This document shows positions 1 through 57,640 of a DNA stretch of 57,640 nt, piece after piece; the first letter of the stretch is position 1, and every line of letters begins with the position of its first letter. Location: positions 1-57,640 of the forward strand of contig JAQWNC010000022.1 in the NCBI GenBank assembly GCA_029246505.1, in the 5' to 3' direction. The DNA comes from Arenicellaceae bacterium (lineage in GTDB: Bacteria > Pseudomonadota > Gammaproteobacteria > Arenicellales > Arenicellaceae). The notes below the pieces were generated by a model that ran no database searches, was not told where the DNA came from, and saw only the letters and a list, made by a program, of their open reading frames with translations. Both the position numbers and the translations under genes were made by a program.

Positions 1-375
1 TTTTAGTTGCCCACCGATACTCCACACACCATCGCCCTGTGAGGAAATATATAGAAACACGAAGCAATAAAGCACCGCAAGCTCTCCTTGATTCAATATA
101 GGGAAGAAGTCATTAGTACCATGCGAAATCCAGTAGGCTGCCGCCATATGGCCAGAAGCAATAAAAGCGACAGGTGACGTGAATAGGCCAACCATAATCA
201 GAACACCGCCAATCAATTCAATGCCGCCTCCGAGGAGTTTGACGTACCCCTCTGCTGGCGAAACTCTGGGATAGCTCAAATACTTGCTGGTCCCGTGCCA
301 TAGAAATAGAAACCCAGACATAATTCGCATTAGCGCATATGTTTGCTTTTCATAGGTTTTCATAAAATCAGTCAT
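1..375 (-). CDS. DoxX family membrane protein (3' end cut by window edge)
   Basis: 125 codons are visible with no stop before the window edge. The reading starts MTDFMKTYEKQTYALMRIMS, followed by the FLFLWHGTSKY stretch and several hydrophobic helices (GGGIELIGGVLIMVGLFTS, ELAVLYCFVFLYI) typical of DoxX/DUF4870-like four-helix inner-membrane proteins. The start ATG is preceded on the minus strand by AAGAGGAAC, a good ribosome site. DoxX proteins are linked to thiosulfate, quinone or oxidative-stress metabolism, but the function of this paralogue cannot be inferred. A promoter-region element shared with the gene at 5665-6690 lies about 60-125 bp upstream. Confidence 0.85.
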   Translation of the reverse strand, partial: MTDFMKTYEKQTYALMRIMSGFLFLWHGTSKYLSYPRVSPAEGYVKLLGGGIELIGGVLIMVGLFTSPVAFIASGHMAAAYWISHGTNDFFPILNQGELAVLYCFVFLYISSQGDGVWSIGGQLK

Positions 376-435
376 TTGAGTGTTCCTCTTACTTTTTGTT
401 CAAGTCAAGATTCATTTACTCAGAAAGAATAGCAA

Positions 436-500
436 ATGGCTGTTAATTGCCCAAAGCTTTATTAATACCCACAGTTCTTATAATCCTGAGCTAGGCACTC
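436..500 (-). promoter_or_regulatory. Shared upstream element, copy 1 (before DoxX gene)
   Basis: Read on the minus strand this contains GTGGGTATTAAT (461-472) and TTTGGGCAATTAAC (442-455), two loosely direct-repeated TGGGTA-TTAA boxes about 19 bp apart, preceded by GCTCAGGATTA. About 65 bp match, with scattered differences, the block at 6820-6885 upstream of another minus-strand gene. The conservation in two unrelated promoters suggests a regulator-binding region. Confidence 0.5.
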
Positions 501-656
501 ACGGCTGACTGACAGATATACTTGTGTCCGTTGGGCGACCAAGTAAAATTTCTCCCTCAAAGTTTTGAGTAGCTAGCGTGAGCGGACCAAACAGTAATCC
601 GAAAATAGAGAAGTAAGTAAATAAGCTATGGTATTTACTCGTATAGCGCGAAGACT

Positions 657-1877
657 TCATAATCTGTTAAATTTTTCCAACAACCAATCAGCAAGCTGCG
701 GTATAACTACCGCCCTGTATTCGCCCGCGCAGTGGTTGCCACGACCCAGCAACCATATATCCGAATCGACCGCTGACTCGTACGCCAACATCAAATCAGA
801 GACTGGAACTATATCGTCCAATGTTCCGTTGGCAATCAATAACGGTGTCTTTATCGTTTGACCCTGCCCGAGCAATCCTGCTTCAAATAACGAAAACGGT
901 TTCAAAGCCTGCTGCATACCTGCTGGAGTTAGCTCGGCACCTATGCGTGGCGCTAGGTTAAGGTAAGTCATTCTTTCTGGAGTCGTAAATCCATATTCGA
1001 TGTTTTCAATTGACTGCACGAATGTCTCATGAGCTGGGGCACAGAATGCCGCAACAGCATTGATACGTGGATCATTTCGAGCGGCCACGCGCAGTGCGAA
1101 ATGCCCCCCCCAACTTACTCCAACGAAACTGATTCGTTGTGCCTTGAACTCTCCTTTCGTAATAAAGTAATCGAGAATAGCCATATGCGCGTCGTCCGCA
1201 TCTGGGGTTGAAAGCCAATTTTTACTTTCACCAAATCCTGGCAAATCGAATGTAACGACAGCCATTCCCTTTCTGTTCATTTCTCGAACTGACCTATAAT
1301 GGTTAGCCTTGTATTGATCAGAACCACCGGTCCAGATAATCAAAGGTGGGTTTTCAACACCAACGGGACGATGCAGATATGCAATCAATTTGCCATCCCT
1401 ATACGGAATATCCATTACTTCCAGTGGCACATCAAATAAAGCACCCGCTTTTCTATATACGTTAAGTTGACTTTGATAAGCCATATCTTCTAAAGGCGTG
1501 TGATTGCCAGGAAACCAACTCAATGAATAGTAAACATTTGCCTTCAGATATGCGTCATGGGCCTCCAACCGCTGGTGATTAGCTATCGCTGAATCCCCCA
1601 CGTTTTCATAATACTGGCCTATAGATCGCCACTCATTGAGCCACGAGCCGGGACCGTCTCCTTCGCGTGTCTTGATTTTGAGTGCCGTAGTATTAAGAAC
1701 TGCCTCATCCGCACCTTGGTAAGACAATACGGTGATTCGCCGTTCTGGAAATATTAGCTTCCCATCCTCGATATGCTGTGCAGCGGCACTTTGTAGTGTG
1801 CTTATTAAAACTACTGACATGCCGAACAGAACCATCGACGCATTGATGAGCTTGAAGAAAGCTGATTTATTTATCAT
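657..1877 (-). CDS. Secreted alpha/beta-hydrolase (FrsA/DUF1100-like esterase)
   Basis: 406 residues with an N-terminal signal peptide (hydrophobic segment about 13-33, ending SAAAQ). The alpha/beta-hydrolase fold shows the oxyanion region IIWTGGSDQ near 181, nucleophile elbow GVSWGG with Ser255, a candidate acid in NGTLDD near 354 and catalytic His in GRGNH near 384. The long helical N-terminal part before the hydrolase core resembles the FrsA/2,6-dihydroxypseudooxynicotine hydrolase group, which cleave esters or C-C bonds of aromatic substrates; the substrate here is unknown. AAGGGAACT precedes the ATG. A decayed gene scrap ends 3 bp upstream of the start. Confidence 0.8.
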   Translation of the reverse strand: MINKSAFFKLINASMVLFGMSVVLISTLQSAAAQHIEDGKLIFPERRITVLSYQGADEAVLNTTALKIKTREGDGPGSWLNEWRSIGQYYENVGDSAIANHQRLEAHDAYLKANVYYSLSWFPGNHTPLEDMAYQSQLNVYRKAGALFDVPLEVMDIPYRDGKLIAYLHRPVGVENPPLIIWTGGSDQYKANHYRSVREMNRKGMAVVTFDLPGFGESKNWLSTPDADDAHMAILDYFITKGEFKAQRISFVGVSWGGHFALRVAARNDPRINAVAAFCAPAHETFVQSIENIEYGFTTPERMTYLNLAPRIGAELTPAGMQQALKPFSLFEAGLLGQGQTIKTPLLIANGTLDDIVPVSDLMLAYESAVDSDIWLLGRGNHCAGEYRAVVIPQLADWLLEKFNRL

Positions 1878-1879
1878 AT

Positions 1880-2110
1880 CTAGTTCCCTTTATTATAATA
1901 ACTGAAGTTTATTTCATTACTTACGTTAGATTTCTTAGCGGCCTTAGTGTACCGCATTGCTGTGGTTGCAAAATCTTGAGGTACACCCTCACCGCTAGCA
2001 TACATAAGCCCCAGATTGTTTTGAGGTATTCCTCAAACTCCCGACGAACATATTTGGGCAGGGGTTTCCCCTGGATGGCCATCAAGTCAACTAGCGCGTT
2101 AGTTAAGCAT
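1880..2110 (-). pseudogene. Chimeric remnant: IS91-type transposase scrap joined to a Sel1 repeat
   Basis: On the minus strand, about 2017-2110 encodes ALVDLMAIQGKPLPKYVRRE then FEEYLK, which resembles the N-terminal zinc-binding region of IS91/ISCR transposases (consensus roughly LPxYVxREFExYLxCG). In a different frame, 1880-2016 encodes NLGLMYASGEGVPQDFATTA followed by MRYTKAAKKSN, a near-consensus Sel1-like tetratricopeptide repeat, and then runs to a stop 3 bp before the esterase start. Neither piece can be a functional protein. Family calls are from motif memory; the Sel1 part is the surer of the two. Confidence 0.6.
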
Positions 2111-2773
2111 CTCTTTGGTCTGAATCGTGACATCGACCCGACGATTTTTAGTTCGTCCGTCAGTGTCGTCGCTACCGTCGGCTTTAACGTTGGGAGCGAT
2201 GGGTTGAGTCTCTCCCAGCCCTTCAGTATTGATCACCTCAGTATTAATCTGGGCATATTTGACGAGCCAGTTTTTGACTGAATCGGCGCGGCGATCAGAC
2301 AGTTTCATATTATAACTTTCACTGCCCTTGGCGTCAGTGTGGCCGATGATGGTGACATCGCCTGTGCGTTTTTCTCGTATGATCAGTCCCAGTTTTGTGA
2401 GTTCGGTCTCCGCTGTCGGCTTGATGTCGGCTTTATCGAAATCGAACAATATATCGCTGGACAGGACCACACTGATTTCCATCTCGCCGACCTTGGCCCC
2501 CAAGTCATCGATAGCCTGGTTCAGTTCCTCGACCGTCGCCAAGAGGGCCAGGCCCTGTCCGTCGATTGCAGCATCCAGTCCCTCGATCTCTCGGATGTCC
2601 TCAATGAGCGATTGCGCGCCTTGATCCGGTCCCAGCGACAACAGTGATAGCTTAGCGGCATCGTGAGCAGTGGGGTCATCGGGCTGGTCGGCCTCCCAGG
2701 CGATAGCGCTTATAGCAAAAAACACCGATGCGACCACGGCGCTATTAGCGTTGTGCTTGAGTAACGCCCTCAT
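2099..2773 (-). CDS. OmpA-family peptidoglycan-associated protein
   Basis: 224 residues: a weak signal sequence (to about residue 25), a spacer containing a short predicted helix (about 55-95), and a C-terminal OmpA domain from about 105 with DILFDFDKADIKP, the IIGHTDAKGS peptidoglycan-contact motif, LSDRRADSVKNWL and the closing RTKNRRVDVTI. OmpA domains bind meso-diaminopimelate in peptidoglycan and anchor the envelope. Its ATG overlaps the previous gene's stop by 4 bp (ATGA), so the two are translationally coupled. Cellular partner unknown. Confidence 0.88.
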   Translation of the reverse strand: MRALLKHNANSAVVASVFFAISAIAWEADQPDDPTAHDAAKLSLLSLGPDQGAQSLIEDIREIEGLDAAIDGQGLALLATVEELNQAIDDLGAKVGEMEISVVLSSDILFDFDKADIKPTAETELTKLGLIIREKRTGDVTIIGHTDAKGSESYNMKLSDRRADSVKNWLVKYAQINTEVINTEGLGETQPIAPNVKADGSDDTDGRTKNRRVDVTIQTKEMLN

Positions 2774-3228
2774 CGCGAAACGGCCAATTCCTCAAACGGC
2801 AGCACACCCGGTATCACTAGATTGATGGACTTGACTGTCGCCGGGGGGGCAGGAAATTTAAACCATACCAACTGCTTACCGCCTGCAGCAATCTTCCTGC
2901 TAATGTCCCCTGCACTGTTCATAGGGGCACCGATCCACTTGTTGTTACTGTCCTTTAACACATGATATTTTTTCTTTTCGGTATCGTCTATGAAGTAGAC
3001 TCCAGCAAAGTCGTAGTAGATTCTCTCCTCGGCTTTGCCATTATTGCGATAGACGAGCACAACCGTGAATATATTATCGAGGATGCTGGCCTTAAGTACG
3101 TCCACGTCTATATCACCGGACATACTCATTTGAGTCTGAAGCGGTTCTGCTGCCCAGGCTCGGGTGTAGCTTACGACAGCCAACAACACGATAAGTATGA
3201 GTGCGCGAGGTAGGTATTGATTTTTCAT
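2770..3228 (-). CDS. Secreted protein of unknown function, coupled to OmpA-domain gene
   Basis: 152 residues with a clear signal peptide (hydrophobic residues 9-24, cleavage near AWA-AEP). The mature part is beta-rich (IFTVVLVYRNNGKAEERIYY, GDISRKIAAGGKQLVWFKFP), resembling small immunoglobulin-like or DUF4352-type secreted domains, but I do not recognise the family. GGGAGG lies 6 bp before the ATG. It is the first gene of a two-gene unit with the OmpA-domain protein, so it is probably an envelope partner of that protein. Confidence 0.7.
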   Translation of the reverse strand: MKNQYLPRALILIVLLAVVSYTRAWAAEPLQTQMSMSGDIDVDVLKASILDNIFTVVLVYRNNGKAEERIYYDFAGVYFIDDTEKKKYHVLKDSNNKWIGAPMNSAGDISRKIAAGGKQLVWFKFPAPPATVKSINLVIPGVLPFEELAVSR

Positions 3229-3548
3229 ATGATGCCTCCCTGATTTAGTTGCTTACTATATGAGACCTCAGCATAACTCATTCCGAGGATAGCCTGTGCT
3301 ATTTGTTCAACTGAGGCGGTACCGTTGTTGCGCAGAAGCTCTATTAGCATTACAGGTTGGTACACCTGTGACATACGCATCTGATTTCGGACAAAGTCAG
3401 CAAGCTTGTACCTGTGATAAGGTTGTTAGGTGTATCTTTAGTAAAAGTGGCTTAATGCGAGAGCATCTTCACACTCGCTGCGCTTGCTGAACGAAAGCCA
3501 CTACTTTAATCTATGCTTTCTTTACTGACTCAAAATTATATTGGGATT

Positions 3549-3938
3549 ATGCCTAGGATTAACGTTGTAGGTGCGCTAATTAAAACCGGTGAAAAAGTGC
3601 TTATTGCACAGCGCGCTAGAGGCGAGTTCGCGGACAAATGGGAGTTTCCTGGCGGGAAAGTAGAAGATGGGGAGACCCCCGAACACGGGTTAATCCGAGA
3701 GATACATGAGGAGCTCGGCGTCATAATAAAGGTTGGGGCTCATATAGCATCTATTGATTTTGAAATTGCTACAAAGCAACTGTGTCTGAATTGTTATTGG
3801 GCGGATCTAATAGAAGGAGTCCCCCAAGCAAAGGAACACCATAGAGTTAAATGGGTAAGGATAAATGATTTATTGGACTATGACCTCGCACCCGCCGATA
3901 TACCAATAGCTAAGGAGGCGATGAAGTATGATAGGTGA
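3549..3938 (+). CDS. Nudix hydrolase, MutT-like (deoxy)nucleoside triphosphate pyrophosphohydrolase
   Basis: 129 residues from the ATG beginning MPRINVVGALI, chosen because family members start just before this first strand; an in-frame ATG 36 bp upstream adds twelve unrelated residues. The complete Nudix box is at residues 36-58: Gly36, Glu42, Arg50-Glu51, Glu54-Glu55, Gly57. The QRARGEFADKWEFPGG lead-in is typical of MutT/CTP pyrophosphohydrolases that clean oxidised or non-canonical nucleotides. It stands alone, convergent with the truncated sulfatase whose frame ends 12 bp away. Confidence 0.88.
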   Translation: MPRINVVGALIKTGEKVLIAQRARGEFADKWEFPGGKVEDGETPEHGLIREIHEELGVIIKVGAHIASIDFEIATKQLCLNCYWADLIEGVPQAKEHHRVKWVRINDLLDYDLAPADIPIAKEAMKYDR

Positions 3939-3949
3939 AGTTCCAGGAG

Positions 3950-4972
3950 TTACTGAAGGGGATATTTTCCAAGCCGTAAAGCTCTGCACGCTGCATAAAT
4001 TTCCATTTTTCTAGCTTCAGTATTCTTTTGGTCAACGGATAATTCACTCCAGGGTTTAATAGATTCAGGTAGTGGTGGTAATTTCACGTTGGACGCTACA
4101 ACGCCCCGCTCCTTTAATCCCTGTAACCGTTGCTCCCTCAATATCTCGTATCCGGAATCGTAACGCCCACGATACTTTTCTATATATTCCGAAGGTGCTT
4201 GTAGCGGCCAGTGAGGGGCCGTAAAAGCTAAATAGGCGAAGAAAGGCCGCTTATCGTTTTGGTTGCTGCTGATGTGATCAATTATTCTTTGAGTATAAAA
4301 ATTACTTGAATAACCATACTCATCTGGTAGTTCATCCAAAAGCCGACCATTTTCGCGGAACTCCGCAATCGGGTCTCTTGTTTCAAGACCTCGCATGTCA
4401 AAGTGATTGGCTCCGCCATGCAGTAAAGCAAAGGTCTTTTCAAATCCGCGAGCACTGGGGCTGGAATGTTCTTCCAAACCTAAATGCCATTTGCCCGTCA
4501 TATAAGTGTGATATCCGGAACTTTGTAGCAACGTAGCAATAGAAACAACTCTGTGATTAAGGTACCCCTCGTAGCCGGGTTGGCCTTCCTGATTGGGCAA
4601 CATGAGCTCTCTCATGGTGCCTAAGCCAGCCAGATGGTTGTCTACCCCTGACAACAACATTGCTCGACTGGGTGAACAAGTTGAAGCAGCATAGAATTGC
4701 GTGAACTTAACCCCACTATCTGCCAGTGCGTCTAGATTTGGGGTTTCTATTTCTCCCCCGAAGGCACCTATATCGCTATACCCCATATCGTCAGCGACAA
4801 TTAGTAATATATTGGGTCTGTTTAACTCAGACTGAATGTCTGTTGAGTTACTGATCTCAACTGCGGGTGATTGCGCCTCACTCAGGGGTACGTCCGTACA
4901 TGCAATCGGCAGAAATAAAAGTGTCGAACATAGCAGCGCTAATCGACCCTGCTGTCTGCAGTTCTGCTTCAT
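3950..4972 (-). pseudogene. Arylsulfatase-type sulfatase, 3'-truncated
   Basis: 340 residues matching the N-terminal two thirds of a formylglycine sulfatase. A lipobox (LPIAC, Cys25) suggests an outer-membrane or periplasmic lipoprotein. Metal-site Asp61-Asp62 in VADDMGY, the CSPSR formylglycine signature at 99-103 (Cys99), and TGKWHLG (Lys161, His163) are all intact. The frame departs from the family after RKMEIYAA and stops about 15 residues later, where relatives continue for some 200 more residues including the rest of the core and C-terminal domain. Probably non-functional. A deletion brought its end to within 12 bp of the Nudix gene. Confidence 0.82.
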
Positions 4973-5237
4973 AACTGCTTCATATTACCGCAACTTACGC
5001 ACCAGAATGTACCTGGTAGCCGTGTATTAAGACGGGAGACTGAACATGATGACCTGTCATTTTTATTCACTACATTGATCGCAATTTCACATTTCGAGCG
5101 TAGTGTGATTACATCAGTTATTCTTTATAACGCTATTTTATGCAATATCATTATTTGATTTGTGCATATCTTAAACTTACTCGATAGAATATCTCCAACC
5201 AAAACCCCAAATCTTATGATTAATTCAGAGCTCGATT

Positions 5238-5546
5238 TCAAGCTACTTGCGGCACAAATATGTTCATGCTCTGATACGCATAAGGATCAGGGAGTACGGT
5301 CGGTCTCCTGCCTCCAGGCTGATTTTCAGCCATCCGAACTGGGTTGGCCACATAAACCACCTGATATTGACGCACTTCCATAGGCTCACCGTCGACACTG
5401 ACATCAAGCGTCATGTATGCCTCTGGATCAAAGATTAGAGCTTCATCGTTAGAGGGTATCATCTGCGCGAGTAGTGAAGAGCTCGCGACAACGATTGTAA
5501 TAAACAACCCCACCAAGACAGCACTTTTATTTTTCATAACAGGCAT
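5238..5546 (-). pseudogene. Subtype-B tannase-like esterase, N-terminal fragment
   Basis: 102 residues: signal peptide (VLVGLFITIVVASSSLLAQ), then TLDVSVDGEPMEVRQY, VVYVANPV and YQSMNIFVP. This order matches the N-terminus of subtype-B tannases and related secreted esterases (VxGxxIxYxxYxxIxYVxNPV...MNIFVP), which are around 500 residues long. Everything carrying the Ser-Asp-His triad is absent, so this is a remnant. The 14-bp sequence just after its stop recurs at 5625-5638, which may mark the deletion that truncated it. Confidence 0.65.
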
Positions 5547-5664
5547 ACCTAATTGCAGTTATTCGCATAAACAAAAATTGTGGCCATAATTACGATATTA
5601 ATTCCCGTAGTTCTTATTAGGATTGATTAATTCAGAGCGAAAAATCTTCACTTGCTGTGGTGCT

Positions 5665-6690
5665 TCAATTTGTCGGCGCATGCCCGAGCTCCGGCACGCA
5701 GTCAAAACGGCCCACTTGAAGATCTGTTCGAACGAAGGTTCTCGTGCCGCGTTGGATGCCAGTATAATAAGCAGCATCGTTTGCCGTCCACGCAAGATGC
5801 AGCAAGCCAGTCTCTGGCTCGACCCACAACTTTTCGGTTGTGGAAAGGTCAGCAGTGTTGAGTCTCCCGGCCCAAAGCGCACCCGCACGATAGCCTGTCG
5901 TCTCAATATAGAGCGCGTCATCCTCGAATCGAGCGATTGAATAACCAAGGTCCGTTGGGGCTGGGTCGGAGTACCCGGTCCCGTCGAATTGGATAACGCG
6001 ATGCACGTCCATAAACTCGTGACGGATGTGGATTTCATCCCCCTGTCTCGAAATACTCGACGGTAGCCCCGGCGCTCCCCAAGCCCGAATATTGCTGGCG
6101 GGATTACATCTTAAGGTTGGGTTCTGCATCTCCCAGTCGAATGCAGCGTGCACGGCCTCACCTTCTCGCGTCAATAGACCCTGGGAGTCCGCGGCGCTTC
6201 CAGCATCCACGAGGTAAGCGTCCGGATACCAGGTGCCTACGATACTCGTGTCCCCTTCTATTATGGGCGCCCCGAATACCGCTTCGCCATCGCGGTGTCG
6301 AAGCGCCAGATCTGTTCCGTCCTGAAAGTGAGCAATGGCGAGTTCACATCCCATCGGATCACTCCTCGATACAAAGCCCTCGATCGTGATGCTAGTGCCA
6401 ACCGCGAAATGCTCAGCACTAACCCCTCGCCGTTCAAGTTGCACGCGAGATTGCATCTCGCACCAACGCGCTTCGATCTCACCTGCTTCATTTACTGTAT
6501 CGAGATAAACGAACGCGTGAGGATTAACGAACTGGTAATCGGTAACAACGCCTGTCAAAGACACGTACACGTCTCTGTCGTAGTGCGACGACCAACCGTG
6601 ATGTGCTACTGCCTGGCCAGTCCATAGCATAGCTATTGTGACAAAGTGCGCCAAACGCACCTGCTTAATAGTCTCAATTCTGGTAGACAT
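5665..6690 (-). CDS. DUF6152 protein fused to a diverged C-terminal secreted domain
   Basis: 341 residues. The ATG is preceded by GAGAGGAC; a TTG one codon earlier is possible. The signal peptide ends QAVA, immediately followed by HHGW, so mature protein would start with His. DUF6152 occupies about 30-130 with the constant NPHAFVYLD and RRG elements. The remainder (to 341) has GTWYPD, LRCNPAS and HRVIQFDGTG, which look like a diverged form of the domain B seen in the fusions at 40-42 kb. Secreted; activity unknown. A 65-bp element shared with the DoxX promoter lies upstream. Confidence 0.75.
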   Translation of the reverse strand: MSTRIETIKQVRLAHFVTIAMLWTGQAVAHHGWSSHYDRDVYVSLTGVVTDYQFVNPHAFVYLDTVNEAGEIEARWCEMQSRVQLERRGVSAEHFAVGTSITIEGFVSRSDPMGCELAIAHFQDGTDLALRHRDGEAVFGAPIIEGDTSIVGTWYPDAYLVDAGSAADSQGLLTREGEAVHAAFDWEMQNPTLRCNPASNIRAWGAPGLPSSISRQGDEIHIRHEFMDVHRVIQFDGTGYSDPAPTDLGYSIARFEDDALYIETTGYRAGALWAGRLNTADLSTTEKLWVEPETGLLHLAWTANDAAYYTGIQRGTRTFVRTDLQVGRFDCVPELGHAPTN

Positions 6691-6819
6691 CAAATTTCGT
6701 CCTCTCTAATAGTTTCGTTCGAACCACATTAGCTGCATGCTGAACACCACACTTTTAGTATCGTTACCCGAATCAAATCCAATAGCAATATAGCTCGGGG
6801 TAAATATATCACCGAATGT

Positions 6820-6885
6820 CCGTTAATTACCCAAAGTGATGATTAATACCCACAATTCTGGTAATTCTGAGCAAGACACTAAAAT
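6820..6885 (-). promoter_or_regulatory. Shared upstream element, copy 2 (before DUF6152 gene)
   Basis: Minus strand: GTGGGTATTAAT (6842-6853) and TTTGGGTAATTAAC (6822-6835), spaced 20 bp, preceded by GCTCAGAATTA. It lies 130-195 bp upstream of the DUF6152 start and just beyond the 3' end of the cytochrome gene. See copy 1 at 436-500 for the comparison. Confidence 0.5.
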
Positions 6886-6893
6886 GAGAGTTC

Positions 6894-7445
6894 TCACTGC
6901 ACTTGACTACGATCGATGAACCCATCGTGATTGGGCATTTGCACTTGGGCAAAGCTGTTTTTATCCAGTACAAAATCCCTGGTCACAATTCCATTCATAT
7001 TGAGTACATAGGCTACCACCTGATAGACCTCGGCATTACTCAAGGACTTTGGGGCGGTAGGCGGCATGGCGCGCCTTACATAGTCGAACACGGTGCTGGC
7101 AAAAGGCCAATAGCTACCAACCGTCAAATTTGGAGGTGTACTAGTCGTTGAACCACCCACTAAAATAGGTACGCTAGGGCCTCCCTCACCTTGCTGACCG
7201 TGGCATGCAGCACACTGCTCTTCATAGACAAGCTGCCCTTGCGCAGCCGTACCACTACCGGAAGGCAAGCCACGCCCATCAGGTTCGACAATAAGATCCC
7301 ACCCTTGTAAGTTAGCTTCACTTATTGGCTGCCCTAGCATGATTTGTCCCGTATCATTCATAGACGCAGTGCCACACCCCATAAGTATTAAGCTGGTTAA
7401 GACCAGCGCAGTAACGCTGAGTATACTCAATTTAGGCATAAACAT
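6894..7445 (-). CDS. Lipoprotein monoheme cytochrome c, electron acceptor of the SoxC-like enzyme
   Basis: 183 residues: lipobox LMGC (Cys24), one heme site CAACH at 78-82 in QCAACHGQQGEGG, and a likely axial Met127 in RRAMPP. This is the arrangement of class I cytochromes partnered with sulfite or sulfane dehydrogenases (SorB/SoxD-like). SoxD proteins usually carry two hemes; only one is visible here. AAGGAGAGG precedes the ATG, which lies 14 bp inside the end of the dehydrogenase gene, so the pair is co-translated. It probably passes electrons from the molybdenum centre to the respiratory chain. Confidence 0.85.
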   Translation of the reverse strand: MFMPKLSILSVTALVLTSLILMGCGTASMNDTGQIMLGQPISEANLQGWDLIVEPDGRGLPSGSGTAAQGQLVYEEQCAACHGQQGEGGPSVPILVGGSTTSTPPNLTVGSYWPFASTVFDYVRRAMPPTAPKSLSNAEVYQVVAYVLNMNGIVTRDFVLDKNSFAQVQMPNHDGFIDRSQVQ

Positions 7446-8688
7446 TCTTCACCTCTCCTTGGACGGAAACAGCCCATCTCTGAATGCCATTGAAATGATA
7501 TCTGTTCGCAGAACTGTATAAGGCGAGCACCGCCTCTCTCGTCGGTTGCACGTTGCCTGTGGCATCCGTCGCACGACTCTGCAAGATGGCCGGTCCTCCA
7601 CTCCATTGCCATGGTATGCGAAATCGTACTAGAGCCAGATTTGCGGGATTTTGATCTAAATGTGCGTCGGTCCATGTCATACCGCCGTCGGCAGAGACTT
7701 CGACACGACGAATGCCGCCATGACCCGACCACGCCAGACCGGTGACTTCATGTAGCCCCTGACGCTGCAAACTCATCTGACCGGAAGGTGAGGTAATTAG
7801 CGACTTTACCCCCATAGGGAAAGTAAATTGCAGCGCCTTGCCATTGGTCAATAGCTCTGTATAGCGCGACGTTTCATCCTTAAAGTTAGCAGGACCATCG
7901 GTCAGTTTGATTTGCGTCAGCCACTTTACGCTGACGTTGCCTTCCCAGCCAGGTACAAACATGCGCATCGGATAACCTTGCTCTGGCCTAATGGGTTCAC
8001 CATTTTGATACAGCGCAATAAACACATCATTTAGCGCTTTGTAAAGTGGGATGGAGCGCCCGAGACTTGCAGCGTCAGCCCCTGTCGCCATTACCCAAGA
8101 CGCGTCAGGGCCAATACCCGCCTCATCTAATAAAGTGGATAGCATTACCCCCGTCCACTGCGCGCAGGATAGTAAGCCATGCAAGGTAGCAGCACTCGTG
8201 TCGACCGCATTGGCGCCGGTGCTCGCTCCACTATTGCCAGAACACTCTAGAAAATAAGTATGAGATGTTTGCGGATATGCGAGCAGGTCTTCATAGGAAA
8301 AGACTAATGGCTGACGCACCATGCCATGAATAATCAGACGGTGCTCTGCAGGGTCGATATCTGGCACGCCCGAATGGTGTCGCTCAAAGTGCAGGCTATT
8401 CGGTGTAATCGTCCCCTGCAATAGATGTAGAGGCGTTCTGGAAGCGCCGGTACCAGGAGTAATCGGATTAGAGGCTGACGCTAAGCGTTTAATGTCATCC
8501 GTAAACCGCGAAGGCGCGCCATATTCAGATGCACCGGGCCCTGGTGATTTAGACCATGCAGGAATGTCCGGCGTTTGCGCGGCCAGCGACTTGCTCACCA
8601 CTACACTACCAAAACTGGCCATACCGAGGCTAAGCATATGTCGACGATTAATGAGCCCGTTGCCAGCCGCTAAATCGAAATTCTTCAT
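7432..8688 (-). CDS. soxC: SoxC-like sulfite/sulfane dehydrogenase, molybdopterin subunit
   Basis: 418 residues with a twin-arginine signal (Arg15-Arg16 in INRRHMLSLG), so it is exported folded. The sulfite-oxidase molybdopterin domain contains the molybdenum-ligand Cys149 in FLECSGNSG, WTGVMLSTLLDEAG, and PMRMFVPGWEGNVSVKWL, and ends in the Ig-like dimerisation domain (GIRRVEVSADGGMTWTDA). SoxC oxidises the sulfane sulfur on SoxY; relatives oxidise sulfite. With no SoxXYZAB nearby, free sulfite oxidation or detoxification is equally likely, so the symbol is provisional. AGGGAAAAT precedes the ATG. Confidence 0.85.
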   Translation of the reverse strand: MKNFDLAAGNGLINRRHMLSLGMASFGSVVVSKSLAAQTPDIPAWSKSPGPGASEYGAPSRFTDDIKRLASASNPITPGTGASRTPLHLLQGTITPNSLHFERHHSGVPDIDPAEHRLIIHGMVRQPLVFSYEDLLAYPQTSHTYFLECSGNSGASTGANAVDTSAATLHGLLSCAQWTGVMLSTLLDEAGIGPDASWVMATGADAASLGRSIPLYKALNDVFIALYQNGEPIRPEQGYPMRMFVPGWEGNVSVKWLTQIKLTDGPANFKDETSRYTELLTNGKALQFTFPMGVKSLITSPSGQMSLQRQGLHEVTGLAWSGHGGIRRVEVSADGGMTWTDAHLDQNPANLALVRFRIPWQWSGGPAILQSRATDATGNVQPTREAVLALYSSANRYHFNGIQRWAVSVQGEVKNVYA

Positions 8689-8759
8689 ATTATTTTCCCT
8701 AGATATTCAGCAGTTTGTATATTAACTTGTAGTCAATGACTGCTTATTACCCAATATAG

Positions 8760-8909
8760 TTATTCCATACTTCTCTCTGTAATACTTGATTGTGCAAAGA
8801 ATCGATTTAACCTCTTATAAATCGTTTCTATGCGTCGTTTGAGCTTTGCGCGCGTAAAGTTCTTATCGCGGTTATTCACGGCCTTGAACTTACTACCGCC
8901 AGATGAAGT
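8760..8909 (-). mobile_element. Remnant of an IS1182-type transposase
   Basis: The minus strand reads GGSKFKAVNNRDKNFTRAKL followed by KRRIETIYKRLNRFFAQS, then a stop at 8760. Relatives have DGSKFKAVNNRDxNFTxAKLxRRxxxI in the DDE transposase of the IS1182 family. The frame is closed upstream by a stop shortly before Gly-Gly-Ser, so only about 50 codons survive, lying in the promoter region of the soxC-like gene. The rest of the 8,689-9,018 gap holds no recognisable gene. Confidence 0.7.
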
Positions 8910-9018
8910 TACCTAACTATTATAAATTCTGAGGAGTGTTCACGCAGCCTGAGTATATAGCGGACATTCGTAATAACGGGAATTTTTAGTCCTCTGCACT
9001 CGGACCATACGTTTAGAT

Positions 9019-12000
9019 TTAAAACCTAAAGGTAGTCACACCTGCGGCGAGTTCTTGTAGCCCAATGAGTTTATTAATGACTTCCTCGACCGAGGTTTCA
9101 TTAAGATTGTGTCGTTCCGCAACATCAGTCACAGCCCTTTTGATGGCCTCGATTTGGCGTTGCCGAAATTCCAGAGTTTTGGCACTTTCAGGTTTATTCT
9201 GTTGTTCGACCAGCTCTTCTATTAGTTCAAGCTCAGCGTCTAGTATATAGCTGAGTCTTCGCGCCGTTTCCAGAACCTCCTCGGGCCGATCGGAAAAATA
9301 CGCAGCAGAAATACGTGCTGTATATAAGTCCGGATTTGGGTAAATCGCAATAGCGAGATCAATTATTTGCCAAGCATGGGCGGCTAGGTCAGTTCGACGC
9401 TCGGTATTGGCAAGGTTATTACGCCATTCAACCATTAGCTTCGTAGCCTCAACGAACCATAAGTCGGTCGGTCTCGATTGCGAAAACAATGGGTCGAGAT
9501 TGGCTAGAGTTTGCCAGTCCTGGCTAGCAATCGCTACTCTACCCGCGACTACCGCCTTGGCAGGCCCAGATAATGCTTCGGCAATTTTTACTATATACTC
9601 ATCTGCAGACCCTTGAGCCAATTGAGCTAACCAGGGTTCTATCATCGCGTATCGGGCTTGATCGCCGCCAGGCCCCGAGGGTGCCGCCAATACGGCATTG
9701 GCGAGAACTTTTTGAGATTCTTCTAAATCACCCTGGCGTTTAAGGCCCAAACCGGTAAGCAACTGTGCTTGTGAATTACCACTTTTTTCCAGAGCTTCTG
9801 CGAGGGCAATGCTGTAAGGCCGAATATCCATGTCTTCGAATCGACTTGATACGTAAGCAAAATTTGCTGCACTCAATTCGGTGTGTACCCAGCTATCGGG
9901 GTTGAGCACTGGCACATACGGTTGAAGCAGTGTGATCAGCCCGACCAGTCCCAGTTGATTTTCAGATTCGATAGCCGCCAATGATTCTGTTGCCATGCGA
10001 TTAAAATTGTCTGTCAGCAGGTCCGCATCCTTCGAAAATGACCGTACACCCTCAGTGTCCATCAGTAATCCAGAAAGTAAATCCTCGGGCGATGCCAACC
10101 CTTGATGATAGTAAAATACTGGCGAGTCTATAATTGGTCTGCCGGTAGCAGCTAATTCTAATTCTGTATTCATGGCTTGCTGTGATCCAACAAAAAACAA
10201 TACATCCGGAAATAGTTGATAAACTTTCACATACTCGAATACGTCTAACATTGTCGCGCAAAGGCTTCGCAGCAATGATTCGCTTAAAAATTGCCCGGCC
10301 ATCCACTGCAGAAAAACCCCGTCATCGGTTAAATGATCGGCAGCTAACGCCATGTACTCACGGGTATATAAATGCGAAGCGCCGGCAGTCCAGGGATGAG
10401 AGGGTTGGGATATAATCGCGTCGTAGGTCTTATTGGTTAGGCTCAACGCACTTCGTGCATCGTTGATATAAAGCTTTAACCTCGGGTCTTGTAATGGGTC
10501 TAAAACCCGCAGATCGCCAGCCAGCACATTGGCTTCAATAACTTTAGGCTCAAGCTCGATTACGTCAATTTCTTCAACAGATGGTGGAACACCATTTACT
10601 GCATTACCGCCGCCCAATCCAACGATAAGCATAGACTTTGCATCCGGGCGGATTAATCCTGGTAAACTCGCTAGCATATGTTGAGTGTTACGTGAGGGGG
10701 GCGAACCGAGGAATTCAGTACCAGCTTCGGGGAGCCCATTATTGCGAAGTCCTAGCGTGCCCTCCTCGCGGGTCATTAATACTGTGGATGAGCGACCCAC
10801 TTCATAGTATAAAATTTCGCCTTTGGCGCGATCATCAATTGGCGAGGTGCGTAAAATATCTTCTGGAAGCAGCGGATTATAAGTGACGAGTAGCAGTGCG
10901 AAAATCGCGGCCATACTACCGAAAAATGCCGGGCGAACCTTGGTAACAAGCGCCGCAGTAGCGAGTCCAAGAAGAATATTGGTCAGCACGACAACTTTGA
11001 TGGCACCTTCGTATTTAAGTGCAGGAATAAGAAAAAATCCGGCAAATGCAGCGCCAAAAATCGCACCCACGGTATTCCATGAATACACTTTTGCTGAGGA
11101 TCGGGCAGCTCCGGCTGCACTATTGGTATAGATTCGCACCGCCAAAGGAAATGTGGCACCGATAAATAAGGTTGCAGGCAATAGAATTGCAATGGCGATG
11201 CCAACATTGCCGCTTAGTCCTTGTTCGGCCGGAATAGCCAGGTGCAGCCATTGGTATATTCCCATCGAGGTAAATGCTATACCGGCTTGTACAATTATGA
11301 AGGCTCGCACCGAACGCTCGCTCGTGGTAGCGAAACGAGAGGCGAGCGCACTCCCTATTGCGATACCGGCGAGAAAGCTGGCTAGCATGGTCGCAAAAGC
11401 AGTAACACTACCACCCAAAATATGTGACAGAAGGCGGGTCCACAAAACTTCATAGACAAAACTGGTGGTGCCTGAAACCAACATGATGGGCAGAATGAAG
11501 CGTGTACCCAAGCCCGTCGACCCAGTAGCCGGTTGGCTAATTTCGCTCACATCGGCATCTACTCCGTTGTTTTCCTCAAGAACTTCGGCGTTTACCTGTG
11601 TCGTTAGTTCAGAAGTTGATTCAGCATCTATTTCGGGTGCGCGTTTGGCGATCGCCACCGCCAAGAAAAACACCAGTAGGTTGACAGCGACACCGAACCA
11701 AACGGTGCCCTTAAGGCCCATTGCAGGTAGCAACACAAATGCCGCGACGATTGTTCCCAGCACTGCACCAACGGTATTGATAGCGTATAAAGCCCCGACT
11801 CGTGAACCAACCTGGCTATCGGCTGTTACTGCATAGCGTGTCAGTAGTGGCAGGGTAGCTCCCATACAGGCGGTCGGGATTGCCAGCACAATAAAGGCAA
11901 CTACAAAGTAAAAGATGGACTGGCCTATCCCACTGGCATCAGCTGGTTCTGGTTGGCCACCAAGTATTTCAGCGTAGGCCCAGCTCGCCAGCCCAAGTAA

Positions 12001-12285
12001 TACCGGTACCATCAATGCAGATCCGGCAATTGAAGCCTCTAGTATCCCGTAAGTGAACACCGGGCGCTTGACTCGGCTAATATATTTTCCAGCGAGGGCA
12101 GCGCCTAGCGCCAGGCCGCCCATGTAAGCTGACAATACGGTTGCGATTGCTAGCTCAGAGGTGCCAAACACAGTGGAAAACTGTCGCATCCACGCCGTTT
12201 GATAAAGAAGAGCTGCAAATCCGGACAGTAGGAAACAGGCGCAAACACCTAGGTAAATAAATTGATCGTTTTTATTTTCTGGCAC
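9019..12285 (-). CDS. Fused MFS-like membrane protein / spermidine synthase-like protein (copy 1)
   Basis: 1,088 residues from a GTG start with no clear ribosome site. The N-terminal ~470 residues are a many-helix membrane domain with a repeated theme (FLLSGFAALLYQTAWMRQF; later GTTSFVYEVLWTRLLSHILG) typical of 'fused MFS/spermidine synthase' proteins. A Rossmann domain follows: MLIVGLGGGNAVNG, VDVIELEPKVIEAN-like segment and YDAIISQPSHPWTAGASHLY. The last ~350 residues are helical, TPR-like. Actual spermidine synthesis is doubtful because the catalytic Asp region reads SQPSHP. Lies 26 bp downstream of its paralogue; probably co-transcribed. Confidence 0.8.
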   Translation of the reverse strand: MPENKNDQFIYLGVCACFLLSGFAALLYQTAWMRQFSTVFGTSELAIATVLSAYMGGLALGAALAGKYISRVKRPVFTYGILEASIAGSALMVPVLLGLASWAYAEILGGQPEPADASGIGQSIFYFVVAFIVLAIPTACMGATLPLLTRYAVTADSQVGSRVGALYAINTVGAVLGTIVAAFVLLPAMGLKGTVWFGVAVNLLVFFLAVAIAKRAPEIDAESTSELTTQVNAEVLEENNGVDADVSEISQPATGSTGLGTRFILPIMLVSGTTSFVYEVLWTRLLSHILGGSVTAFATMLASFLAGIAIGSALASRFATTSERSVRAFIIVQAGIAFTSMGIYQWLHLAIPAEQGLSGNVGIAIAILLPATLFIGATFPLAVRIYTNSAAGAARSSAKVYSWNTVGAIFGAAFAGFFLIPALKYEGAIKVVVLTNILLGLATAALVTKVRPAFFGSMAAIFALLLVTYNPLLPEDILRTSPIDDRAKGEILYYEVGRSSTVLMTREEGTLGLRNNGLPEAGTEFLGSPPSRNTQHMLASLPGLIRPDAKSMLIVGLGGGNAVNGVPPSVEEIDVIELEPKVIEANVLAGDLRVLDPLQDPRLKLYINDARSALSLTNKTYDAIISQPSHPWTAGASHLYTREYMALAADHLTDDGVFLQWMAGQFLSESLLRSLCATMLDVFEYVKVYQLFPDVLFFVGSQQAMNTELELAATGRPIIDSPVFYYHQGLASPEDLLSGLLMDTEGVRSFSKDADLLTDNFNRMATESLAAIESENQLGLVGLITLLQPYVPVLNPDSWVHTELSAANFAYVSSRFEDMDIRPYSIALAEALEKSGNSQAQLLTGLGLKRQGDLEESQKVLANAVLAAPSGPGGDQARYAMIEPWLAQLAQGSADEYIVKIAEALSGPAKAVVAGRVAIASQDWQTLANLDPLFSQSRPTDLWFVEATKLMVEWRNNLANTERRTDLAAHAWQIIDLAIAIYPNPDLYTARISAAYFSDRPEEVLETARRLSYILDAELELIEELVEQQNKPESAKTLEFRQRQIEAIKRAVTDVAERHNLNETSVEEVINKLIGLQELAAGVTTFRF

Positions 12286-12311
12286 TTGGAATATTCACAG
12301 TTATGATTATT

Positions 12312-15300
12312 TTACTGCACAACTAGCTTCAAGTCTTGAAGGCGTTCGGCAAGGCCATCAAGGCCCGTTTGAATATCCCTCTTCGTTGATTGTGTTACCG
12401 CTTCATTGTCCGCTGATACATCGACAAGTTTAGTGATCGCCTCAAGTTGATTCAATTTAAGATCAAATTCGGCTGCTGTAGGAGAAATATACCCTTCTTC
12501 AACCGCGGATAGTAGGAAATCAATCGTATCTATGTATCCCCGAGTGCTTTGCATAACTTCGTTAGCCCGTCCGGCTTGAGATGCCGCCACGATTCGCATA
12601 GTAAGAAATTCGTGGTCGCGCTGGTTGGCAATTCCAAGATCGAGTATTTGCCACGCCTGATCCGCAAAGTCCCGTTTTAGTTCTTCATTGCTAACGCCGC
12701 TACGCCAGTCAACTCTAAGTTTTACCGCTTCGGTAAACCATAGGTCGGCAGGTCCGGCTGCACCAAGCTGTCTATCAAGGTCAGCGACCGCTTGCAGGTT
12801 TTTAATGCCTATTGCTTTTGACGCTTCGATCACTGCACGGCCGCTGCCGCTCATACTTTCCGCTATTGTTTGGATCGCTTCAGGGGTTTGCTCTTGATCA
12901 AGCCGCCTAAGCCAAGGCTCCACCAAAGCGTACTTCACTTGATTATTATCTGGCATGGCAACGAATGCTGCTTCAAGCATTTCTTGTGCTCGCTCAGTAT
13001 TTCCCTCTGAACGCATTAATTTGCCAGCTAATAGCAAGGCACGTGGGTTTCCTGCGGTGGTTAATGTACCGACAAGTTCGGGTAAATAGGCACGGACTCC
13101 TAAAGAGACGTATTTATCTGCAATACGTGAAAACACGAGGTCCTCACCAAGCTCTTTGTGTACCCAGCTTTCGGCATTCAGCGCCGGAATCCATGGCTGG
13201 AAGGTAGTTTCGAGTTTTTCTACGCTCAGTACCCGCCCCTCGCGCATCAATCGAGCAGACTGCATCGCCATCATATTAAAATCATCGGTGATTAAACGAC
13301 TGCCTGAGGCGAATTCTTTTGCTCCGTCGGTATCCATCATCAGTGCGGCGACTGCATCTTCGACCGTAGCGATGCCAATCTCCAAATAAAATAATGGTGC
13401 ATCACGCAGTGGCCGGCCGCTGGCAAACATTTCTCTTTCTACGTCCATTGGTTCGTGTGAAGCTAGAAAGAATAAGACTTGAGATGACCACTGGTAAATA
13501 CGCACATGCGGGTAAACATCCAGGATCGTGGCGCATAAACTTTTAAGTAACGCCTCGTCAACAAATTGGCTATTAATCCACTGTAAAAACACACCGTCGT
13601 CTGACAAATGGTCTGATACGATTTGCATATATTCTCGCGTATACAGATGAGATGCCCCAGCACTCCACGGGTGGGACGGTTGCGATACCACCATGTCGTA
13701 TTTTTTCGTCGTCAGGGCAAGCGCGCTCCGCGCATCGTTAATAACTAACGAGACCCGCGGGTCGTCCAGTGGTTTGTATTTGCGTCGATCACCAATACTG
13801 CGATTTGCTTCAATCACCTTCGGCTCAAGTTCGATCACATCTACTTCTTCTACAGTTGGCGGTAGGCCAGTTATTGCTGTACCAGCTCCAAATCCGACAA
13901 TAAGAGCTGTTTTGGTATCAGGCCTTGCTAAAACAGGCATGGCGCCTAGCATACGTTGGTTCGAGAATAAATGAGGTGTTCCCTGAGGCACCGCTGCAGC
14001 TTCTGGTAGGCCATTATTCCTTAACATAAATGAGCCATCATCTTCGTAAACAAGCACAGTCGCGCTACGGCCAACGTCGTAGTAGATGATATCGCCCGAG
14101 GCGCTAGTGGTAATCGGAGAGTAGCGCAGCACATTCTCCGGAATCATTGGCTGATAGACTATTACGATGACTCCAAGTGCGGCTGCGGAGACAAACAGTG
14201 GTATGCGACGCGTAGCTGCAATCATGCTTGCGGCAACCACGGCTAGACCGGTATTCAATAGTACGGTTAGTCGAATTGCACCCTCATATTTCAGCATGGG
14301 TACCAGAAAAAATCCGGCCACCGCAGCGCCCAAAATCGCTCCCACAGTGTTCCAGGCATATACCCGGGCAGATGACTGTGCTGCGACATTGGCACCACTG
14401 GCATAAATACGAACCGCGAGTGGAAAAGTTGCACCAATAAATAGCGTTGCAGGCATGAGCACCAAGAAAGCAGCTAGTACGGTAGCTTGATAGTCCATGT
14501 CTGGTTGTAAAAATTGATTCAAGCAATAGTAGATCAATACCGATGCAGCAGATATGCCTAATTGGCTGATAACAAATGCAATTGTGGCTTCTATTCGGTT
14601 TCTGGCAAATCGGCTGGCGATTATGCTGCCGAGCGCAATCCCACTAAGAAAGCTTGCGAGCATCACCGCGAAAGCCGTAACGCTACCGCCAAGAATGTGC
14701 GATAACAGTCGTGTCCAAAGTACTTCGTAAACAAAAGTGCAAACGCCCGATAAAGTCATTATCGGCAGAATCATCCATAAGTAGCGATAATTTGGGTCGG
14801 TTTCAGTCTCAGCTGAAGGCTCCGAAGGAGAATCTACTTGCTGAAGTTCAGTTGTCGCTGATTTTTTGGCAACAATCACTGCAATTACAAAGACCAGAGC
14901 ATTTACTGCGACGCCGCACCGGACTGTGCCGCGCAGTCCTAATTCAGGCAAAAGTACAAACCCTGCTACTACGGCACCTAAAACCGCCCCCAATGTATTT
15001 ATAGCGTAAAGGCTTCCAACCCGATTACCAATATGATCGTCCTGAGTAACTGCGTAGCGAGTCAATACCGGCAATGTCGCCCCCATACAAGCCGTTGGAA
15101 CGACTAGCACTATAAAGGCGACGACAAAATAAAATACAGACTGTCCAATACCAGACGCGTCGGGTACTGTTGCTTGCCCCCCCAAAATAGAAACGTATAA
15201 AAAGCCTGTTGCAGATAGCAGGACTGGCACCATCAGTGCCGAAATGGCGATCGTGGCCTCCAGAATTCCGTAGAAATACACCGGTCGACGAATTAATTGT

Positions 15301-15512
15301 ATAAGTTTGCCAGCGGCGGCTGCACCGAGCGCGAGTCCTCCCATATAAGCCGAGAGCACCGTGGCAATGGCTATCTCAGACGTTCCAAAAACGATTGAAA
15401 ACTGGCGCATCCAGGCCATTTGATAAAGCAATGCCGCAAAGCCGGACAACAGAAAACAACCGGCGACGCCAGCAAGTAAAATCCTTGGAGCTACAGTACT
15501 GGCTTGGTTCAT
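12312..15512 (-). CDS. Fused MFS-like membrane protein / spermidine synthase-like protein (copy 2)
   Basis: 1,066 residues, collinear with the downstream paralogue throughout: same opening FLLSGFAALLYQMAWMRQFS, same midpoint GVCTFVYEVLWTRLLSH, the Rossmann motif ALIVGFGAGTAITG with EVDVIELEPKVIEAN, and YDMVVSQPSHPWSAGASHLY. The two have clearly diverged (many substitutions, different loop lengths), so this is an old tandem duplication rather than a recent repeat. Predicted role is an inner-membrane transporter or aminopropyl/methyl-transferase-like enzyme of unknown substrate. The ribosome site before the ATG is weak. Confidence 0.8.
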   Translation of the reverse strand: MNQASTVAPRILLAGVAGCFLLSGFAALLYQMAWMRQFSIVFGTSEIAIATVLSAYMGGLALGAAAAGKLIQLIRRPVYFYGILEATIAISALMVPVLLSATGFLYVSILGGQATVPDASGIGQSVFYFVVAFIVLVVPTACMGATLPVLTRYAVTQDDHIGNRVGSLYAINTLGAVLGAVVAGFVLLPELGLRGTVRCGVAVNALVFVIAVIVAKKSATTELQQVDSPSEPSAETETDPNYRYLWMILPIMTLSGVCTFVYEVLWTRLLSHILGGSVTAFAVMLASFLSGIALGSIIASRFARNRIEATIAFVISQLGISAASVLIYYCLNQFLQPDMDYQATVLAAFLVLMPATLFIGATFPLAVRIYASGANVAAQSSARVYAWNTVGAILGAAVAGFFLVPMLKYEGAIRLTVLLNTGLAVVAASMIAATRRIPLFVSAAALGVIVIVYQPMIPENVLRYSPITTSASGDIIYYDVGRSATVLVYEDDGSFMLRNNGLPEAAAVPQGTPHLFSNQRMLGAMPVLARPDTKTALIVGFGAGTAITGLPPTVEEVDVIELEPKVIEANRSIGDRRKYKPLDDPRVSLVINDARSALALTTKKYDMVVSQPSHPWSAGASHLYTREYMQIVSDHLSDDGVFLQWINSQFVDEALLKSLCATILDVYPHVRIYQWSSQVLFFLASHEPMDVEREMFASGRPLRDAPLFYLEIGIATVEDAVAALMMDTDGAKEFASGSRLITDDFNMMAMQSARLMREGRVLSVEKLETTFQPWIPALNAESWVHKELGEDLVFSRIADKYVSLGVRAYLPELVGTLTTAGNPRALLLAGKLMRSEGNTERAQEMLEAAFVAMPDNNQVKYALVEPWLRRLDQEQTPEAIQTIAESMSGSGRAVIEASKAIGIKNLQAVADLDRQLGAAGPADLWFTEAVKLRVDWRSGVSNEELKRDFADQAWQILDLGIANQRDHEFLTMRIVAASQAGRANEVMQSTRGYIDTIDFLLSAVEEGYISPTAAEFDLKLNQLEAITKLVDVSADNEAVTQSTKRDIQTGLDGLAERLQDLKLVVQ

Positions 15513-15798
15513 TGGGCTAATAATTGGACGACTGCTTTGGTCACCATCGTTGCTGTTATCCCTATAGGTAAAGGACGGGCAGTACGGATTAAATATTACA
15601 TCTTATTGTAACCTTCCTACGTATCAAGCTAAACGGGTTTATTTAGTTGCGTAAGCAATTTTTGAAACGAATTTGAAGGCTCAGGTACTATGACTAAAGG
15701 CTTGTAGTGCAACGTTAACGGCTGTACTAACACAAACTAGTTCTAAATAAAAATGACATAAAAAAGACGCAGTAAGTTACGGCTCTTTAGCAAAGTTT

Positions 15799-16180
15799 AT
15801 GCATCGGCTAGTTGCGTTTTGTTTCTCGCCCCATATTGCAACATCTATTACCGGCACTATTTTACTGGCCCATTCCCTTGGGAGGTCGGTTCGCACTACT
15901 CTCCAAAAATATTTAGGTTTTTACTTTACGCAAATCGTTCAGCCTGATGATTTTGGTATTTACGATATTGCGCTTAATCTAGCGGTTACCAAAACCGAGC
16001 CTAAAAGCAGAACCGGCTAGCTGGCTGGAACATTTCGGTACAAAATTGGTGTATGGCACCCTATATTTTTCTATGACTGGCATGCCCATAAACGGATATG
16101 TGGCGAATGGCGACGAAACGAACTTTTTGACTTTTTCAATATCGCATCGGTTCGGCGAACCTAAATATAGGATTTGTTAG
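15799..16180 (+). pseudogene. Frameshifted remnant of a probable outer-membrane beta-barrel gene
   Basis: The first frame gives YLGFYFTQIVQPDDFGIYDI then ALNLAVTKTEPKSRTG and a stop at 16018-16020. The overlapping frame from 16016 continues without interruption as ASWLEHFGTKLVYGTLYFSM, then TGMPINGYVANGDETNFLTF and SISHRFGEPKY to a stop at 16178-16180. Alternating hydrophobic residues and the closing aromatic strand look like the end of an outer-membrane barrel; I cannot name the family. The ~290 bp after it, up to the terminator at 16472, holds only short unassignable frames, and 15,513-15,798 holds nothing I recognise. Confidence 0.5.
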
Positions 16181-16471
16181 TCACGAGAGAGTTAAGAATC
16201 GATTTTGAAACCTTTGAGGCAACACTTGATCTATTTTATAAGCAGATCAGCGGAGCATTACTGTAGGTAAATGTGGAGCTTTACCACCATATTTGGAAAA
16301 AAGTTCAAACCTTGGTGGGTATGTTGCCCGAACGCTTGGGGAACAAAGGTTCTCGAGATTATGCGTGAGCCGGGGAAGCTGGCCGAGCTTTAGTATTGTG
16401 GTTCGAAACTTAATCTGTAATAAAGAGTAGGTATTAGCAAAAGTCAGCCGCACTAAACATGACGCTGTAAT

Positions 16472-16503
16472 AAAAAAGGCCCGGGCGTTGCCCGAGCCTT
16501 TTA
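16472..16503 (-). terminator. Rho-independent terminator after TonB receptor
   Basis: Minus strand AAAAGGCTCGGGC-AACG-CCCGGGCC followed by TTTTTT, 21 bp beyond the stop of the receptor gene ending at 16524. The stem has one mismatch. A loopless relative of it sits at 19415-19428 beside a receptor remnant. Confidence 0.85.
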
Positions 16504-16523
16504 ACTATTAGTATCAATAGAGA

Positions 16524-19238
16524 TTAAAAGTTATATCCAAGCTGGAGGCCAAATTCTCTAGGCCGTCTCTTAAATGCCAGCCACGTGCCATTATTAGGTG
16601 GGGCTTTTGTCGGATTGGCTTGATCTATATACAAGTTACCTGGCTGTGTGCGCAAGGGTTCATCATTATTAGTTAAATTATTAACGAACAATCGAATATT
16701 CCAATTCTCATTACGCATATTAGCTGACACGTTCACTGTAGCAACGGGAACACGCTCTAGATAGTTCAATTGATCTTCATAGAACGAACCTTTATAACGA
16801 ATATCTGCTCTCAAGCTTGTTTGCAGCCCAAATATATCGTCAGGTAGATCCGCAGTAATATTTAGCATTGCGCTAACCGGTGACTGTCTAGGTATCCACT
16901 TACCATCGGCTACTGCACATGCACTCTCCACCCCATCTTTTTCAGGCGTCAAAATCGGGCTTGGGCGGCCGCCACCACCGCCAGCGCCACCAGGCGCATC
17001 CCGATAGTTTGGACCTTGGATAGTACAATAGTCAGAATACTTGGATGAGCTTAGAGTTAAGTATCCACCGACCTGCCAGATGTCACTAATCGAATAAGTG
17101 CCATCTATCTCGATACCATACATTTCGGCATCACCCTGATTAAGCCAAGAACGTTCTCCAGTGAAGGTAGTCCACTGGGACTCATTCCACCCGTTTGGGT
17201 TGTCATCTTCCCAGCTCAGGTTTTCCGCACCAATAATGTTTTCATACTTCATAAAGTATAATGAAGCGTTCAATTGGCCCCGTCCATCGGCAAAAGAGCC
17301 TTTAGTACCGATCTCGAAATTGGTGAGTTTTTCTTCTTTGTAGGTTTTGAAATTTGATGCATCGTAGTCGACTGCAGGGAAATGCACACCATCCGCACCA
17401 TTGTAGGTAATGCCGTCTTCAGGGTGAGCTAGCTGGCCACTGGCTACTAGCATAGCCTGAATGTTACCCGGATCCGACATCGCAGTGTTTACACCGGCTG
17501 GGTTGTTACCGACAGACACCTGTCCATATACAGTACGGCCGTCGTTCACCGAGTGAGTAAGCGCGACGCGTGGCAAAAATGCGGTGGTTGATGAGCAAAG
17601 CTTAATATTAGCTCCTTTTTTGTCTTGTCCACACACCTCATCCGTTTGATAGCGGCCTTCAAAAGATAAGGTAGTCGCATCGGCTATATCGTATTGCACA
17701 CCAAAAGAGGCACCAATGTTTGACGCCACTTCAGTGATGGTAATACCTGGAAACGGATTTACCGGCGAGCCGTTCGGTAGCTTGAGGTTATGATATTGTG
17801 GCAGTGCGCCGCCAGCTTGGTATACCTGCTGCTGAAGGTCATATTCATAATAGGCGCCGCTTAAAGTGTAGCGCAGCTTTTCTTCAGCTGATGATATCCA
17901 TCGGGTTTCTAAGTACGTTTCTTTCGTGGTGTTGGTTACATGCATGACTTGGACGTTCATATTTAGCGCAGCCCGCATAGTCATCATGTTGACCACGAAT
18001 ACAGCATTTGTAGCGTTATTATCCCATTCTTGGAAAAAGTCATAACCCTCATCGGTCTTCATGCCCAAGACTTGCAATAGGCCATCACCAATTTCAAAGT
18101 TTAGTTCACCTGTAATACGTTTTCTGTCAAGTTCATACATGTTCCCAAAATCTGAAGGGGAATTGTTAAGTATCGCTTGTTCATAAGTTGTACCATCGCT
18201 CAGGGTTTGGGCGAGATACTCACTAGAAGATACAGAACCGTTCATGTTGCTATCGGCCATCCTGGCTGCTGCTGTATAATAACCAATATTTGCATCGTAC
18301 TGGGCTAGAAAGGTGGACAGCGGGTCAGAATTACGAGGAAAACCGCCGGTTGGTATTGAGGAATCGCAATTCCAGGCGCCTGCTGGCTGTTCTATGTCAA
18401 TGCCCATTGAGAAGCTCCAGATACCAGAGCCACCGCCGCAAGTGTTAGGGTCCACCATTACACCAGGCCCAGTCGAGTCCTCTGTTCTTAAACGATTGTA
18501 CGTAATTTCGCCGTACATGGCTTCACTAAATTCAAAATTTATCTTTGTGCTCAAGGCATCTGTCTTTTGTTGAGAAATTTTCTGCCCATCGGTTGCTGTC
18601 CATTCACTCGGGCCTTGGTTGTCGCCTTTTACATAGGAGACTCGATAGCCAAGGTTGTCTGAGAGTGGGCCGGAGAGCACTACGCCTGCTTCGGTCTGGT
18701 TTAAGTCGGTTACCTGTAGCTGAACTTTACCTTCAAATTCTTCTGCAGAGTCCGTGGTCACATAGTTAATTGCGCCGGCAAAGGTAGATCGACCAAACGC
18801 CGCACTTTGTGGGCCGCGGTATACTTCAACGGCGTCAACACCTGCAAACTGCAAGTTTCCTTGACCTCCCTGCATTGGCATACCGTCAACGAAAGAAGCA
18901 ACTTTTTGTTGGTTATTTGCACGCAGATTTGATTGTACGCCGCGAATACCAGGGTTATTAGCGTTCCGCGTGCCACGGTAGTTGCTATAGTCAAGACCAG
19001 GCGTTCCTGCGAATAAGTCATCTTGATTAATTATGCCCTGATCTTCCAAGGCTTGTGCGCTCCAAACCGATATTGATACTGGAACATCGATCAGATTCTC
19101 TGCACGTTTTCGGCCAGTAACTAGAATTTCTTCAAGGCCAACAGCTTGCTGACCTTCGGTTTGTGCTACCACCATTGTTGATGGTAATGAAAGAATTGCA
19201 AAACCAACAGCAACCCCCAAACTTTGAATAAATCTCAT
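16524..19238 (-). CDS. TonB-dependent receptor
   Basis: 904 residues from the ATG at MRFIQSLGVAVGF, chosen because GAGAGGAAAAT lies directly before it; a longer frame adds eleven unlikely residues. Signal peptide ends STMVVAQ, then TonB box/plug start LEEILVTGRKRAENL, plug landmarks PGIRGVQSN, VEVYRGPQSAAFGRSTFAGA, and a 22-strand barrel ending REFGLQLGYNF with terminal Phe. These outer-membrane proteins import scarce ligands with TonB energy. The architecture resembles receptors usually assigned to small organic or terpenoid-type substrates in marine gammaproteobacteria, but no substrate can be read from sequence. Confidence 0.9.
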   Translation of the reverse strand: MRFIQSLGVAVGFAILSLPSTMVVAQTEGQQAVGLEEILVTGRKRAENLIDVPVSISVWSAQALEDQGIINQDDLFAGTPGLDYSNYRGTRNANNPGIRGVQSNLRANNQQKVASFVDGMPMQGGQGNLQFAGVDAVEVYRGPQSAAFGRSTFAGAINYVTTDSAEEFEGKVQLQVTDLNQTEAGVVLSGPLSDNLGYRVSYVKGDNQGPSEWTATDGQKISQQKTDALSTKINFEFSEAMYGEITYNRLRTEDSTGPGVMVDPNTCGGGSGIWSFSMGIDIEQPAGAWNCDSSIPTGGFPRNSDPLSTFLAQYDANIGYYTAAARMADSNMNGSVSSSEYLAQTLSDGTTYEQAILNNSPSDFGNMYELDRKRITGELNFEIGDGLLQVLGMKTDEGYDFFQEWDNNATNAVFVVNMMTMRAALNMNVQVMHVTNTTKETYLETRWISSAEEKLRYTLSGAYYEYDLQQQVYQAGGALPQYHNLKLPNGSPVNPFPGITITEVASNIGASFGVQYDIADATTLSFEGRYQTDEVCGQDKKGANIKLCSSTTAFLPRVALTHSVNDGRTVYGQVSVGNNPAGVNTAMSDPGNIQAMLVASGQLAHPEDGITYNGADGVHFPAVDYDASNFKTYKEEKLTNFEIGTKGSFADGRGQLNASLYFMKYENIIGAENLSWEDDNPNGWNESQWTTFTGERSWLNQGDAEMYGIEIDGTYSISDIWQVGGYLTLSSSKYSDYCTIQGPNYRDAPGGAGGGGGRPSPILTPEKDGVESACAVADGKWIPRQSPVSAMLNITADLPDDIFGLQTSLRADIRYKGSFYEDQLNYLERVPVATVNVSANMRNENWNIRLFVNNLTNNDEPLRTQPGNLYIDQANPTKAPPNNGTWLAFKRRPREFGLQLGYNF

Positions 19239-19409
19239 ATTTTCCTCTCTCAGTGAATTTAAATACATCAATTTTTATGTAGTTATTTTCTAACCTTAGC
19301 TGCATTATTAAGTAATTGCAATAAATTAAGTCAGTGATTCCTCAATAGCCATATGCCTTTAATGAGGTTTACTTAATTGGACTTAAGTATCAAAGCGCCG
19401 GAATGCAAA

Positions 19410-19555
19410 ACAAAAAAGCCCGGGCTTTAATATTACGCGAAGATTTTAGAAGTTATATACAACTTGAATCCTTACCTCTATTTAGGTCGGGTTGGCCTTA
19501 ATGTCCCAGCCAGCTGCCTATTTACTCTAAAAATTATCCAGGTGTGTTTAGTCTG
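19410..19555 (-). pseudogene. Decayed 3' end of a second TonB receptor with its terminator
   Basis: Minus strand ends IEVRIQVVYNF and a stop at 19446-19448, the canonical last strand of a TonB receptor, preceded after an in-frame stop by AAGWDIKANPT, which aligns with WLAFKRRP of the intact gene's end. Upstream DNA (around 19530-19555) also matches the 3' coding part of the gene at 16524. A loopless palindrome AAAGCCCGGGCTTT (19415-19428) followed by T's on the minus strand corresponds to the terminator at 16472. It appears to be the eroded end of an older tandem copy. Confidence 0.6.
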
Positions 19556-19816
19556 ATCGCTGTAATGCGCCGACATAAGTATGTTATGTTCGATTGCGGC
19601 TATGCAATTGAGGTAACTCGAATTTCAGATTGTGATGACAGCGCTATGTATTCTTATTTTTGATAGCACACGATGCGTTTATGGATACCGTAAGAGGGGC
19701 ACATAGCTGTTAGACCTTTTTTGGTCTCCTAATGTAGTTGTCAAATCTACTAGTGCGACGTTGCTTAAACCTTAAAATGGGGTTACAGTATCGCCCGAAT
19801 ATGTTTTTCGCTGTTT

Positions 19817-19833
19817 TTACAACAGTGTTGTAA
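19817..19833. promoter_or_regulatory. Perfect 17-bp palindrome, candidate operator
   Basis: TTACAACA-G-TGTTGTAA is a perfect inverted repeat around one base, 165-180 bp upstream of the TonB receptor at 19998. A further half site, TTAAACAACA, follows at about 19837. Size and symmetry fit a dimeric TetR/GntR-type repressor site. An additional small hairpin AGACC-T6-GGTCT is at 19712-19727. The rest of 19,556-19,997 holds no gene I can recognise. Confidence 0.5.
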
Positions 19834-19997
19834 CACTTAAACAACATAAATGATGGCCTCTATAGCGCCACATTCAATATTATGTGTTGTTACTTAGTGA
19901 AGGAGAGAAGAAGCGCGGGTGTATACTAAAATATAGAGTTTTTGGTATCACCAACTGCAATGTTGCAGAGAAAATTGTTTTAACTAGGAGTATTTTT

Positions 19998-22397
19998 ATG
20001 AGTATTAAATCAAAATCGTCGCTGGGTAGAAAAGTTCTATTAAGCACGGTAGGTACAGCTATGCTGTATATACCAATTCAACAATCATTTGCACAGCTTG
20101 AAGAGATTGTTGTTACTTCACGTCGCTACGAGGAAAGCATCACTGATGCACCACTCGCAGTTGCGGTAATGGATGTTGACTATTTGCAATCAAATCGAAT
20201 AGACAGTATCCAAGACATTCTTGAGTTAACCCCTGGTTCTACATGGGGTCAATTTACAAAGGCACAGCCTGCACTGACAATGCGTGGTATTAGTGGAGGC
20301 AACTTCGGTAACTCTAGCCTCGAATCTACTGTTCAGGTGGTCTATGATGGTGTGCCAGCAACTAAAGCATTTATGCTGACTTTACCTGTATACGATCTGG
20401 ATCGTGTAGAAGTTATGCGTGGCCCGCAGGGCACAACCTTTGGCCGAAACGCTACACTAGGACTCATGCACTTTGTTTCTGCTCGTCCTAGCCAAGAAAC
20501 TTCAGGTTCTCTGCAGCTGAGCGCTGGTTCTCTAGACCTGATGGCTACTACTGGTCATTACAATACTGCTCTATCTGATACTCTTTCCGGACGTATCGCG
20601 TGGAACTATCAAGATACAGCCGGCACGATGGAAGATGCTAACACCGGAAAAACTCTTGAGGGTTCAGAAAATAAATCCGTTCGAGCTTCTTTACTTTATG
20701 AGCCTAGCGATGATTTCAGTGCGTATCTAAAGGCAGAGATCATTCAGGATGATGAGATGCCAACAGTTCGAAGAGGTCGTGAATGTGTAGGAAACTGGCT
20801 TAACCCCGGCGCTGCCTGGGGTGGTTATAGCGATAAGTGCGACCCCTTTACTGCGTTACAAGACGATACTCGTGAATGGCGCGTTACCCGCGACATTGTA
20901 TTAGCAACTACAGAGCTCGTTTGGAGTGTTGGTGATGGTCTAACAGTCACTTCGCTTAGTGGCTTTCAAGATGGTCAGCACGACAGTATGCAAGATGCTT
21001 TTGGTACGCCATTTTCAATTCGTGATCAGGGAGTGACTAACGATGCTCAGGTTGTTTCGACAGAACTGCGAATCGATAACAGTGCGACTGGTAACCGACT
21101 TACTTGGTTGGCTGGCGTTTCTATTCTGAAAGATGAAGAAAGACGAGTGGAAACAAACATTGGTGGCGCTAACCGTGGGAACTGTAACCTTATGGGTTGT
21201 AGTAGACCTGCATGGACATTGATACAGGACATGGCTTCAGAAACTGACTCTTTGGGGCTCTTCGGCGAATTAAACTTTGATTTGACCGAGCGGCTGGCGT
21301 TGAGTGTAGGTGGTCGTTATTCTGATGAATCACGAACCATGGACTGGAATCTACAGGGTTATGGAAATAAAGGCGGTCTTAGCGGTGTGGGCTTCGGCAA
21401 TCCAGGACGATACTGTAACGCGAATATTGTAAATGGCGTATGCGGTACTGCAGCAGCTCCGATGGGCTTTGAAGCGAATGTCGCTCGAGACTGGGACAAC
21501 TTTTCGGGCAAAGTTAGTTTGTCTTACCAGCTTAACGACAACAGCAACATATACGCTCTTTACTCCGAAGGCTTCAAGGCTGGTGGCTTCCAGAATGATG
21601 CGCGCCATCTTCAGGCCTTTATGCTCCCTATCGATTCTGAGGAAGTTACAAATTGGGAATTGGGTTGGAAAGGCGCCTATGATCGGGCGATCTTTGCGGT
21701 TACTCTCTTCAAAATGGATCAAGCAAACGCGCAAGTTGGTAACCAAGTTGCCGTGGGCACATCTGGTAACGCAAACGTAATCAGTAATCAACCGGGCCAA
21801 AACAATCAAGGTCTTGAGCTCGAGGGTACGTTTGCTTTAGCTGATAACCTTACGGTTGGTGCTAGCGCCGCGTTCTACGACGTGGAAATGGGAGAAGGTT
21901 CAACCACTGGTGTTACATTTGACAATGCCTCCGGGGCTATCCAGCAGTCTGGTGAAAATATTTCCGGCATGCGCCCGAATAACTCACCTTCTCGTACTGC
22001 AGCACTCTGGGCCGCTTATGTCTGGGATTTACAGAGTGGTGCGTCCATTAGACTTCGTGGAAACTGGACTCATCGAAGTGATATGTGGGCTGCTTCGGGT
22101 ATTGCGAATCGCGATGGTTTAACCATCGCCGGTGATGGTCCGATGTATTTACGTCCCGAGCTTAATAAGTTTGGTTTTAACCTTACGTGGACTTCGCCTA
22201 GTGATGATATGAGCCTAGAGTTATGGGGCAAAAACCTTGACAATAATCCAGACTATATCAACTTCGGTCCAGGGATTGGGTCTATTTTTGGTAAGGGACA
22301 AGCTGGACCCCTTGGTAATCAAGTTCGATCTCGTCCGGTTGGTACTACTGGTCGGCGTCAAGTCGGTCTTACCGCTCGATTTAATTGGGGTGGTTAA
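19998..22397 (+). CDS. TonB-dependent receptor
   Basis: 799 residues from the ATG preceded by TAGGAGTATTTTT; an in-frame start 114 bp upstream lacks a signal peptide and is less likely. Signal peptide (VLLSTVGTAMLYIPIQQSFA), TonB box/plug start LEEIVVTSRRYEESITDAPL, plug landmarks MRGISGGNFG and VEVMRGPQGTTFGRNATLG, then the barrel with typical LSVGGRYSDESR and FKAGGFQND elements and the closing RRQVGLTARFNW. Outer-membrane, TonB-energised import; ligand unknown. A terminator follows directly, so it is a single-gene unit divergent from the receptor at 16524. Confidence 0.9.
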   Translation: MSIKSKSSLGRKVLLSTVGTAMLYIPIQQSFAQLEEIVVTSRRYEESITDAPLAVAVMDVDYLQSNRIDSIQDILELTPGSTWGQFTKAQPALTMRGISGGNFGNSSLESTVQVVYDGVPATKAFMLTLPVYDLDRVEVMRGPQGTTFGRNATLGLMHFVSARPSQETSGSLQLSAGSLDLMATTGHYNTALSDTLSGRIAWNYQDTAGTMEDANTGKTLEGSENKSVRASLLYEPSDDFSAYLKAEIIQDDEMPTVRRGRECVGNWLNPGAAWGGYSDKCDPFTALQDDTREWRVTRDIVLATTELVWSVGDGLTVTSLSGFQDGQHDSMQDAFGTPFSIRDQGVTNDAQVVSTELRIDNSATGNRLTWLAGVSILKDEERRVETNIGGANRGNCNLMGCSRPAWTLIQDMASETDSLGLFGELNFDLTERLALSVGGRYSDESRTMDWNLQGYGNKGGLSGVGFGNPGRYCNANIVNGVCGTAAAPMGFEANVARDWDNFSGKVSLSYQLNDNSNIYALYSEGFKAGGFQNDARHLQAFMLPIDSEEVTNWELGWKGAYDRAIFAVTLFKMDQANAQVGNQVAVGTSGNANVISNQPGQNNQGLELEGTFALADNLTVGASAAFYDVEMGEGSTTGVTFDNASGAIQQSGENISGMRPNNSPSRTAALWAAYVWDLQSGASIRLRGNWTHRSDMWAASGIANRDGLTIAGDGPMYLRPELNKFGFNLTWTSPSDDMSLELWGKNLDNNPDYINFGPGIGSIFGKGQAGPLGNQVRSRPVGTTGRRQVGLTARFNWGG

Positions 22398-22440
22398 TGT
22401 TGGAATTGTAGTGCTTGGTTAATTAGCCAGCGCTACGAGA

Positions 22441-22468
22441 AAAGGGACTCGAAAGGGTCCCTTTTTTT
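22441..22468 (+). terminator. Rho-independent terminator
   Basis: AAAGGGAC-TCGAAAGG-GTCCCTTT followed by further T's, 44 bp past the TonB receptor stop. Perfect 8-bp stem. Confidence 0.9.
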
Positions 22469-22695
22469 ATGCGTAAATTACATGTATCAGCAAGTAACAT
22501 CACAAATTGGCTAGTGTTGAGTCTGCACCACACGGTTTATACTTGGACGTCATAGTTTGCTATATAGCTAGCTGGCAATTTGAACAAAGCCACCTCGCAA
22601 AAAGACAATAGTTATGCAAACATTCACGCACGTGCCAATTTTGGCGCACTTTTTTAGTAATATTAAAATAATATAAACTGGAGGATAAGAGAATA

Positions 22696-23988
22696 ATGAA
22701 TTATCGTTTATCTAAGACCACTGTTTTTTTAAGCAGTGTCGGAATGATTGGTTTACTAGGAACGTCGCTGGCATCAGCACAGGAACACGAGACTCCATCT
22801 ATTGCTGCGGTTGCCGGCCAACAAGGTGGGCAAGACATAACCGGCCCTTACGATGTCGTGGCCGATTGGCCAAAAGATATCTCTGAACTACCTGGGCACG
22901 AAGAGTGGACCTGGGGGGCCGGGCAAAGTGTATTCGCCGAAAGCCCTGATCGCGTTTTTGTATTGCAACGTGGTGAGTTACCTCAAGTTGACCGACCAGA
23001 GCGTCGGCCAATATTTGACGTTGGTCCGAGCATTTATTTCCCGATCGGACGATTACCGTGGCGTGATGCTACTGCATCCAGCCTACCGTCTAACGGTGGT
23101 GCGGGATCGTTGGCTGAAGAAGGTTTGACCCAATGGGAAGAAAACGGTGGCCGCATGGGCGTCGACGCTCGCTGGGAGCACTGTATTGTTGTGATAGACC
23201 GGGAAGGTGAAATTATCGAAGCTTGGACTCAATGGGATGATATGTTGCAGCGGCCCCATTTTGTTGCGATTAGCCCGTATGACCCTGAAAAGCATGTTTG
23301 GGTAGTTGATGACCACAAACACGTGATTCATAAGTTCACTAATGATGGCACAGAGCTCGTACAGTCCATAGGTACCTATGGAGAGCTTGGTGATGATGAG
23401 ACACATTTCAATCGGCCTTCTTTTATGGCCTGGATGCCCGACGGTAGCTTTTTTGTAGCTGACGGCTATAACGGCAACCGTGTAGTGAAGTTTGATAAAG
23501 ACGGAAATTATGTTCTCTCTTGGGGAGAGCGGTCTGATCGTTCGCGTAGTGACACAAGGCCGAATTACTTTCACAACGTTCACGGTATTGCCACGCACCC
23601 TGAGACCAACCGCGTTTTTGTGAATGATCGTTACAATCATCGTGTGCAGGTTTTTGATACCGATGGCAATTTCCTTGAACAGTGGAGCTTTGGCCCTGCG
23701 CCGTCTGATGTGCATCTATTCGATATATCTGCCGATGGCTATCTTTGGGCCGCAGACAGAGGCACGAACAAGATCCTTAAGTATGACCTTGATGGCAATT
23801 TCTTGTACTCCTGGGGAACCTGGGGTGACTTCCCGGGTGGTATGTGGGGTGTGCATGGTATGAGTGTCGATCAGGAAGGTAATTTCTATATCGCAGAAGT
23901 AGATAATGGCGGTGTTCAGAAATTCTCACCTCGGCCTGACGCCAATCCTGACTTTCTATTTGGTCAGCCGGTACGCGACGCCTGGTAA
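22696..23988 (+). CDS. Secreted NHL-repeat beta-propeller protein
   Basis: 430 residues, signal peptide ending SLASAQ. Repeated units of the form 'DGxxxVxD..NxRVxxFDxxGxxxxxWG' occur between about 160 and 420: KHVWVVDDHKHVIHKFTNDG, GSFFVADGYNGNRVVKFDKD, NRVFVNDRYNHRVQVFDTDG, GYLWAADRGTNKILKYDLDG and NFYIAEVDNGGVQKFS. These form a six-bladed NHL propeller like that of peptidyl-hydroxyglycine lyases, though catalytic function is not implied. GGAGGATAAGAG precedes the ATG. A paralogue is at 26038-27267. It may bind or process a ligand imported through the adjacent receptors. Confidence 0.82.
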   Translation: MNYRLSKTTVFLSSVGMIGLLGTSLASAQEHETPSIAAVAGQQGGQDITGPYDVVADWPKDISELPGHEEWTWGAGQSVFAESPDRVFVLQRGELPQVDRPERRPIFDVGPSIYFPIGRLPWRDATASSLPSNGGAGSLAEEGLTQWEENGGRMGVDARWEHCIVVIDREGEIIEAWTQWDDMLQRPHFVAISPYDPEKHVWVVDDHKHVIHKFTNDGTELVQSIGTYGELGDDETHFNRPSFMAWMPDGSFFVADGYNGNRVVKFDKDGNYVLSWGERSDRSRSDTRPNYFHNVHGIATHPETNRVFVNDRYNHRVQVFDTDGNFLEQWSFGPAPSDVHLFDISADGYLWAADRGTNKILKYDLDGNFLYSWGTWGDFPGGMWGVHGMSVDQEGNFYIAEVDNGGVQKFSPRPDANPDFLFGQPVRDAW

Positions 23989-24045
23989 CACTTCTATCTT
24001 TACGAATTGCGCTTTAAACGCATAAATGAAAGCATTTGATTATTG

Positions 24046-24072
24046 AACGGGCCCTTCAAAGGGCCCGTTTTC
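24046..24072. terminator. Bidirectional terminator between convergent genes
   Basis: AAACGGGCCC-TTTGAA-GGGCCCGTTT (read on the minus strand), an essentially perfect stem with T or A tails on both sides, placed between the NHL gene ending at 23988 and the DUF6152 gene ending at 24140. Confidence 0.9.
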
Positions 24073-24139
24073 TATTATAGCCGCAATGGCTCAGGGATTA
24101 GCGGAAGAAGGTTTTGAAACGGTACTAAGAGGCTGTAAG

Positions 24140-24526
24140 CTACTCAAGAGTTTCCCTAAGCGAAACGTCGGTACCATCAGGTAGCACCATTTTTCGGATC
24201 ACCATTGCTTTGCCTTCGTTTCTCGCGGTAAATCCGGTAAAAGTCACTTTATCACCTGGTTGGAGGGAGTTTTTGGTCCAGCCCCCTCGCGCCATGCGAT
24301 TAGGGGCGGTTAATTCTCCATGCCAATGCTGAACCTCGCCATTGGCGTCGGTAAAGTCAAACATCACTTGTACATGTGGGTTGATAAAACGAAATTCTGT
24401 AATAGTCGCTTTAACTTCCAACAAATCATTTGTGTATGCGGCTCTGCCATGATGAGCAGTAGCGGAGTTTCCAGATAGCAACACAATCAGACCGGTTAAC
24501 AAAGAGGTATATATTTTGACTCGCAT
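24140..24526 (-). CDS. DUF6152 secreted protein (single domain)
   Basis: 128 residues: signal peptide ending SATA, directly followed by HHGRAAY, then EFRFINPHVQVMF, GEVQHWHGELTAPNRMARGG and VLPDGTDVSL. The predicted mature protein starts with His-His and carries the constant NPH. The family function is unknown to me. It closes the operon 26038 > 25522 > 24670 > 24140, in which a very similar DUF6152 copy (25522) lies on the other side of a domain B gene. TGGAGCAC precedes the ATG. Confidence 0.8.
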   Translation of the reverse strand: MRVKIYTSLLTGLIVLLSGNSATAHHGRAAYTNDLLEVKATITEFRFINPHVQVMFDFTDANGEVQHWHGELTAPNRMARGGWTKNSLQPGDKVTFTGFTARNEGKAMVIRKMVLPDGTDVSLRETLE

Positions 24527-24669
24527 TGGTGTGTGCTCCAGTTTTTATTTACTCGACTTTACCCTGACGTGTATACCAAATGTCGGGGTTAGTGTGGTAG
24601 CGAGCGGAGAATGAAGTAGTTTGAAATCTACTCCACTCTATTATCCTATTAGCATCCCAGCCTAATCAT

Positions 24670-25455
24670 CTACTCGTCCAGAAAACTCTCGAACGCGCCA
24701 AAATCAAGGTAGTCGCCGGAACAGCTAATTTCGCTGAGCTCCCAGCTCGGTGGTGCTAATTTGAGGTAATGGGTTTCCGCAACCCATGGCTCAGCTAATG
24801 CGATAGGATCTTCTATTACCACATCGATCTCCAGATTCAGGTTGTCGATGCGGCGAAACGTTTCGGTTACTCGCATCTGGTCACTATGTTGAACACCAGT
24901 TCGGTCCATCCAGGTTCGTTCATCAATACCGACAGTAGTAACCACAAATGTAGTATCGTCTTCCCAGGCACCTACTGAATTCCCCAGCCATAATGCGACC
25001 GGGTCCTCTGGGTTTGCCCGACCATCAGTAAAGATACGACGAATTGTGTGGTCGTACTCATACAGCAAGATGGTTTGCTTTTCGGTATAGACGACCTCAA
25101 ATGGATACGGATGAAAGTAAACTCGGGGAACGCCCGGTGGATAGCATCGCGTGAGGACCGGATCGTTCGTTTCTCCAAGCGCGAACCCTCCTGCATTAGA
25201 GTTTTTCGCGGTATCAAAGCGTTCTTGACCCCAATCAGTGAGTTTTGGTGGTTCGGCGGTCCAGGTGGATCCGCTAAAAAATTTATCGTCGGGTCGGACT
25301 CTAGTCCAAACACCGGTCAGGTCTTTAGTCGGCGCGGGTCCGTTTTCGTACGCTTTTAGCTCCACTGGTTGGCCAGAACCATACTGCGCAAAACCTGTAC
25401 TGAAAAAGCCCAACATAGCAAACAATATGAAACCGACATTTATTAACTGGCGCAT
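24670..25455 (-). CDS. Secreted 'domain B' protein of unknown function
   Basis: 261 residues with signal peptide (LFAMLGFFSTGFAQ). The body shows DLTGVWTRVRPDDKFF, a single Cys-Pro segment (RCYPPGVPRV), HPYPFEVVYTEKQ, RIFTDGRANPEDP, GNSVGAWEDDTTFVV and MRVTETFRR. The same ordered landmarks appear in the gene at 39723 and as the C-terminal half of the DUF6152 fusions at 40565, 41703 and 56595. A small beta-barrel fold is likely; the family name is unknown to me. It sits between two single-domain DUF6152 genes, all downstream of an NHL propeller gene. Confidence 0.7.
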   Translation of the reverse strand: MRQLINVGFILFAMLGFFSTGFAQYGSGQPVELKAYENGPAPTKDLTGVWTRVRPDDKFFSGSTWTAEPPKLTDWGQERFDTAKNSNAGGFALGETNDPVLTRCYPPGVPRVYFHPYPFEVVYTEKQTILLYEYDHTIRRIFTDGRANPEDPVALWLGNSVGAWEDDTTFVVTTVGIDERTWMDRTGVQHSDQMRVTETFRRIDNLNLEIDVVIEDPIALAEPWVAETHYLKLAPPSWELSEISCSGDYLDFGAFESFLDE

Positions 25456-25521
25456 ATACTTATCTCTATTACTTTCATGGTCGAATTAATCGTTGATTGT
25501 ACTTACCCTTACTAGGAGTCA

Positions 25522-25920
25522 TTATGGGGGAAGTATCCCGGCAGACCACGCGGGTGGGCTCGTTCCATCGGACAAAACAATTTCGGTGACTCTTATTGCA
25601 TTACTTCCGTTTCTAGCATGGTCGCCAGAAATTGTTACCTTGTCACCCGGCGTAAGCGTCGTTTTTGTCCAGCCGCCTCTGGAGAGTCTGTTGGGGGCAG
25701 TAATCTCCGCTTTCCAATGCTGAAGCTCCTCATCTTCGCCAATCACATCAAAGTATATTTGTGCGTGAGGATTAATGAATCGAAATTCAGTTATCGTCGC
25801 TTCCAAAGTAATTACGTTACCATCATCATAGGCTGCTCTGCCATGATGGGCAAACGTTGCCGTGCCCATGATCATCAGGCTTAGCCCTGTAACCATGGCA
25901 TTAATAAATTTAGTTCGCAT
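25522..25920 (-). CDS. DUF6152 secreted protein (single domain)
   Basis: 132 residues: signal peptide ending TATFA, then HHGRAAYDDGN, EFRFINPHAQIYFDV, HWKAEITAPNRLSRGGWTKT and EIVLSDGTSPP. Close paralogue of the product of 24140-24526, with the same predicted His-His N-terminus. AAGGGTC precedes the ATG at modest spacing. It follows the NHL gene by 118 bp and precedes the domain B gene by 67 bp on the same strand, suggesting one transcript. Confidence 0.8.
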   Translation of the reverse strand: MRTKFINAMVTGLSLMIMGTATFAHHGRAAYDDGNVITLEATITEFRFINPHAQIYFDVIGEDEELQHWKAEITAPNRLSRGGWTKTTLTPGDKVTISGDHARNGSNAIRVTEIVLSDGTSPPAWSAGILPP

Positions 25921-26037
25921 CAGAAAAGACCCTTTATGTTGTGAATATCGAAGTTCGTAACTTTAAATTTTTTGTACCGATAACGCTTACTTCAGCGCTA
26001 TCGGTACACGGTTTCTCAGTAAAGTAGGCTAGACAAA

Positions 26038-27267
26038 TCACTCCCAGACTGGTTCAAACTTTTGGATACGCTTTCCGTGTTCAACTTCACCGGTGTAAAT
26101 GTTTCCCAATGAGTCGGTTGCGATAGCGTTAACCCAATGGAGTTGGCCGGCATAACGACCATTGCCACCAAACGACCCCAAGGTTTCGCCAGTTTGGCGA
26201 TCTACCAGCCATACGCGGTTGTTGGTCCCGTCAGCTATATAGAGATATTTTTGTTCGGTATCTTTGGATATTGCGAGTTTGTACATTGATCCGCACGGGG
26301 CCAATTCAGTAACACGCAGGCCTCCACATCCTTCACCACGCCCTGGAGTGCCTTCAGCAACATAATAGTCTTTCACCCAAGTGCCGTCCTTCTGGAAAAT
26401 TTGAATGCGGTTTTGCCCGCGTTCACCAACATAAACCAGGCCATCGTTAGCGATTTCGAGGAAATGTAGGTCAGGTACGAATTGTTCTTCTTCCGGTGGG
26501 CGACTTCCATCCCAGTCATAGGGTGCGATAGGATCGTTAGTTACTTCGCTAAGCGGCATTCCATGACCGCCCCAGCCGCGTTTAAATTCGCCATCGTCCA
26601 TACCGTAAACGAGTACACGTTTCCAATTTATAATGTATATTTCGCGCGCATCCTGATCGAGTTGAAAGCGTCCTTTACGGGGCAATACATCGGTTTGCTG
26701 ATTGTTTTCTTCCAGCGTTACACCTTCGGGTGGGCGGTGACCAAAATCCCACACCAGTTCTCCTTCGCGAGTATATTTTTGGATGCTGTCCTGTGCACCG
26801 AGGCCGCCAACCCAAACGAAACCATCTCTATCAGCGATAACCGTTTGCAACGATGTCGGCCAAGTTGGATTGTATCCAGGGCCGCCCCAGGCGTTAACGA
26901 CATTCCCGTCTTGATCCATTTCGATAACTTCGGGTCCACGAATGCAGCAGTCGGTTCGTGGTGGATTTCCGATTCCACCAATTTCATCGCCTTGGGCGAG
27001 GTTTCCGCGATTCAAAAACCAGATGTGGTCCAGGTGATCAACACCTATTCCTGTTACTTGTTGCATGCTCCAGCGGTTGGGTAAAGGTCCCGGCCAGAAC
27101 GGATCGACTTTAAACATCGGCGCACCGTTTTCATCCATCGCTTGAACATTCTCTTGAGCTTGTAGCGGGCTGCTCACAACCAATACAAGTAACAATAGGC
27201 CCGAAAGTACGGAAGTGCCTGTCGAGAAAAAGCTTGGGAGAATGATTTTATCGAATTTTATAGTCAC
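26038..27267 (-). CDS. Secreted NHL-repeat beta-propeller protein
   Basis: 409 residues from a GTG start with AAGGGGTAAT upstream. Signal segment VLSGLLLLVLVVSSPLQAQ. Repeat units include DHIWFLNRGN, GFVWVGGLGAQDSIQKYTRE, EIYIINWKRVLVYGMDDGEF, GLVYVGERGQNRIQIFQKDG, YLYIADGTNNRVWLVDRQTG and GNIYTGEVEHGKRIQKFEP, a six-bladed propeller. Several Cys (TDCCIRG, GEGCGG, LAPCGS) suggest disulfides consistent with export. Start of the unit containing two DUF6152 genes and a domain B gene. Confidence 0.82.
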   Translation of the reverse strand: MTIKFDKIILPSFFSTGTSVLSGLLLLVLVVSSPLQAQENVQAMDENGAPMFKVDPFWPGPLPNRWSMQQVTGIGVDHLDHIWFLNRGNLAQGDEIGGIGNPPRTDCCIRGPEVIEMDQDGNVVNAWGGPGYNPTWPTSLQTVIADRDGFVWVGGLGAQDSIQKYTREGELVWDFGHRPPEGVTLEENNQQTDVLPRKGRFQLDQDAREIYIINWKRVLVYGMDDGEFKRGWGGHGMPLSEVTNDPIAPYDWDGSRPPEEEQFVPDLHFLEIANDGLVYVGERGQNRIQIFQKDGTWVKDYYVAEGTPGRGEGCGGLRVTELAPCGSMYKLAISKDTEQKYLYIADGTNNRVWLVDRQTGETLGSFGGNGRYAGQLHWVNAIATDSLGNIYTGEVEHGKRIQKFEPVWE

Positions 27268-27446
27268 GTTAGATTACCCCTTATAAATGGACACACAAGA
27301 GATTAACATTATCACAATTTTGGCTAAATCGAGAATATTGAAGCACCCTGCTGCATATCGGCTGATCGGGTACTTTTTAGAGTTTATTCCCACACTTCAT
27401 GTCTGCAGGGATTCTTATTTTTTCCAAGCTAGTTTATGCTTGAGAA

Positions 27447-27716
27447 ATGTCTAAAACAAAAAAATTAAAGAATGAAGCCGAGATAGTTCGCGAAGTTCTT
27501 CGCATAGGCTCCGCTTACGTTAAAAAGCGAGGCGCGGGTCTAATCGATGAGTCTGATTCGCAAAAGAAAAAATTGGACTTTATCTATCGGTTGCTGGTTC
27601 ACGACAAACAGATTCAGCCATTACCGGCCAATCAAGTGTCAGATTTAAATATTCGCCATCGCCTTGCTATGTGGCTAGCAGGAAAGTTGCCGGATGATCA
27701 CGAGCTGCTGAAATAG
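27447..27716 (+). CDS. DUF5062 family small protein
   Basis: 89 residues, charged, no signal or membrane segment: KNEAEIVREVLRIGSAYVKK, RLLVHDKQIQPLPANQ and RHRLAMWLAGKLPDDHELL. This matches my memory of the DUF5062 family found in Vibrio, Shewanella and other gammaproteobacteria, whose function is unknown; members are about this length, so it is complete. Only a weak ribosome site is visible before the ATG. It is the best single taxonomic hint in the window. Confidence 0.7.
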   Translation: MSKTKKLKNEAEIVREVLRIGSAYVKKRGAGLIDESDSQKKKLDFIYRLLVHDKQIQPLPANQVSDLNIRHRLAMWLAGKLPDDHELLK

Positions 27717-27740
27717 TCACAGCTTTGCTGTTTTTAGCAG

Positions 27741-27974
27741 TTGCGTAAGCAACTCAATGCCGGTGGTATCGAAATTCTTGCAGATCGTGGGTTTCAAGAA
27801 AAAGTTAGCGATGTGGAGCGGGCGTCGATCTGCGTTACGATGCAACAGAGCTTTACTGCCAATAGTTTTGCTGAAGGGGCACAGCTGGGAATTGAGTTAA
27901 TCCCGGAGCAAATGCGCAAGCACTTTCCCGTGCCAGATGGTAATGAGCTGCCGAACAAGCCGGCAGTGCTATAA
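27741..27974 (+). pseudogene. C-terminal remnant of a TPM-domain protein
   Basis: The frame encodes GIEILADRGFQEKVSDVERA, then EGAQLGIELIPEQMRKHFPV and the end DGNELPNKPAVL. That is the C-terminal third of a TPM-domain protein (family pattern: VEILADRGIHxKV...HFPxxxxxxNELPxxPxVL), normally about 180-200 residues. The N-terminal half is absent and no ribosome site is seen, so it is most likely a fragment left by deletion. It overlaps a hairpin AGTTGC-GTAA-GCAACT at 27739-27754. Confidence 0.6.
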
Positions 27975-28015
27975 AAATGTAATATTAAAAGTAGTAATAT
28001 GTATACAGAGAAACG

Positions 28016-29260
28016 TCATCCTCCCGAAAGCGAATTCTCATCCAAGTATTCACTACTAATTAAGCTGGCACTAATATTAGTGAGGTTAAAACCATAAACT
28101 TCAAATACCGACATGAAGGCTTGATTATCGGCGGCTTCGAGTTCCATTTTAGAAAGAATATTTGACGCGACCGCCAAATCGGACATTTCCATTAATCCTG
28201 CATCGCGAGTTCCGGCCAGAACAACTATCTGGCTGCCCTCCGCCACCGAAAAGCTTGAGATTAAGCCGTAATCGACAAAATTTCGATCATCTTCTGCTTC
28301 AATAAAATCACTGGTGTATCGTTCTGCGGTCTCCGTATTGACCAACTGATCGTAAGAGTATCCAACGTCAAATCGCGATGCTGAAAACGTGTAGGATTCT
28401 AGCACTCCCAGACCGCTAATATAGCCAATGTATATCACGTGATTTGAGCGTAAATCTTCAGCGCTAAACTCTGACATCATGGTGATGCGAGGACTTTTAT
28501 CGGTTTCCTGCAAAATTTCTTGGACGCGTGCGATTGCATAAGCACTGCCACGAGGAAGGTAAGTGAGCCCGACATCGAACCGAGGGTCAGCAAACAGAGC
28601 ATCTTCGTCGCCAATCTGATTTAACTCTTGGCGAAGGTCAAATTCAGAATTTATGTCGAACTCTCTAACTAACCTGATTTCGCCAGTAACCGCGGTTTCA
28701 CCAAAGATGTAATAGTCACCTACGACGATCATCACCGGCTTGTCATCTAAAACTATGCCACCCCAAAATAACTCTTGCTCCTGACTAATGGTTTGGCTCT
28801 GAAAATTTGATTTCCCCAACAAAATATAACCAATTAGCGCGATGCAAATAATAGCAAGTCCAATGGGTAATAACGCTTTGAAGAACGAGCTGGAAGGCTG
28901 AATTTGCCCACCAGTTCCTGCATTGGGTCGAATTTTTTCAACGACAAGTCGATACGTACCTTTGGGAATAACTAGTCGAACGGTTTCCTCGCTTCCAGGC
29001 CCTTCGTAGTAGTTCTGTAATTTCTGGCGCAGTTTGTATACATAAACGCGCACCGCAGAATCGGAGGTAACATCAAAATCATCGGCTTTATTGAAAACGT
29101 CAATCGCGATTGATAATTCACTGCACGAGACTCCGCCCCGTGTCTTTTCGGCTAAATATTCGAGCAATTTGGCGTAGGCAGAGGATCGCCCAAGTGCGCC
29201 GGATCGTTTTATCCGGTCGAGCTGGTGTTGCAATTCCTGATCTGATTCTTGAGCTAACAT
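28016..29260 (-). CDS. Membrane-anchored winged-helix transcriptional regulator (CadC/ToxR-like layout)
   Basis: 414 residues. Residues about 10-108 look like a DNA-binding region: LGRSSAYAKLLEYLAEKT, LSIAIDVFNKADDFDVTSDS, VRVYVYKLRQKLQNYY and VIPKGTYRLV, the latter two resembling the recognition-helix and wing of OmpR/PhoB-type winged helices. One transmembrane helix follows (about 128-148), then a ~265-residue periplasmic domain with no family I know. Divergent from the metal-uptake operon starting at 29523, with GTTAAC palindromes in the shared 262-bp intergenic region, so it probably controls that operon. Confidence 0.72.
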   Translation of the reverse strand: MLAQESDQELQHQLDRIKRSGALGRSSAYAKLLEYLAEKTRGGVSCSELSIAIDVFNKADDFDVTSDSAVRVYVYKLRQKLQNYYEGPGSEETVRLVIPKGTYRLVVEKIRPNAGTGGQIQPSSSFFKALLPIGLAIICIALIGYILLGKSNFQSQTISQEQELFWGGIVLDDKPVMIVVGDYYIFGETAVTGEIRLVREFDINSEFDLRQELNQIGDEDALFADPRFDVGLTYLPRGSAYAIARVQEILQETDKSPRITMMSEFSAEDLRSNHVIYIGYISGLGVLESYTFSASRFDVGYSYDQLVNTETAERYTSDFIEAEDDRNFVDYGLISSFSVAEGSQIVVLAGTRDAGLMEMSDLAVASNILSKMELEAADNQAFMSVFEVYGFNLTNISASLISSEYLDENSLSGG

Positions 29261-29289
29261 GAGTAAATATTTAAATAGACTTTTGTAAT

Positions 29290-29307
29290 GTTAACAAATA
29301 CGTTAAC
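29290..29307. promoter_or_regulatory. GTTAAC inverted-repeat site, candidate operator 1
   Basis: GTTAACAAATACGTTAAC: two self-complementary GTTAAC boxes separated by six bases, 30-47 bp upstream of the regulator's ATG. Its partner lies at 29410-29426. Placement in the divergent promoter suggests binding by the regulator at 28016, but the protein that binds is not shown by the sequence. Confidence 0.5.
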
Positions 29308-29409
29308 GTTGCTGAAGGGTTATAAATAAGGGGTTATAGCATAGAAGAACGAAAAAGTTCTGGTGATCAACATAGCATTTGTGTTGGCGAAGGGAGAACA
29401 AATTAAGGG

Positions 29410-29426
29410 GTTAACAATTTGTTAAC
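29410..29426. promoter_or_regulatory. GTTAAC inverted-repeat site, candidate operator 2
   Basis: GTTAACAATTTGTTAAC: the same two boxes with a five-base spacer, a near-perfect 17-bp palindrome, about 100 bp upstream of the first operon gene and 120 bp from site 1. It does not resemble the usual gammaproteobacterial Zur box that I know. Confidence 0.55.
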
Positions 29427-29522
29427 GGTTCAAAAACCTTCTGTCACTTGGATAGAAAAGCTCGCTCGATTAACATCTTAATTTGAAACTTGAATAAGCA
29501 GATTAACCACAGTGACAATTAT

Positions 29523-29834
29523 ATGAACAAAGGTTTATTAGCGACGGTTCTTAGCGGATTTGTTTCAATTCCGGCTTGGGGGCACACCCCAATCTGTGAT
29601 TGTTATGACAATGGCGACAGCACGATTACCTGCGAAGGCGGCTTTAGCGACGGCGGTAGTGCTGCAGGTATTGCGATGAGGATTGTGAACAATGCGGGCA
29701 AAGTCTTGATACAGGGCGAGATGAGCGAATTCAGCGATTATACATTTGCAATACCAGAAAATAATTTTCGTGTCATATACGAAGCTGGTGATGGACACAC
29801 GATCGAAATCGACAGTCGTGATATCGAAGAATAG
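29523..29834 (+). CDS. Small secreted Cys-containing protein, first gene of metal-uptake operon
   Basis: 103 residues from the ATG (a TTG 33 bp upstream is in frame but adds residues ahead of the signal peptide). Signal peptide ends IPAWG, then HTPICDCYDNGDSTITCEGG, three Cys and an N-terminal His after predicted cleavage, then a beta-rich domain (GKVLIQGEMSEFSDYTFAIP). Family not recognised. Its place at the head of a metal ABC operon and the His/Cys/Asp-rich start suggest a periplasmic metal-binding role; that is inference. Confidence 0.65.
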   Translation: MNKGLLATVLSGFVSIPAWGHTPICDCYDNGDSTITCEGGFSDGGSAAGIAMRIVNNAGKVLIQGEMSEFSDYTFAIPENNFRVIYEAGDGHTIEIDSRDIEE

Positions 29835-29891
29835 CCAGCTACTAACTAATTTATAAACCAGATTAAATTGATTTGAATCAGGGATTCTATA

Positions 29892-30734
29892 TTGAAAAAC
29901 TCACTTAAAGCGTTTCAGCTATTACCTGCTTTGATTATATCGGCGGGCTTACTAAGCAATGTGGCACAAGCTCATTTCCAACTGTTATATACGCCAGAAT
30001 CTGCCCTTAATGAGGCTCAGGCGATTGATATTGCCTTGGTGTTTTCGCATCCATTTCACAATGGTTATCCAATGAGTATGGGCACCCCACAAGAGTTCTA
30101 TGTGATTCAGGACAGGGGGGAGGGCATTCCGACCAAAACAACCGATTTACGTGAATATTTAAAGCCCGTGACCTGGAAGAACTCTGACCAGGCGTCGGCT
30201 GATGCCTTTGTTGCAAATCTGCCTAAATCCGTCACGCGTTCAATTGGAGATTATAGTTTTGTGTTGGTCCCCGAACCGTATTACGAGGCGGCCGAAGATA
30301 AGTACATTCAGCAGTATACTCGGGCCATGATCAACGTGGGTGGTGCACCTGGTTCATGGGATGCCCCAATAGGTTTGCCTGTAGAGATTATCCCATTGGA
30401 CAAGCCATACGCTAATTGGGTAGGTGGGGTATTTCGGGCTGTGGTTGTCTCAAATGGAGAGCCGGTTCCAAACGCTGAAATAGAAATTGAGTATTTGAAT
30501 CATGACCCTCTGATCGATCAGGCTATATTTGATCCAATAGGTAAAATAGAGGCACCGCAAGGCTCATTTACCACCATGAGCGTGAGAGCTAATGATCGTG
30601 GTGAAATTACAATCGGTCTACCAAAAGAAGGCTGGTGGGGCATCTGTGCACTGGATCTGGATAATGCCGAAACGTTCAATGACAAGGATTTATCGGTAGA
30701 TGCAGTACTGTGGGTTCGCGCCTATGCGCCCTAG
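29892..30734 (+). CDS. DUF4198 (NikK-like) secreted metal-uptake accessory protein
   Basis: 280 residues from a TTG start with CAGGGATTC upstream. Signal peptide ends VAQA, followed by HFQLLYTPES. The middle contains VFSHPFHNGYPMSMGTPQEF and the C-terminal Ig-like part has VVSNGEPVPNAEIEIEYLN and GEITIGLPKEGWWGICAL. This is the DUF4198 layout, found with nickel, cobalt and zinc transporters. In the mature protein His would be N-terminal, with further His in the SHPFHNG loop. It belongs to the seven-gene metal operon. The metal is not identified by sequence. Confidence 0.78.
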   Translation: MKNSLKAFQLLPALIISAGLLSNVAQAHFQLLYTPESALNEAQAIDIALVFSHPFHNGYPMSMGTPQEFYVIQDRGEGIPTKTTDLREYLKPVTWKNSDQASADAFVANLPKSVTRSIGDYSFVLVPEPYYEAAEDKYIQQYTRAMINVGGAPGSWDAPIGLPVEIIPLDKPYANWVGGVFRAVVVSNGEPVPNAEIEIEYLNHDPLIDQAIFDPIGKIEAPQGSFTTMSVRANDRGEITIGLPKEGWWGICALDLDNAETFNDKDLSVDAVLWVRAYAP

Positions 30735-30771
30735 TGAATTAGCGTAAGTTAAGCAAGGTAAGTGAAATAAT

Positions 30772-31419
30772 ATGACTTCTAAAGCGTTACAGCTGGTCCG
30801 CCCGGCTGCTAGTCGCTATGAGACTTTGACGTTGTTGCTTACCGCGGCCATTCTCATTTCCGCACAAATGCTGTACGTAGCAAACCTGGGTCGGCAAGAA
30901 ACAGAAGAGCAGATATATGCCTGGCAGATTAGCTCTTTCAATTCTTTTGAAGGTGCGGACCAAACGATATACAGCGCTCTATTTACTGTTAAAGACGAAG
31001 TTCCTTATATTTATGATGACGTTAATCGCTTTAATGGCCCAGATGAAAAATTTCGTTGGCCCAATATAGAGGATTTCCAGGAGTACCTTGTGCCACCGTT
31101 TTACCATGACACTAGCTGGGAACAGAGTGGATCACTTGAGTGGTTACTATTCGAACCAGTCGCCGAAGGCGAAATGCAGGGGTACTCCATGTATTTGGGT
31201 ACTAATGGTAATTTGGATAAGCAAGGCTCGTTTTTGCTAACTATAGGCCATGTTCATGCTGGCTTTAGTAACAATAATTCTCTGGATATATGGTGGCATT
31301 CACAGGGCAGCATTGCTATGCCGGAATCGGGATTTAGAGATACCCTAGTTCGTAAAGGATGGAAGTTAGTAATTCCATATAGCGGCGATAAAGAAGTAAA
31401 ACGTATTTTTGGAGAATAG
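30772..31419 (+). CDS. Membrane-anchored protein of unknown function in metal operon (possibly DUF6162)
   Basis: 215 residues: short cytoplasmic start, one transmembrane helix (about 19-41, LTLLLTAAILISAQMLYVAN), and a ~170-residue periplasmic domain with no zinc-ligand clusters except HVHAGF and IWWHSQG. The opening (VRPAASRYETLTLLL) resembles proteins annotated DUF6162 next to metal ABC transporters in pseudomonads; I hold that assignment loosely. AAGGTAAG precedes the ATG and the next gene starts 4 bp after the stop, so it is part of the same transcript. Confidence 0.6.
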   Translation: MTSKALQLVRPAASRYETLTLLLTAAILISAQMLYVANLGRQETEEQIYAWQISSFNSFEGADQTIYSALFTVKDEVPYIYDDVNRFNGPDEKFRWPNIEDFQEYLVPPFYHDTSWEQSGSLEWLLFEPVAEGEMQGYSMYLGTNGNLDKQGSFLLTIGHVHAGFSNNNSLDIWWHSQGSIAMPESGFRDTLVRKGWKLVIPYSGDKEVKRIFGE

Positions 31420-31423
31420 ATAG

Positions 31424-32368
31424 ATGCAAGAACCAAACACTTTCAAAGGGTTTTTAGCAACTTTTGTAGCAACCACTTTGATGCTGTTTACGATCTTGAT
31501 TGCGCCTACAGCCAATGCACAGAACCTACAAGTAGGCGTCACGCTACATCCTTATTATAGTTTTGTTAGCAATATTGTTGGCGATCGAGCAGAAGTTATT
31601 CCGTTAATTGGCGCTGAGAGTAACCCTCACGGCTATATTCCTCAGCCCGCTGATATGAAGCGTATATTGGATATGGATGTGATGGTGGTTAACGGTATTG
31701 GCCATGACTCCTGGGCATTTGAAATTCTACAAGCTGCTGGCGCTAAAGACGATCTACCGCTGATATATGCAAATGATGGCGTCTCGCTAATTCCAATCGC
31801 CGGTGACCCGAGTGGCGCTAAAGTAGTTAATCCACACACCTTCATTTCTACGGTTGCGGCAATACAGCAAATTTATGGAATCGCCCGTCAATTAGCTGAA
31901 TATGATCCTGAAAATGCCGATTTCTATCGCGATAACTCACGTGCTTACGCCCTTGAGTTGCGCAAATTGCGGGCTAAATTTGACGGCATGATTGCTGGCG
32001 TGAATCTGTCTGGTTTTCGTTGTGCAACCATGCACAGTGGTTACGATTACATAATGCAGGAGCTCGGTTTGAATGTGTCCGCGGTGATTGAGCCACGCCA
32101 TGGAGTGGAGCCGACAGCTCGTCAGATGGCCGATACGATTGATCGTATTAAAGCGTCCAACGTTAATGTTTTGTTCGCCGAAAAGTATTTTGCTAGTGCA
32201 CTTTCCGACACAATTCGTGATGCTACCGGGGTACAAATATACTCGATTTCACATATCAGCAGTGGACCTTATTCTAATGAAAAGTTTGCCGATGAAATGC
32301 TTGAAAATTTAACTACGCTGGCCAGCGCGATTCGCGATGTTGCCAATTTAACAGCGACTGCACCTTAA
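31424..32368 (+). CDS. Metal ABC transporter substrate-binding protein (ZnuA/cluster A-I type)
   Basis: 314 residues, signal peptide ending TANAQ, GGAGAATAG before the ATG. Metal ligands expected for this family are present: His69 in SNPHGYIP, His138 in VNPHTFIS, His204 in CATMHSGYDYI and an acidic partner Glu253 in FAEKYF. The His-rich loop of typical ZnuA is missing. It would deliver Zn(II), or possibly Mn(II), from the periplasm to the permease at 33152. Three His plus one acid favours Zn or Mn over Fe; the exact metal is inferred. Confidence 0.85.
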   Translation: MQEPNTFKGFLATFVATTLMLFTILIAPTANAQNLQVGVTLHPYYSFVSNIVGDRAEVIPLIGAESNPHGYIPQPADMKRILDMDVMVVNGIGHDSWAFEILQAAGAKDDLPLIYANDGVSLIPIAGDPSGAKVVNPHTFISTVAAIQQIYGIARQLAEYDPENADFYRDNSRAYALELRKLRAKFDGMIAGVNLSGFRCATMHSGYDYIMQELGLNVSAVIEPRHGVEPTARQMADTIDRIKASNVNVLFAEKYFASALSDTIRDATGVQIYSISHISSGPYSNEKFADEMLENLTTLASAIRDVANLTATAP

Positions 32369-32387
32369 GCTTATTTGGTACTGAATT

Positions 32388-33149
32388 ATGCAAGGCCCAT
32401 CTATCGAATTTAAAAACGTCAACCTGAATCTCGGTAACACGCAGATTCTAGAAGATGTCAGCTTCTCGATTAGTCCCACGACTATCCATTGCATCATCGG
32501 TTCGAATGGTGGTGGTAAAACATCGCTAATCCGCTGCATGCTTGGGCAGATGCCACACTCTGGAGATATTAAAATTAAGTGGGGCGAAAATCGTACTATT
32601 GGGTACGTTCCCCAACAATTAGAGATCGATAAAACACTGCCGGTGAGTGTTGTCGATTTTTTGACGATGGCAACACAACGACGACCAGCGTTTCTAGGGC
32701 AGTCTAAACAACAGGCACAAAAAATCTCCGACTTACTGGAAGAATTTGGACTGACAAGCAAACGCAACGATAAATTGGGTAGCCTTTCTGGAGGTGAGCG
32801 TCAGCGTGTTGTATTTGCTCAGGCAATGGTGCCTACCCCGGCTTTGTTGGTATTAGATGAGCCAATGACCGGTCTGGACGTGGCCGGTGGCGAGGTAATT
32901 CTTGCAGCGGTGCGCAAATTTGCATCTGATGGTGGAACAGTTGTGTGGATCAACCACGATATAGCTCAGGTTAACAAGGTGGCGGATAAGCTCACATACG
33001 TTAATAAAACTATTGTGCTTGATGGTGCCCCGTTAGAAGTGCTGCAAACCGGAGTAGCAAATAAATTGTTTCCCACCTTGAGTTTTAATGAATCGTCGCC
33101 GGATGGCGATAGCGCCGAAACCACGGATATTGAGGTCGAAGGGGAATAA
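32388..33149 (+). CDS. Metal ABC transporter ATP-binding protein (ZnuC-like)
   Basis: 253 residues with Walker A GSNGGGKT (38-45), Q-loop YVPQQLEI, signature LSGGERQR (133-140), Walker B LLVLDEP (153-159) and switch His in WINHDIAQ. It energises the metal permease encoded next. The ribosome site is weak, 19 bp after the upstream gene. The C-terminal tail (after 225) is acidic and variable. Cytoplasmic, associated with the inner membrane. Confidence 0.92.
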   Translation: MQGPSIEFKNVNLNLGNTQILEDVSFSISPTTIHCIIGSNGGGKTSLIRCMLGQMPHSGDIKIKWGENRTIGYVPQQLEIDKTLPVSVVDFLTMATQRRPAFLGQSKQQAQKISDLLEEFGLTSKRNDKLGSLSGGERQRVVFAQAMVPTPALLVLDEPMTGLDVAGGEVILAAVRKFASDGGTVVWINHDIAQVNKVADKLTYVNKTIVLDGAPLEVLQTGVANKLFPTLSFNESSPDGDSAETTDIEVEGE

Positions 33150-33151
33150 TT

Positions 33152-34057
33152 ATGAATGCTTTATACGATGCAATTCGCACTTTGTTTGTTGATGCTGCTT
33201 ACGAAGGCACGATTAATTTTATGTTTTCTTACGAGTTCGTGGTCAACGGGTTTTTATGTGCCCTAATCGTCGGTCCACTACTCGGTGCCATGGGCACGAT
33301 GGTGGTAATCAAACGGATGGCGTTCTTTTCGCAGGCGGTTGGTAACGCCGCATTAACCGGAGTGGCAATAGGCGTCATTCTTGGTGAGTCTTATACTGCG
33401 CCGTATGTTTCGATGTTCAGTTTTTGTATTTTGTTTGGGTTGCTGCTGAACTTCACACGTAACCGTACCAAGATGTCCTCAGACACCTTGATCGGTGTTT
33501 TCCTGTCGATCTCCTTGGCGGTTGGTGCTACTGCGTTATTGTTCGTATCAGCTAAAGTAAATACGCATATTTTGGATACCGTGATGTTCGGCTCTATTCT
33601 TACGGTCAATAATCTCGACATCAACGTGCTGCTAGTTACGGCGTTGATAACCGCTGCGGTTGCTTTGCCGCTCTACAATCAAATGTTGTTGGCTAGTCTT
33701 AACCCTAATTTGGCACATGTGCGCGGCGTCAATGTGCATTTCTTGGAGTACGTATTTGTATTACTAATCACAATATTAACGGTGGCGTGCGTGAAGATTG
33801 TAGGCGCGGTTTTAGTCGAAGCGCTATTGTTAATTCCTGCAGCAGCAGCGCGCAATTTAAACACCTCAATTCGCGGATTCGTCGTATGGAGCGTCATTTT
33901 TTCAACGTTCAGTTGTGTTTTTGGGGTGTACGCACCGATGGCTTATGACCTACCAATTCCCAGTGGCGGTGCAATTGTTTTGACTGCGGCGGTTATTTTT
34001 TTTGCCACTTTGCTAATTCGAATGGTGATGCCTAGATTTCGTGAAGCGGCATTTTAG
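33152..34057 (+). CDS. Metal ABC transporter permease (ZnuB-like)
   Basis: 301 residues with about eight hydrophobic helices. Family landmarks include GPLLGAMGTMVVIKRMAFFS, ALTGVAIGVILG, IGVFLSISLAVGATALLFV and the coupling segment KIVGAVLVEALLLIPAAAAR. GGGGAATAATT precedes the ATG, which starts 3 bp after the ATPase stop, indicating tight coupling. It forms the transmembrane channel for the metal bound by the substrate-binding protein(s) of this operon. Confidence 0.92.
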   Translation: MNALYDAIRTLFVDAAYEGTINFMFSYEFVVNGFLCALIVGPLLGAMGTMVVIKRMAFFSQAVGNAALTGVAIGVILGESYTAPYVSMFSFCILFGLLLNFTRNRTKMSSDTLIGVFLSISLAVGATALLFVSAKVNTHILDTVMFGSILTVNNLDINVLLVTALITAAVALPLYNQMLLASLNPNLAHVRGVNVHFLEYVFVLLITILTVACVKIVGAVLVEALLLIPAAAARNLNTSIRGFVVWSVIFSTFSCVFGVYAPMAYDLPIPSGGAIVLTAAVIFFATLLIRMVMPRFREAAF

Positions 34058-34059
34058 TC

Positions 34060-35070
34060 ATGCAGTCTTTAATGAACATTTCGCCAAGCCAACAGTCGAA
34101 CCGCGCACTATTGTCTAATCGATTAGTTCTGTTACTAGTTTTACTACTTTCAACTTCACCATCCTCGGCGATTGATGTTACCGATGGTCTTAAAGTTGTT
34201 ACCAGTACCCAGGCAACCTATTCCATCGCAAGGGCGTTATTAGAGAAAACTTCAATCGAAACAATAAATGTGCCGGAAGATGGAAGGCGCTTTTATAGCT
34301 TGAAAGATTACATCGAACGGCGCGCGGCTCGGTTTGAGCCATTGTTTAAATCAGCCGATGTAGTTATCGCTATGACTAACGCACTACCAGCAGATCCGCT
34401 GTACCGGTTTGCCAGGCAGGCGAATATTCATTTGGTCTATATTGATGCCGCGCAGCCCTGGTCGCTAAGTTCTCCCGGGGTTTCGTTAATTGAACAACCG
34501 GCTACTAATGTAGATTGGGCGAGCGATGAAACTGACCATGCAGTGGGTAGCGATGCGCCTTATTTTTGGTTAAGCCTGACTAATGCTGTACGAATGAGCG
34601 ATATAGTAGGTGGTGATTTAGCACGCACTTTTCCAGAGTTTTCAGCAGTTATTTTAGCCAATCGCGATGCCCTTAAAATAGAATTGCTAGCCTTGTATAG
34701 AGAATTTCAAAATAAGCTGCTTGATGTTGCTGACATCAGTATTTTTGCATTGGCTAACGAGTTTGTGTACCTAACGAATGACATGGGTCTGTATGTCGAT
34801 GGATATTTTTTAAAACAAGATATTGACTGGACGGAAGAAGATCTAAGCATGTTAACGGCACGTTTAAAGTCGCGTGGCGTGGGCGTGGTTTTACATAAAT
34901 GGCAACCTAGCGAGGTTATTCAAAAAGCGGTGCAAGCCGCGGATGCTGAAATTGTTGTATTGGACACAGCTGATCCAGGTATCACGGTTGATCGCAGGCT
35001 AGTAGCTGATGGTTACCAACAAGTTCTAAGAGGGAATCTTGAAAAATTATTCCAAGCGCTTGCTCGATGA
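34060..35070 (+). CDS. Second metal-type substrate-binding protein, canonical His ligands replaced
   Basis: 336 residues, signal segment LVLLLVLLLSTSPSSA. The fold pattern follows ZnuA (KVVTSTQATYSIARALL, FKSADVVIAMTNALP, YFWLSLTNAVRMSDIVGG, ALANEFVYLTNDMGLYV), but the usual first His segment reads GRRFYSLKDY and the second, NPHVWL in relatives, reads APYFWL (Tyr168, Phe169). It may bind a different metal, a metal complex, or serve as a regulator or scaffold. Last gene of the operon; starts 3 bp after the permease stop. Confidence 0.78.
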   Translation: MQSLMNISPSQQSNRALLSNRLVLLLVLLLSTSPSSAIDVTDGLKVVTSTQATYSIARALLEKTSIETINVPEDGRRFYSLKDYIERRAARFEPLFKSADVVIAMTNALPADPLYRFARQANIHLVYIDAAQPWSLSSPGVSLIEQPATNVDWASDETDHAVGSDAPYFWLSLTNAVRMSDIVGGDLARTFPEFSAVILANRDALKIELLALYREFQNKLLDVADISIFALANEFVYLTNDMGLYVDGYFLKQDIDWTEEDLSMLTARLKSRGVGVVLHKWQPSEVIQKAVQAADAEIVVLDTADPGITVDRRLVADGYQQVLRGNLEKLFQALAR

Positions 35071-35093
35071 GTTTTGGGCAACAACCAAACAAA

Positions 35094-35760
35094 CTAATCT
35101 ATGCCCTGATGCGATCTTTTGACTTGATAATCGCGCCGTACGAATTCCCGAGCTATAACGAATAAAGTTTTGCTTTCTGCACCAATAACGCCGCTAACGG
35201 TTTGAGAGATTTTGGATTTGCCATAACGCTGCTGACGATATGGTGTGGATAGTTCGACTATCCGAAGGTTTCTCTTCAGCGCTCGAATCTGTATTTCTAC
35301 AGTCCAACCGAAATTTCGGTCTGCATATTCAAGGATGTTAAAGCGGTGCGTGAGATAGCTCTAAACGGTCCTAAATCAGTATATCGGCCCTTCCAAATAA
35401 ACCTCATCAGCATACACGCAAGCGAGTTCCCCCAGCATTGTTGCGGGGTTAAGAGTTGCTTGGAAACGGAACTGTCGCTTCGGGTTCCGAGTACAAAATC
35501 GGTATCTCCAGATTTGATTGGATCTATTAACTGAGGAATTAGTTCAGGGTCGTCACAAAAATCAGCGTCGAGAAAAACTAAAATATCGCAGTCCCCCGCG
35601 GCATTGATTCCGCGCAGGCACGCTTGCCCATAACTCCGCCGAGGTTCGGATACTACCTTTACTCCATGCTTAGCAGCTACCGAGGCAGTTTCATCTGTTG
35701 AGCCGTTGTCGACTACGATGACCTGCCCTATTCCGGATGGAATACTGTCAAAAACTAGAG
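35094..35760 (-). pseudogene. DPM1-like family 2 glycosyltransferase, 5'-truncated and frameshifted
   Basis: On the minus strand the reading begins at FDSIPSGIGQVIVVDNGSTD, without the usual first strand, and continues through LDADFCDDPELIP to TALTSLNMQ. There a one-base deletion moves the frame. The other frame continues perfectly as DRNFGWTVEIQIRALKRNLR, IVELSTPYRQQRYGKSKISQ and TVSGVIGAESKTLFVIAR to a stop at 35094-35096. Both halves are typical polyprenol-phosphate glycosyltransferase sequence. The 5' end abuts the lctP stop codon exactly, so a deletion joined them. Convergent with the metal operon, 23 bp away. Confidence 0.82.
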
Positions 35761-37560
35761 CTATGCCGGCATGTCTCGTCGTAATTGCTTGCAGGCAAAA
35801 GTAACAAGACCCAGCAAAATTACGGTAGCCATTACGCTTCCTATATTTAACCAGCCCAATGTTGCCGACCAGACAATCGCATACCCGATGCAACCTGAAA
35901 GCAACGCATAATACATAAATGCTGGCAGAGTTTTGCGGATAACAAGACCTTCTTTACCAAGTAATCCGACGACGGCGGAAGCTGCAACCACATTGTGAAC
36001 GCAGATAATATTTCCAGCCGCGCCACCAACTGCCTGCAGTGCGACTATCCAGGTGGGGTCCACTCCAATACGCTGTCCAACACCAAATTGAAATAATGAA
36101 AAGGTCATATTGCTGACGGTATTACTGCCGGCCACAAATGCACCAAAGCCTCCGATAAACGGTGCATAAATCGGCCACGCTGATCCAGCCATTGCCGCGA
36201 CACCTTCTGCCAGTGCGTTTGGCATCTTGGCGAACCCTGCCAGACCATCGTGCGAGTTAAGAAACACCTGCACCATCGGGACGGTAAAAAGTAATGGTAG
36301 CGATGCTTTAAGCATCGTTTGGCATGAACCTTTAACGGCTAGCCCATAACTCGCTATGCTCATACGATGCAAAAACAATGTCGCAAGTGACACCACGATA
36401 AATATCGACCCTGGCAAATATAGGGGCTGTATGGCGCCAGTTCCAACCGATGAATTAAAAATATTTGACCATGAAAATGAAACTGACTGAATAAGGCCTT
36501 TTACACCTAATTCTGGTATCCGGGTGATTATTAGTAATACCGCGATTAAAAAATACGGCATCCATGCAGAGAACATCGACATGGGTTTATTTCCCTCAGG
36601 GCTATCTTTAAAATCGACAACGCCGGTCCATTCAGGTTCCCAGTGTTGTTTATCTGGGAATTCCCACACGTCGTCCCTAGTGGGCATGAGCCAGCCCGCT
36701 TTTGCCGCTGGTACTACAATCGCTAAACCAATCAATGCGCCAATTAGAGACGGGAATTCAGGCCCTAAAATATGCGCGACAATCACATAGGGAATAGTCA
36801 TCGAAAACGCGGCGAATAAAGCAAACTTCCAAATGCGTAAACCATCAACAAATGAGCGTTGGACACCAAAAAAACGAGTCATTAAAGAAACAACAAACAA
36901 TGGGATTAAGGTTCCAGCGATCGCATGCAGAATAGCTACTTTGGTCGCAATCATCGTTAAAAATGGTCGACCAACCGATTCTGCCGTGGCACCAGCAATT
37001 CCCGCCTGTTGGATATACTGATAGACGCTGTCATCGCCCGATAATCCTGTATTTACACCAACTAATATTGGTGTGCCTAAAGCCCCAAAAGAAACCGGAG
37101 TGCTTTGAATAATCATGCCCGCGACGACTGCGGCCATTGCCGGAAACCCCAGCCCAACCATTAGTGGAACTGCAACCGCTGCTGGCGTTCCGAACCCAGA
37201 CGAGCCTTCTATAAAGGAGCCGAACAACCAGGCAATTATGATGACTTGTACCCGTCGGTCCGGTGAGACATCGGTAAAGCTTTTGCGAATAACCCTCAAC
37301 GCGCCGCTCTGCTGCAAAGTATTCAATAGCAAAATGGCGCCGAATATGATGTATAGCAAAGTGGCAGCAACGATAATGCCCTTTACGCTAGCCGCCGCAA
37401 CTTGATTAAAAGATAGCTTCCAGATCCCAAGCCCGAGACCCACCGCAGTGATATATGCCAGCGGCATCGCCCTACTAGCTGGCCATCTTAGTCCTACCAG
37501 AAAAATGGCCACTACCAATATAGGCAGGAACGAAAGTAACGATAAGATTATTGTATTCAT
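35761..37560 (-). CDS. lctP: L-lactate permease family transporter
   Basis: 599 residues, about 13 hydrophobic helices, with LctP landmarks: [73 protein letters not shown] and [20 protein letters not shown]. LctP proteins carry lactate/glycolate with protons across the inner membrane. GAGGATAGTG precedes the ATG. Length is normal for the family, although the gene ends at the junction with a glycosyltransferase fragment, so the last few residues may have been altered. It is downstream of the propeller/DUF6152 unit on the same strand. Confidence 0.9.
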
Positions 37561-37624
37561 TATTCACTATCCTCGTTGATTACCAGTATCGGTCTAAAAA
37601 CTAACCATGCTTAATCGTGCGCGG

Positions 37625-38068
37625 CTAGCTAGGATCGCGTGCATTAACCAGGGTTGTATTACCTTTGGTTGAACCAAGCCGTTTTTCAACAATCTGCTGA
37701 TACCCATCGCTTTGATACCATTCCCTTGCTAGCTCGGGTGTAGGAAAGCTCAAAATGACCGTCCGCGGAGCGGGAGCCACACCTTCTATTGATTCGGTAT
37801 TTGAGTCAGAAACGAGTAACGTGCTTTGGAATCCTACTTGAGTAGCGCGCACCCCCTTTATGTACTCTTGATACATGGCCTGATCAGTAACTTCATATTG
37901 AAGAACTATATAGGCCGTGGTATCAGTTTCCTGAGCGGCACTTATTCCAATATGACCAAAAATGCCAACCAGCAATACGATTACCCAACGTTCGGCTGTC
38001 ATCTTCTGCGCAGACTGTGCCAAAACTCCTAATATTCCTAACTGATTGTGAGTTGATTTGTTCGCCAT
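37625..38068 (-). CDS. Secreted DUF1330 domain protein
   Basis: 147 residues. The N-terminal extension (QLGILGVLAQSAQKM) precedes a hydrophobic segment (WVIVLLVGIFGHIGISAAQ), so the protein is either exported or anchored. The rest is DUF1330, a ferredoxin-like alpha/beta dimer fold: AYIVLQYEVTDQAMYQEYIK, PRTVILSFPTPELAREWYQS and YQQIVEKRLGSTKG. Most DUF1330 proteins are cytoplasmic; an exported one is unusual. TAAGGAGCAT precedes the ATG, supporting the longer start. Same strand as lctP and the amidohydrolase remnant. Confidence 0.75.
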   Translation of the reverse strand: MANKSTHNQLGILGVLAQSAQKMTAERWVIVLLVGIFGHIGISAAQETDTTAYIVLQYEVTDQAMYQEYIKGVRATQVGFQSTLLVSDSNTESIEGVAPAPRTVILSFPTPELAREWYQSDGYQQIVEKRLGSTKGNTTLVNARDPS

Positions 38069-38167
38069 GCTTATGCTCCTTAATGTTTATCGCTGTGATG
38101 TAGAAGTTACTTCTTAACCGTTGATCTGGCTAGTATCAACCAAATTCTCCACTGACAGTTTATGCTA

Positions 38168-39217
38168 TCAGAGCATGAAATGCTCTTGCAGTAGCCAGCC
38201 TCTGCGTGCCGCAAGCGCAGTAGCATTATAGAACTGTACGCTTTTGGAATCGTTGACCGTATGCTCGCCTAAACCCGCGACTCGAAACATATCGTCACCG
38301 TGGCCCATAAACGAATTGCGCACGCGTTCTTCAACTTCGGAAGTTCCAGAGCCATCACCGACTTCTAAATCCCAGCTCATGAACATCGGCCGCACGCGAA
38401 CCGTCATTTCATTATTTTTCCAGACCGCAAGAATCGGGGCATAGTCAAATGCTGGCAATAGAAGTTGTGCTCCTGACCGGTTGGTTCCGGCCCCATCAAT
38501 TACAGACGTCATGCCTAAACTGTTTACATAAGACATAATGCTCTTGGTGCTGCGCTGCTTCTGTTCCGGCGTTTGGCGGCTTTTTAGGAAGTCATAAGCA
38601 GCAACGGCATCTTCCCGAGTTTCTACCATGCCATTTTCGGCGATCTCAAAGCCCCCTTCAGCGAACAAGGCGATGCCCGCTGTATTAGCTATTGCAGGGC
38701 CATAGGCACGATAATGAATATAAACAGGGTTGTTAGGTAAAGCTTCATCCAATTCAGCTAGGGTCGGGAAACGATTCTCGGCTAATTGTAATGGAGCCCA
38801 ACCGCCAACCACGGTTATTAGTGCGCCTGCCGGAATTGCGTTTGCTTTCTCGGTTAAGGCCGCTTGTAGTTCTGCAATAGAGCGTACAGATTCTATTTCG
38901 CGCATGTCATAGCCGGGGCGCAATCCATGACGAATAAAGTGCACGTGAGAATCCATCAGCCCCGGAATCATCGTGCGGCCTTCTAAGTCGACGGTTTGGA
39001 CTCCATCAAGAGCTTGTAGGTCGTTGCCTAATTCGGTAATGCGTCCGTTGCGAATCAAAAGGCTATTAACAACGGAGTCGTTTTCATCCAGGGTTAATAT
39101 ATTCCCGTTGGTTAAAAACAGATCATTTTCCTGTGCGATTACCTGGCTGCAAAACACAGATACAAACAATAGCGGCCACCGGATTGCTGTACTTATAATA
39201 AAAGTTAAAAATTTCAT
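38168..39217 (-). pseudogene. YtcJ-like amidohydrolase (family 3), 3'-truncated
   Basis: 349 residues with signal peptide and the beginning of an amidohydrolase: FLTNGNILTLDENDSVV, MIPGLMDSHVHFIRHGL with metal-site His91 and His93, VVGGWAPLQLAENRFPTLAE and YNATALAARRGWLLQEH. Family members are about 550-600 residues and continue with the remaining metal-site His and Asp; here the frame stops just after LLQEH. CGGAGAACAG precedes the ATG, so it is still likely translated, but the active site is incomplete. Same kind of 3' loss as the sulfatase at 3950 and tannase at 5238. Confidence 0.8.
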
Positions 39218-39243
39218 CGTCTGTTCTCCGAATAGAGTTTTGG

Positions 39244-39693
39244 TTAGTTGCTACTTTTTTCTGCAGCTTGTTGGGCGCGCGCGCGGCGTTCTACTTCAAT
39301 TACATCATCATCGGAAACCAGAGGGTCGATGAATTCTGTGCCGTCGCTCAGCACGATACTTTCCAGCCAAATAGCCATTTTGCCGGTAGACGAGGGGTTG
39401 CCAGTCGCCGTGATCACTTCTCGATCACCAAACATATCGTCGGTCCAGCCACGTCGAGCTAATGAGAGTTTGCCCGGTGCTTCCACCACCCACTGTTCGG
39501 TTTCGCCATTTTCGTTCACTAGTTCCATAAACACTCGCGCGTGGGGATTTAGTAGATCAAATTTGACGACGGCTCCATGTAATGTGGTGTGCTTGGAAAA
39601 ATCAAACACACCTCTAAAGGAATGATGTGCTTGGGCAATGCTCGATAACAAGTAAGCGGTAAGTAAAAGAACCGCGCCAATAAGAGATTTCAT
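39244..39693 (-). CDS. DUF6152 secreted protein (single domain)
   Basis: 149 residues: signal peptide ending IAQA, then HHSFRGVFD, VVKFDLLNPHARVFMELVNE, WVVEAPGKLSLARRGW and SIVLSDGTEF, with a charged C-terminal tail (EVERRARAQQAAEKS). Predicted mature N-terminus is His-His, and the NPH is conserved. Domain B gene 39723 lies directly upstream and the amidohydrolase remnant directly downstream; spacing under 30 bp suggests one operon. Confidence 0.8.
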   Translation of the reverse strand: MKSLIGAVLLLTAYLLSSIAQAHHSFRGVFDFSKHTTLHGAVVKFDLLNPHARVFMELVNENGETEQWVVEAPGKLSLARRGWTDDMFGDREVITATGNPSSTGKMAIWLESIVLSDGTEFIDPLVSDDDVIEVERRARAQQAAEKSSN

Positions 39694-39722
39694 GGATAAA
39701 TATTCCTAATGTGCTTTCAAAT

Positions 39723-40550
39723 TTATTTAGTTGGGATTATGCAGCTCTCATAGGGGTAAATTTCTTCACTGGGAGCCCAGGTCCAGGCACGCCCCATAAG
39801 TAGCGGTTTTTGAAAGGTTACGGGATCCTGGAGAATTGCTTCGACTTCCAGGCGGTTACCTTTACCAAGCCCATCTCCGTCATTATTAACAACACGGGTG
39901 TAACGTTCCGTAACGGTTAATTGACTACTGTGCGCGAAACCAGCATTCGAGAAATTTGCGTTGATACCGGTGGTTTCGACAACCAGTATGTCTCCTTCAT
40001 AATGACCTACAGAGAATCCGAGTAAGCTTGACTCCAGGTCGGCTGGCGGCTCACGTCCGTCCAGATAGATCGTGCGTCGGGCCGTCCACTCCGAATAGTA
40101 AAAGCTTACGCGATCTTCGTGCTGGGTGATTTCAAAAGCGTGTGGAGCAAATATCTGGCGGGTGAACCCCCATGGGTCGCAAGCAGCGGACAGTGGCGCA
40201 GCGCTTCTGTCTCGGGGAAAATACTCCAGGGCAGAAGAGGTCAAATGACTCGGAATAATTTCGGCCATTTGTTTTCGTTGGGCTTCAGAGCGCAGCTCTG
40301 CATACGAACGATCGATATTGGCAGGATCATCGAGTATCTGGGTTAGGTAGTTTCGTCCTTCGATGGTGCAACCCACATGACAGTATGCGTCTTCTGCTCG
40401 AGGCGGGGGGTCGCTCCACATGCCGCTCAAGTCAGGAGTACTTTGCGCCGCACTCAGCATTGGCAATTGGGCGCACAGAACTAGCGCCATTGATATTAGT
40501 CCGCGATTCGCCTGTTGTTCCCCCAAGTATAAAAAACTGTTAATGCGCAC
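39723..40550 (-). CDS. Secreted 'domain B' protein of unknown function
   Basis: 275 residues from a GTG start without a clear ribosome site; an internal ATG at residue 21 would still leave a signal sequence (LVLCAQLPMLSAAQ). Shares with the product of 24670 the opening DLSGMWSD, the Cys segment AACDPWGFTRQIF, HAFEITQHEDRV, RTIYLDGREPPAD, GFSVGHYEGDILVVETTG and LTVTERYTRV. Two extra Cys (YCHVGC) may form a disulfide. It lies between a DUF6152-domain B fusion and a single-domain DUF6152 gene, on one transcript. Confidence 0.7.
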   Translation of the reverse strand: MRINSFLYLGEQQANRGLISMALVLCAQLPMLSAAQSTPDLSGMWSDPPPRAEDAYCHVGCTIEGRNYLTQILDDPANIDRSYAELRSEAQRKQMAEIIPSHLTSSALEYFPRDRSAAPLSAACDPWGFTRQIFAPHAFEITQHEDRVSFYYSEWTARRTIYLDGREPPADLESSLLGFSVGHYEGDILVVETTGINANFSNAGFAHSSQLTVTERYTRVVNNDGDGLGKGNRLEVEAILQDPVTFQKPLLMGRAWTWAPSEEIYPYESCIIPTK

Positions 40551-40564
40551 CTAATTATATCTAA

Positions 40565-41593
40565 TTAGTTAGGAACAAAGCGGCTGGTCGCTTCGAGGTC
40601 GCAATTAAATGGCGACATGTCACTCTGCGGAGCATAGCGTAAGTCTCGAGTATGCGTCATCGACCCAACGATATTCTCTGAATCCTCGAGTACGAACTCT
40701 ATTCTTATGTGGGATCCTTCATCGATAAGCTCGTATCTTTCTGTCACATGTTTTTGGGCTCCAGAAGGAACGCCATTTTGGTAAGGGGAACGGTGCGGTG
40801 CAAAGTTAGTTGTATCAATAAGAAGGACATCGTCTTCCCAGCTACCAATGGAGTGCCCCTCGTGAAACAGCTCGTTTGATGACGGGTGCGAGCGACCATC
40901 CATAAACACAGTGCGTACTTCATCAAAGTACTGACTACGAATCGTGATTGTTTCCTCGGGCTCGTCTAACACGATCTCCATTGGGTATAAGTCGGTATAG
41001 ATAATCATGGAGGGGGTTGGTTTGGATATGCAAGACAGCTCGGGGTTTTCTTCTGAGGCTTGGCTGTAAGCAGCTTCGGCGATTTTTGCTTTTTCGGTCA
41101 GCACAAGGTCGCGGATCATGAGCTGATCTAAACCACCAGGATAGTCGCTGGAAAGTCTCGAACGGTCGGCTATCCATCGGCCTTCCAAAGTGGCGGCGCG
41201 TGCTTCCGATATGGCGCGTCGTCTTTCGCTCGGTCGCGCTAACAGGGCGATGCCATCCGCTTTCTTTATCGAGTAGATTAACCCGTAAGTTCGTCCATCG
41301 CGCGCGGGATTAACTCCCACGGTCACATAATCGCCTATGGCTAAGGTATCTCGATTCCAACCAAGGCGAGTCATCGTTATTGAAGATGCCATTTGCACAT
41401 TCCACTCGATTTTTTCACCAGATTCGCCAGCAGCATCGACTGTGAAATAAGCGTGCGGATTTCTAAAACTGTACTCAGTAACTACGCCCTCGAAAGTGAC
41501 GACTTCGTCCATGGATAGTGCAGCGTCGCTATGATGAGCAAATACTGGTGTAATAAGTAAATAACATGCTGTAAATATCGTCGTATATTTCAT
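40565..41593 (-). CDS. DUF6152-domain B fusion protein (copy 1)
   Basis: 342 residues from the ATG at MKYTTIF, preceded by TAGGAGATATT; a longer frame from 41629 is less likely. Signal peptide ends PVFA followed by HHSDAALSMDE. DUF6152 part (about 20-125): EYSFRNPHAYFTVDAAGE, QMASSITMTRLGWNRDTLAI. Domain B part (about 140-342): LEGRWIADRSRL, LSCISKPTPSMIIYTDLYPM, RTVFMDGRSHPSSNELFHEG, IGSWEDDVLLIDTTNFA and TERYELIDEG, ending CDLEATSRFVPN. Tandem paralogue at 41703 and a third at 56595. Upstream, its RBS and first codons are duplicated (41606-41657). Confidence 0.78.
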   Translation of the reverse strand: MKYTTIFTACYLLITPVFAHHSDAALSMDEVVTFEGVVTEYSFRNPHAYFTVDAAGESGEKIEWNVQMASSITMTRLGWNRDTLAIGDYVTVGVNPARDGRTYGLIYSIKKADGIALLARPSERRRAISEARAATLEGRWIADRSRLSSDYPGGLDQLMIRDLVLTEKAKIAEAAYSQASEENPELSCISKPTPSMIIYTDLYPMEIVLDEPEETITIRSQYFDEVRTVFMDGRSHPSSNELFHEGHSIGSWEDDVLLIDTTNFAPHRSPYQNGVPSGAQKHVTERYELIDEGSHIRIEFVLEDSENIVGSMTHTRDLRYAPQSDMSPFNCDLEATSRFVPN

Positions 41594-41657
41594 AATATCT
41601 CCTAAACTGGTGTAATAAGTAAATAACATGCTGTAAATATGGTCGTATATTTCATAA
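41544..41657. repeat. 62-bp-period tandem duplication of the 5' end of a DUF6152 fusion gene
   Basis: Positions 41544-41595 and 41606-41657 are 52-bp direct copies differing at one base. On the minus strand each contains ATGAAATATACGAC and the following signal-peptide codons. The upstream copy is therefore a short ORF, MKYTTIFTACYLLITPV plus stop (41655-41602), whose stop codon overlaps the TAGGAG ribosome site of the real gene starting at 41593. This creates a leader peptide in the 5' untranslated region. Confidence 0.9.
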
Positions 41658-41702
41658 ATTTCCTACTCAACTCCAATGGAGTTCGTACCTAATTATTTGC
41701 AT

Positions 41703-42731
41703 TTAATTCGGGACAAATCGTCGGGTGGCTTCAATGTCGCAATCAAATGGCGACATATCACTCTCCGGGGCGAAGCGCACATCCCGGCTGTGGGTCATTG
41801 ATCCAACAATGTATTCCGGGTCTTCAAGAACGAACTCAATAATCATATGGGCACCGTCTTCAATTAGTCGATACCGTTCCACGACATGTTTTTGGGGGCC
41901 AGATGGAATGCCATTTTGGTAGGGGGAACGGTGTGGCGTAAAGTTTGTCGTATCGATGACTAGAACATCATCTTCCCAGCTACCAATGGAGTGGCCTTCG
42001 TGAAATAGTTCGCTAACCGGTGGGTGCGGGCGTCCATCCATATATATCGATCGTACTTCGTCAAAATGTTGGCTACGGATAGTAATTGTTTCTCCGGGCT
42101 CGTTTAGGCTGATCTCAATAGGGAATAAATCAGTATAGATAATCATTGACGGCGTGGGTTTGGAAATACAGGAAAGCTCTGGATTTTCTTCGGAGTCTTG
42201 ATTGTAAGCCTCCGTTGCGGCTTTTGCCTTATCGGTTAAAACCAGGTCGCGTATCATCAGTAGATCCAAGCCTTCCGGATAGTCGTCTGGAAGCCTTGTG
42301 AGGTCAGCAAACCATCTGCCTTCGATGCTGGATGCAAGAGCGTTGGATACCGGCCTCGGTCGTTCTTCGGGTTGGGTCAGCAGGGCAACCCCATTGGCTG
42401 TCTTAAAGGAAGCTATAAGCCCATAACTTCGTCCATCGCGAGCTGGATGGACACCAACGGTTATGGAATCTCCGATAGCTAAAGTTTCGCGATCCCAGCC
42501 CAAACGAGTCATGGTAATCGAAGAGGCCATTTGTACTGTCCATTCGATCTGCTCAATGTTCTCTCCCACGGTATTGACTGTGAAATAGGCGTGCGGATTT
42601 CTCAAGCTGTACTCAGTGACCACGCCCTCGATGGTGACGACTTCGTCCATGGACAGCCCTGCATCGCTGTGATGGGCGAATGCCAGCGAGCTAAGTAAGC
42701 AACATAAGGCAAGTATTGACGTATATTTCAT
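41703..42731 (-). CDS. DUF6152-domain B fusion protein (copy 2)
   Basis: 342 residues from the ATG at MKYTSIL, chosen by alignment with copy 1; a start six codons earlier (MSGKKS) is possible and neither has a strong ribosome site. Signal peptide ends AFA, then HHSDAGLSMDE. DUF6152 (EYSLRNPHAYFTVNTVGE, SSITMTRLGWDRETLAI) and domain B (LEGRWFADLTRL-like, LSCISKPTPSMIIYTDLFPI, RSIYMDGRPHPPVSELFHEG, IGSWEDDVLVIDTTNF) match copy 1 almost line by line, so this pair is a fairly recent tandem duplication. It follows the LVIVD propeller gene by about 60 bp. Confidence 0.78.
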   Translation of the reverse strand: MKYTSILALCCLLSSLAFAHHSDAGLSMDEVVTIEGVVTEYSLRNPHAYFTVNTVGENIEQIEWTVQMASSITMTRLGWDRETLAIGDSITVGVHPARDGRSYGLIASFKTANGVALLTQPEERPRPVSNALASSIEGRWFADLTRLPDDYPEGLDLLMIRDLVLTDKAKAATEAYNQDSEENPELSCISKPTPSMIIYTDLFPIEISLNEPGETITIRSQHFDEVRSIYMDGRPHPPVSELFHEGHSIGSWEDDVLVIDTTNFTPHRSPYQNGIPSGPQKHVVERYRLIEDGAHMIIEFVLEDPEYIVGSMTHSRDVRFAPESDMSPFDCDIEATRRFVPN

Positions 42732-42792
42732 AGATTTTTTACCCGACATTAAATGATGTATTGCGCCATTGGTTTTGATCGTTGACGCTTAT

Positions 42793-44082
42793 CTATTCAC
42801 CAGTGTAACGCATAACCCAAATACCCTGATTCTTATGACTGACGTAAATGTAGCCGCGTGTATCCACAAGAACATCTTCGCTTTGAACAACAAGCGCACC
42901 CCGTGGAAGCGGGCCTCGACGGCTAGTAGGATCAGGTGGTAGAAACCAGCCGGCCTCTTGTGGGTTTACTGGTGTCGAAATATCAAATATTCGTAGACCT
43001 CCATTAAAGTAGGTCATATAAACGTGATCGGTCTGGTTCTCGACCAAAGGATTGTGTTGCAACTGATTCTGATTATGTGGGCCGAAGCGTCCGCCGTGGT
43101 TACAAAAATAATCAAGTGGCTCGCCGGCGGGTGGTTGTGGCATCGGGAAAGAGGAAAGCAGCCGTGGTGCTGTTAAGTCAGATATGTCCACAAGCCCAGC
43201 AAAGTTTAGTGCTTCTCCACAATTCTCAGCGATAGCTTCACTGTTGACAATCGCCAGACCTTTTTCGAGGTAAGGGGTAGTTGTGTGCACGGACAAATGC
43301 GTTGGACCAAATAATGGTCCGAAATCGAGCCGACTGATCTCCTCTATATTTGCGGGGTCTTCAATGTTGGCAATGATAAAACCTGAGCCGCCCATCGGCA
43401 GAAATGCCGTATCACCGCGCACATCCGCCGGGCCGTGCAAACGACCACCGTCATAGGGTGCGGCATCGCCATCCTTCATGCCAGCGGTAGCAAAGCGACC
43501 CACCTCGACTGGACTTGCTGGATCACTGATATCTACGATCATATAAAGTTCGCCTTGATAGCCCGGCAAATTGGCCGCGAGATGCACATAATCCCCACCG
43601 AAATAAGCATTCCGATGAGTACCTCCGCCTGTAGTGAAACTACCTATTTGTTTTGGGTTAACCGGGTCTTTCAGACTCCAGATTAGTATCGCCTCGGGTG
43701 CGTGGGGCTGATCTGCATCACCACCCCAACTGGTTGGCAAAGCGTCGTATGAGGTAATCATAAGATTGTCGGCGATATCCAGCTGCCAGGTTGATGTGTT
43801 CGCTGGACCCTGGATGAAATTGACCATCGTTGGTTCGGTTGGATCTGTAACATCAAAAATCGCCCAGCCGGGATGAAAAAAGTTGGATGTGTACATATAC
43901 CAACGATCTCCAGATTGCAGCAGTGACATTTTGAAGGGTGATGCGTTGGGTGCATCGATATAACCAACGGCTTCAATGTTTTCACCACGGGCACCTTCCG
44001 GGATAGGGTCTGCGAACGCGCCAGTAGCTAATGCCGCGGACACAATGGTTAACAACACTATTCGAATGAATCGATTAATCAT
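42793..44082 (-). CDS. Secreted LVIVD-type beta-propeller protein
   Basis: 429 residues, signal peptide ending TGAFA, AGGAGAACC before the ATG. Repeats of the LVIVD kind, 'xxxIxDISDPxxPxxxGxF': WAIFDVTDPTEPTMVNFIQG, ILIWSLKDPVNPKQIGSF, LYMIVDISDPASPVEVGRFA, FIIANIEDPANIEEISRL, LVDISDLTAPRLLSSFP and LRIFDISTPVNPQEAGWF. Several Cys and conserved NHGGRFGPHNQNQ. These are exported propellers of unknown role, often found with catabolic genes. First gene of the minus-strand unit with the DUF6152 fusions. Divergent from the flavoprotein at 44370. Confidence 0.82.
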   Translation of the reverse strand: MINRFIRIVLLTIVSAALATGAFADPIPEGARGENIEAVGYIDAPNASPFKMSLLQSGDRWYMYTSNFFHPGWAIFDVTDPTEPTMVNFIQGPANTSTWQLDIADNLMITSYDALPTSWGGDADQPHAPEAILIWSLKDPVNPKQIGSFTTGGGTHRNAYFGGDYVHLAANLPGYQGELYMIVDISDPASPVEVGRFATAGMKDGDAAPYDGGRLHGPADVRGDTAFLPMGGSGFIIANIEDPANIEEISRLDFGPLFGPTHLSVHTTTPYLEKGLAIVNSEAIAENCGEALNFAGLVDISDLTAPRLLSSFPMPQPPAGEPLDYFCNHGGRFGPHNQNQLQHNPLVENQTDHVYMTYFNGGLRIFDISTPVNPQEAGWFLPPDPTSRRGPLPRGALVVQSEDVLVDTRGYIYVSHKNQGIWVMRYTGE

Positions 44083-44369
44083 TATTTGGTTCTCCTGTGA
44101 ATTTTCTATAATTAGGTACGTTAAGACTTTTCGCTTTACATCTGATCGTTATACCCACAATACAGCCCAACATATTTATATTGCTCTGATAATCAGGAAA
44201 AACTGATGACGGGCCATAGTATGCTCCCTCCACCCACTGGTAAAGGGGGCAGCGGTTAGATAGGATTTTACAGCCGTTTGAAATCCCAGCAACAAAGTGT
44301 CATATTGCTCGACGTTGTAAATTTCTGTTATAAATAGTTAGACCAATTTAATAAAGATGGAGATTCATA

Positions 44370-45980
44370 GTGACACCTACATCTCGTCGTAACTTCTTAA
44401 AGAAAACAGCAGCGCTTGCACCGCTGGCCATGACCTCACTAGCAGCAAAGGCTCAGCAATCGGGCCCAAGCTCCAGTGATCAGTTTGACTATATTATTGC
44501 GGGGGCGGGCCACAATAGCCTGTTAGCTGCAGCGTATCTGGCGAAAGCAGGGAATACTGTGCTGGTGTTGGAAGGGCGCGCAACCATAGGTGGCGGCGTA
44601 AAGACTTCCGAAGTTCTATTACCCGGTTTTAGAGAGGATTTATGCTCAACTGTACATTCTGCCTATGCCGCTAACCCGGCGTACCGGGATAACGAAATTG
44701 ATTTGCGTGAATTTGGCTATGATTTGATGGATCCGGAAATCGTCGTTCACATTCCATTTTTGGATGGCGCATCTATCACTGTTTATCGTGACGATCCTAA
44801 TCGCACTGCAGAGACAATTGCCAAGATATCTAAAAAGGATTCGGAGACTTATAAGCGTTTGGCAATATTGCAGGCGAAGTATTCCAAGATGAGTCAGACG
44901 GAGCGAGCCAGTTCTCGTGAAGGAAAGTTTTGGCGTCAAATTGGCGAGCTTTCTGGTTACGACGCTGCCCGGCAGCTTTGGGAGAGCCCGCACGTACAGG
45001 CAGCAAATCTTACGACGGGTCATTTTAGTGGCAACGCAGGTAGTGACCTTGGCATGGGCAGGCAAGCCTATCAACTGATCACTTATATGAGTGGTCGGCC
45101 AATTCCACGTGGTGGCTCGGGTATGTTGTCAGATGCATTGGGGCGTTACATAGAGGCGCGTAATGGCGTTATTGCCACTAGCAAGCCGGTTCAAGAGTTA
45201 ATTATTGAAGGAGGACGTTGTGCTGGCGTGGAATGCGTCGATGGCACTCGTTATCGTGCCCGCAAAGGTGTTGTTTCCACAATACATATTAAACATATGA
45301 TCGACATGGCACCGCGAGAACTCTGGAGTGACGAATTACTCGATATTGTCGACATTTGGCAACCAGAGCATGCGATGTTTGCATTTACTTATGCCCTCTC
45401 GGCACGACCCACATATTCTTCTTAGGAAGGTGGAACTATTCAGCCTTGCGAAGCCGCGATTCTGCGACGCCCGGAGGACATCTTCGTATTAAATGCAGAT
45501 CAGGCTAACGGCGAACTGAATCTTGACCAGTATCCACTGCAGATTGTTCACCCCTCAAACGTTGATTCGACCCGGGCTCCAGAAGGGTATGGATCTGTAA
45601 AAATTGAAGGGACCATTCCATATGAGCTTAAGGAAGGGTCAGAACACTGGGACACGCTTAAAGAGAAAGTGGCTGAGAAGTTTTTAACCACTTACATGCA
45701 GCATACGACTAATCTAACTAAAGACGATGTTCTTGCGAAGGTTTTGATGAGTCCGGTTGATATTGAGCGTATGAATCCGGCCATGTGGCGTGGATGTGTG
45801 CATCAACGTTCCAGAAGTTTTGCCAATTTCACTCCATATCGCATGCCAATTCCGGGGCTTTACCATACTGGCGGTTGCACAGAAGGTGGTGGTTCCGTTA
45901 CCGGCCGCCCTGGGCGAGCGGTTGCTGCTGTGGTTCTTGAAGATGATGGTAAGACGTTGGCAGAAGTTGCAGCGTCATAG
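44370..45980 (+). pseudogene. Tat-exported FAD-dependent oxidoreductase interrupted by an in-frame amber codon
   Basis: From a GTG start (GGAG 10 bp upstream) the frame gives a twin-arginine signal (Arg6-Arg7, SRRNFLKK), FAD-binding GAGHNS at 45-50 with Glu68, and a phytoene-desaturase/amine-oxidase-like body. TAG at 45423-45425 follows ALSARPTYSS. The same frame continues unbroken for 184 codons: EGGTIQPCEAAILRRPEDIF, LQIVHPSNVDSTRAPEGYG, then the cofactor-closing IPGLYHTGGCTEGGGSVTGR. Full length would be 536 residues. A single base change restores it. It may be a true pseudogene, a suppressed codon, or a sequence error. Confidence 0.82.
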
Positions 45981-46015
45981 TGGTTCTTAAAGTCCTCCAC
46001 GGTGATAGCACAGAT

Positions 46016-46630
46016 ATGAATCTTTACAGTACCCCTGCGAAATTTGACGGTATTATAAACCGTGTACTTTTAGGCGCGTTATGTGCCGCCATAATATTGA
46101 CTCTGACGCTAGGTGTTTCAAGTTTGGCTAAAGCTCAGCAGCTAGTCGATCAGGAAGTGCCTGACAATATTGCGGTCCAGCCCGCACCTGAACAGCCAGT
46201 TCCGTATAGCCACAAGACGCATCTTGCGCTGGGTTTAACTTGCGAGGCCTGTCATACGAACCCTGAGCCCGGCGTTCTAATGGGGTTTCCTGAGACTGAC
46301 TCCTGCATGGCATGCCATGACACAATCGCTACAGATCACCCAGGGGTTCAGCGCCTCAATGAATTCTCAAGTACAGATCAGGCGATACCGTGGGAGCGCG
46401 TTTATCAAGTTCTACCCGGTGTAACCTGGGCGCATAAATCGCATATTGATGCCGGTGTTCAATGCGAATCATGTCATGGAGATGTCTCGCAACTAGAGGT
46501 TATGTCGATGACTACTAGTGTTACCTCGATGGCAAGTTGTATTAGCTGCCATGAAAATCGTGGTGCTGAAACAGCGTGCGCGACCTGTCATGCCTGGCCG
46601 GCGGCTTTGATTTCGCCGTTAGTCCCTTAG
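46016..46630 (+). CDS. Pentaheme cytochrome c (cytochrome c3/c7-like)
   Basis: 204 residues from the ATG (a GTG at 45980, overlapping the flavoprotein stop, would add 12). One membrane or signal segment (LLGALCAAIILTLTLGVSSL), then five CxxCH sites: CEACH, CMACH, CESCH, CISCH, CATCH at residues 88, 109, 162, 187 and 200 of the longer form, with extra His before several (YSHKTHLALG, WAHKSHIDAG) as likely sixth ligands. A periplasmic electron carrier, most plausibly the acceptor for the flavoprotein encoded immediately upstream. Confidence 0.85.
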   Translation: MNLYSTPAKFDGIINRVLLGALCAAIILTLTLGVSSLAKAQQLVDQEVPDNIAVQPAPEQPVPYSHKTHLALGLTCEACHTNPEPGVLMGFPETDSCMACHDTIATDHPGVQRLNEFSSTDQAIPWERVYQVLPGVTWAHKSHIDAGVQCESCHGDVSQLEVMSMTTSVTSMASCISCHENRGAETACATCHAWPAALISPLVP

Positions 46631-46665
46631 TCGCCGATTAACCGCGCCCTTATATTTGATCTGCT

Positions 46666-47709
46666 TTAATGAACGGCTATAGGCCGGATCATAGAACCTG
46701 TTGCACCTTTGAGCCTTTCTGGAAGCGTCAGAAATAAAAACTGGTAACTTTCATCAGCAGCTAACTCACGCAGTTCCATATTTTCGATCATTGGAATACC
46801 TTCTCCAAGGAACAGCATACGGTGCACATTTTCTGGGCCGGGGCGAGGTCTGACTTCTACGCAACAGCTATCGGCTCCGACGACTGAAATTTTCTTGGAT
46901 ATCAGCCAACGGGTCACTTCTGCAAATATACCGGGTGAACCTTGGTTTTCACCTACCCCAACATAAGAGTCGTTGTACTTTGAAGGGTTGTCCCAATTTA
47001 CGGCCCAGCCATAGTTGAACAATACTGCGTCTCCCTGTTCGATGCTGTCTTCACTCATACCCTGACGTTCCAGTGCGCCGCGCACGTCTTCCATCGTTAC
47101 TTCGTATGCTGCGGGCAACGGATGCATGTTCTTATAACCAGCCACATCGATGAGTATGCCGCGAGTAATGATCGGTTTCATATTTTCGATGCCTAGCGCT
47201 TCGACTCCATCCCGACCACGATTATTGCCAAACAAATCATTAGCCGTAAAACCGTTGTAGAAAACCGTTTCATAAGAACCATCATCCATTTCGATGTTAC
47301 CGGCCTGGTGCCCAAGACCGTCAAATTGTGTACCGATCTGGCCAATGTAACCGGTAAAATATTCAGTGAGCGAAATACCACCTTCACCACTGCTTGGTTC
47401 AGGTGGCGGAGTAACGGTCATGTACATTGGGCGTTCGCCATACAATGGCATTCCTTGCTCGTAGACATGACCGAGTTCGTAGGTCTTGCCATTTTTCGGA
47501 ATCTGTAACGCCTTGAGAATCTTGGCAGGAGTGACATAATTTGTTGCGCCTGCTTGATCATCGATGCCATGAGGTGACGGCCACCATGGACCTTGTTCGC
47601 GCGTTTGGGCAAAAGCTGAGTGAGTTGCCAGCATCGCACAGCTAGTGATGATTACGGGAAAGACGGAAAAAAGTAAATTTTTATTGGTCCTGAAACCTTT
47701 AGCCAACAT
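46666..47709 (-). CDS. Secreted cyclase-family hydrolase (kynurenine formamidase-like)
   Basis: 347 residues, signal peptide ending SAFAQ. The cyclase/KynB metal motif appears in modified form: GTQFDGLGH at 126-134 (usual HxGTHxDxxxH), with YFTGYIGQ before it and ITRGILIDVAGYKNM and GADSCCVEVRPRPG later. This family hydrolyses amides or lactones using a divalent metal. It is the last gene of the nitrile-hydratase unit, so hydrolysis of an amide or formamide produced upstream is a fair guess. The ribosome site is weak. Confidence 0.8.
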   Translation of the reverse strand: MLAKGFRTNKNLLFSVFPVIITSCAMLATHSAFAQTREQGPWWPSPHGIDDQAGATNYVTPAKILKALQIPKNGKTYELGHVYEQGMPLYGERPMYMTVTPPPEPSSGEGGISLTEYFTGYIGQIGTQFDGLGHQAGNIEMDDGSYETVFYNGFTANDLFGNNRGRDGVEALGIENMKPIITRGILIDVAGYKNMHPLPAAYEVTMEDVRGALERQGMSEDSIEQGDAVLFNYGWAVNWDNPSKYNDSYVGVGENQGSPGIFAEVTRWLISKKISVVGADSCCVEVRPRPGPENVHRMLFLGEGIPMIENMELRELAADESYQFLFLTLPERLKGATGSMIRPIAVH

Positions 47710-47731
47710 TAGGTTCTATAGAAAGTATTTT

Positions 47732-48763
47732 CTACTTTAAGTGACGAGCAAAGTAGGAGATCGCATAATCAATGGCTTCGGTCTGAATGGGGTCGGAAAC
47801 GTACTGACCTTCAGCGTTACGCTCAATAAAAAAGAAACCATGATGTTCGTGGTCATATTCCTTCCACTCAACATCTTTACCCGCTTCTTCAAGCAGTTCA
47901 TAATTTAACCGGAACGTCGCTTGGTTGTGATCGCGTGACCGACTGACTATGAGTATAGGCATATCGACTGCGTTTGCCCGCGACATGGCTAACGGCTTGT
48001 CAATCAAACTGCGGGCTTTGGCTAAAGCGGTTGCCTTCATTTCAGTAGTATTGATTTCCATCGTTTCAGTCTCGGGTTCGTCAGATGGTATTTCCGATTC
48101 ATCGGGCCCTTGCGCAATATAGTCCATTGAGGCCGGCTCGGTTGCAATGCCGACTTTGAGCCCCTTATATTCAGATGCGATCTTCATTAGCATCTCACCA
48201 CCATGGCTAACGCTGGCCCACGCAACTCGGTCAGCATCGACTTTAGGCAATGCGCGTACGTACTCGATGATTTCGATCGCGTCCTCATATTCCAATGGTC
48301 CCCGATTATAGCGCTGTCGTCCCTGAAACTCGCGAACTGTTAGTTCGCTACCGTAAGGTGTATCAACCTCCGCTCGATAACGCATCCAAACAACCGCATA
48401 GCCTTCTTCCAGAAATCGTTCCAGCGTTCCGCTACCGTAGTTGGTCCACTCACGCAGCCAGCGCATACCAAAGCCGCCATTCATATGAGCAAACACAATT
48501 GTTGGAAATGGCCCATCACCTTCTGGTGTTCGCACACCGATTGGTGAGTAGACGCCGTCCAACATTTCTACAAAACGGTACTCAGTCGGAATATCCGAAC
48601 CCATAACTGGTTCAGTAATGATTGGTTCCGCGCCAGTAACTTCTTCAGGAACAAACAACCACATTGGGTCGATACTTTTATTGTCGGATGACTCTTGCGC
48701 TGACACTGACACTGACATGATCATCGCAACAAAGAAGAAAATGAAACTTGAGATTGTACGCAT
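47732..48763 (-). CDS. Secreted alpha/beta-hydrolase (dienelactone hydrolase/prolyl oligopeptidase-like)
   Basis: 343 residues from the ATG at MRTISSFIFF, chosen because GTGGAGTATTAAC and a signal peptide (FFFVAMIMSVSVSAQ) fit here; the longer frame runs back into the MFS gene. The hydrolase core has TIVFAHMNGGFGMRWLREW, YAVVWMRYR, the nucleophile elbow VSHGGEML, an acid in ILIVSRSRDHNQ and a final His in EYDHEHHGFFF. Substrate unknown. It lies between the MFS transporter and the cyclase in the nitrile-hydratase unit. Confidence 0.8.
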   Translation of the reverse strand: MRTISSFIFFFVAMIMSVSVSAQESSDNKSIDPMWLFVPEEVTGAEPIITEPVMGSDIPTEYRFVEMLDGVYSPIGVRTPEGDGPFPTIVFAHMNGGFGMRWLREWTNYGSGTLERFLEEGYAVVWMRYRAEVDTPYGSELTVREFQGRQRYNRGPLEYEDAIEIIEYVRALPKVDADRVAWASVSHGGEMLMKIASEYKGLKVGIATEPASMDYIAQGPDESEIPSDEPETETMEINTTEMKATALAKARSLIDKPLAMSRANAVDMPILIVSRSRDHNQATFRLNYELLEEAGKDVEWKEYDHEHHGFFFIERNAEGQYVSDPIQTEAIDYAISYFARHLK

Positions 48764-48870
48764 GTTAATACTCCACAATTCATGTTGGTACTCCGTAAAG
48801 TCGGTATAGAAAGTATAAAATATCTCCTGACTGATAGAAACACTCAAAAGAGCCTTACCGTATTTAAATG

Positions 48871-50145
48871 TTAGCCGTTGCCAATGGTTTCTGTCGGCTT
48901 GCGGCCAAGTAGCGAGAGCACGAGATAAAGGCAGGCAAGCCCAAACAGAACCATGCTGAGCTTCCGCCATACTGCTTCGTGGTCATCGATCTCGATTAAA
49001 GGTTGGGCAATGATAGGTGCCAGTAACTGACCTAAAAACATTGCCGTTGTCACTAATCCCACGCCATAGCCTCGGCGCTCCGGGCCGACCACTGCAAGGA
49101 TCCATGAGCTATGGTTTGGTATATACAGACCAAAGCCGATTCCAGCAATAACCATACCTATGAGTGAGGTCGCATAGCTGGTCATCAATGTCATAACGAA
49201 GTAACCGGTCGACATGGATAGAAATATCAAAGCATAAATCGCCATGTAACCCAGGCTATGCTTAAAGCGGTAATAACTAAGGGCAACTATTGCTCCGACA
49301 GTATTCCCAATGCCAACCGCTGAACCAGTTTGTAGCGGTGATGCATCGTATGCAGACGTTAGATAGAACGGCAATTGAACTGGGGTCATAAAAAACAACC
49401 CACAGGCAAGCGTCGCAGAAACGAATACGTAAGTGCATGGCCAAAATGGTAGTGCCGTTGTGACCTGGTCTCGCTCACCGACCGGCGCTTCCGGCAAGCT
49501 TTCGCCAAGCGCGATCATGGCGCTTGGCAATAACAAAAACGCAAGCGTGTAGCCCAGAAACGGTATCTGCCAGTTAAAATTCGCGAGAAATCCGCCTAAG
49601 AACATAAAAGCGAAGCCACCAACTTTTGTCGCGGAGCCCTGCCAGCTAAGCACTTTTTGCCTTTTTGCACCGTCATAGTAGTCGCCAACCATTGCGATGC
49701 TGGCAGTTTTAATACCGGCGATAGCAAGCCCAAGTATCGCGCGCCCGGCAAACATGAACAAAAAGCTTTCCGCAAAATACCCTGATGTACCCGCTAGACC
49801 AAAGACCAACAGTGATCCGTTTAGCAGGCTTTTACGGCCCCAGTTGTCGCTCATCCAGCCCGCAAATGGGGCTCCGATAATAATGAAAAGCGCCGGTACC
49901 GATAGCAAGATAAACTTAACAAGAAAAATAACACTAGGGTCACCGGGGAGAAAACTGATTGAGTTGAGAACGGTGCGAGCGAAAGTTTCTGTCTGAGCCT
50001 GCTGCACGAAAACGCGCACAATTTCGGGCATCGCTGGGGCAGCAAGTGGCGTTGCAAGCAATGCAAGAGCTGCGGCTGCTAGAATTACAAACAAGCCGTG
50101 CGCCGATAGTTCTGGCTGCGAGTTAGCGCTAGATATTTTACTCAC
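48871..50145 (-). CDS. MFS transporter
   Basis: 424 residues from a GTG whose first bases overlap the previous gene's stop (GTGA), a typical coupled start; a TTG five codons earlier is in frame. Twelve hydrophobic helices, with the cytoplasmic loop signature GWMSDNWGRKSLL after helix 2 and RAILGLAIAGIK in helix 4. Probably exports or imports a small organic substrate related to the nitrile hydratase unit it belongs to. The adjoining 106 bp before the next gene has nothing notable. Confidence 0.85.
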   Translation of the reverse strand: MSKISSANSQPELSAHGLFVILAAAALALLATPLAAPAMPEIVRVFVQQAQTETFARTVLNSISFLPGDPSVIFLVKFILLSVPALFIIIGAPFAGWMSDNWGRKSLLNGSLLVFGLAGTSGYFAESFLFMFAGRAILGLAIAGIKTASIAMVGDYYDGAKRQKVLSWQGSATKVGGFAFMFLGGFLANFNWQIPFLGYTLAFLLLPSAMIALGESLPEAPVGERDQVTTALPFWPCTYVFVSATLACGLFFMTPVQLPFYLTSAYDASPLQTGSAVGIGNTVGAIVALSYYRFKHSLGYMAIYALIFLSMSTGYFVMTLMTSYATSLIGMVIAGIGFGLYIPNHSSWILAVVGPERRGYGVGLVTTAMFLGQLLAPIIAQPLIEIDDHEAVWRKLSMVLFGLACLYLVLSLLGRKPTETIGNG

Positions 50146-50450
50146 ACTGGGTCGACCCAATGTTCATATATCTCAATTTCAAGCGTGTCTGTTTCCGCGC
50201 CAAGGTAATTAGGCCAAATCTCTGTTTGCAGAAACCTGCATCGATAAAGAGGAATAATTACTGGCGTTGGATGCGCGACGGCGAGTTGCTCCGGGTTTTT
50301 GAAATTACCGCAATACCGCTCGACAATACCGATTTTGCCTCGGATATAACTCGGTGTTCGGCAGTGTCCTTCTGATTGTCGCTTAACAACTTGAATCTGG
50401 TCCGTTGTAGCAAATCGTGGGGTTGGTTCAACCTGATGGCTATATGACAT
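50142..50450 (-). CDS. Nitrile hydratase beta-subunit C-terminal (SH3-like) domain as a separate protein
   Basis: 102 residues: RFATTDQIQVVKRQSEGHCR, TPSYIRGKIGIVERYCGNF, then PLYRCRFLQTEIWPNYLGAE and LEIEIYEHWVDPV. This equals the C-terminal barrel of nitrile hydratase beta (consensus HxRxPxYxRGxxGxVxxxxG...LYxVxFxxxxLW), and it corresponds to the separate alpha chain of thiocyanate hydrolase. AGGGTTCC precedes the ATG; its start lies 11 bp inside the previous gene. It presumably assembles with the fused chain to complete the enzyme. Confidence 0.85.
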   Translation of the reverse strand: MSYSHQVEPTPRFATTDQIQVVKRQSEGHCRTPSYIRGKIGIVERYCGNFKNPEQLAVAHPTPVIIPLYRCRFLQTEIWPNYLGAETDTLEIEIYEHWVDPV

Positions 50451-51429
50451 CTTCTGGAACCCTCACTCCCACAAGATGATCGCGGGAGATAATGTTAGCA
50501 AGTTTAGCCTCTGTCCAGTCCTCGGTGCCTTTCGGCCGTTGAGGCAATATAAGGTAGCGCATGTCAGCATTTGAATCATGCACCCTTACTTCAACATCGT
50601 CTGGAATGATGGTGCCAAATTCAGCCAAAACCTTACGCGGTTCATGTACGACACGAGATCGATAGCTGCGAGATTTATACCAACTTGGAGGCATTCCAAG
50701 AAGGCTACGTGGGTAACATGAGCAAAGGGTGCATACGACCATATGATGAGTTTGCTCGCTCTGCGGCATACAGATGATTTCTGCAAATGATTCTAGCTTT
50801 AGACCCATATCGATAATTGCGTTTTTTGCATCACGAATTAGAAATTTTCTAAATTTTGGGTCTGTCCAAGCCTTGGCGACAACGGCAATACCACGGGCAG
50901 GGAACACGTTATCGAACTGCTCAATTTTTTGCAGCACATTCTGCATGGTAATAAGCTCGCGGTCGACGAGCAGCTTTGCCACAGCAAGCATATCGAAGTA
51001 ATAGCTGGGCGGCCCCTCACCGGCCTCATCTTCCTGGAAATCGTTATCGTGGTGGTGGTGCTCTTCCCCATCGTGTAAATGGGTGATACTTTTCGGGTTT
51101 GGTAGATCGATTAAGGGTACTTCGAATTCCTTTTCTGCTTTTGTGCGAGCTAGCTGAAGCTCTTCTTCTGTGAATAGTTCACGCTCAAGGCATCTATGAA
51201 CCAATGCAAGCCCATTGCGTTCAAAGTAGGGCATTTTAAAATATTCATCACCAAACGATTCGGCCGAGAGTCTAAGCTCATCCAGAGTGATTACTTTGCG
51301 TGCAGACACCGCACCACGAATACCATTAGAAAATTTTTCCCAATGTGTCATGCCACTATCTAAGGTGTCTATTGGGTCACTAAACTCGCCACCGACATCA
51401 TGTGGCCCCATCTTTAAGTCTTGTTCCAC
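50440..51429 (-). CDS. Nitrile hydratase/thiocyanate hydrolase: beta N-domain fused to alpha, His-rich linker
   Basis: 329 residues from a GTG preceded by GGGAGGG. Residues 1-105 are a beta-subunit N-terminal domain (MGPHDVGGEF, MTHWEKFSNGIRGAV, YFKMPYFERNGLALVHRCL). A linker follows with His117, His119 and four consecutive His at 124-127. From about 142 comes a complete alpha subunit: GIAVVAKAWTDPKFRKFL, the metal claw VCTLCSC (Cys233, Cys236, Cys238), then SYRSRVVHEPRKVLAEFG and RYLILPQRPKGTEDW. The Thr in CTLCSC is the cobalt-type signature. It hydrates nitriles to amides or, less likely, hydrolyses thiocyanate. No activator gene is visible nearby. Confidence 0.88.
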   Translation of the reverse strand: MEQDLKMGPHDVGGEFSDPIDTLDSGMTHWEKFSNGIRGAVSARKVITLDELRLSAESFGDEYFKMPYFERNGLALVHRCLERELFTEEELQLARTKAEKEFEVPLIDLPNPKSITHLHDGEEHHHHDNDFQEDEAGEGPPSYYFDMLAVAKLLVDRELITMQNVLQKIEQFDNVFPARGIAVVAKAWTDPKFRKFLIRDAKNAIIDMGLKLESFAEIICMPQSEQTHHMVVCTLCSCYPRSLLGMPPSWYKSRSYRSRVVHEPRKVLAEFGTIIPDDVEVRVHDSNADMRYLILPQRPKGTEDWTEAKLANIISRDHLVGVRVPEDVI

Positions 51430-51712
51430 TTTTCCCTCCCCATTCTTATTCTCGTCTATAGACTAAAGTATATGGTCTATTGTGTCCGCGGGTAAACCCA
51501 TCAAATTGAGTACCGGTGGTAATGCAAAATCAGATATGGGTACGATCGCTTAGCATCTTGAATTGCGCGCATACTAATACCCCACCACTTTGTGAAGGGT
51601 TGAGCTCTGTGTTTTGTAGACGGCAGGCCTTGCATGCTCAATAATTCGATTTAGTTAAGAATAACCCCTATATACTGCGGTCATTGATCGAACACGCAAC
51701 ATAGCTAACTTG

Positions 51713-51880
51713 TTAAGCGCGGCCCTGATTTTCTATTGTATATATATTTTTAATTACAGAGTTCATAAATTCTTGCATTCTAGGTGAGAAGCCTCTGACT
51801 TTTAACACTAACAAATCATGTGCACAGGTAGATGGTTGAATCAGCGCTAGTGGTGATGGCTTTGTTGGTTGAGGCGTAAT
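51713..51880 (-). pseudogene. Possible LysR-type regulator C-terminal remnant
   Basis: The minus strand reads PTKPSPLALIQPSTCAHDLL then VLKVRGFSPRMQEFMNSVIK and a stop at 51713-51715. SPRMQEFMNSV resembles the 'SPRxxxFxxFL' close of LysR substrate-binding domains, but the match is short. No upstream helix-turn-helix is present. The rest of the 493-bp gap (51,430-51,922) contains the nitrile hydratase promoter region, including a weak GTATTAG-type box at 51573-51588, and nothing else I recognise. Confidence 0.25.
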
Positions 51881-51922
51881 ACTGAATTGACCGTAAGTAG
51901 CGCATCAGCTCGAGTTGTTCTT

Positions 51923-52666
51923 CTACCTGAGTAAATGCCAGCCATTATCTAAAAAACCAGCAATGGCCTGTGCCGCAGCCCACTGCTTGGCAGGGTGGTT
52001 TAAAGAAAGGTTTAATCCAAGGTGTAATAGCGCCACATCATCCATAATTGTGAAGCCTTGGCCTGCATACTCCCAGTCCAGAAGCATCAACTGGGCATTC
52101 ACTATCAGTAGGTTATCGATATTTAAGTCATGATGAACTAATGACTGGGTAGCTGAGGATGCCTCTAGCAGATCAAGTGCTGATACTGCGTTCAGGTATT
52201 GTTGTTCAATCCCTGGGTGCCCAGCCCCTGATAATTGCTGCCAGTAATTATCCATTTGTTGCCGGTAGGGATACGGCGCCAAATTTATTGACTGTTGGCG
52301 CAGGGATTTAATGGTTTTCGATAGCATAATTTGCCAGTCAGGATTGGCGAAAAGCGATTGTTCGGGCTTAATGCCCTCGATATACTCGGTCACCAATAGA
52401 CCTCTACCAGGCTCTGCATACAGCGGCTTTGGTGCCAGGCCCGCTTCAGCCACGACCAACAAAATCTGTAGCTCTGTGCGCCGGTCGACACCAAGTAACG
52501 AAGCTCCAGCCAGGCCTAAACGTAATACCAGTTGCGTATTTCCAGCATTAAGTAGGAAAGTCTGGTTGGATTGTCCGCCGGGTAATCGACAACAAAGGGT
52601 TGGTTGGCAGGTCAGTGGTATACGCCACTTACGCCAATTAGCTAAAGCTTGCTCAAGCAACGGCAA
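51923..52666 (-). CDS. APH-fold kinase, probable thiamine kinase
   Basis: 247 residues from a TTG start inside the end of pnuT. Aminoglycoside phosphotransferase/choline kinase fold: LPGGQSNQTFLL nucleotide loop, LVTEYIEGI hinge, catalytic HHDLNIDN at 178-185 and metal-binding Asp197 in LLDWEYA. In thiamine-uptake operons such kinases phosphorylate imported thiamine so it is trapped in the cell; the riboswitch-controlled context here supports that. Four-gene order is TonB receptor, thiamine-binding protein, pnuT, kinase. Start codon uncertain. Confidence 0.8.
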   Translation of the reverse strand: MPLLEQALANWRKWRIPLTCQPTLCCRLPGGQSNQTFLLNAGNTQLVLRLGLAGASLLGVDRRTELQILLVVAEAGLAPKPLYAEPGRGLLVTEYIEGIKPEQSLFANPDWQIMLSKTIKSLRQQSINLAPYPYRQQMDNYWQQLSGAGHPGIEQQYLNAVSALDLLEASSATQSLVHHDLNIDNLLIVNAQLMLLDWEYAGQGFTIMDDVALLHLGLNLSLNHPAKQWAAAQAIAGFLDNGWHLLR

Positions 52667-53279
52667 AGTTGGTCTTATTTCCGTCTAGCCAGTGGCGACG
52701 CCAATAGATATAACCGACTATAGCCATGACGGTATAGCCAGCCATAAGTAGGGAGGTAAGAGCAAGTCCTCTTTCGAAATAAAGGAGTACCGACACACTA
52801 TCGATGACAATCCAGTAAAGCCAGTTTTCCAATACTTTTCGCGCGACCATAAACGTTACGATGACACTGGACCAAGTGGTAAATGAATCGACATAAGGCC
52901 AGGCTGCGGTACTTTGCCCGGTTAATAAATACCCGGATAGCAGGGTCAGTCCAGCAATTAGAATACATATACCAATATGGATCGACCATCGCCAGCGAGC
53001 AATCGGTAGCTCTGTTCCTTGCTGGCTGCCGCGCTGCCATTGATACCAACCATAAACCGCCATCGCCATATAGTAGACATTCAGTGCTGACTCCATTAGC
53101 AGGTTGACGTTCCAGAACAGCACGGTGTAAATAGCTGTGCTGGTAAAGGCGCAGGCCCAGCATAGGATATTTTCTCGCATTGCCAGTAGCAAGTAGGCGA
53201 TAGCCAGTAACACCGCCAGCCCTTCCCAGCCAGACATCAGCTTCAGTGCATCAATGATGCTGGCAGTGATGTCATGCAT
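52653..53279 (-). CDS. pnuT: PnuC-family thiamine transporter
   Basis: 208 residues, six or seven hydrophobic helices with PnuC landmarks: ILCWACAFTSTAIYTVLFWN, LLMESALNVYYMAMAVYGWY, WPYVDSFTTWSSVIVTFMVA and ENWLYWIVIDSVSVLLYFER. PnuC proteins move vitamins by facilitated diffusion with metabolic trapping. Placement in a TPP-riboswitch operon beside a thiamine kinase identifies it as the thiamine type (PnuT) rather than nicotinamide riboside. Its ATG overlaps the upstream stop (TAATG). Confidence 0.9.
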   Translation of the reverse strand: MHDITASIIDALKLMSGWEGLAVLLAIAYLLLAMRENILCWACAFTSTAIYTVLFWNVNLLMESALNVYYMAMAVYGWYQWQRGSQQGTELPIARWRWSIHIGICILIAGLTLLSGYLLTGQSTAAWPYVDSFTTWSSVIVTFMVARKVLENWLYWIVIDSVSVLLYFERGLALTSLLMAGYTVMAIVGYIYWRRHWLDGNKTNFAVA

Positions 53280-53524
53280 TACAGTTGATGATCGGCGATA
53301 AATTTAGTCACAAATACTGCCCGGCCAAACTCGGCATGACTTTGCTTGATGCCTTGTTGGATAAATGCAAAGACCAGGTCATAGTCACCATTGATCTGGG
53401 TACAGGTAGGGGTGGTAATCACGGTGATCTCGGCTTGCTGGTTTAAGTGCCTAATAAACCCGTCTATGGCCAGAATGTAGTTATCAGCCAGCGGATACAT
53501 ACTTATTTCTGCAGTCAGCTTCAT
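53279..53524 (-). CDS. YkoF/MTH1187-type thiamine-binding protein
   Basis: 81 residues: MKLTAEISMYPLADNYILAI, DGFIRHLNQQ, EITVITTPTCTQINGDYDLV and GRAVFVTKFI, a single ferredoxin-like ACT-type domain. Related 80-100-residue proteins are called thiamine-binding (HMP/thiamine) proteins and occur in thiamine transport operons. No signal peptide, so it is cytoplasmic. AAAGGAGCC precedes the ATG. Confidence 0.75.
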   Translation of the reverse strand: MKLTAEISMYPLADNYILAIDGFIRHLNQQAEITVITTPTCTQINGDYDLVFAFIQQGIKQSHAEFGRAVFVTKFIADHQL

Positions 53525-53535
53525 TCAAGGCTCCT

Positions 53536-55641
53536 TTAAAAATGATAATTGGCGGTAATGCCATAGGTACGTGGTTCACCTAATTGATTGTAACTTTCAT
53601 TGACCCAACCTTTGCGTGGATCATTAGCAAAGTACAGGCCGTGAACCGAATAATCGTAGTCCGTTAAATTACGACCCCATAGCTGAACATCAAAATCGCC
53701 ATGCTGCCAGTTTAAGCTGGCGTGAAGCAGGGTGTAAGAATCTAGTTTTTCGTCATGATAGTAGCCATAGTAGCTCTCATCACGGCCTTCTACCTCAAAT
53801 CGACCACTGAGCGAGGCGGTAAACTGATAACGCCCGCCAATATTAAATTGGTAACTTGGCGATTTCGCCTGCTCACGATTACTGCGGTTAACAAAAGAAG
53901 AGCTGTCCAAGTCATAGACGGTGATTTCATCTACTTCAGTTTCTAGCCAGCCCAGGTTAGTAAAAAGCTGCAGTGAATCGGTTAACATAAAATCGAGTTC
54001 TATCTCGGCACCATAACTTTCGACATCATTACCGCTATCAAGATAGCCGATCCAGAGAAAATTGACGTCGTCCCACATCCAGGATTCTAGTTGTGCATTG
54101 TCGCGATCCATATGAAATAGAGCAGCTTTCAAACGCAAGCGTTGGCCGAAGTAATTTCCCTTAAGACCTATTTCGGTGTTTATTAAGGTCTCATCGTAGA
54201 AGCGCAGCTTGTCGGCCATAAACGCCTGGAAGGTGGTTTGCAGCAGGGGGTAGCTGGAATTAGCTTCTACATTCACACCACCGGGTTTGACCCCTTGGGA
54301 GTGGGTGGCATACAGCATCTGATTATCGTCAATACTGTATTCCAGGCTAAGCTCTCCAGACCATAAGTCATCGCTGGTGTCGCTATCAAAGGCCAGAGAA
54401 TCCTTGTAGTCGTCATTAAATTTTTCAAAGCGTACTCCGCCCATCAAGCGCAGCTTGTCAGTTAGATTATCACTAAGCTGTCCATAGATAGCAGTGCGAT
54501 TTGTGTCGTATTGGCTTTGAAAGCTACCGTAGTAGGTCCTATCGGTGTCCTCTTCGCGGTATTGGTGATAAACACCAATAACCCCTTCTATCGAATCTCC
54601 CGTTAATAACAAACGCATGTCACCTGAATACTCATCTCGATCTCGTTCTATTTTGTCGGTATTAGAGAATGAGTCATCAAACGGACAGAAAAAATCATCG
54701 CATATTTCAAGGTAGGTCCAGTCTTCATCAAAGCCATAGGCCTGGTCGGTCCAGCTGCGGGTGACTATCGCTTGCACTAAGGAAAAGTCATTGACGCTCC
54801 AGGATAGATCCATGGACAGTGCACTGAAGATTTGGTTATCTTTCCCCGGTTGGCCCGATAAGGTGCTGCGATTATTATCTAATGACCATGTGTCATAACC
54901 ATTGTCCATATCATTATAAATACCATTAAAGTCCACTTGCAGCGACTCTGTGGCCTGCCAGCGTAGCTTCCCCCGTATACTGCCTTCATTCCGGTCATTA
55001 GTATCATCCCTGCCCAGTGCATTATTATTAATAAAGCCATCGCTTTGACTGTTTTGTACTACTAGCCGGCTACCGATTGTGTCGGATAAGGGGCCGCTCA
55101 GTACTATTGTGGCGCGGCGGCTATTGTAATTACCTAGACCCACTCCAACTCGTCCGCTGAATTTTTCAGCAGGGTCGTTACTCGTAATATTAATCATGCC
55201 TGCCAAGGCGCTGGCGCCAAAGCGGGTGCCCTGGGGGCCACGCAATATTTCGACTTGTTGAGTATCCAGTAGCAGGCTATTACTCGCAGAGCCACCTAGG
55301 TCAATACCATCGAACGCTATACCGACCGAAGGGAAGTGCTTGGGCTCGGTAAATTGTTCCAGGTCACCTATCCCGCGAATCTGCACAAATCGCGCGCGCG
55401 AACCACCCGACGAAAAATTCACATTGGGTGTAATATTGATGATTTGTTCTAGGTGCTCGGCAGCTCGTTCACGAATAGTATCGCCATCAATGATGCTAAT
55501 ACTACCCGATGTCGTCATCAGGTCGGCGTCTCGAAAGTCGGCCATAACGATAATTTCTTCCAGCTCGGGGCTGGCCATAACAAGGGCAGAGCTGGCAAAT
55601 AATAGCCCTATTAATACAGATCGTATCTTGTGATTACTCAT
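53536..55641 (-). CDS. TonB-dependent receptor, predicted thiamine outer-membrane transporter
   Basis: 701 residues from the ATG at MSNHKIRS, with GAGG six bp before it; an in-frame ATG four codons earlier is possible. Signal peptide ends LVMA, then LEEIIVMADFRDADL plug start, VQIRGIGDLEQF, VEILRGPQGTRFGASALAG and a barrel ending YGITANYHF. The TPP riboswitch in its leader and the downstream pnuT, thiamine-binding and kinase genes indicate that it imports thiamine or a thiamine precursor. First gene of a four-gene operon. Confidence 0.88.
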   Translation of the reverse strand: MSNHKIRSVLIGLLFASSALVMASPELEEIIVMADFRDADLMTTSGSISIIDGDTIRERAAEHLEQIINITPNVNFSSGGSRARFVQIRGIGDLEQFTEPKHFPSVGIAFDGIDLGGSASNSLLLDTQQVEILRGPQGTRFGASALAGMINITSNDPAEKFSGRVGVGLGNYNSRRATIVLSGPLSDTIGSRLVVQNSQSDGFINNNALGRDDTNDRNEGSIRGKLRWQATESLQVDFNGIYNDMDNGYDTWSLDNNRSTLSGQPGKDNQIFSALSMDLSWSVNDFSLVQAIVTRSWTDQAYGFDEDWTYLEICDDFFCPFDDSFSNTDKIERDRDEYSGDMRLLLTGDSIEGVIGVYHQYREEDTDRTYYGSFQSQYDTNRTAIYGQLSDNLTDKLRLMGGVRFEKFNDDYKDSLAFDSDTSDDLWSGELSLEYSIDDNQMLYATHSQGVKPGGVNVEANSSYPLLQTTFQAFMADKLRFYDETLINTEIGLKGNYFGQRLRLKAALFHMDRDNAQLESWMWDDVNFLWIGYLDSGNDVESYGAEIELDFMLTDSLQLFTNLGWLETEVDEITVYDLDSSSFVNRSNREQAKSPSYQFNIGGRYQFTASLSGRFEVEGRDESYYGYYHDEKLDSYTLLHASLNWQHGDFDVQLWGRNLTDYDYSVHGLYFANDPRKGWVNESYNQLGEPRTYGITANYHF

Positions 55642-55706
55642 AAAGAGCCTCATTAATAAATACTAAAGAGACCCGGCATAGACGTGTAGGAAAGGAAAGA
55701 CTGAAC

Positions 55707-55790
55707 TCCTATCCCTACGCCGGTACTAACCGGATCAGGTTCATAGGGTTCACCACTTAAGGTATCTCAGGCTTTCACCACCCCCTAGGA
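55707..55790 (-). promoter_or_regulatory. TPP riboswitch (THI element)
   Basis: On the minus strand: P1 TCCTA/TAGGA, then GGGGGTG, the invariant CTGAGATACC, ACCTGATCCGGTTA and GTACCGGCGTAGGGA. These are the two conserved halves of the TPP aptamer in the right order. It lies 66 bp upstream of the TonB receptor ATG and would reduce expression of the thiamine operon when thiamine pyrophosphate is abundant. No obvious terminator follows, so control of translation start is more likely. The 55,791-56,103 gap upstream holds nothing I recognise. Confidence 0.95.
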
Positions 55791-56103
55791 CGTCACTTTG
55801 TGACTCGCACCATTGTAGAGAGCTAAGATATATTTACCAGACTTTTTAAATTTATTTAGTCCGCTTCCGGTTTTTATAGACAGAATTTTTGCACTTGGGG
55901 GTTAGTCCCATATCGCGTAGATACTGGTAGAGGATTATATAACGGTATTTTATTTCCAGAAGGTGAATGATCGCTTTGAGTACAAGATATGTGAAAACTC
56001 AAAAACGGCTGCTTGAGATCGTTTTTAAGCGCAGCTAATTTTAACTGAAATCAGTCCGTTTGCTCACTGGGCTGGATTATCTCTAAAGCTGGTAGGCATC
56101 GTT

Positions 56104-56364
56104 TTACATCGCATTGGACACGTGCTTCACAAAGCGCGATACGTAAACTTGGCACAGTTCCTTGATCGTGTGGTCGCAAACGCTTTCGTGAAACACGGAT
56201 TGCCACGTTTTAGCGAATGACCAGAAAGTGGCCGGCGCATGGGCACGGATTGCCAAGCTTTCGGGGCGAGGTGCGCCGCGAACGCGACATCGTTCAAGTT
56301 CAGCCTGCATATCTGGGTCGGTGAGAGTGTCTGGGTCGATGTAACTGATGCCTTGTTTAGTCAT
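56104..56364 (-). pseudogene. Carboxymuconolactone decarboxylase-like gene, 3'-truncated
   Basis: 86 residues from the ATG at MTKQGISYIDPDTL. The sequence follows CMD-family (AhpD-like) proteins: TDPDMQAELERCRVRGAPRP, ATFWSFAKTWQSVFHESV and DHTIKELCQVYVSRFVK. Family members go on with the CxxC/CEYCG active-site segment and about 80 more residues; here the frame ends right at that point. An overlapping frame contains VQCDVKR, so a frameshift near the active site may be involved. No strong ribosome site. Confidence 0.65.
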
Positions 56365-56594
56365 ATTAATGAAACTTTTAGTTTTCTCTAATATCTTCTG
56401 ACAGATTTGCAATAAATAATAACGCATTATGAAGCTAATACTTTAAGCCAAAATCTGTATTATAATAAACTAAGGACTCAGGCATATTAGGGTTAACATT
56501 GCTGCTATCGTATTAGAATCCGTCAACCTCATTATACTGGTCAATTTATTCACCTATAAAAGGCTAGTTTAATAGAACCAAAAGTTACATTAAT

Positions 56595-57640
56595 ATGACT
56601 AAACTTCACGTAATTACCTTTTGTATCACCAGTCTGCTCATCGCCCCCAAGGGGTTTGCTCACCACAGCGACGCAGGACTCGATATGAAATCTTTCATTA
56701 CTTTCGAGGGTACCATTACTGAGTATACCTGGCGCAACCCGCACGTTTATATCGGCGTCGAGACACAGAACGACGACGGTGAACAAATAGAATGGGCGCT
56801 ACAAACCAGTTCGACAATGACAGTTACTCGTATGGGCTGGACGCAAGATTCACTATCTCCCGGAGAGAAGGTTACCGTGGTGGCTCATGCAGCACTTGAT
56901 GGTCGACTTTACGGATTAGTCGAGTCAATTGAAAAAACCGACGGTACACTCCTGAGTAGTTCGTTCTTTAGTGCTTCTGGTGAGCCTAAGTTGGAAATAG
57001 TCATTTCAGACGAGCGTGCGACTTCGCTGGAAGGCAAGTGGATAGCAGACGGCGATAAACTCGTTGACTACCCCGGTGGATACGATGGGTTTTACAGGGC
57101 ACAACTGGTTCTTACCGAAAAAGCGAAAGCCGCTCAAGCTAGTTTAATAGAACTTTCAGAGGAGAACCCAGAATCAACCTGTATTGGCCGGCCTACGCCA
57201 GGAATGATTCTGTCAACGGTCTATTATCCAATAGAGATCGCATTCCAGGAAGAGCAACAAACCATTACGCTACATTCAGAGTACTTCGATGATTTACGTA
57301 CCGTCTATATGGATGGACGTAGCCACCCTGACAGCAGTGAACGATTTACCTCAGGCCATTCTATTGGACGATGGGAAGAGGATGTCTTGATAGTGGACAC
57401 GCGCAATTTCACCGATCACCGATCACCTTATCAAATCGGTGTGCCCTCAGGTCGACAAAAGCACGTCGTCGAACGATATCAAATGATTAATGACGGAGCA
57501 GGCGCAACGATCGAGTTTGTTCTTGAAGACCCTGAGTACATCGTCGGGTCACTATCTCATTCGCGTGAGATGATCTTTGCACCACAAATGACGCTATCTC
57601 TCTTCGATTGTGACGTGGAGTCGACCGGTCGGTTCGTGCC
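56595..57640 (+). CDS. DUF6152-domain B fusion protein (copy 3, reaches window edge)
   Basis: 348 codons plus two bases, open at the edge; related copies end one residue beyond the last visible RFVP, so nearly the whole gene is here. Signal peptide ends PKGFA, then HHSDAGLDMKS. DUF6152 landmarks: EYTWRNPHVYIGVETQND, TSSTMTVTRMGWTQ. Domain B: LEGKWIADGDKL, STCIGRPTPGMILSTVYYPI, RTVYMDGRSHPDSSERFTSG, IGRWEEDVLIVDTRNF. More distant from the two tandem copies at 40565 and 41703 than those are from each other. It is on the plus strand, separated from the other copies by 14 kb. Confidence 0.8.
   Translation, partial: MTKLHVITFCITSLLIAPKGFAHHSDAGLDMKSFITFEGTITEYTWRNPHVYIGVETQNDDGEQIEWALQTSSTMTVTRMGWTQDSLSPGEKVTVVAHAALDGRLYGLVESIEKTDGTLLSSSFFSASGEPKLEIVISDERATSLEGKWIADGDKLVDYPGGYDGFYRAQLVLTEKAKAAQASLIELSEENPESTCIGRPTPGMILSTVYYPIEIAFQEEQQTITLHSEYFDDLRTVYMDGRSHPDSSERFTSGHSIGRWEEDVLIVDTRNFTDHRSPYQIGVPSGRQKHVVERYQMINDGAGATIEFVLEDPEYIVGSLSHSREMIFAPQMTLSLFDCDVESTGRFV

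Follow-up and report, generated by a model that had tools for sequence, protein, structure and literature searches.

DUF6152 proteins with a conserved N-terminal His-His and a predicted beta-barrel partner occur in about one hundred copies in an Arenicellaceae genome

A 57,640-nucleotide stretch of DNA from an Arenicellaceae bacterium (hereafter the window) encodes seven proteins of the Pfam family DUF6152 (PF19649), and a profile search of the 2.64-Mb source genome recovers 100 matches to that family. The best explanation for these proteins, to which we assign a probability of roughly 55%, is that they combine a secreted His-His/His metal site with a ligand-binding barrel, a unit that has been duplicated for many substrates. 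DUF6152 would then be an OB-fold domain secreted to the periplasm, with signal-peptide cleavage falling immediately ahead of His-His. The freed amino terminus, His1 and probably His2 would combine with the His of an Asn-Pro-His (NPH) loop into a single N-terminal-histidine transition-metal site. The domain would, in the main lineage, act jointly with a lipocalin/FABP-like barrel, either fused to it or supplied by a neighbouring gene, and the barrel would hold a small organic ligand. Duplication of this unit, up to about a hundredfold, would have assigned each copy to its own compound and its own catabolic gene cluster. As to chemistry, the compound held in the barrel would most likely be oxidised at the metal, with simple ligand binding as the fallback.

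Results

All seven window proteins match PF19649 with E-values of 1e-16 to 5e-26 and scores of 60.7 to 91 bits, relative to a curated cut-off of 27 bits (Table 1). As a sequence-only reading of the window had pointed out, the translations of all seven genes place Ala immediately before His-His (AVA, ATA, TFA, AQA, VFA, AFA and GFA). Every protein carries an NPH motif whose His lies 26–28 residues past the first His. The downstream (R/G)-x-G-W that the same reading ascribed to most copies is present in six of the seven, the gene at 5665 having RRGV instead. This observation was right but understated, the reading having passed over how many copies there are (100), the OB fold that is predicted for them, and their barrel partner, which is encoded by two unannotated genes of the window. 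Pfam models for LPMO, CopC, DUF4198, DUF6702 and CusF gave no match to the seven DUF6152 proteins at E-values up to 10.

Table 1. DUF6152 genes and free-standing barrel partners in the window.
Gene	Strand	Type	Parts	Details
5665..6693	-	Long DUF6152	Signal peptide; OB domain from HH at 6603 downwards; fused C-terminal barrel 5671-6255	TTG start as listed; ATG directly after
24140..24526	-	Short DUF6152	Mature HH starts 24454	
24670..25455	-	Free-standing barrel partner	Apparent signal peptide ending FA, before Q; GxW motif	Flanked by two short DUF6152 genes; no Pfam match
25522..25920	-	Short DUF6152	Mature HH starts 25848	AF2 OB fold, pLDDT 90.5
39244..39693	-	Short DUF6152	Mature HH starts 39627	
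39723..40550	-	Free-standing barrel partner	PDLSGMW (GxW) close to likely mature N terminus	Adjoins DUF6152 gene 39244; no Pfam match
40565..41629	-	Long DUF6152	OB domain; fused barrel 40574-41200	
41703..42749	-	Long DUF6152	OB domain; fused barrel 41712-42335	AF2 model pLDDT 92.9, pTM 0.89
56595..57640	+	Long DUF6152	OB domain; fused barrel 57012-57638	Runs past window end

Across the source genome, His-His stands at the N terminus of all 97 copies whose N terminus is readable; the three matches excluded from this count are one with an in-frame stop (C1:66503), a fragment (C23:48371) and one that keeps NPH with no His-His in a frame whose start seems late (C10:88801). The 93 full copies have a median pairwise identity of 26%, and their only invariant columns are H1, H2 and the P-H of NPH (PH in 93/93), the same four emerging from a second analysis. 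Elsewhere, 315 of the 317 readable domains have His-His, a count that takes in weak matches retrieved deliberately, part of the 317 having been located by HH-bearing patterns. PH is found in 314 of 315, where the exception (L213) retains the His as SNH; in one of the two domains lacking His-His (L350), HH and PH have been lost together. Because the search patterns contained HH and NPH, the 79 primary foreign loci are not independent proof of either motif; the less biased test is the own-genome set combined with the HMM-based loci and regions, and the Pfam model nonetheless spans these columns. Family-wide conservation of a His directly after the cleavage site, on which the sequence-only reading had staked its proposal, stands in both the own-genome and the foreign counts.

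The copies also persist between genomes. Two other gammaproteobacterial MAGs contain 91 and 98 DUF6152 copies, and orthologs shared with two relatives (23 and 14 pairs) have median identities of 63% and 70%. Synonymous differences in these pairs are near saturation (median pS 0.80 and 0.77) and replacement change is much lower; we read the copies as old and retained.

In 95 of 97 copies the −3/−1 signal-peptidase rule is satisfied precisely at the first His, and in none of the 97 at positions +1 to +4. Other positions pass too (−2 in 43 copies, −5 in 30 and +5 in 64), and therefore the rule alone is no proof of the cleavage site. Ahead of the first His, the best hydrophobic stretch ends at a median distance of 6 residues, and in a crude background of 271 other secretion-like genes from the same stretches, none has HH at an allowed site and eight have a single H. 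A plain DNA search of the window for Ala-His-His returned 14 matches versus 7.55 expected, so the motif without its protein context is only mildly enriched. Judged from sequence, cleavage directly before HH would expose the first His at position 1 of the mature protein.

Structure prediction assigns the DUF6152 domain to the OB fold. The AF2 model of the short copy at 25522 has the element order E-E-E-H-E-E, the best Foldseek rows for the domain are LysRS, SSB and PriB, and the 50 matches listed by VIA are mostly SSB and PriB (Z 7.9–8.9). PriB is likewise the best match (E 0.056) in a sequence search for a solved relative of the OB domain. CopC-, LPMO- and CusF-type structures are not among the fold matches listed by Foldseek and VIA, an absence that excludes none of them. 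We know of no histidine-brace protein with an OB fold. The canonical OB barrel has the start of strand 1 at one end and loop L12 at the other; this topology, which separates the start of strand 1 from the NPH loop, argues against an easy intramolecular brace.

Two confident AF2 models and covariation bear on where the N-terminal segment runs. Residues 7–23 form one continuous strand in the short-copy AF2 model; the N-terminal segment of the long-copy model is unlike this, with isolated strand/bridge residues at 7 and 26. Covariation was calculated first on 264 sequences, after which invariant columns were excluded, because false couplings such as H1-H28 had arisen with that set, and the set was enlarged to 407. 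The pairs 47-85, 16-72 and 34-42 agree with the OB strands. One early coupling (6-81) favours the far end of the barrel. In the larger set, residues 3–7 incline towards the near end in 90% of 30 bootstraps; the regions termed near and far had been picked after an earlier covariation result was viewed. Pairs above z 2 comprise three near and four far, and residues 3–5 show no lean when the long copies are taken alone. The N-terminal signal is thus mixed. The sequence-only reading had proposed a periplasmic protein binding copper or another metal: DUF6152 as a metal protein is, given the conservation of H1, H2 and PH, well supported as an inference, and the copper histidine brace is still a candidate.

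The partner is predicted to be a lipocalin/FABP-like beta barrel. For the C-terminal domain of the gene at 41703, nearly all 50 VIA matches listed are of the fatty-acid- or retinoid-binding type, covering residues 115–303 at middling Z scores of 8.6–9.3 (rmsd 3.0–4.5 over 107–130 residues), and the best FABP-type match in Foldseek has an E-value of 2e-3. The barrel has no Pfam match in the eight members checked and no PDB match by sequence search. GxW on the first strand is a lipocalin/FABP motif; its G and W are invariant in all eight free barrels, and in the fused barrels W is invariant (12/12) and G is not. Free and fused forms are homologous (hhalign E 9e-37).

Genome organization links this barrel to DUF6152. 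Fusion to DUF6152 accounts for 62 of the 90 barrels of the source genome, and a DUF6152 gene is found no more than 2.5 kb from 24 of the 28 unfused ones. At 79 foreign loci a free barrel occurs within 1.5 kb of 94 of 104 unfused DUF6152 domains, and in Acidobacteriota the two coincide, occurring in the same 10 genomes out of 119 sampled. Of the 38 own copies that are short or truncated, 13 lack a barrel within 2.5 kb; six gammaproteobacterial genomes, each carrying a single divergent DUF6152, show no barrel; and one genome (G041) has barrels and no DUF6152 at threshold. Beside one barrel-less short copy (L068) lies a different, secreted-looking protein of 219 aa; two neighbours of other barrel-less short copies have no match in Pfam.

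The remaining neighbours are varied; hydrolases, propellers, cytochromes c, PQQ enzymes and outer-membrane proteins occur among them, and no one family dominates. The own-genome scan took in 102 of 105 co-directional partners, free barrels included (omitted: L049:11413-11838, L053:11303-11584 and window:5238-5546), and the commonest Pfam families among the 25 listed have at most four members. The foreign scan, from which barrels and DUF6152 were removed, covered 85 partners at 79 loci, and its commonest families have at most five. A dedicated third operon component was considered and rejected, none being common among the 102 own and 85 foreign partners in the 25 commonest families listed. Neither scan lists a copper-handling or metal-homeostasis family among its 25 commonest. 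The window additionally encodes three TonB-dependent receptors and a DUF4198 protein (gene at 29892) that adjoins ZnuA-type uptake genes and whose mature form would start with HF after AQA.

Discussion

Three other explanations compete with a duplicated metal site and ligand-binding barrel. The site could belong to a metal carrier or scavenger that binds Cu, Ni or Zn tightly and passes the metal on, the barrel binding a metallophore or a metal-ligand complex, which we regard as unlikely. Such a role has been proposed likewise for DUF4198, DUF6702 and the anglerases, and weak or no oxidase/peroxidase activity is given for the four families in the available portion of PMC12537917. The window's own DUF4198 gene beside uptake genes and its TonB-dependent receptors would also suit a carrier. 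Against it stands the count, with roughly 100 divergent copies in 2.6 Mb and orthologs of many of them preserved in relatives, a number that is to our knowledge far above any metal-uptake need. The catabolic and varied neighbourhood, where the scans of 102 and 85 partners list no metal-homeostasis family among the 25 commonest, speaks against it too.

Slightly less probable is a unit for ligand binding or sensing without metal chemistry, in which the barrel would confer specificity and the three His would contact either a ligand, acidic or aromatic, or a partner protein. OB folds serve generally as scaffolds for ligand binding, the barrel has fatty-acid- and retinoid-binding proteins as its look-alikes, and one acidobacterial open frame (L221) joins DUF6152, PAS and histidine kinase domains; but an invariant His exactly at the likely mature N terminus makes little sense unless the free amino group is used. 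We set the L221 fusion aside as evidence: a crude hydropathy scan, which also missed the signal peptide, flagged no membrane segment in the Pro/Ala-rich linker between its domains, and the frame may be a read-through or assembly artefact. We consider it very unlikely that the His serve processing, folding or an intermolecular contact, for instance an SSB/PriB-like dimer pairing HH with the NPH of the other chain. PriB and SSB dimerise through strand 1 and are among the closest structural matches, and antiparallel pairing of that strand would bring HH beside the other chain's L12, easing the topology problem; the bridge residues 7 and 26 in the long-copy monomer model, however, would fit a contact within the same chain.

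Building on the secreted metal site and ligand-binding barrel that we favour, we tentatively raise a more specific proposal, with a real though minor chance of being right: DUF6152 and its barrel may constitute an unrecognised class of extracytoplasmic metallo-oxygenase or peroxygenase, in which the OB-fold His-His site would attack a small hydrophobic molecule held in the barrel and which would have radiated to up to about 100 substrate-specific copies per genome in several unrelated lineages. If true, this class would fill, outside the inner membrane, the role that cytochromes P450 fill inside cells. At about 100 copies in 2.6 Mb, with comparable numbers in the two MAGs, the unit is plausibly a main route of organic compound handling in these bacteria, and the copies point to a sizeable, hitherto undescribed group of proteins beyond the inner membrane that are substrate-specific and probably use a metal. 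The partner gene renders the function of DUF6152 directly testable.

The list of N-terminal-His metal proteins is short, and each new fold extends where such chemistry can arise; DUF6152 would add an OB-fold scaffold, a family named by DUF number alone and a partner without a Pfam model. Histidine brace proteins are known with Ig-like or cupredoxin folds. Like the copper histidine brace proteins (LPMOs, CopC, PmoF1 and pMMO), as described in the available text of the review PMC10952591, DUF6152 proteins appear to be secreted, with an N-terminal His exposed by cleavage and a second conserved His further on; unlike them, they have a predicted OB fold and start with His-His rather than a single His, and copper and the brace geometry are in their case candidate features. 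In the same way they resemble DUF4198, DUF6702, Anglerase-1 (Ang-1) and Anglerase-2 (Ang-2), as far as the available portion of PMC12537917 describes these, in being an uncharacterised secreted bacterial domain with His1 after cleavage and more conserved His, but they differ in Pfam family, predicted fold, two starting His, about a hundred paralogs and the barrel partner. His1 conservation is given there as 79% for DUF4198, 65% for DUF6702 and 100% for both Ang-1 and Ang-2, so the near-universal His1 of DUF6152 is not unique, and the four families are interpreted as acting mainly in metal binding or transport. A term search found DUF6152 absent from the main text of PMC12537917. The literature searched yielded no mention of the family.

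CusF is a periplasmic OB-fold copper chaperone with Met/Trp ligands. DUF6152 is, by prediction, likewise a small periplasmic OB fold with proposed transition-metal binding, but it lacks a Pfam CusF match and an invariant counterpart of the CusF Met/Trp ligands. The partner resembles the lipocalin/FABP superfamily in its predicted beta barrel with helices after the first strand, in the GxW of its free form and in its FABP-like best matches; unlike members of that superfamily, it has no Pfam match (eight members) or PDB sequence match and is tied to DUF6152 by fusion, adjacency and co-occurrence.

Conservation of the predicted mature N terminus

The seven DUF6152 genes of the window, named by their lower coordinates (5665, 24140, 25522, 39244, 40565, 41703 and 56595), had been read from sequence alone as encoding candidate histidine-brace metal proteins with two histidines exposed by signal cleavage, and our own translation of all seven returned the same sequences. 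In 7 of 7, the alanine closing an apparent signal peptide directly precedes His-His, with an Asn-Pro-His (NPH) motif downstream. All seven proteins match the Pfam family PF19649 (DUF6152), a family without function, and none has an NCBIfam match at E up to 1. Three are short copies (128–149 amino acids (aa)), and four are long copies of 342–354 aa with a fused C-terminal barrel, the one at 56595 running past the end of the window.

N termini and motifs elsewhere in the genome were read from 50 stretches around non-window copies. His-His (H1, H2) opens 97 of 97 readable copies from 100 matches; the three left out comprise one with an in-frame stop, one fragment and one whose frame apparently starts past the N terminus, with NPH kept and His-His not seen. 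The residue before H1 is Ala in 78, Gly in 12, Ser in 6 and Pro in 1, and the signal-peptidase −3/−1 rule holds at H1 in 95 of the 97, at +1 to +4 in none and elsewhere at −2 (43), −5 (30) and +5 (64), and the most hydrophobic segment stops at a median distance of 6 residues ahead of H1. The Pro-His (PH) of the second motif, 25–31 residues after H1, is kept in all 95 copies that reach it (full NPH in 88). Across the 93 copies with at least 80 mature residues, aligned at a median pairwise identity of 26%, exactly four columns are invariant, namely H1, H2 and the Pro and His of PH.

Foreign genomes contributed 322 unique domains, 317 with room for the N terminus, and His-His is retained in 315 of these, part of the foreign loci having been retrieved with patterns containing HH or NPH; weak matches fetched deliberately all retain HH. 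As a crude background, HH occurs at an allowed site in 0 of 271 other secretion-like genes from the same own-genome stretches. Histidine is thus not missing after the predicted cleavage site in most members, and the sequence-only reading holds on this point. One HH-keeping domain, L213, reads SNH at the NPH position. The only two foreign domains without HH, candidate natural inactive or altered copies, are L350 (frame +721), in which HH and PH are lost together and all three histidines are gone, and L343 (frame −2273), which reads RH and SH.

Predicted fold and histidine geometry

AlphaFold2, given the mature short protein of 25522 and the alignment of 93 own copies, produced a model with a pLDDT of 90.5 and the order strands 7–23, 30–36 and 42–48, helix 52–57, and strands 70–78 and 84–92, from which we read the predicted domain as an OB fold. 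Its best structural matches are lysyl-tRNA synthetases, SSB and PriB (the 50 listed VIA rows have Z 7.9–8.9, with PriB at 8.9). A search of an open library of papers found none that joins a histidine brace with an OB fold.

The 25522 model places NPH in the loop that joins strands 1 and 2; canonical OB topology puts this loop at the opposite end of the barrel from the N-terminal beginning of strand 1. Strand 1 starts at residue 7 in this short model and at residue 13 in the long model (41703), which has isolated strand or bridge residues at 7 and 26, as though its N terminus turned back onto the loop carrying NPH. Across 407 sequences, covariation yields pairs fitting OB strands and couples an aromatic residue 7 to residues 48, 75 and 84 (ranks 15, 18 and 34); in 90% of 30 bootstraps, residues 3–7 lean to the end with the NPH loop. 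Pairs above z 2 divide into 3 near versus 4 far from that end, long copies alone give no lean for residues 3–5, and in a smaller sequence set residue 6 is coupled to 81, at the far end. The N-terminal signal is mixed, and a dimer would be an alternative to a possible brace within one chain.

Copy number, distribution and age

The 100 matches in the window's own genome (2.64 Mb, 97.5% complete, 30 contigs) are spread over 20 contigs. A genus relative has 40, and DUF6152 was found in none of 14 control genomes and none of 19 further genomes from the same family (11) and order (8). A gammaproteobacterial sample has matches in 7 of 276 genomes, all but our own with one divergent copy each; these six single copies (L205–L210) are all of an AHHGW type. 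Matches occur in 10 of 119 genomes sampled from the phylum to which a Bryobacterales genome belongs, taken as Acidobacteriota. Twelve genomes reached via named loci carry 13 to 98 copies each, including two gammaproteobacterial metagenome-assembled genomes with 91 and 98 and one that is apparently the genus relative (identical match places). Where many genomes were scanned together, candidates were scored only in part and copy numbers are lower bounds. The family occurs patchily and has multiplied explosively in several lineages. One acidobacterial open frame (L221, 2026–4854, +) puts a DUF6152 domain that has both HH and NPH in one chain with PAS, HisKA, HATPase and receiver domains, with no evident membrane segment, and is either a sensor fusion or a read-through.

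In two relatives, reciprocal best pairs that beat the best own paralog number 23 from 50 sampled copies and 14 from 18, at median identities of 63% and 70%. Since median pS is 0.80 and 0.77, dS is saturated in 20 and 9 of these pairs. Back-calculated median dN is about 0.27 and 0.20, and median dN/dS is 0.19 and 0.09 from the 3 and 5 pairs with computable dS. The ortholog pairs and their pS and dN values argue that many copies arose long ago, are distinct and have been retained, and do not stem from recent duplication; for 12 of the 93 own copies, a paralog does exceed 60% identity.

A barrel partner

The long 41703 protein was modelled at pLDDT 92.9 and pTM 0.89, its C-terminal part (about residues 115–303) being a predicted beta barrel with helices after the first strand. 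The listed VIA matches are nearly all fatty-acid- or retinoid-binding-type proteins (Z 8.6–9.3; best Foldseek E for such rows, 2e-3). No sequence relative of the barrel was found in the PDB. Eight aligned free barrels, encoded as separate genes, have in common a GxW motif and an AQ that closes the apparent signal peptide. Their homology with the fused barrels is supported by hhalign (E 9e-37); they have no Pfam match at E up to 1, and NCBIfam gives no more than two stray rows, at E 0.11 and 0.19.

A barrel-profile search of the own genome gave 90 places, 62 fused to DUF6152. Of the 28 unfused barrels, 24 have a DUF6152 gene no more than 2.5 kb away, and at least three of these 24 barrels (C23:48497, C27:5974 and C16:56156) resemble the barrel half of a long copy that is interrupted or partial; the other four are cut by contig ends (three) or carry a stop (one). 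Conversely, 25 of 38 short or truncated copies have an unfused barrel within 2.5 kb. The 79 foreign loci hold 7 fused barrels. Of their 104 unfused DUF6152 domains, 94 have a free barrel no more than 1.5 kb away, the closest one being on the same strand in 84 cases; by the same distance limit, 131 of the 156 free barrels have a DUF6152 nearby. Domain and barrel occur in the identical 10 of 119 genomes of the Acidobacteriota sample. In the gammaproteobacterial sample the barrel occurs in our own genome and in one genome without DUF6152, and was not detected in the six genomes that carry one divergent DUF6152 each, candidates being partly scored in some sample genomes. Taking fusion, adjacency and co-occurrence together, we read the OB domain and the barrel of the main lineage as working together as a unit.

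A 522-aa single open frame (L069, C20:61627-62865) holds two tandem barrel matches beside a short DUF6152 gene. A short own subtype without a barrel within 2.5 kb (C8:116931, C8:119890, C4:14859, C18:103618 and C1:54223) has HHSH at its start and RCH.L.D...GCLLG later; one neighbour is a 219-aa secreted-looking protein (L068).

Genomic neighbours

Among 102 co-directional own-genome neighbours no Pfam family exceeds four members, the commonest being amidohydrolases, NHL propellers, metallo-beta-lactamases and peptidase-type hydrolases, followed by esterases, cytochromes c and sulfatases. The 85 foreign neighbours include PQQ dehydrogenases and carboxypeptidase-regulatory domains (commonest, 5 each) and 4 outer-membrane barrels. 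From catabolic neighbours that differ per copy we infer that substrate diversification fits better than metal homeostasis. Other features of the window are tabulated.

Window features other than the DUF6152 genes
Feature	Position	Strand	Description
Free barrel	24670-25455		Unannotated gene beside short DUF6152 gene
Free barrel	39723-40550		Unannotated gene beside short DUF6152 gene
Tandem protein	9019-12285	-	1,088 aa; MFS-like membrane half joined to spermine/spermidine-synthase domain
Tandem protein	12312-15512	-	1,066 aa; same architecture
DUF4198 gene cluster	29892-35070	+	DUF4198, DUF6162, ZnuA-type binding protein, ABC ATPase, ABC-3 permease, second ZnuA-type protein
Nitrile hydratase	50440-51429	-	Single chain; beta-subunit N-terminal domain precedes alpha chain in one frame

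Relation to known N-terminal-histidine proteins

The concept of the N-terminal-His metal protein is already known. Four secreted families found by their N-terminal His (DUF4198, DUF6702, Ang-1 and Ang-2) were described in 2025 as binding Ni or Cu with weak or absent catalysis (PMC12537917), in a paper whose main text does not contain '6152'. A histidine-brace review holds that strong copper coordination is impossible before signal peptide cleavage (PMC10952591). The window itself contains a DUF4198 gene, whose mature protein would begin with HF after AQA, in what is likely a metal-uptake operon with a published N-terminal-His family.

In an open library of papers we found none on DUF6152 (PF19649); with the concept published, DUF6152 would be a variant within the N-terminal-His metal proteins, and we do not claim membership in the copper brace family proper. 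As judged from sequences and models, what would be new in this variant is its predicted OB scaffold, the double histidine, the barrel partner and the hundredfold paralogy.
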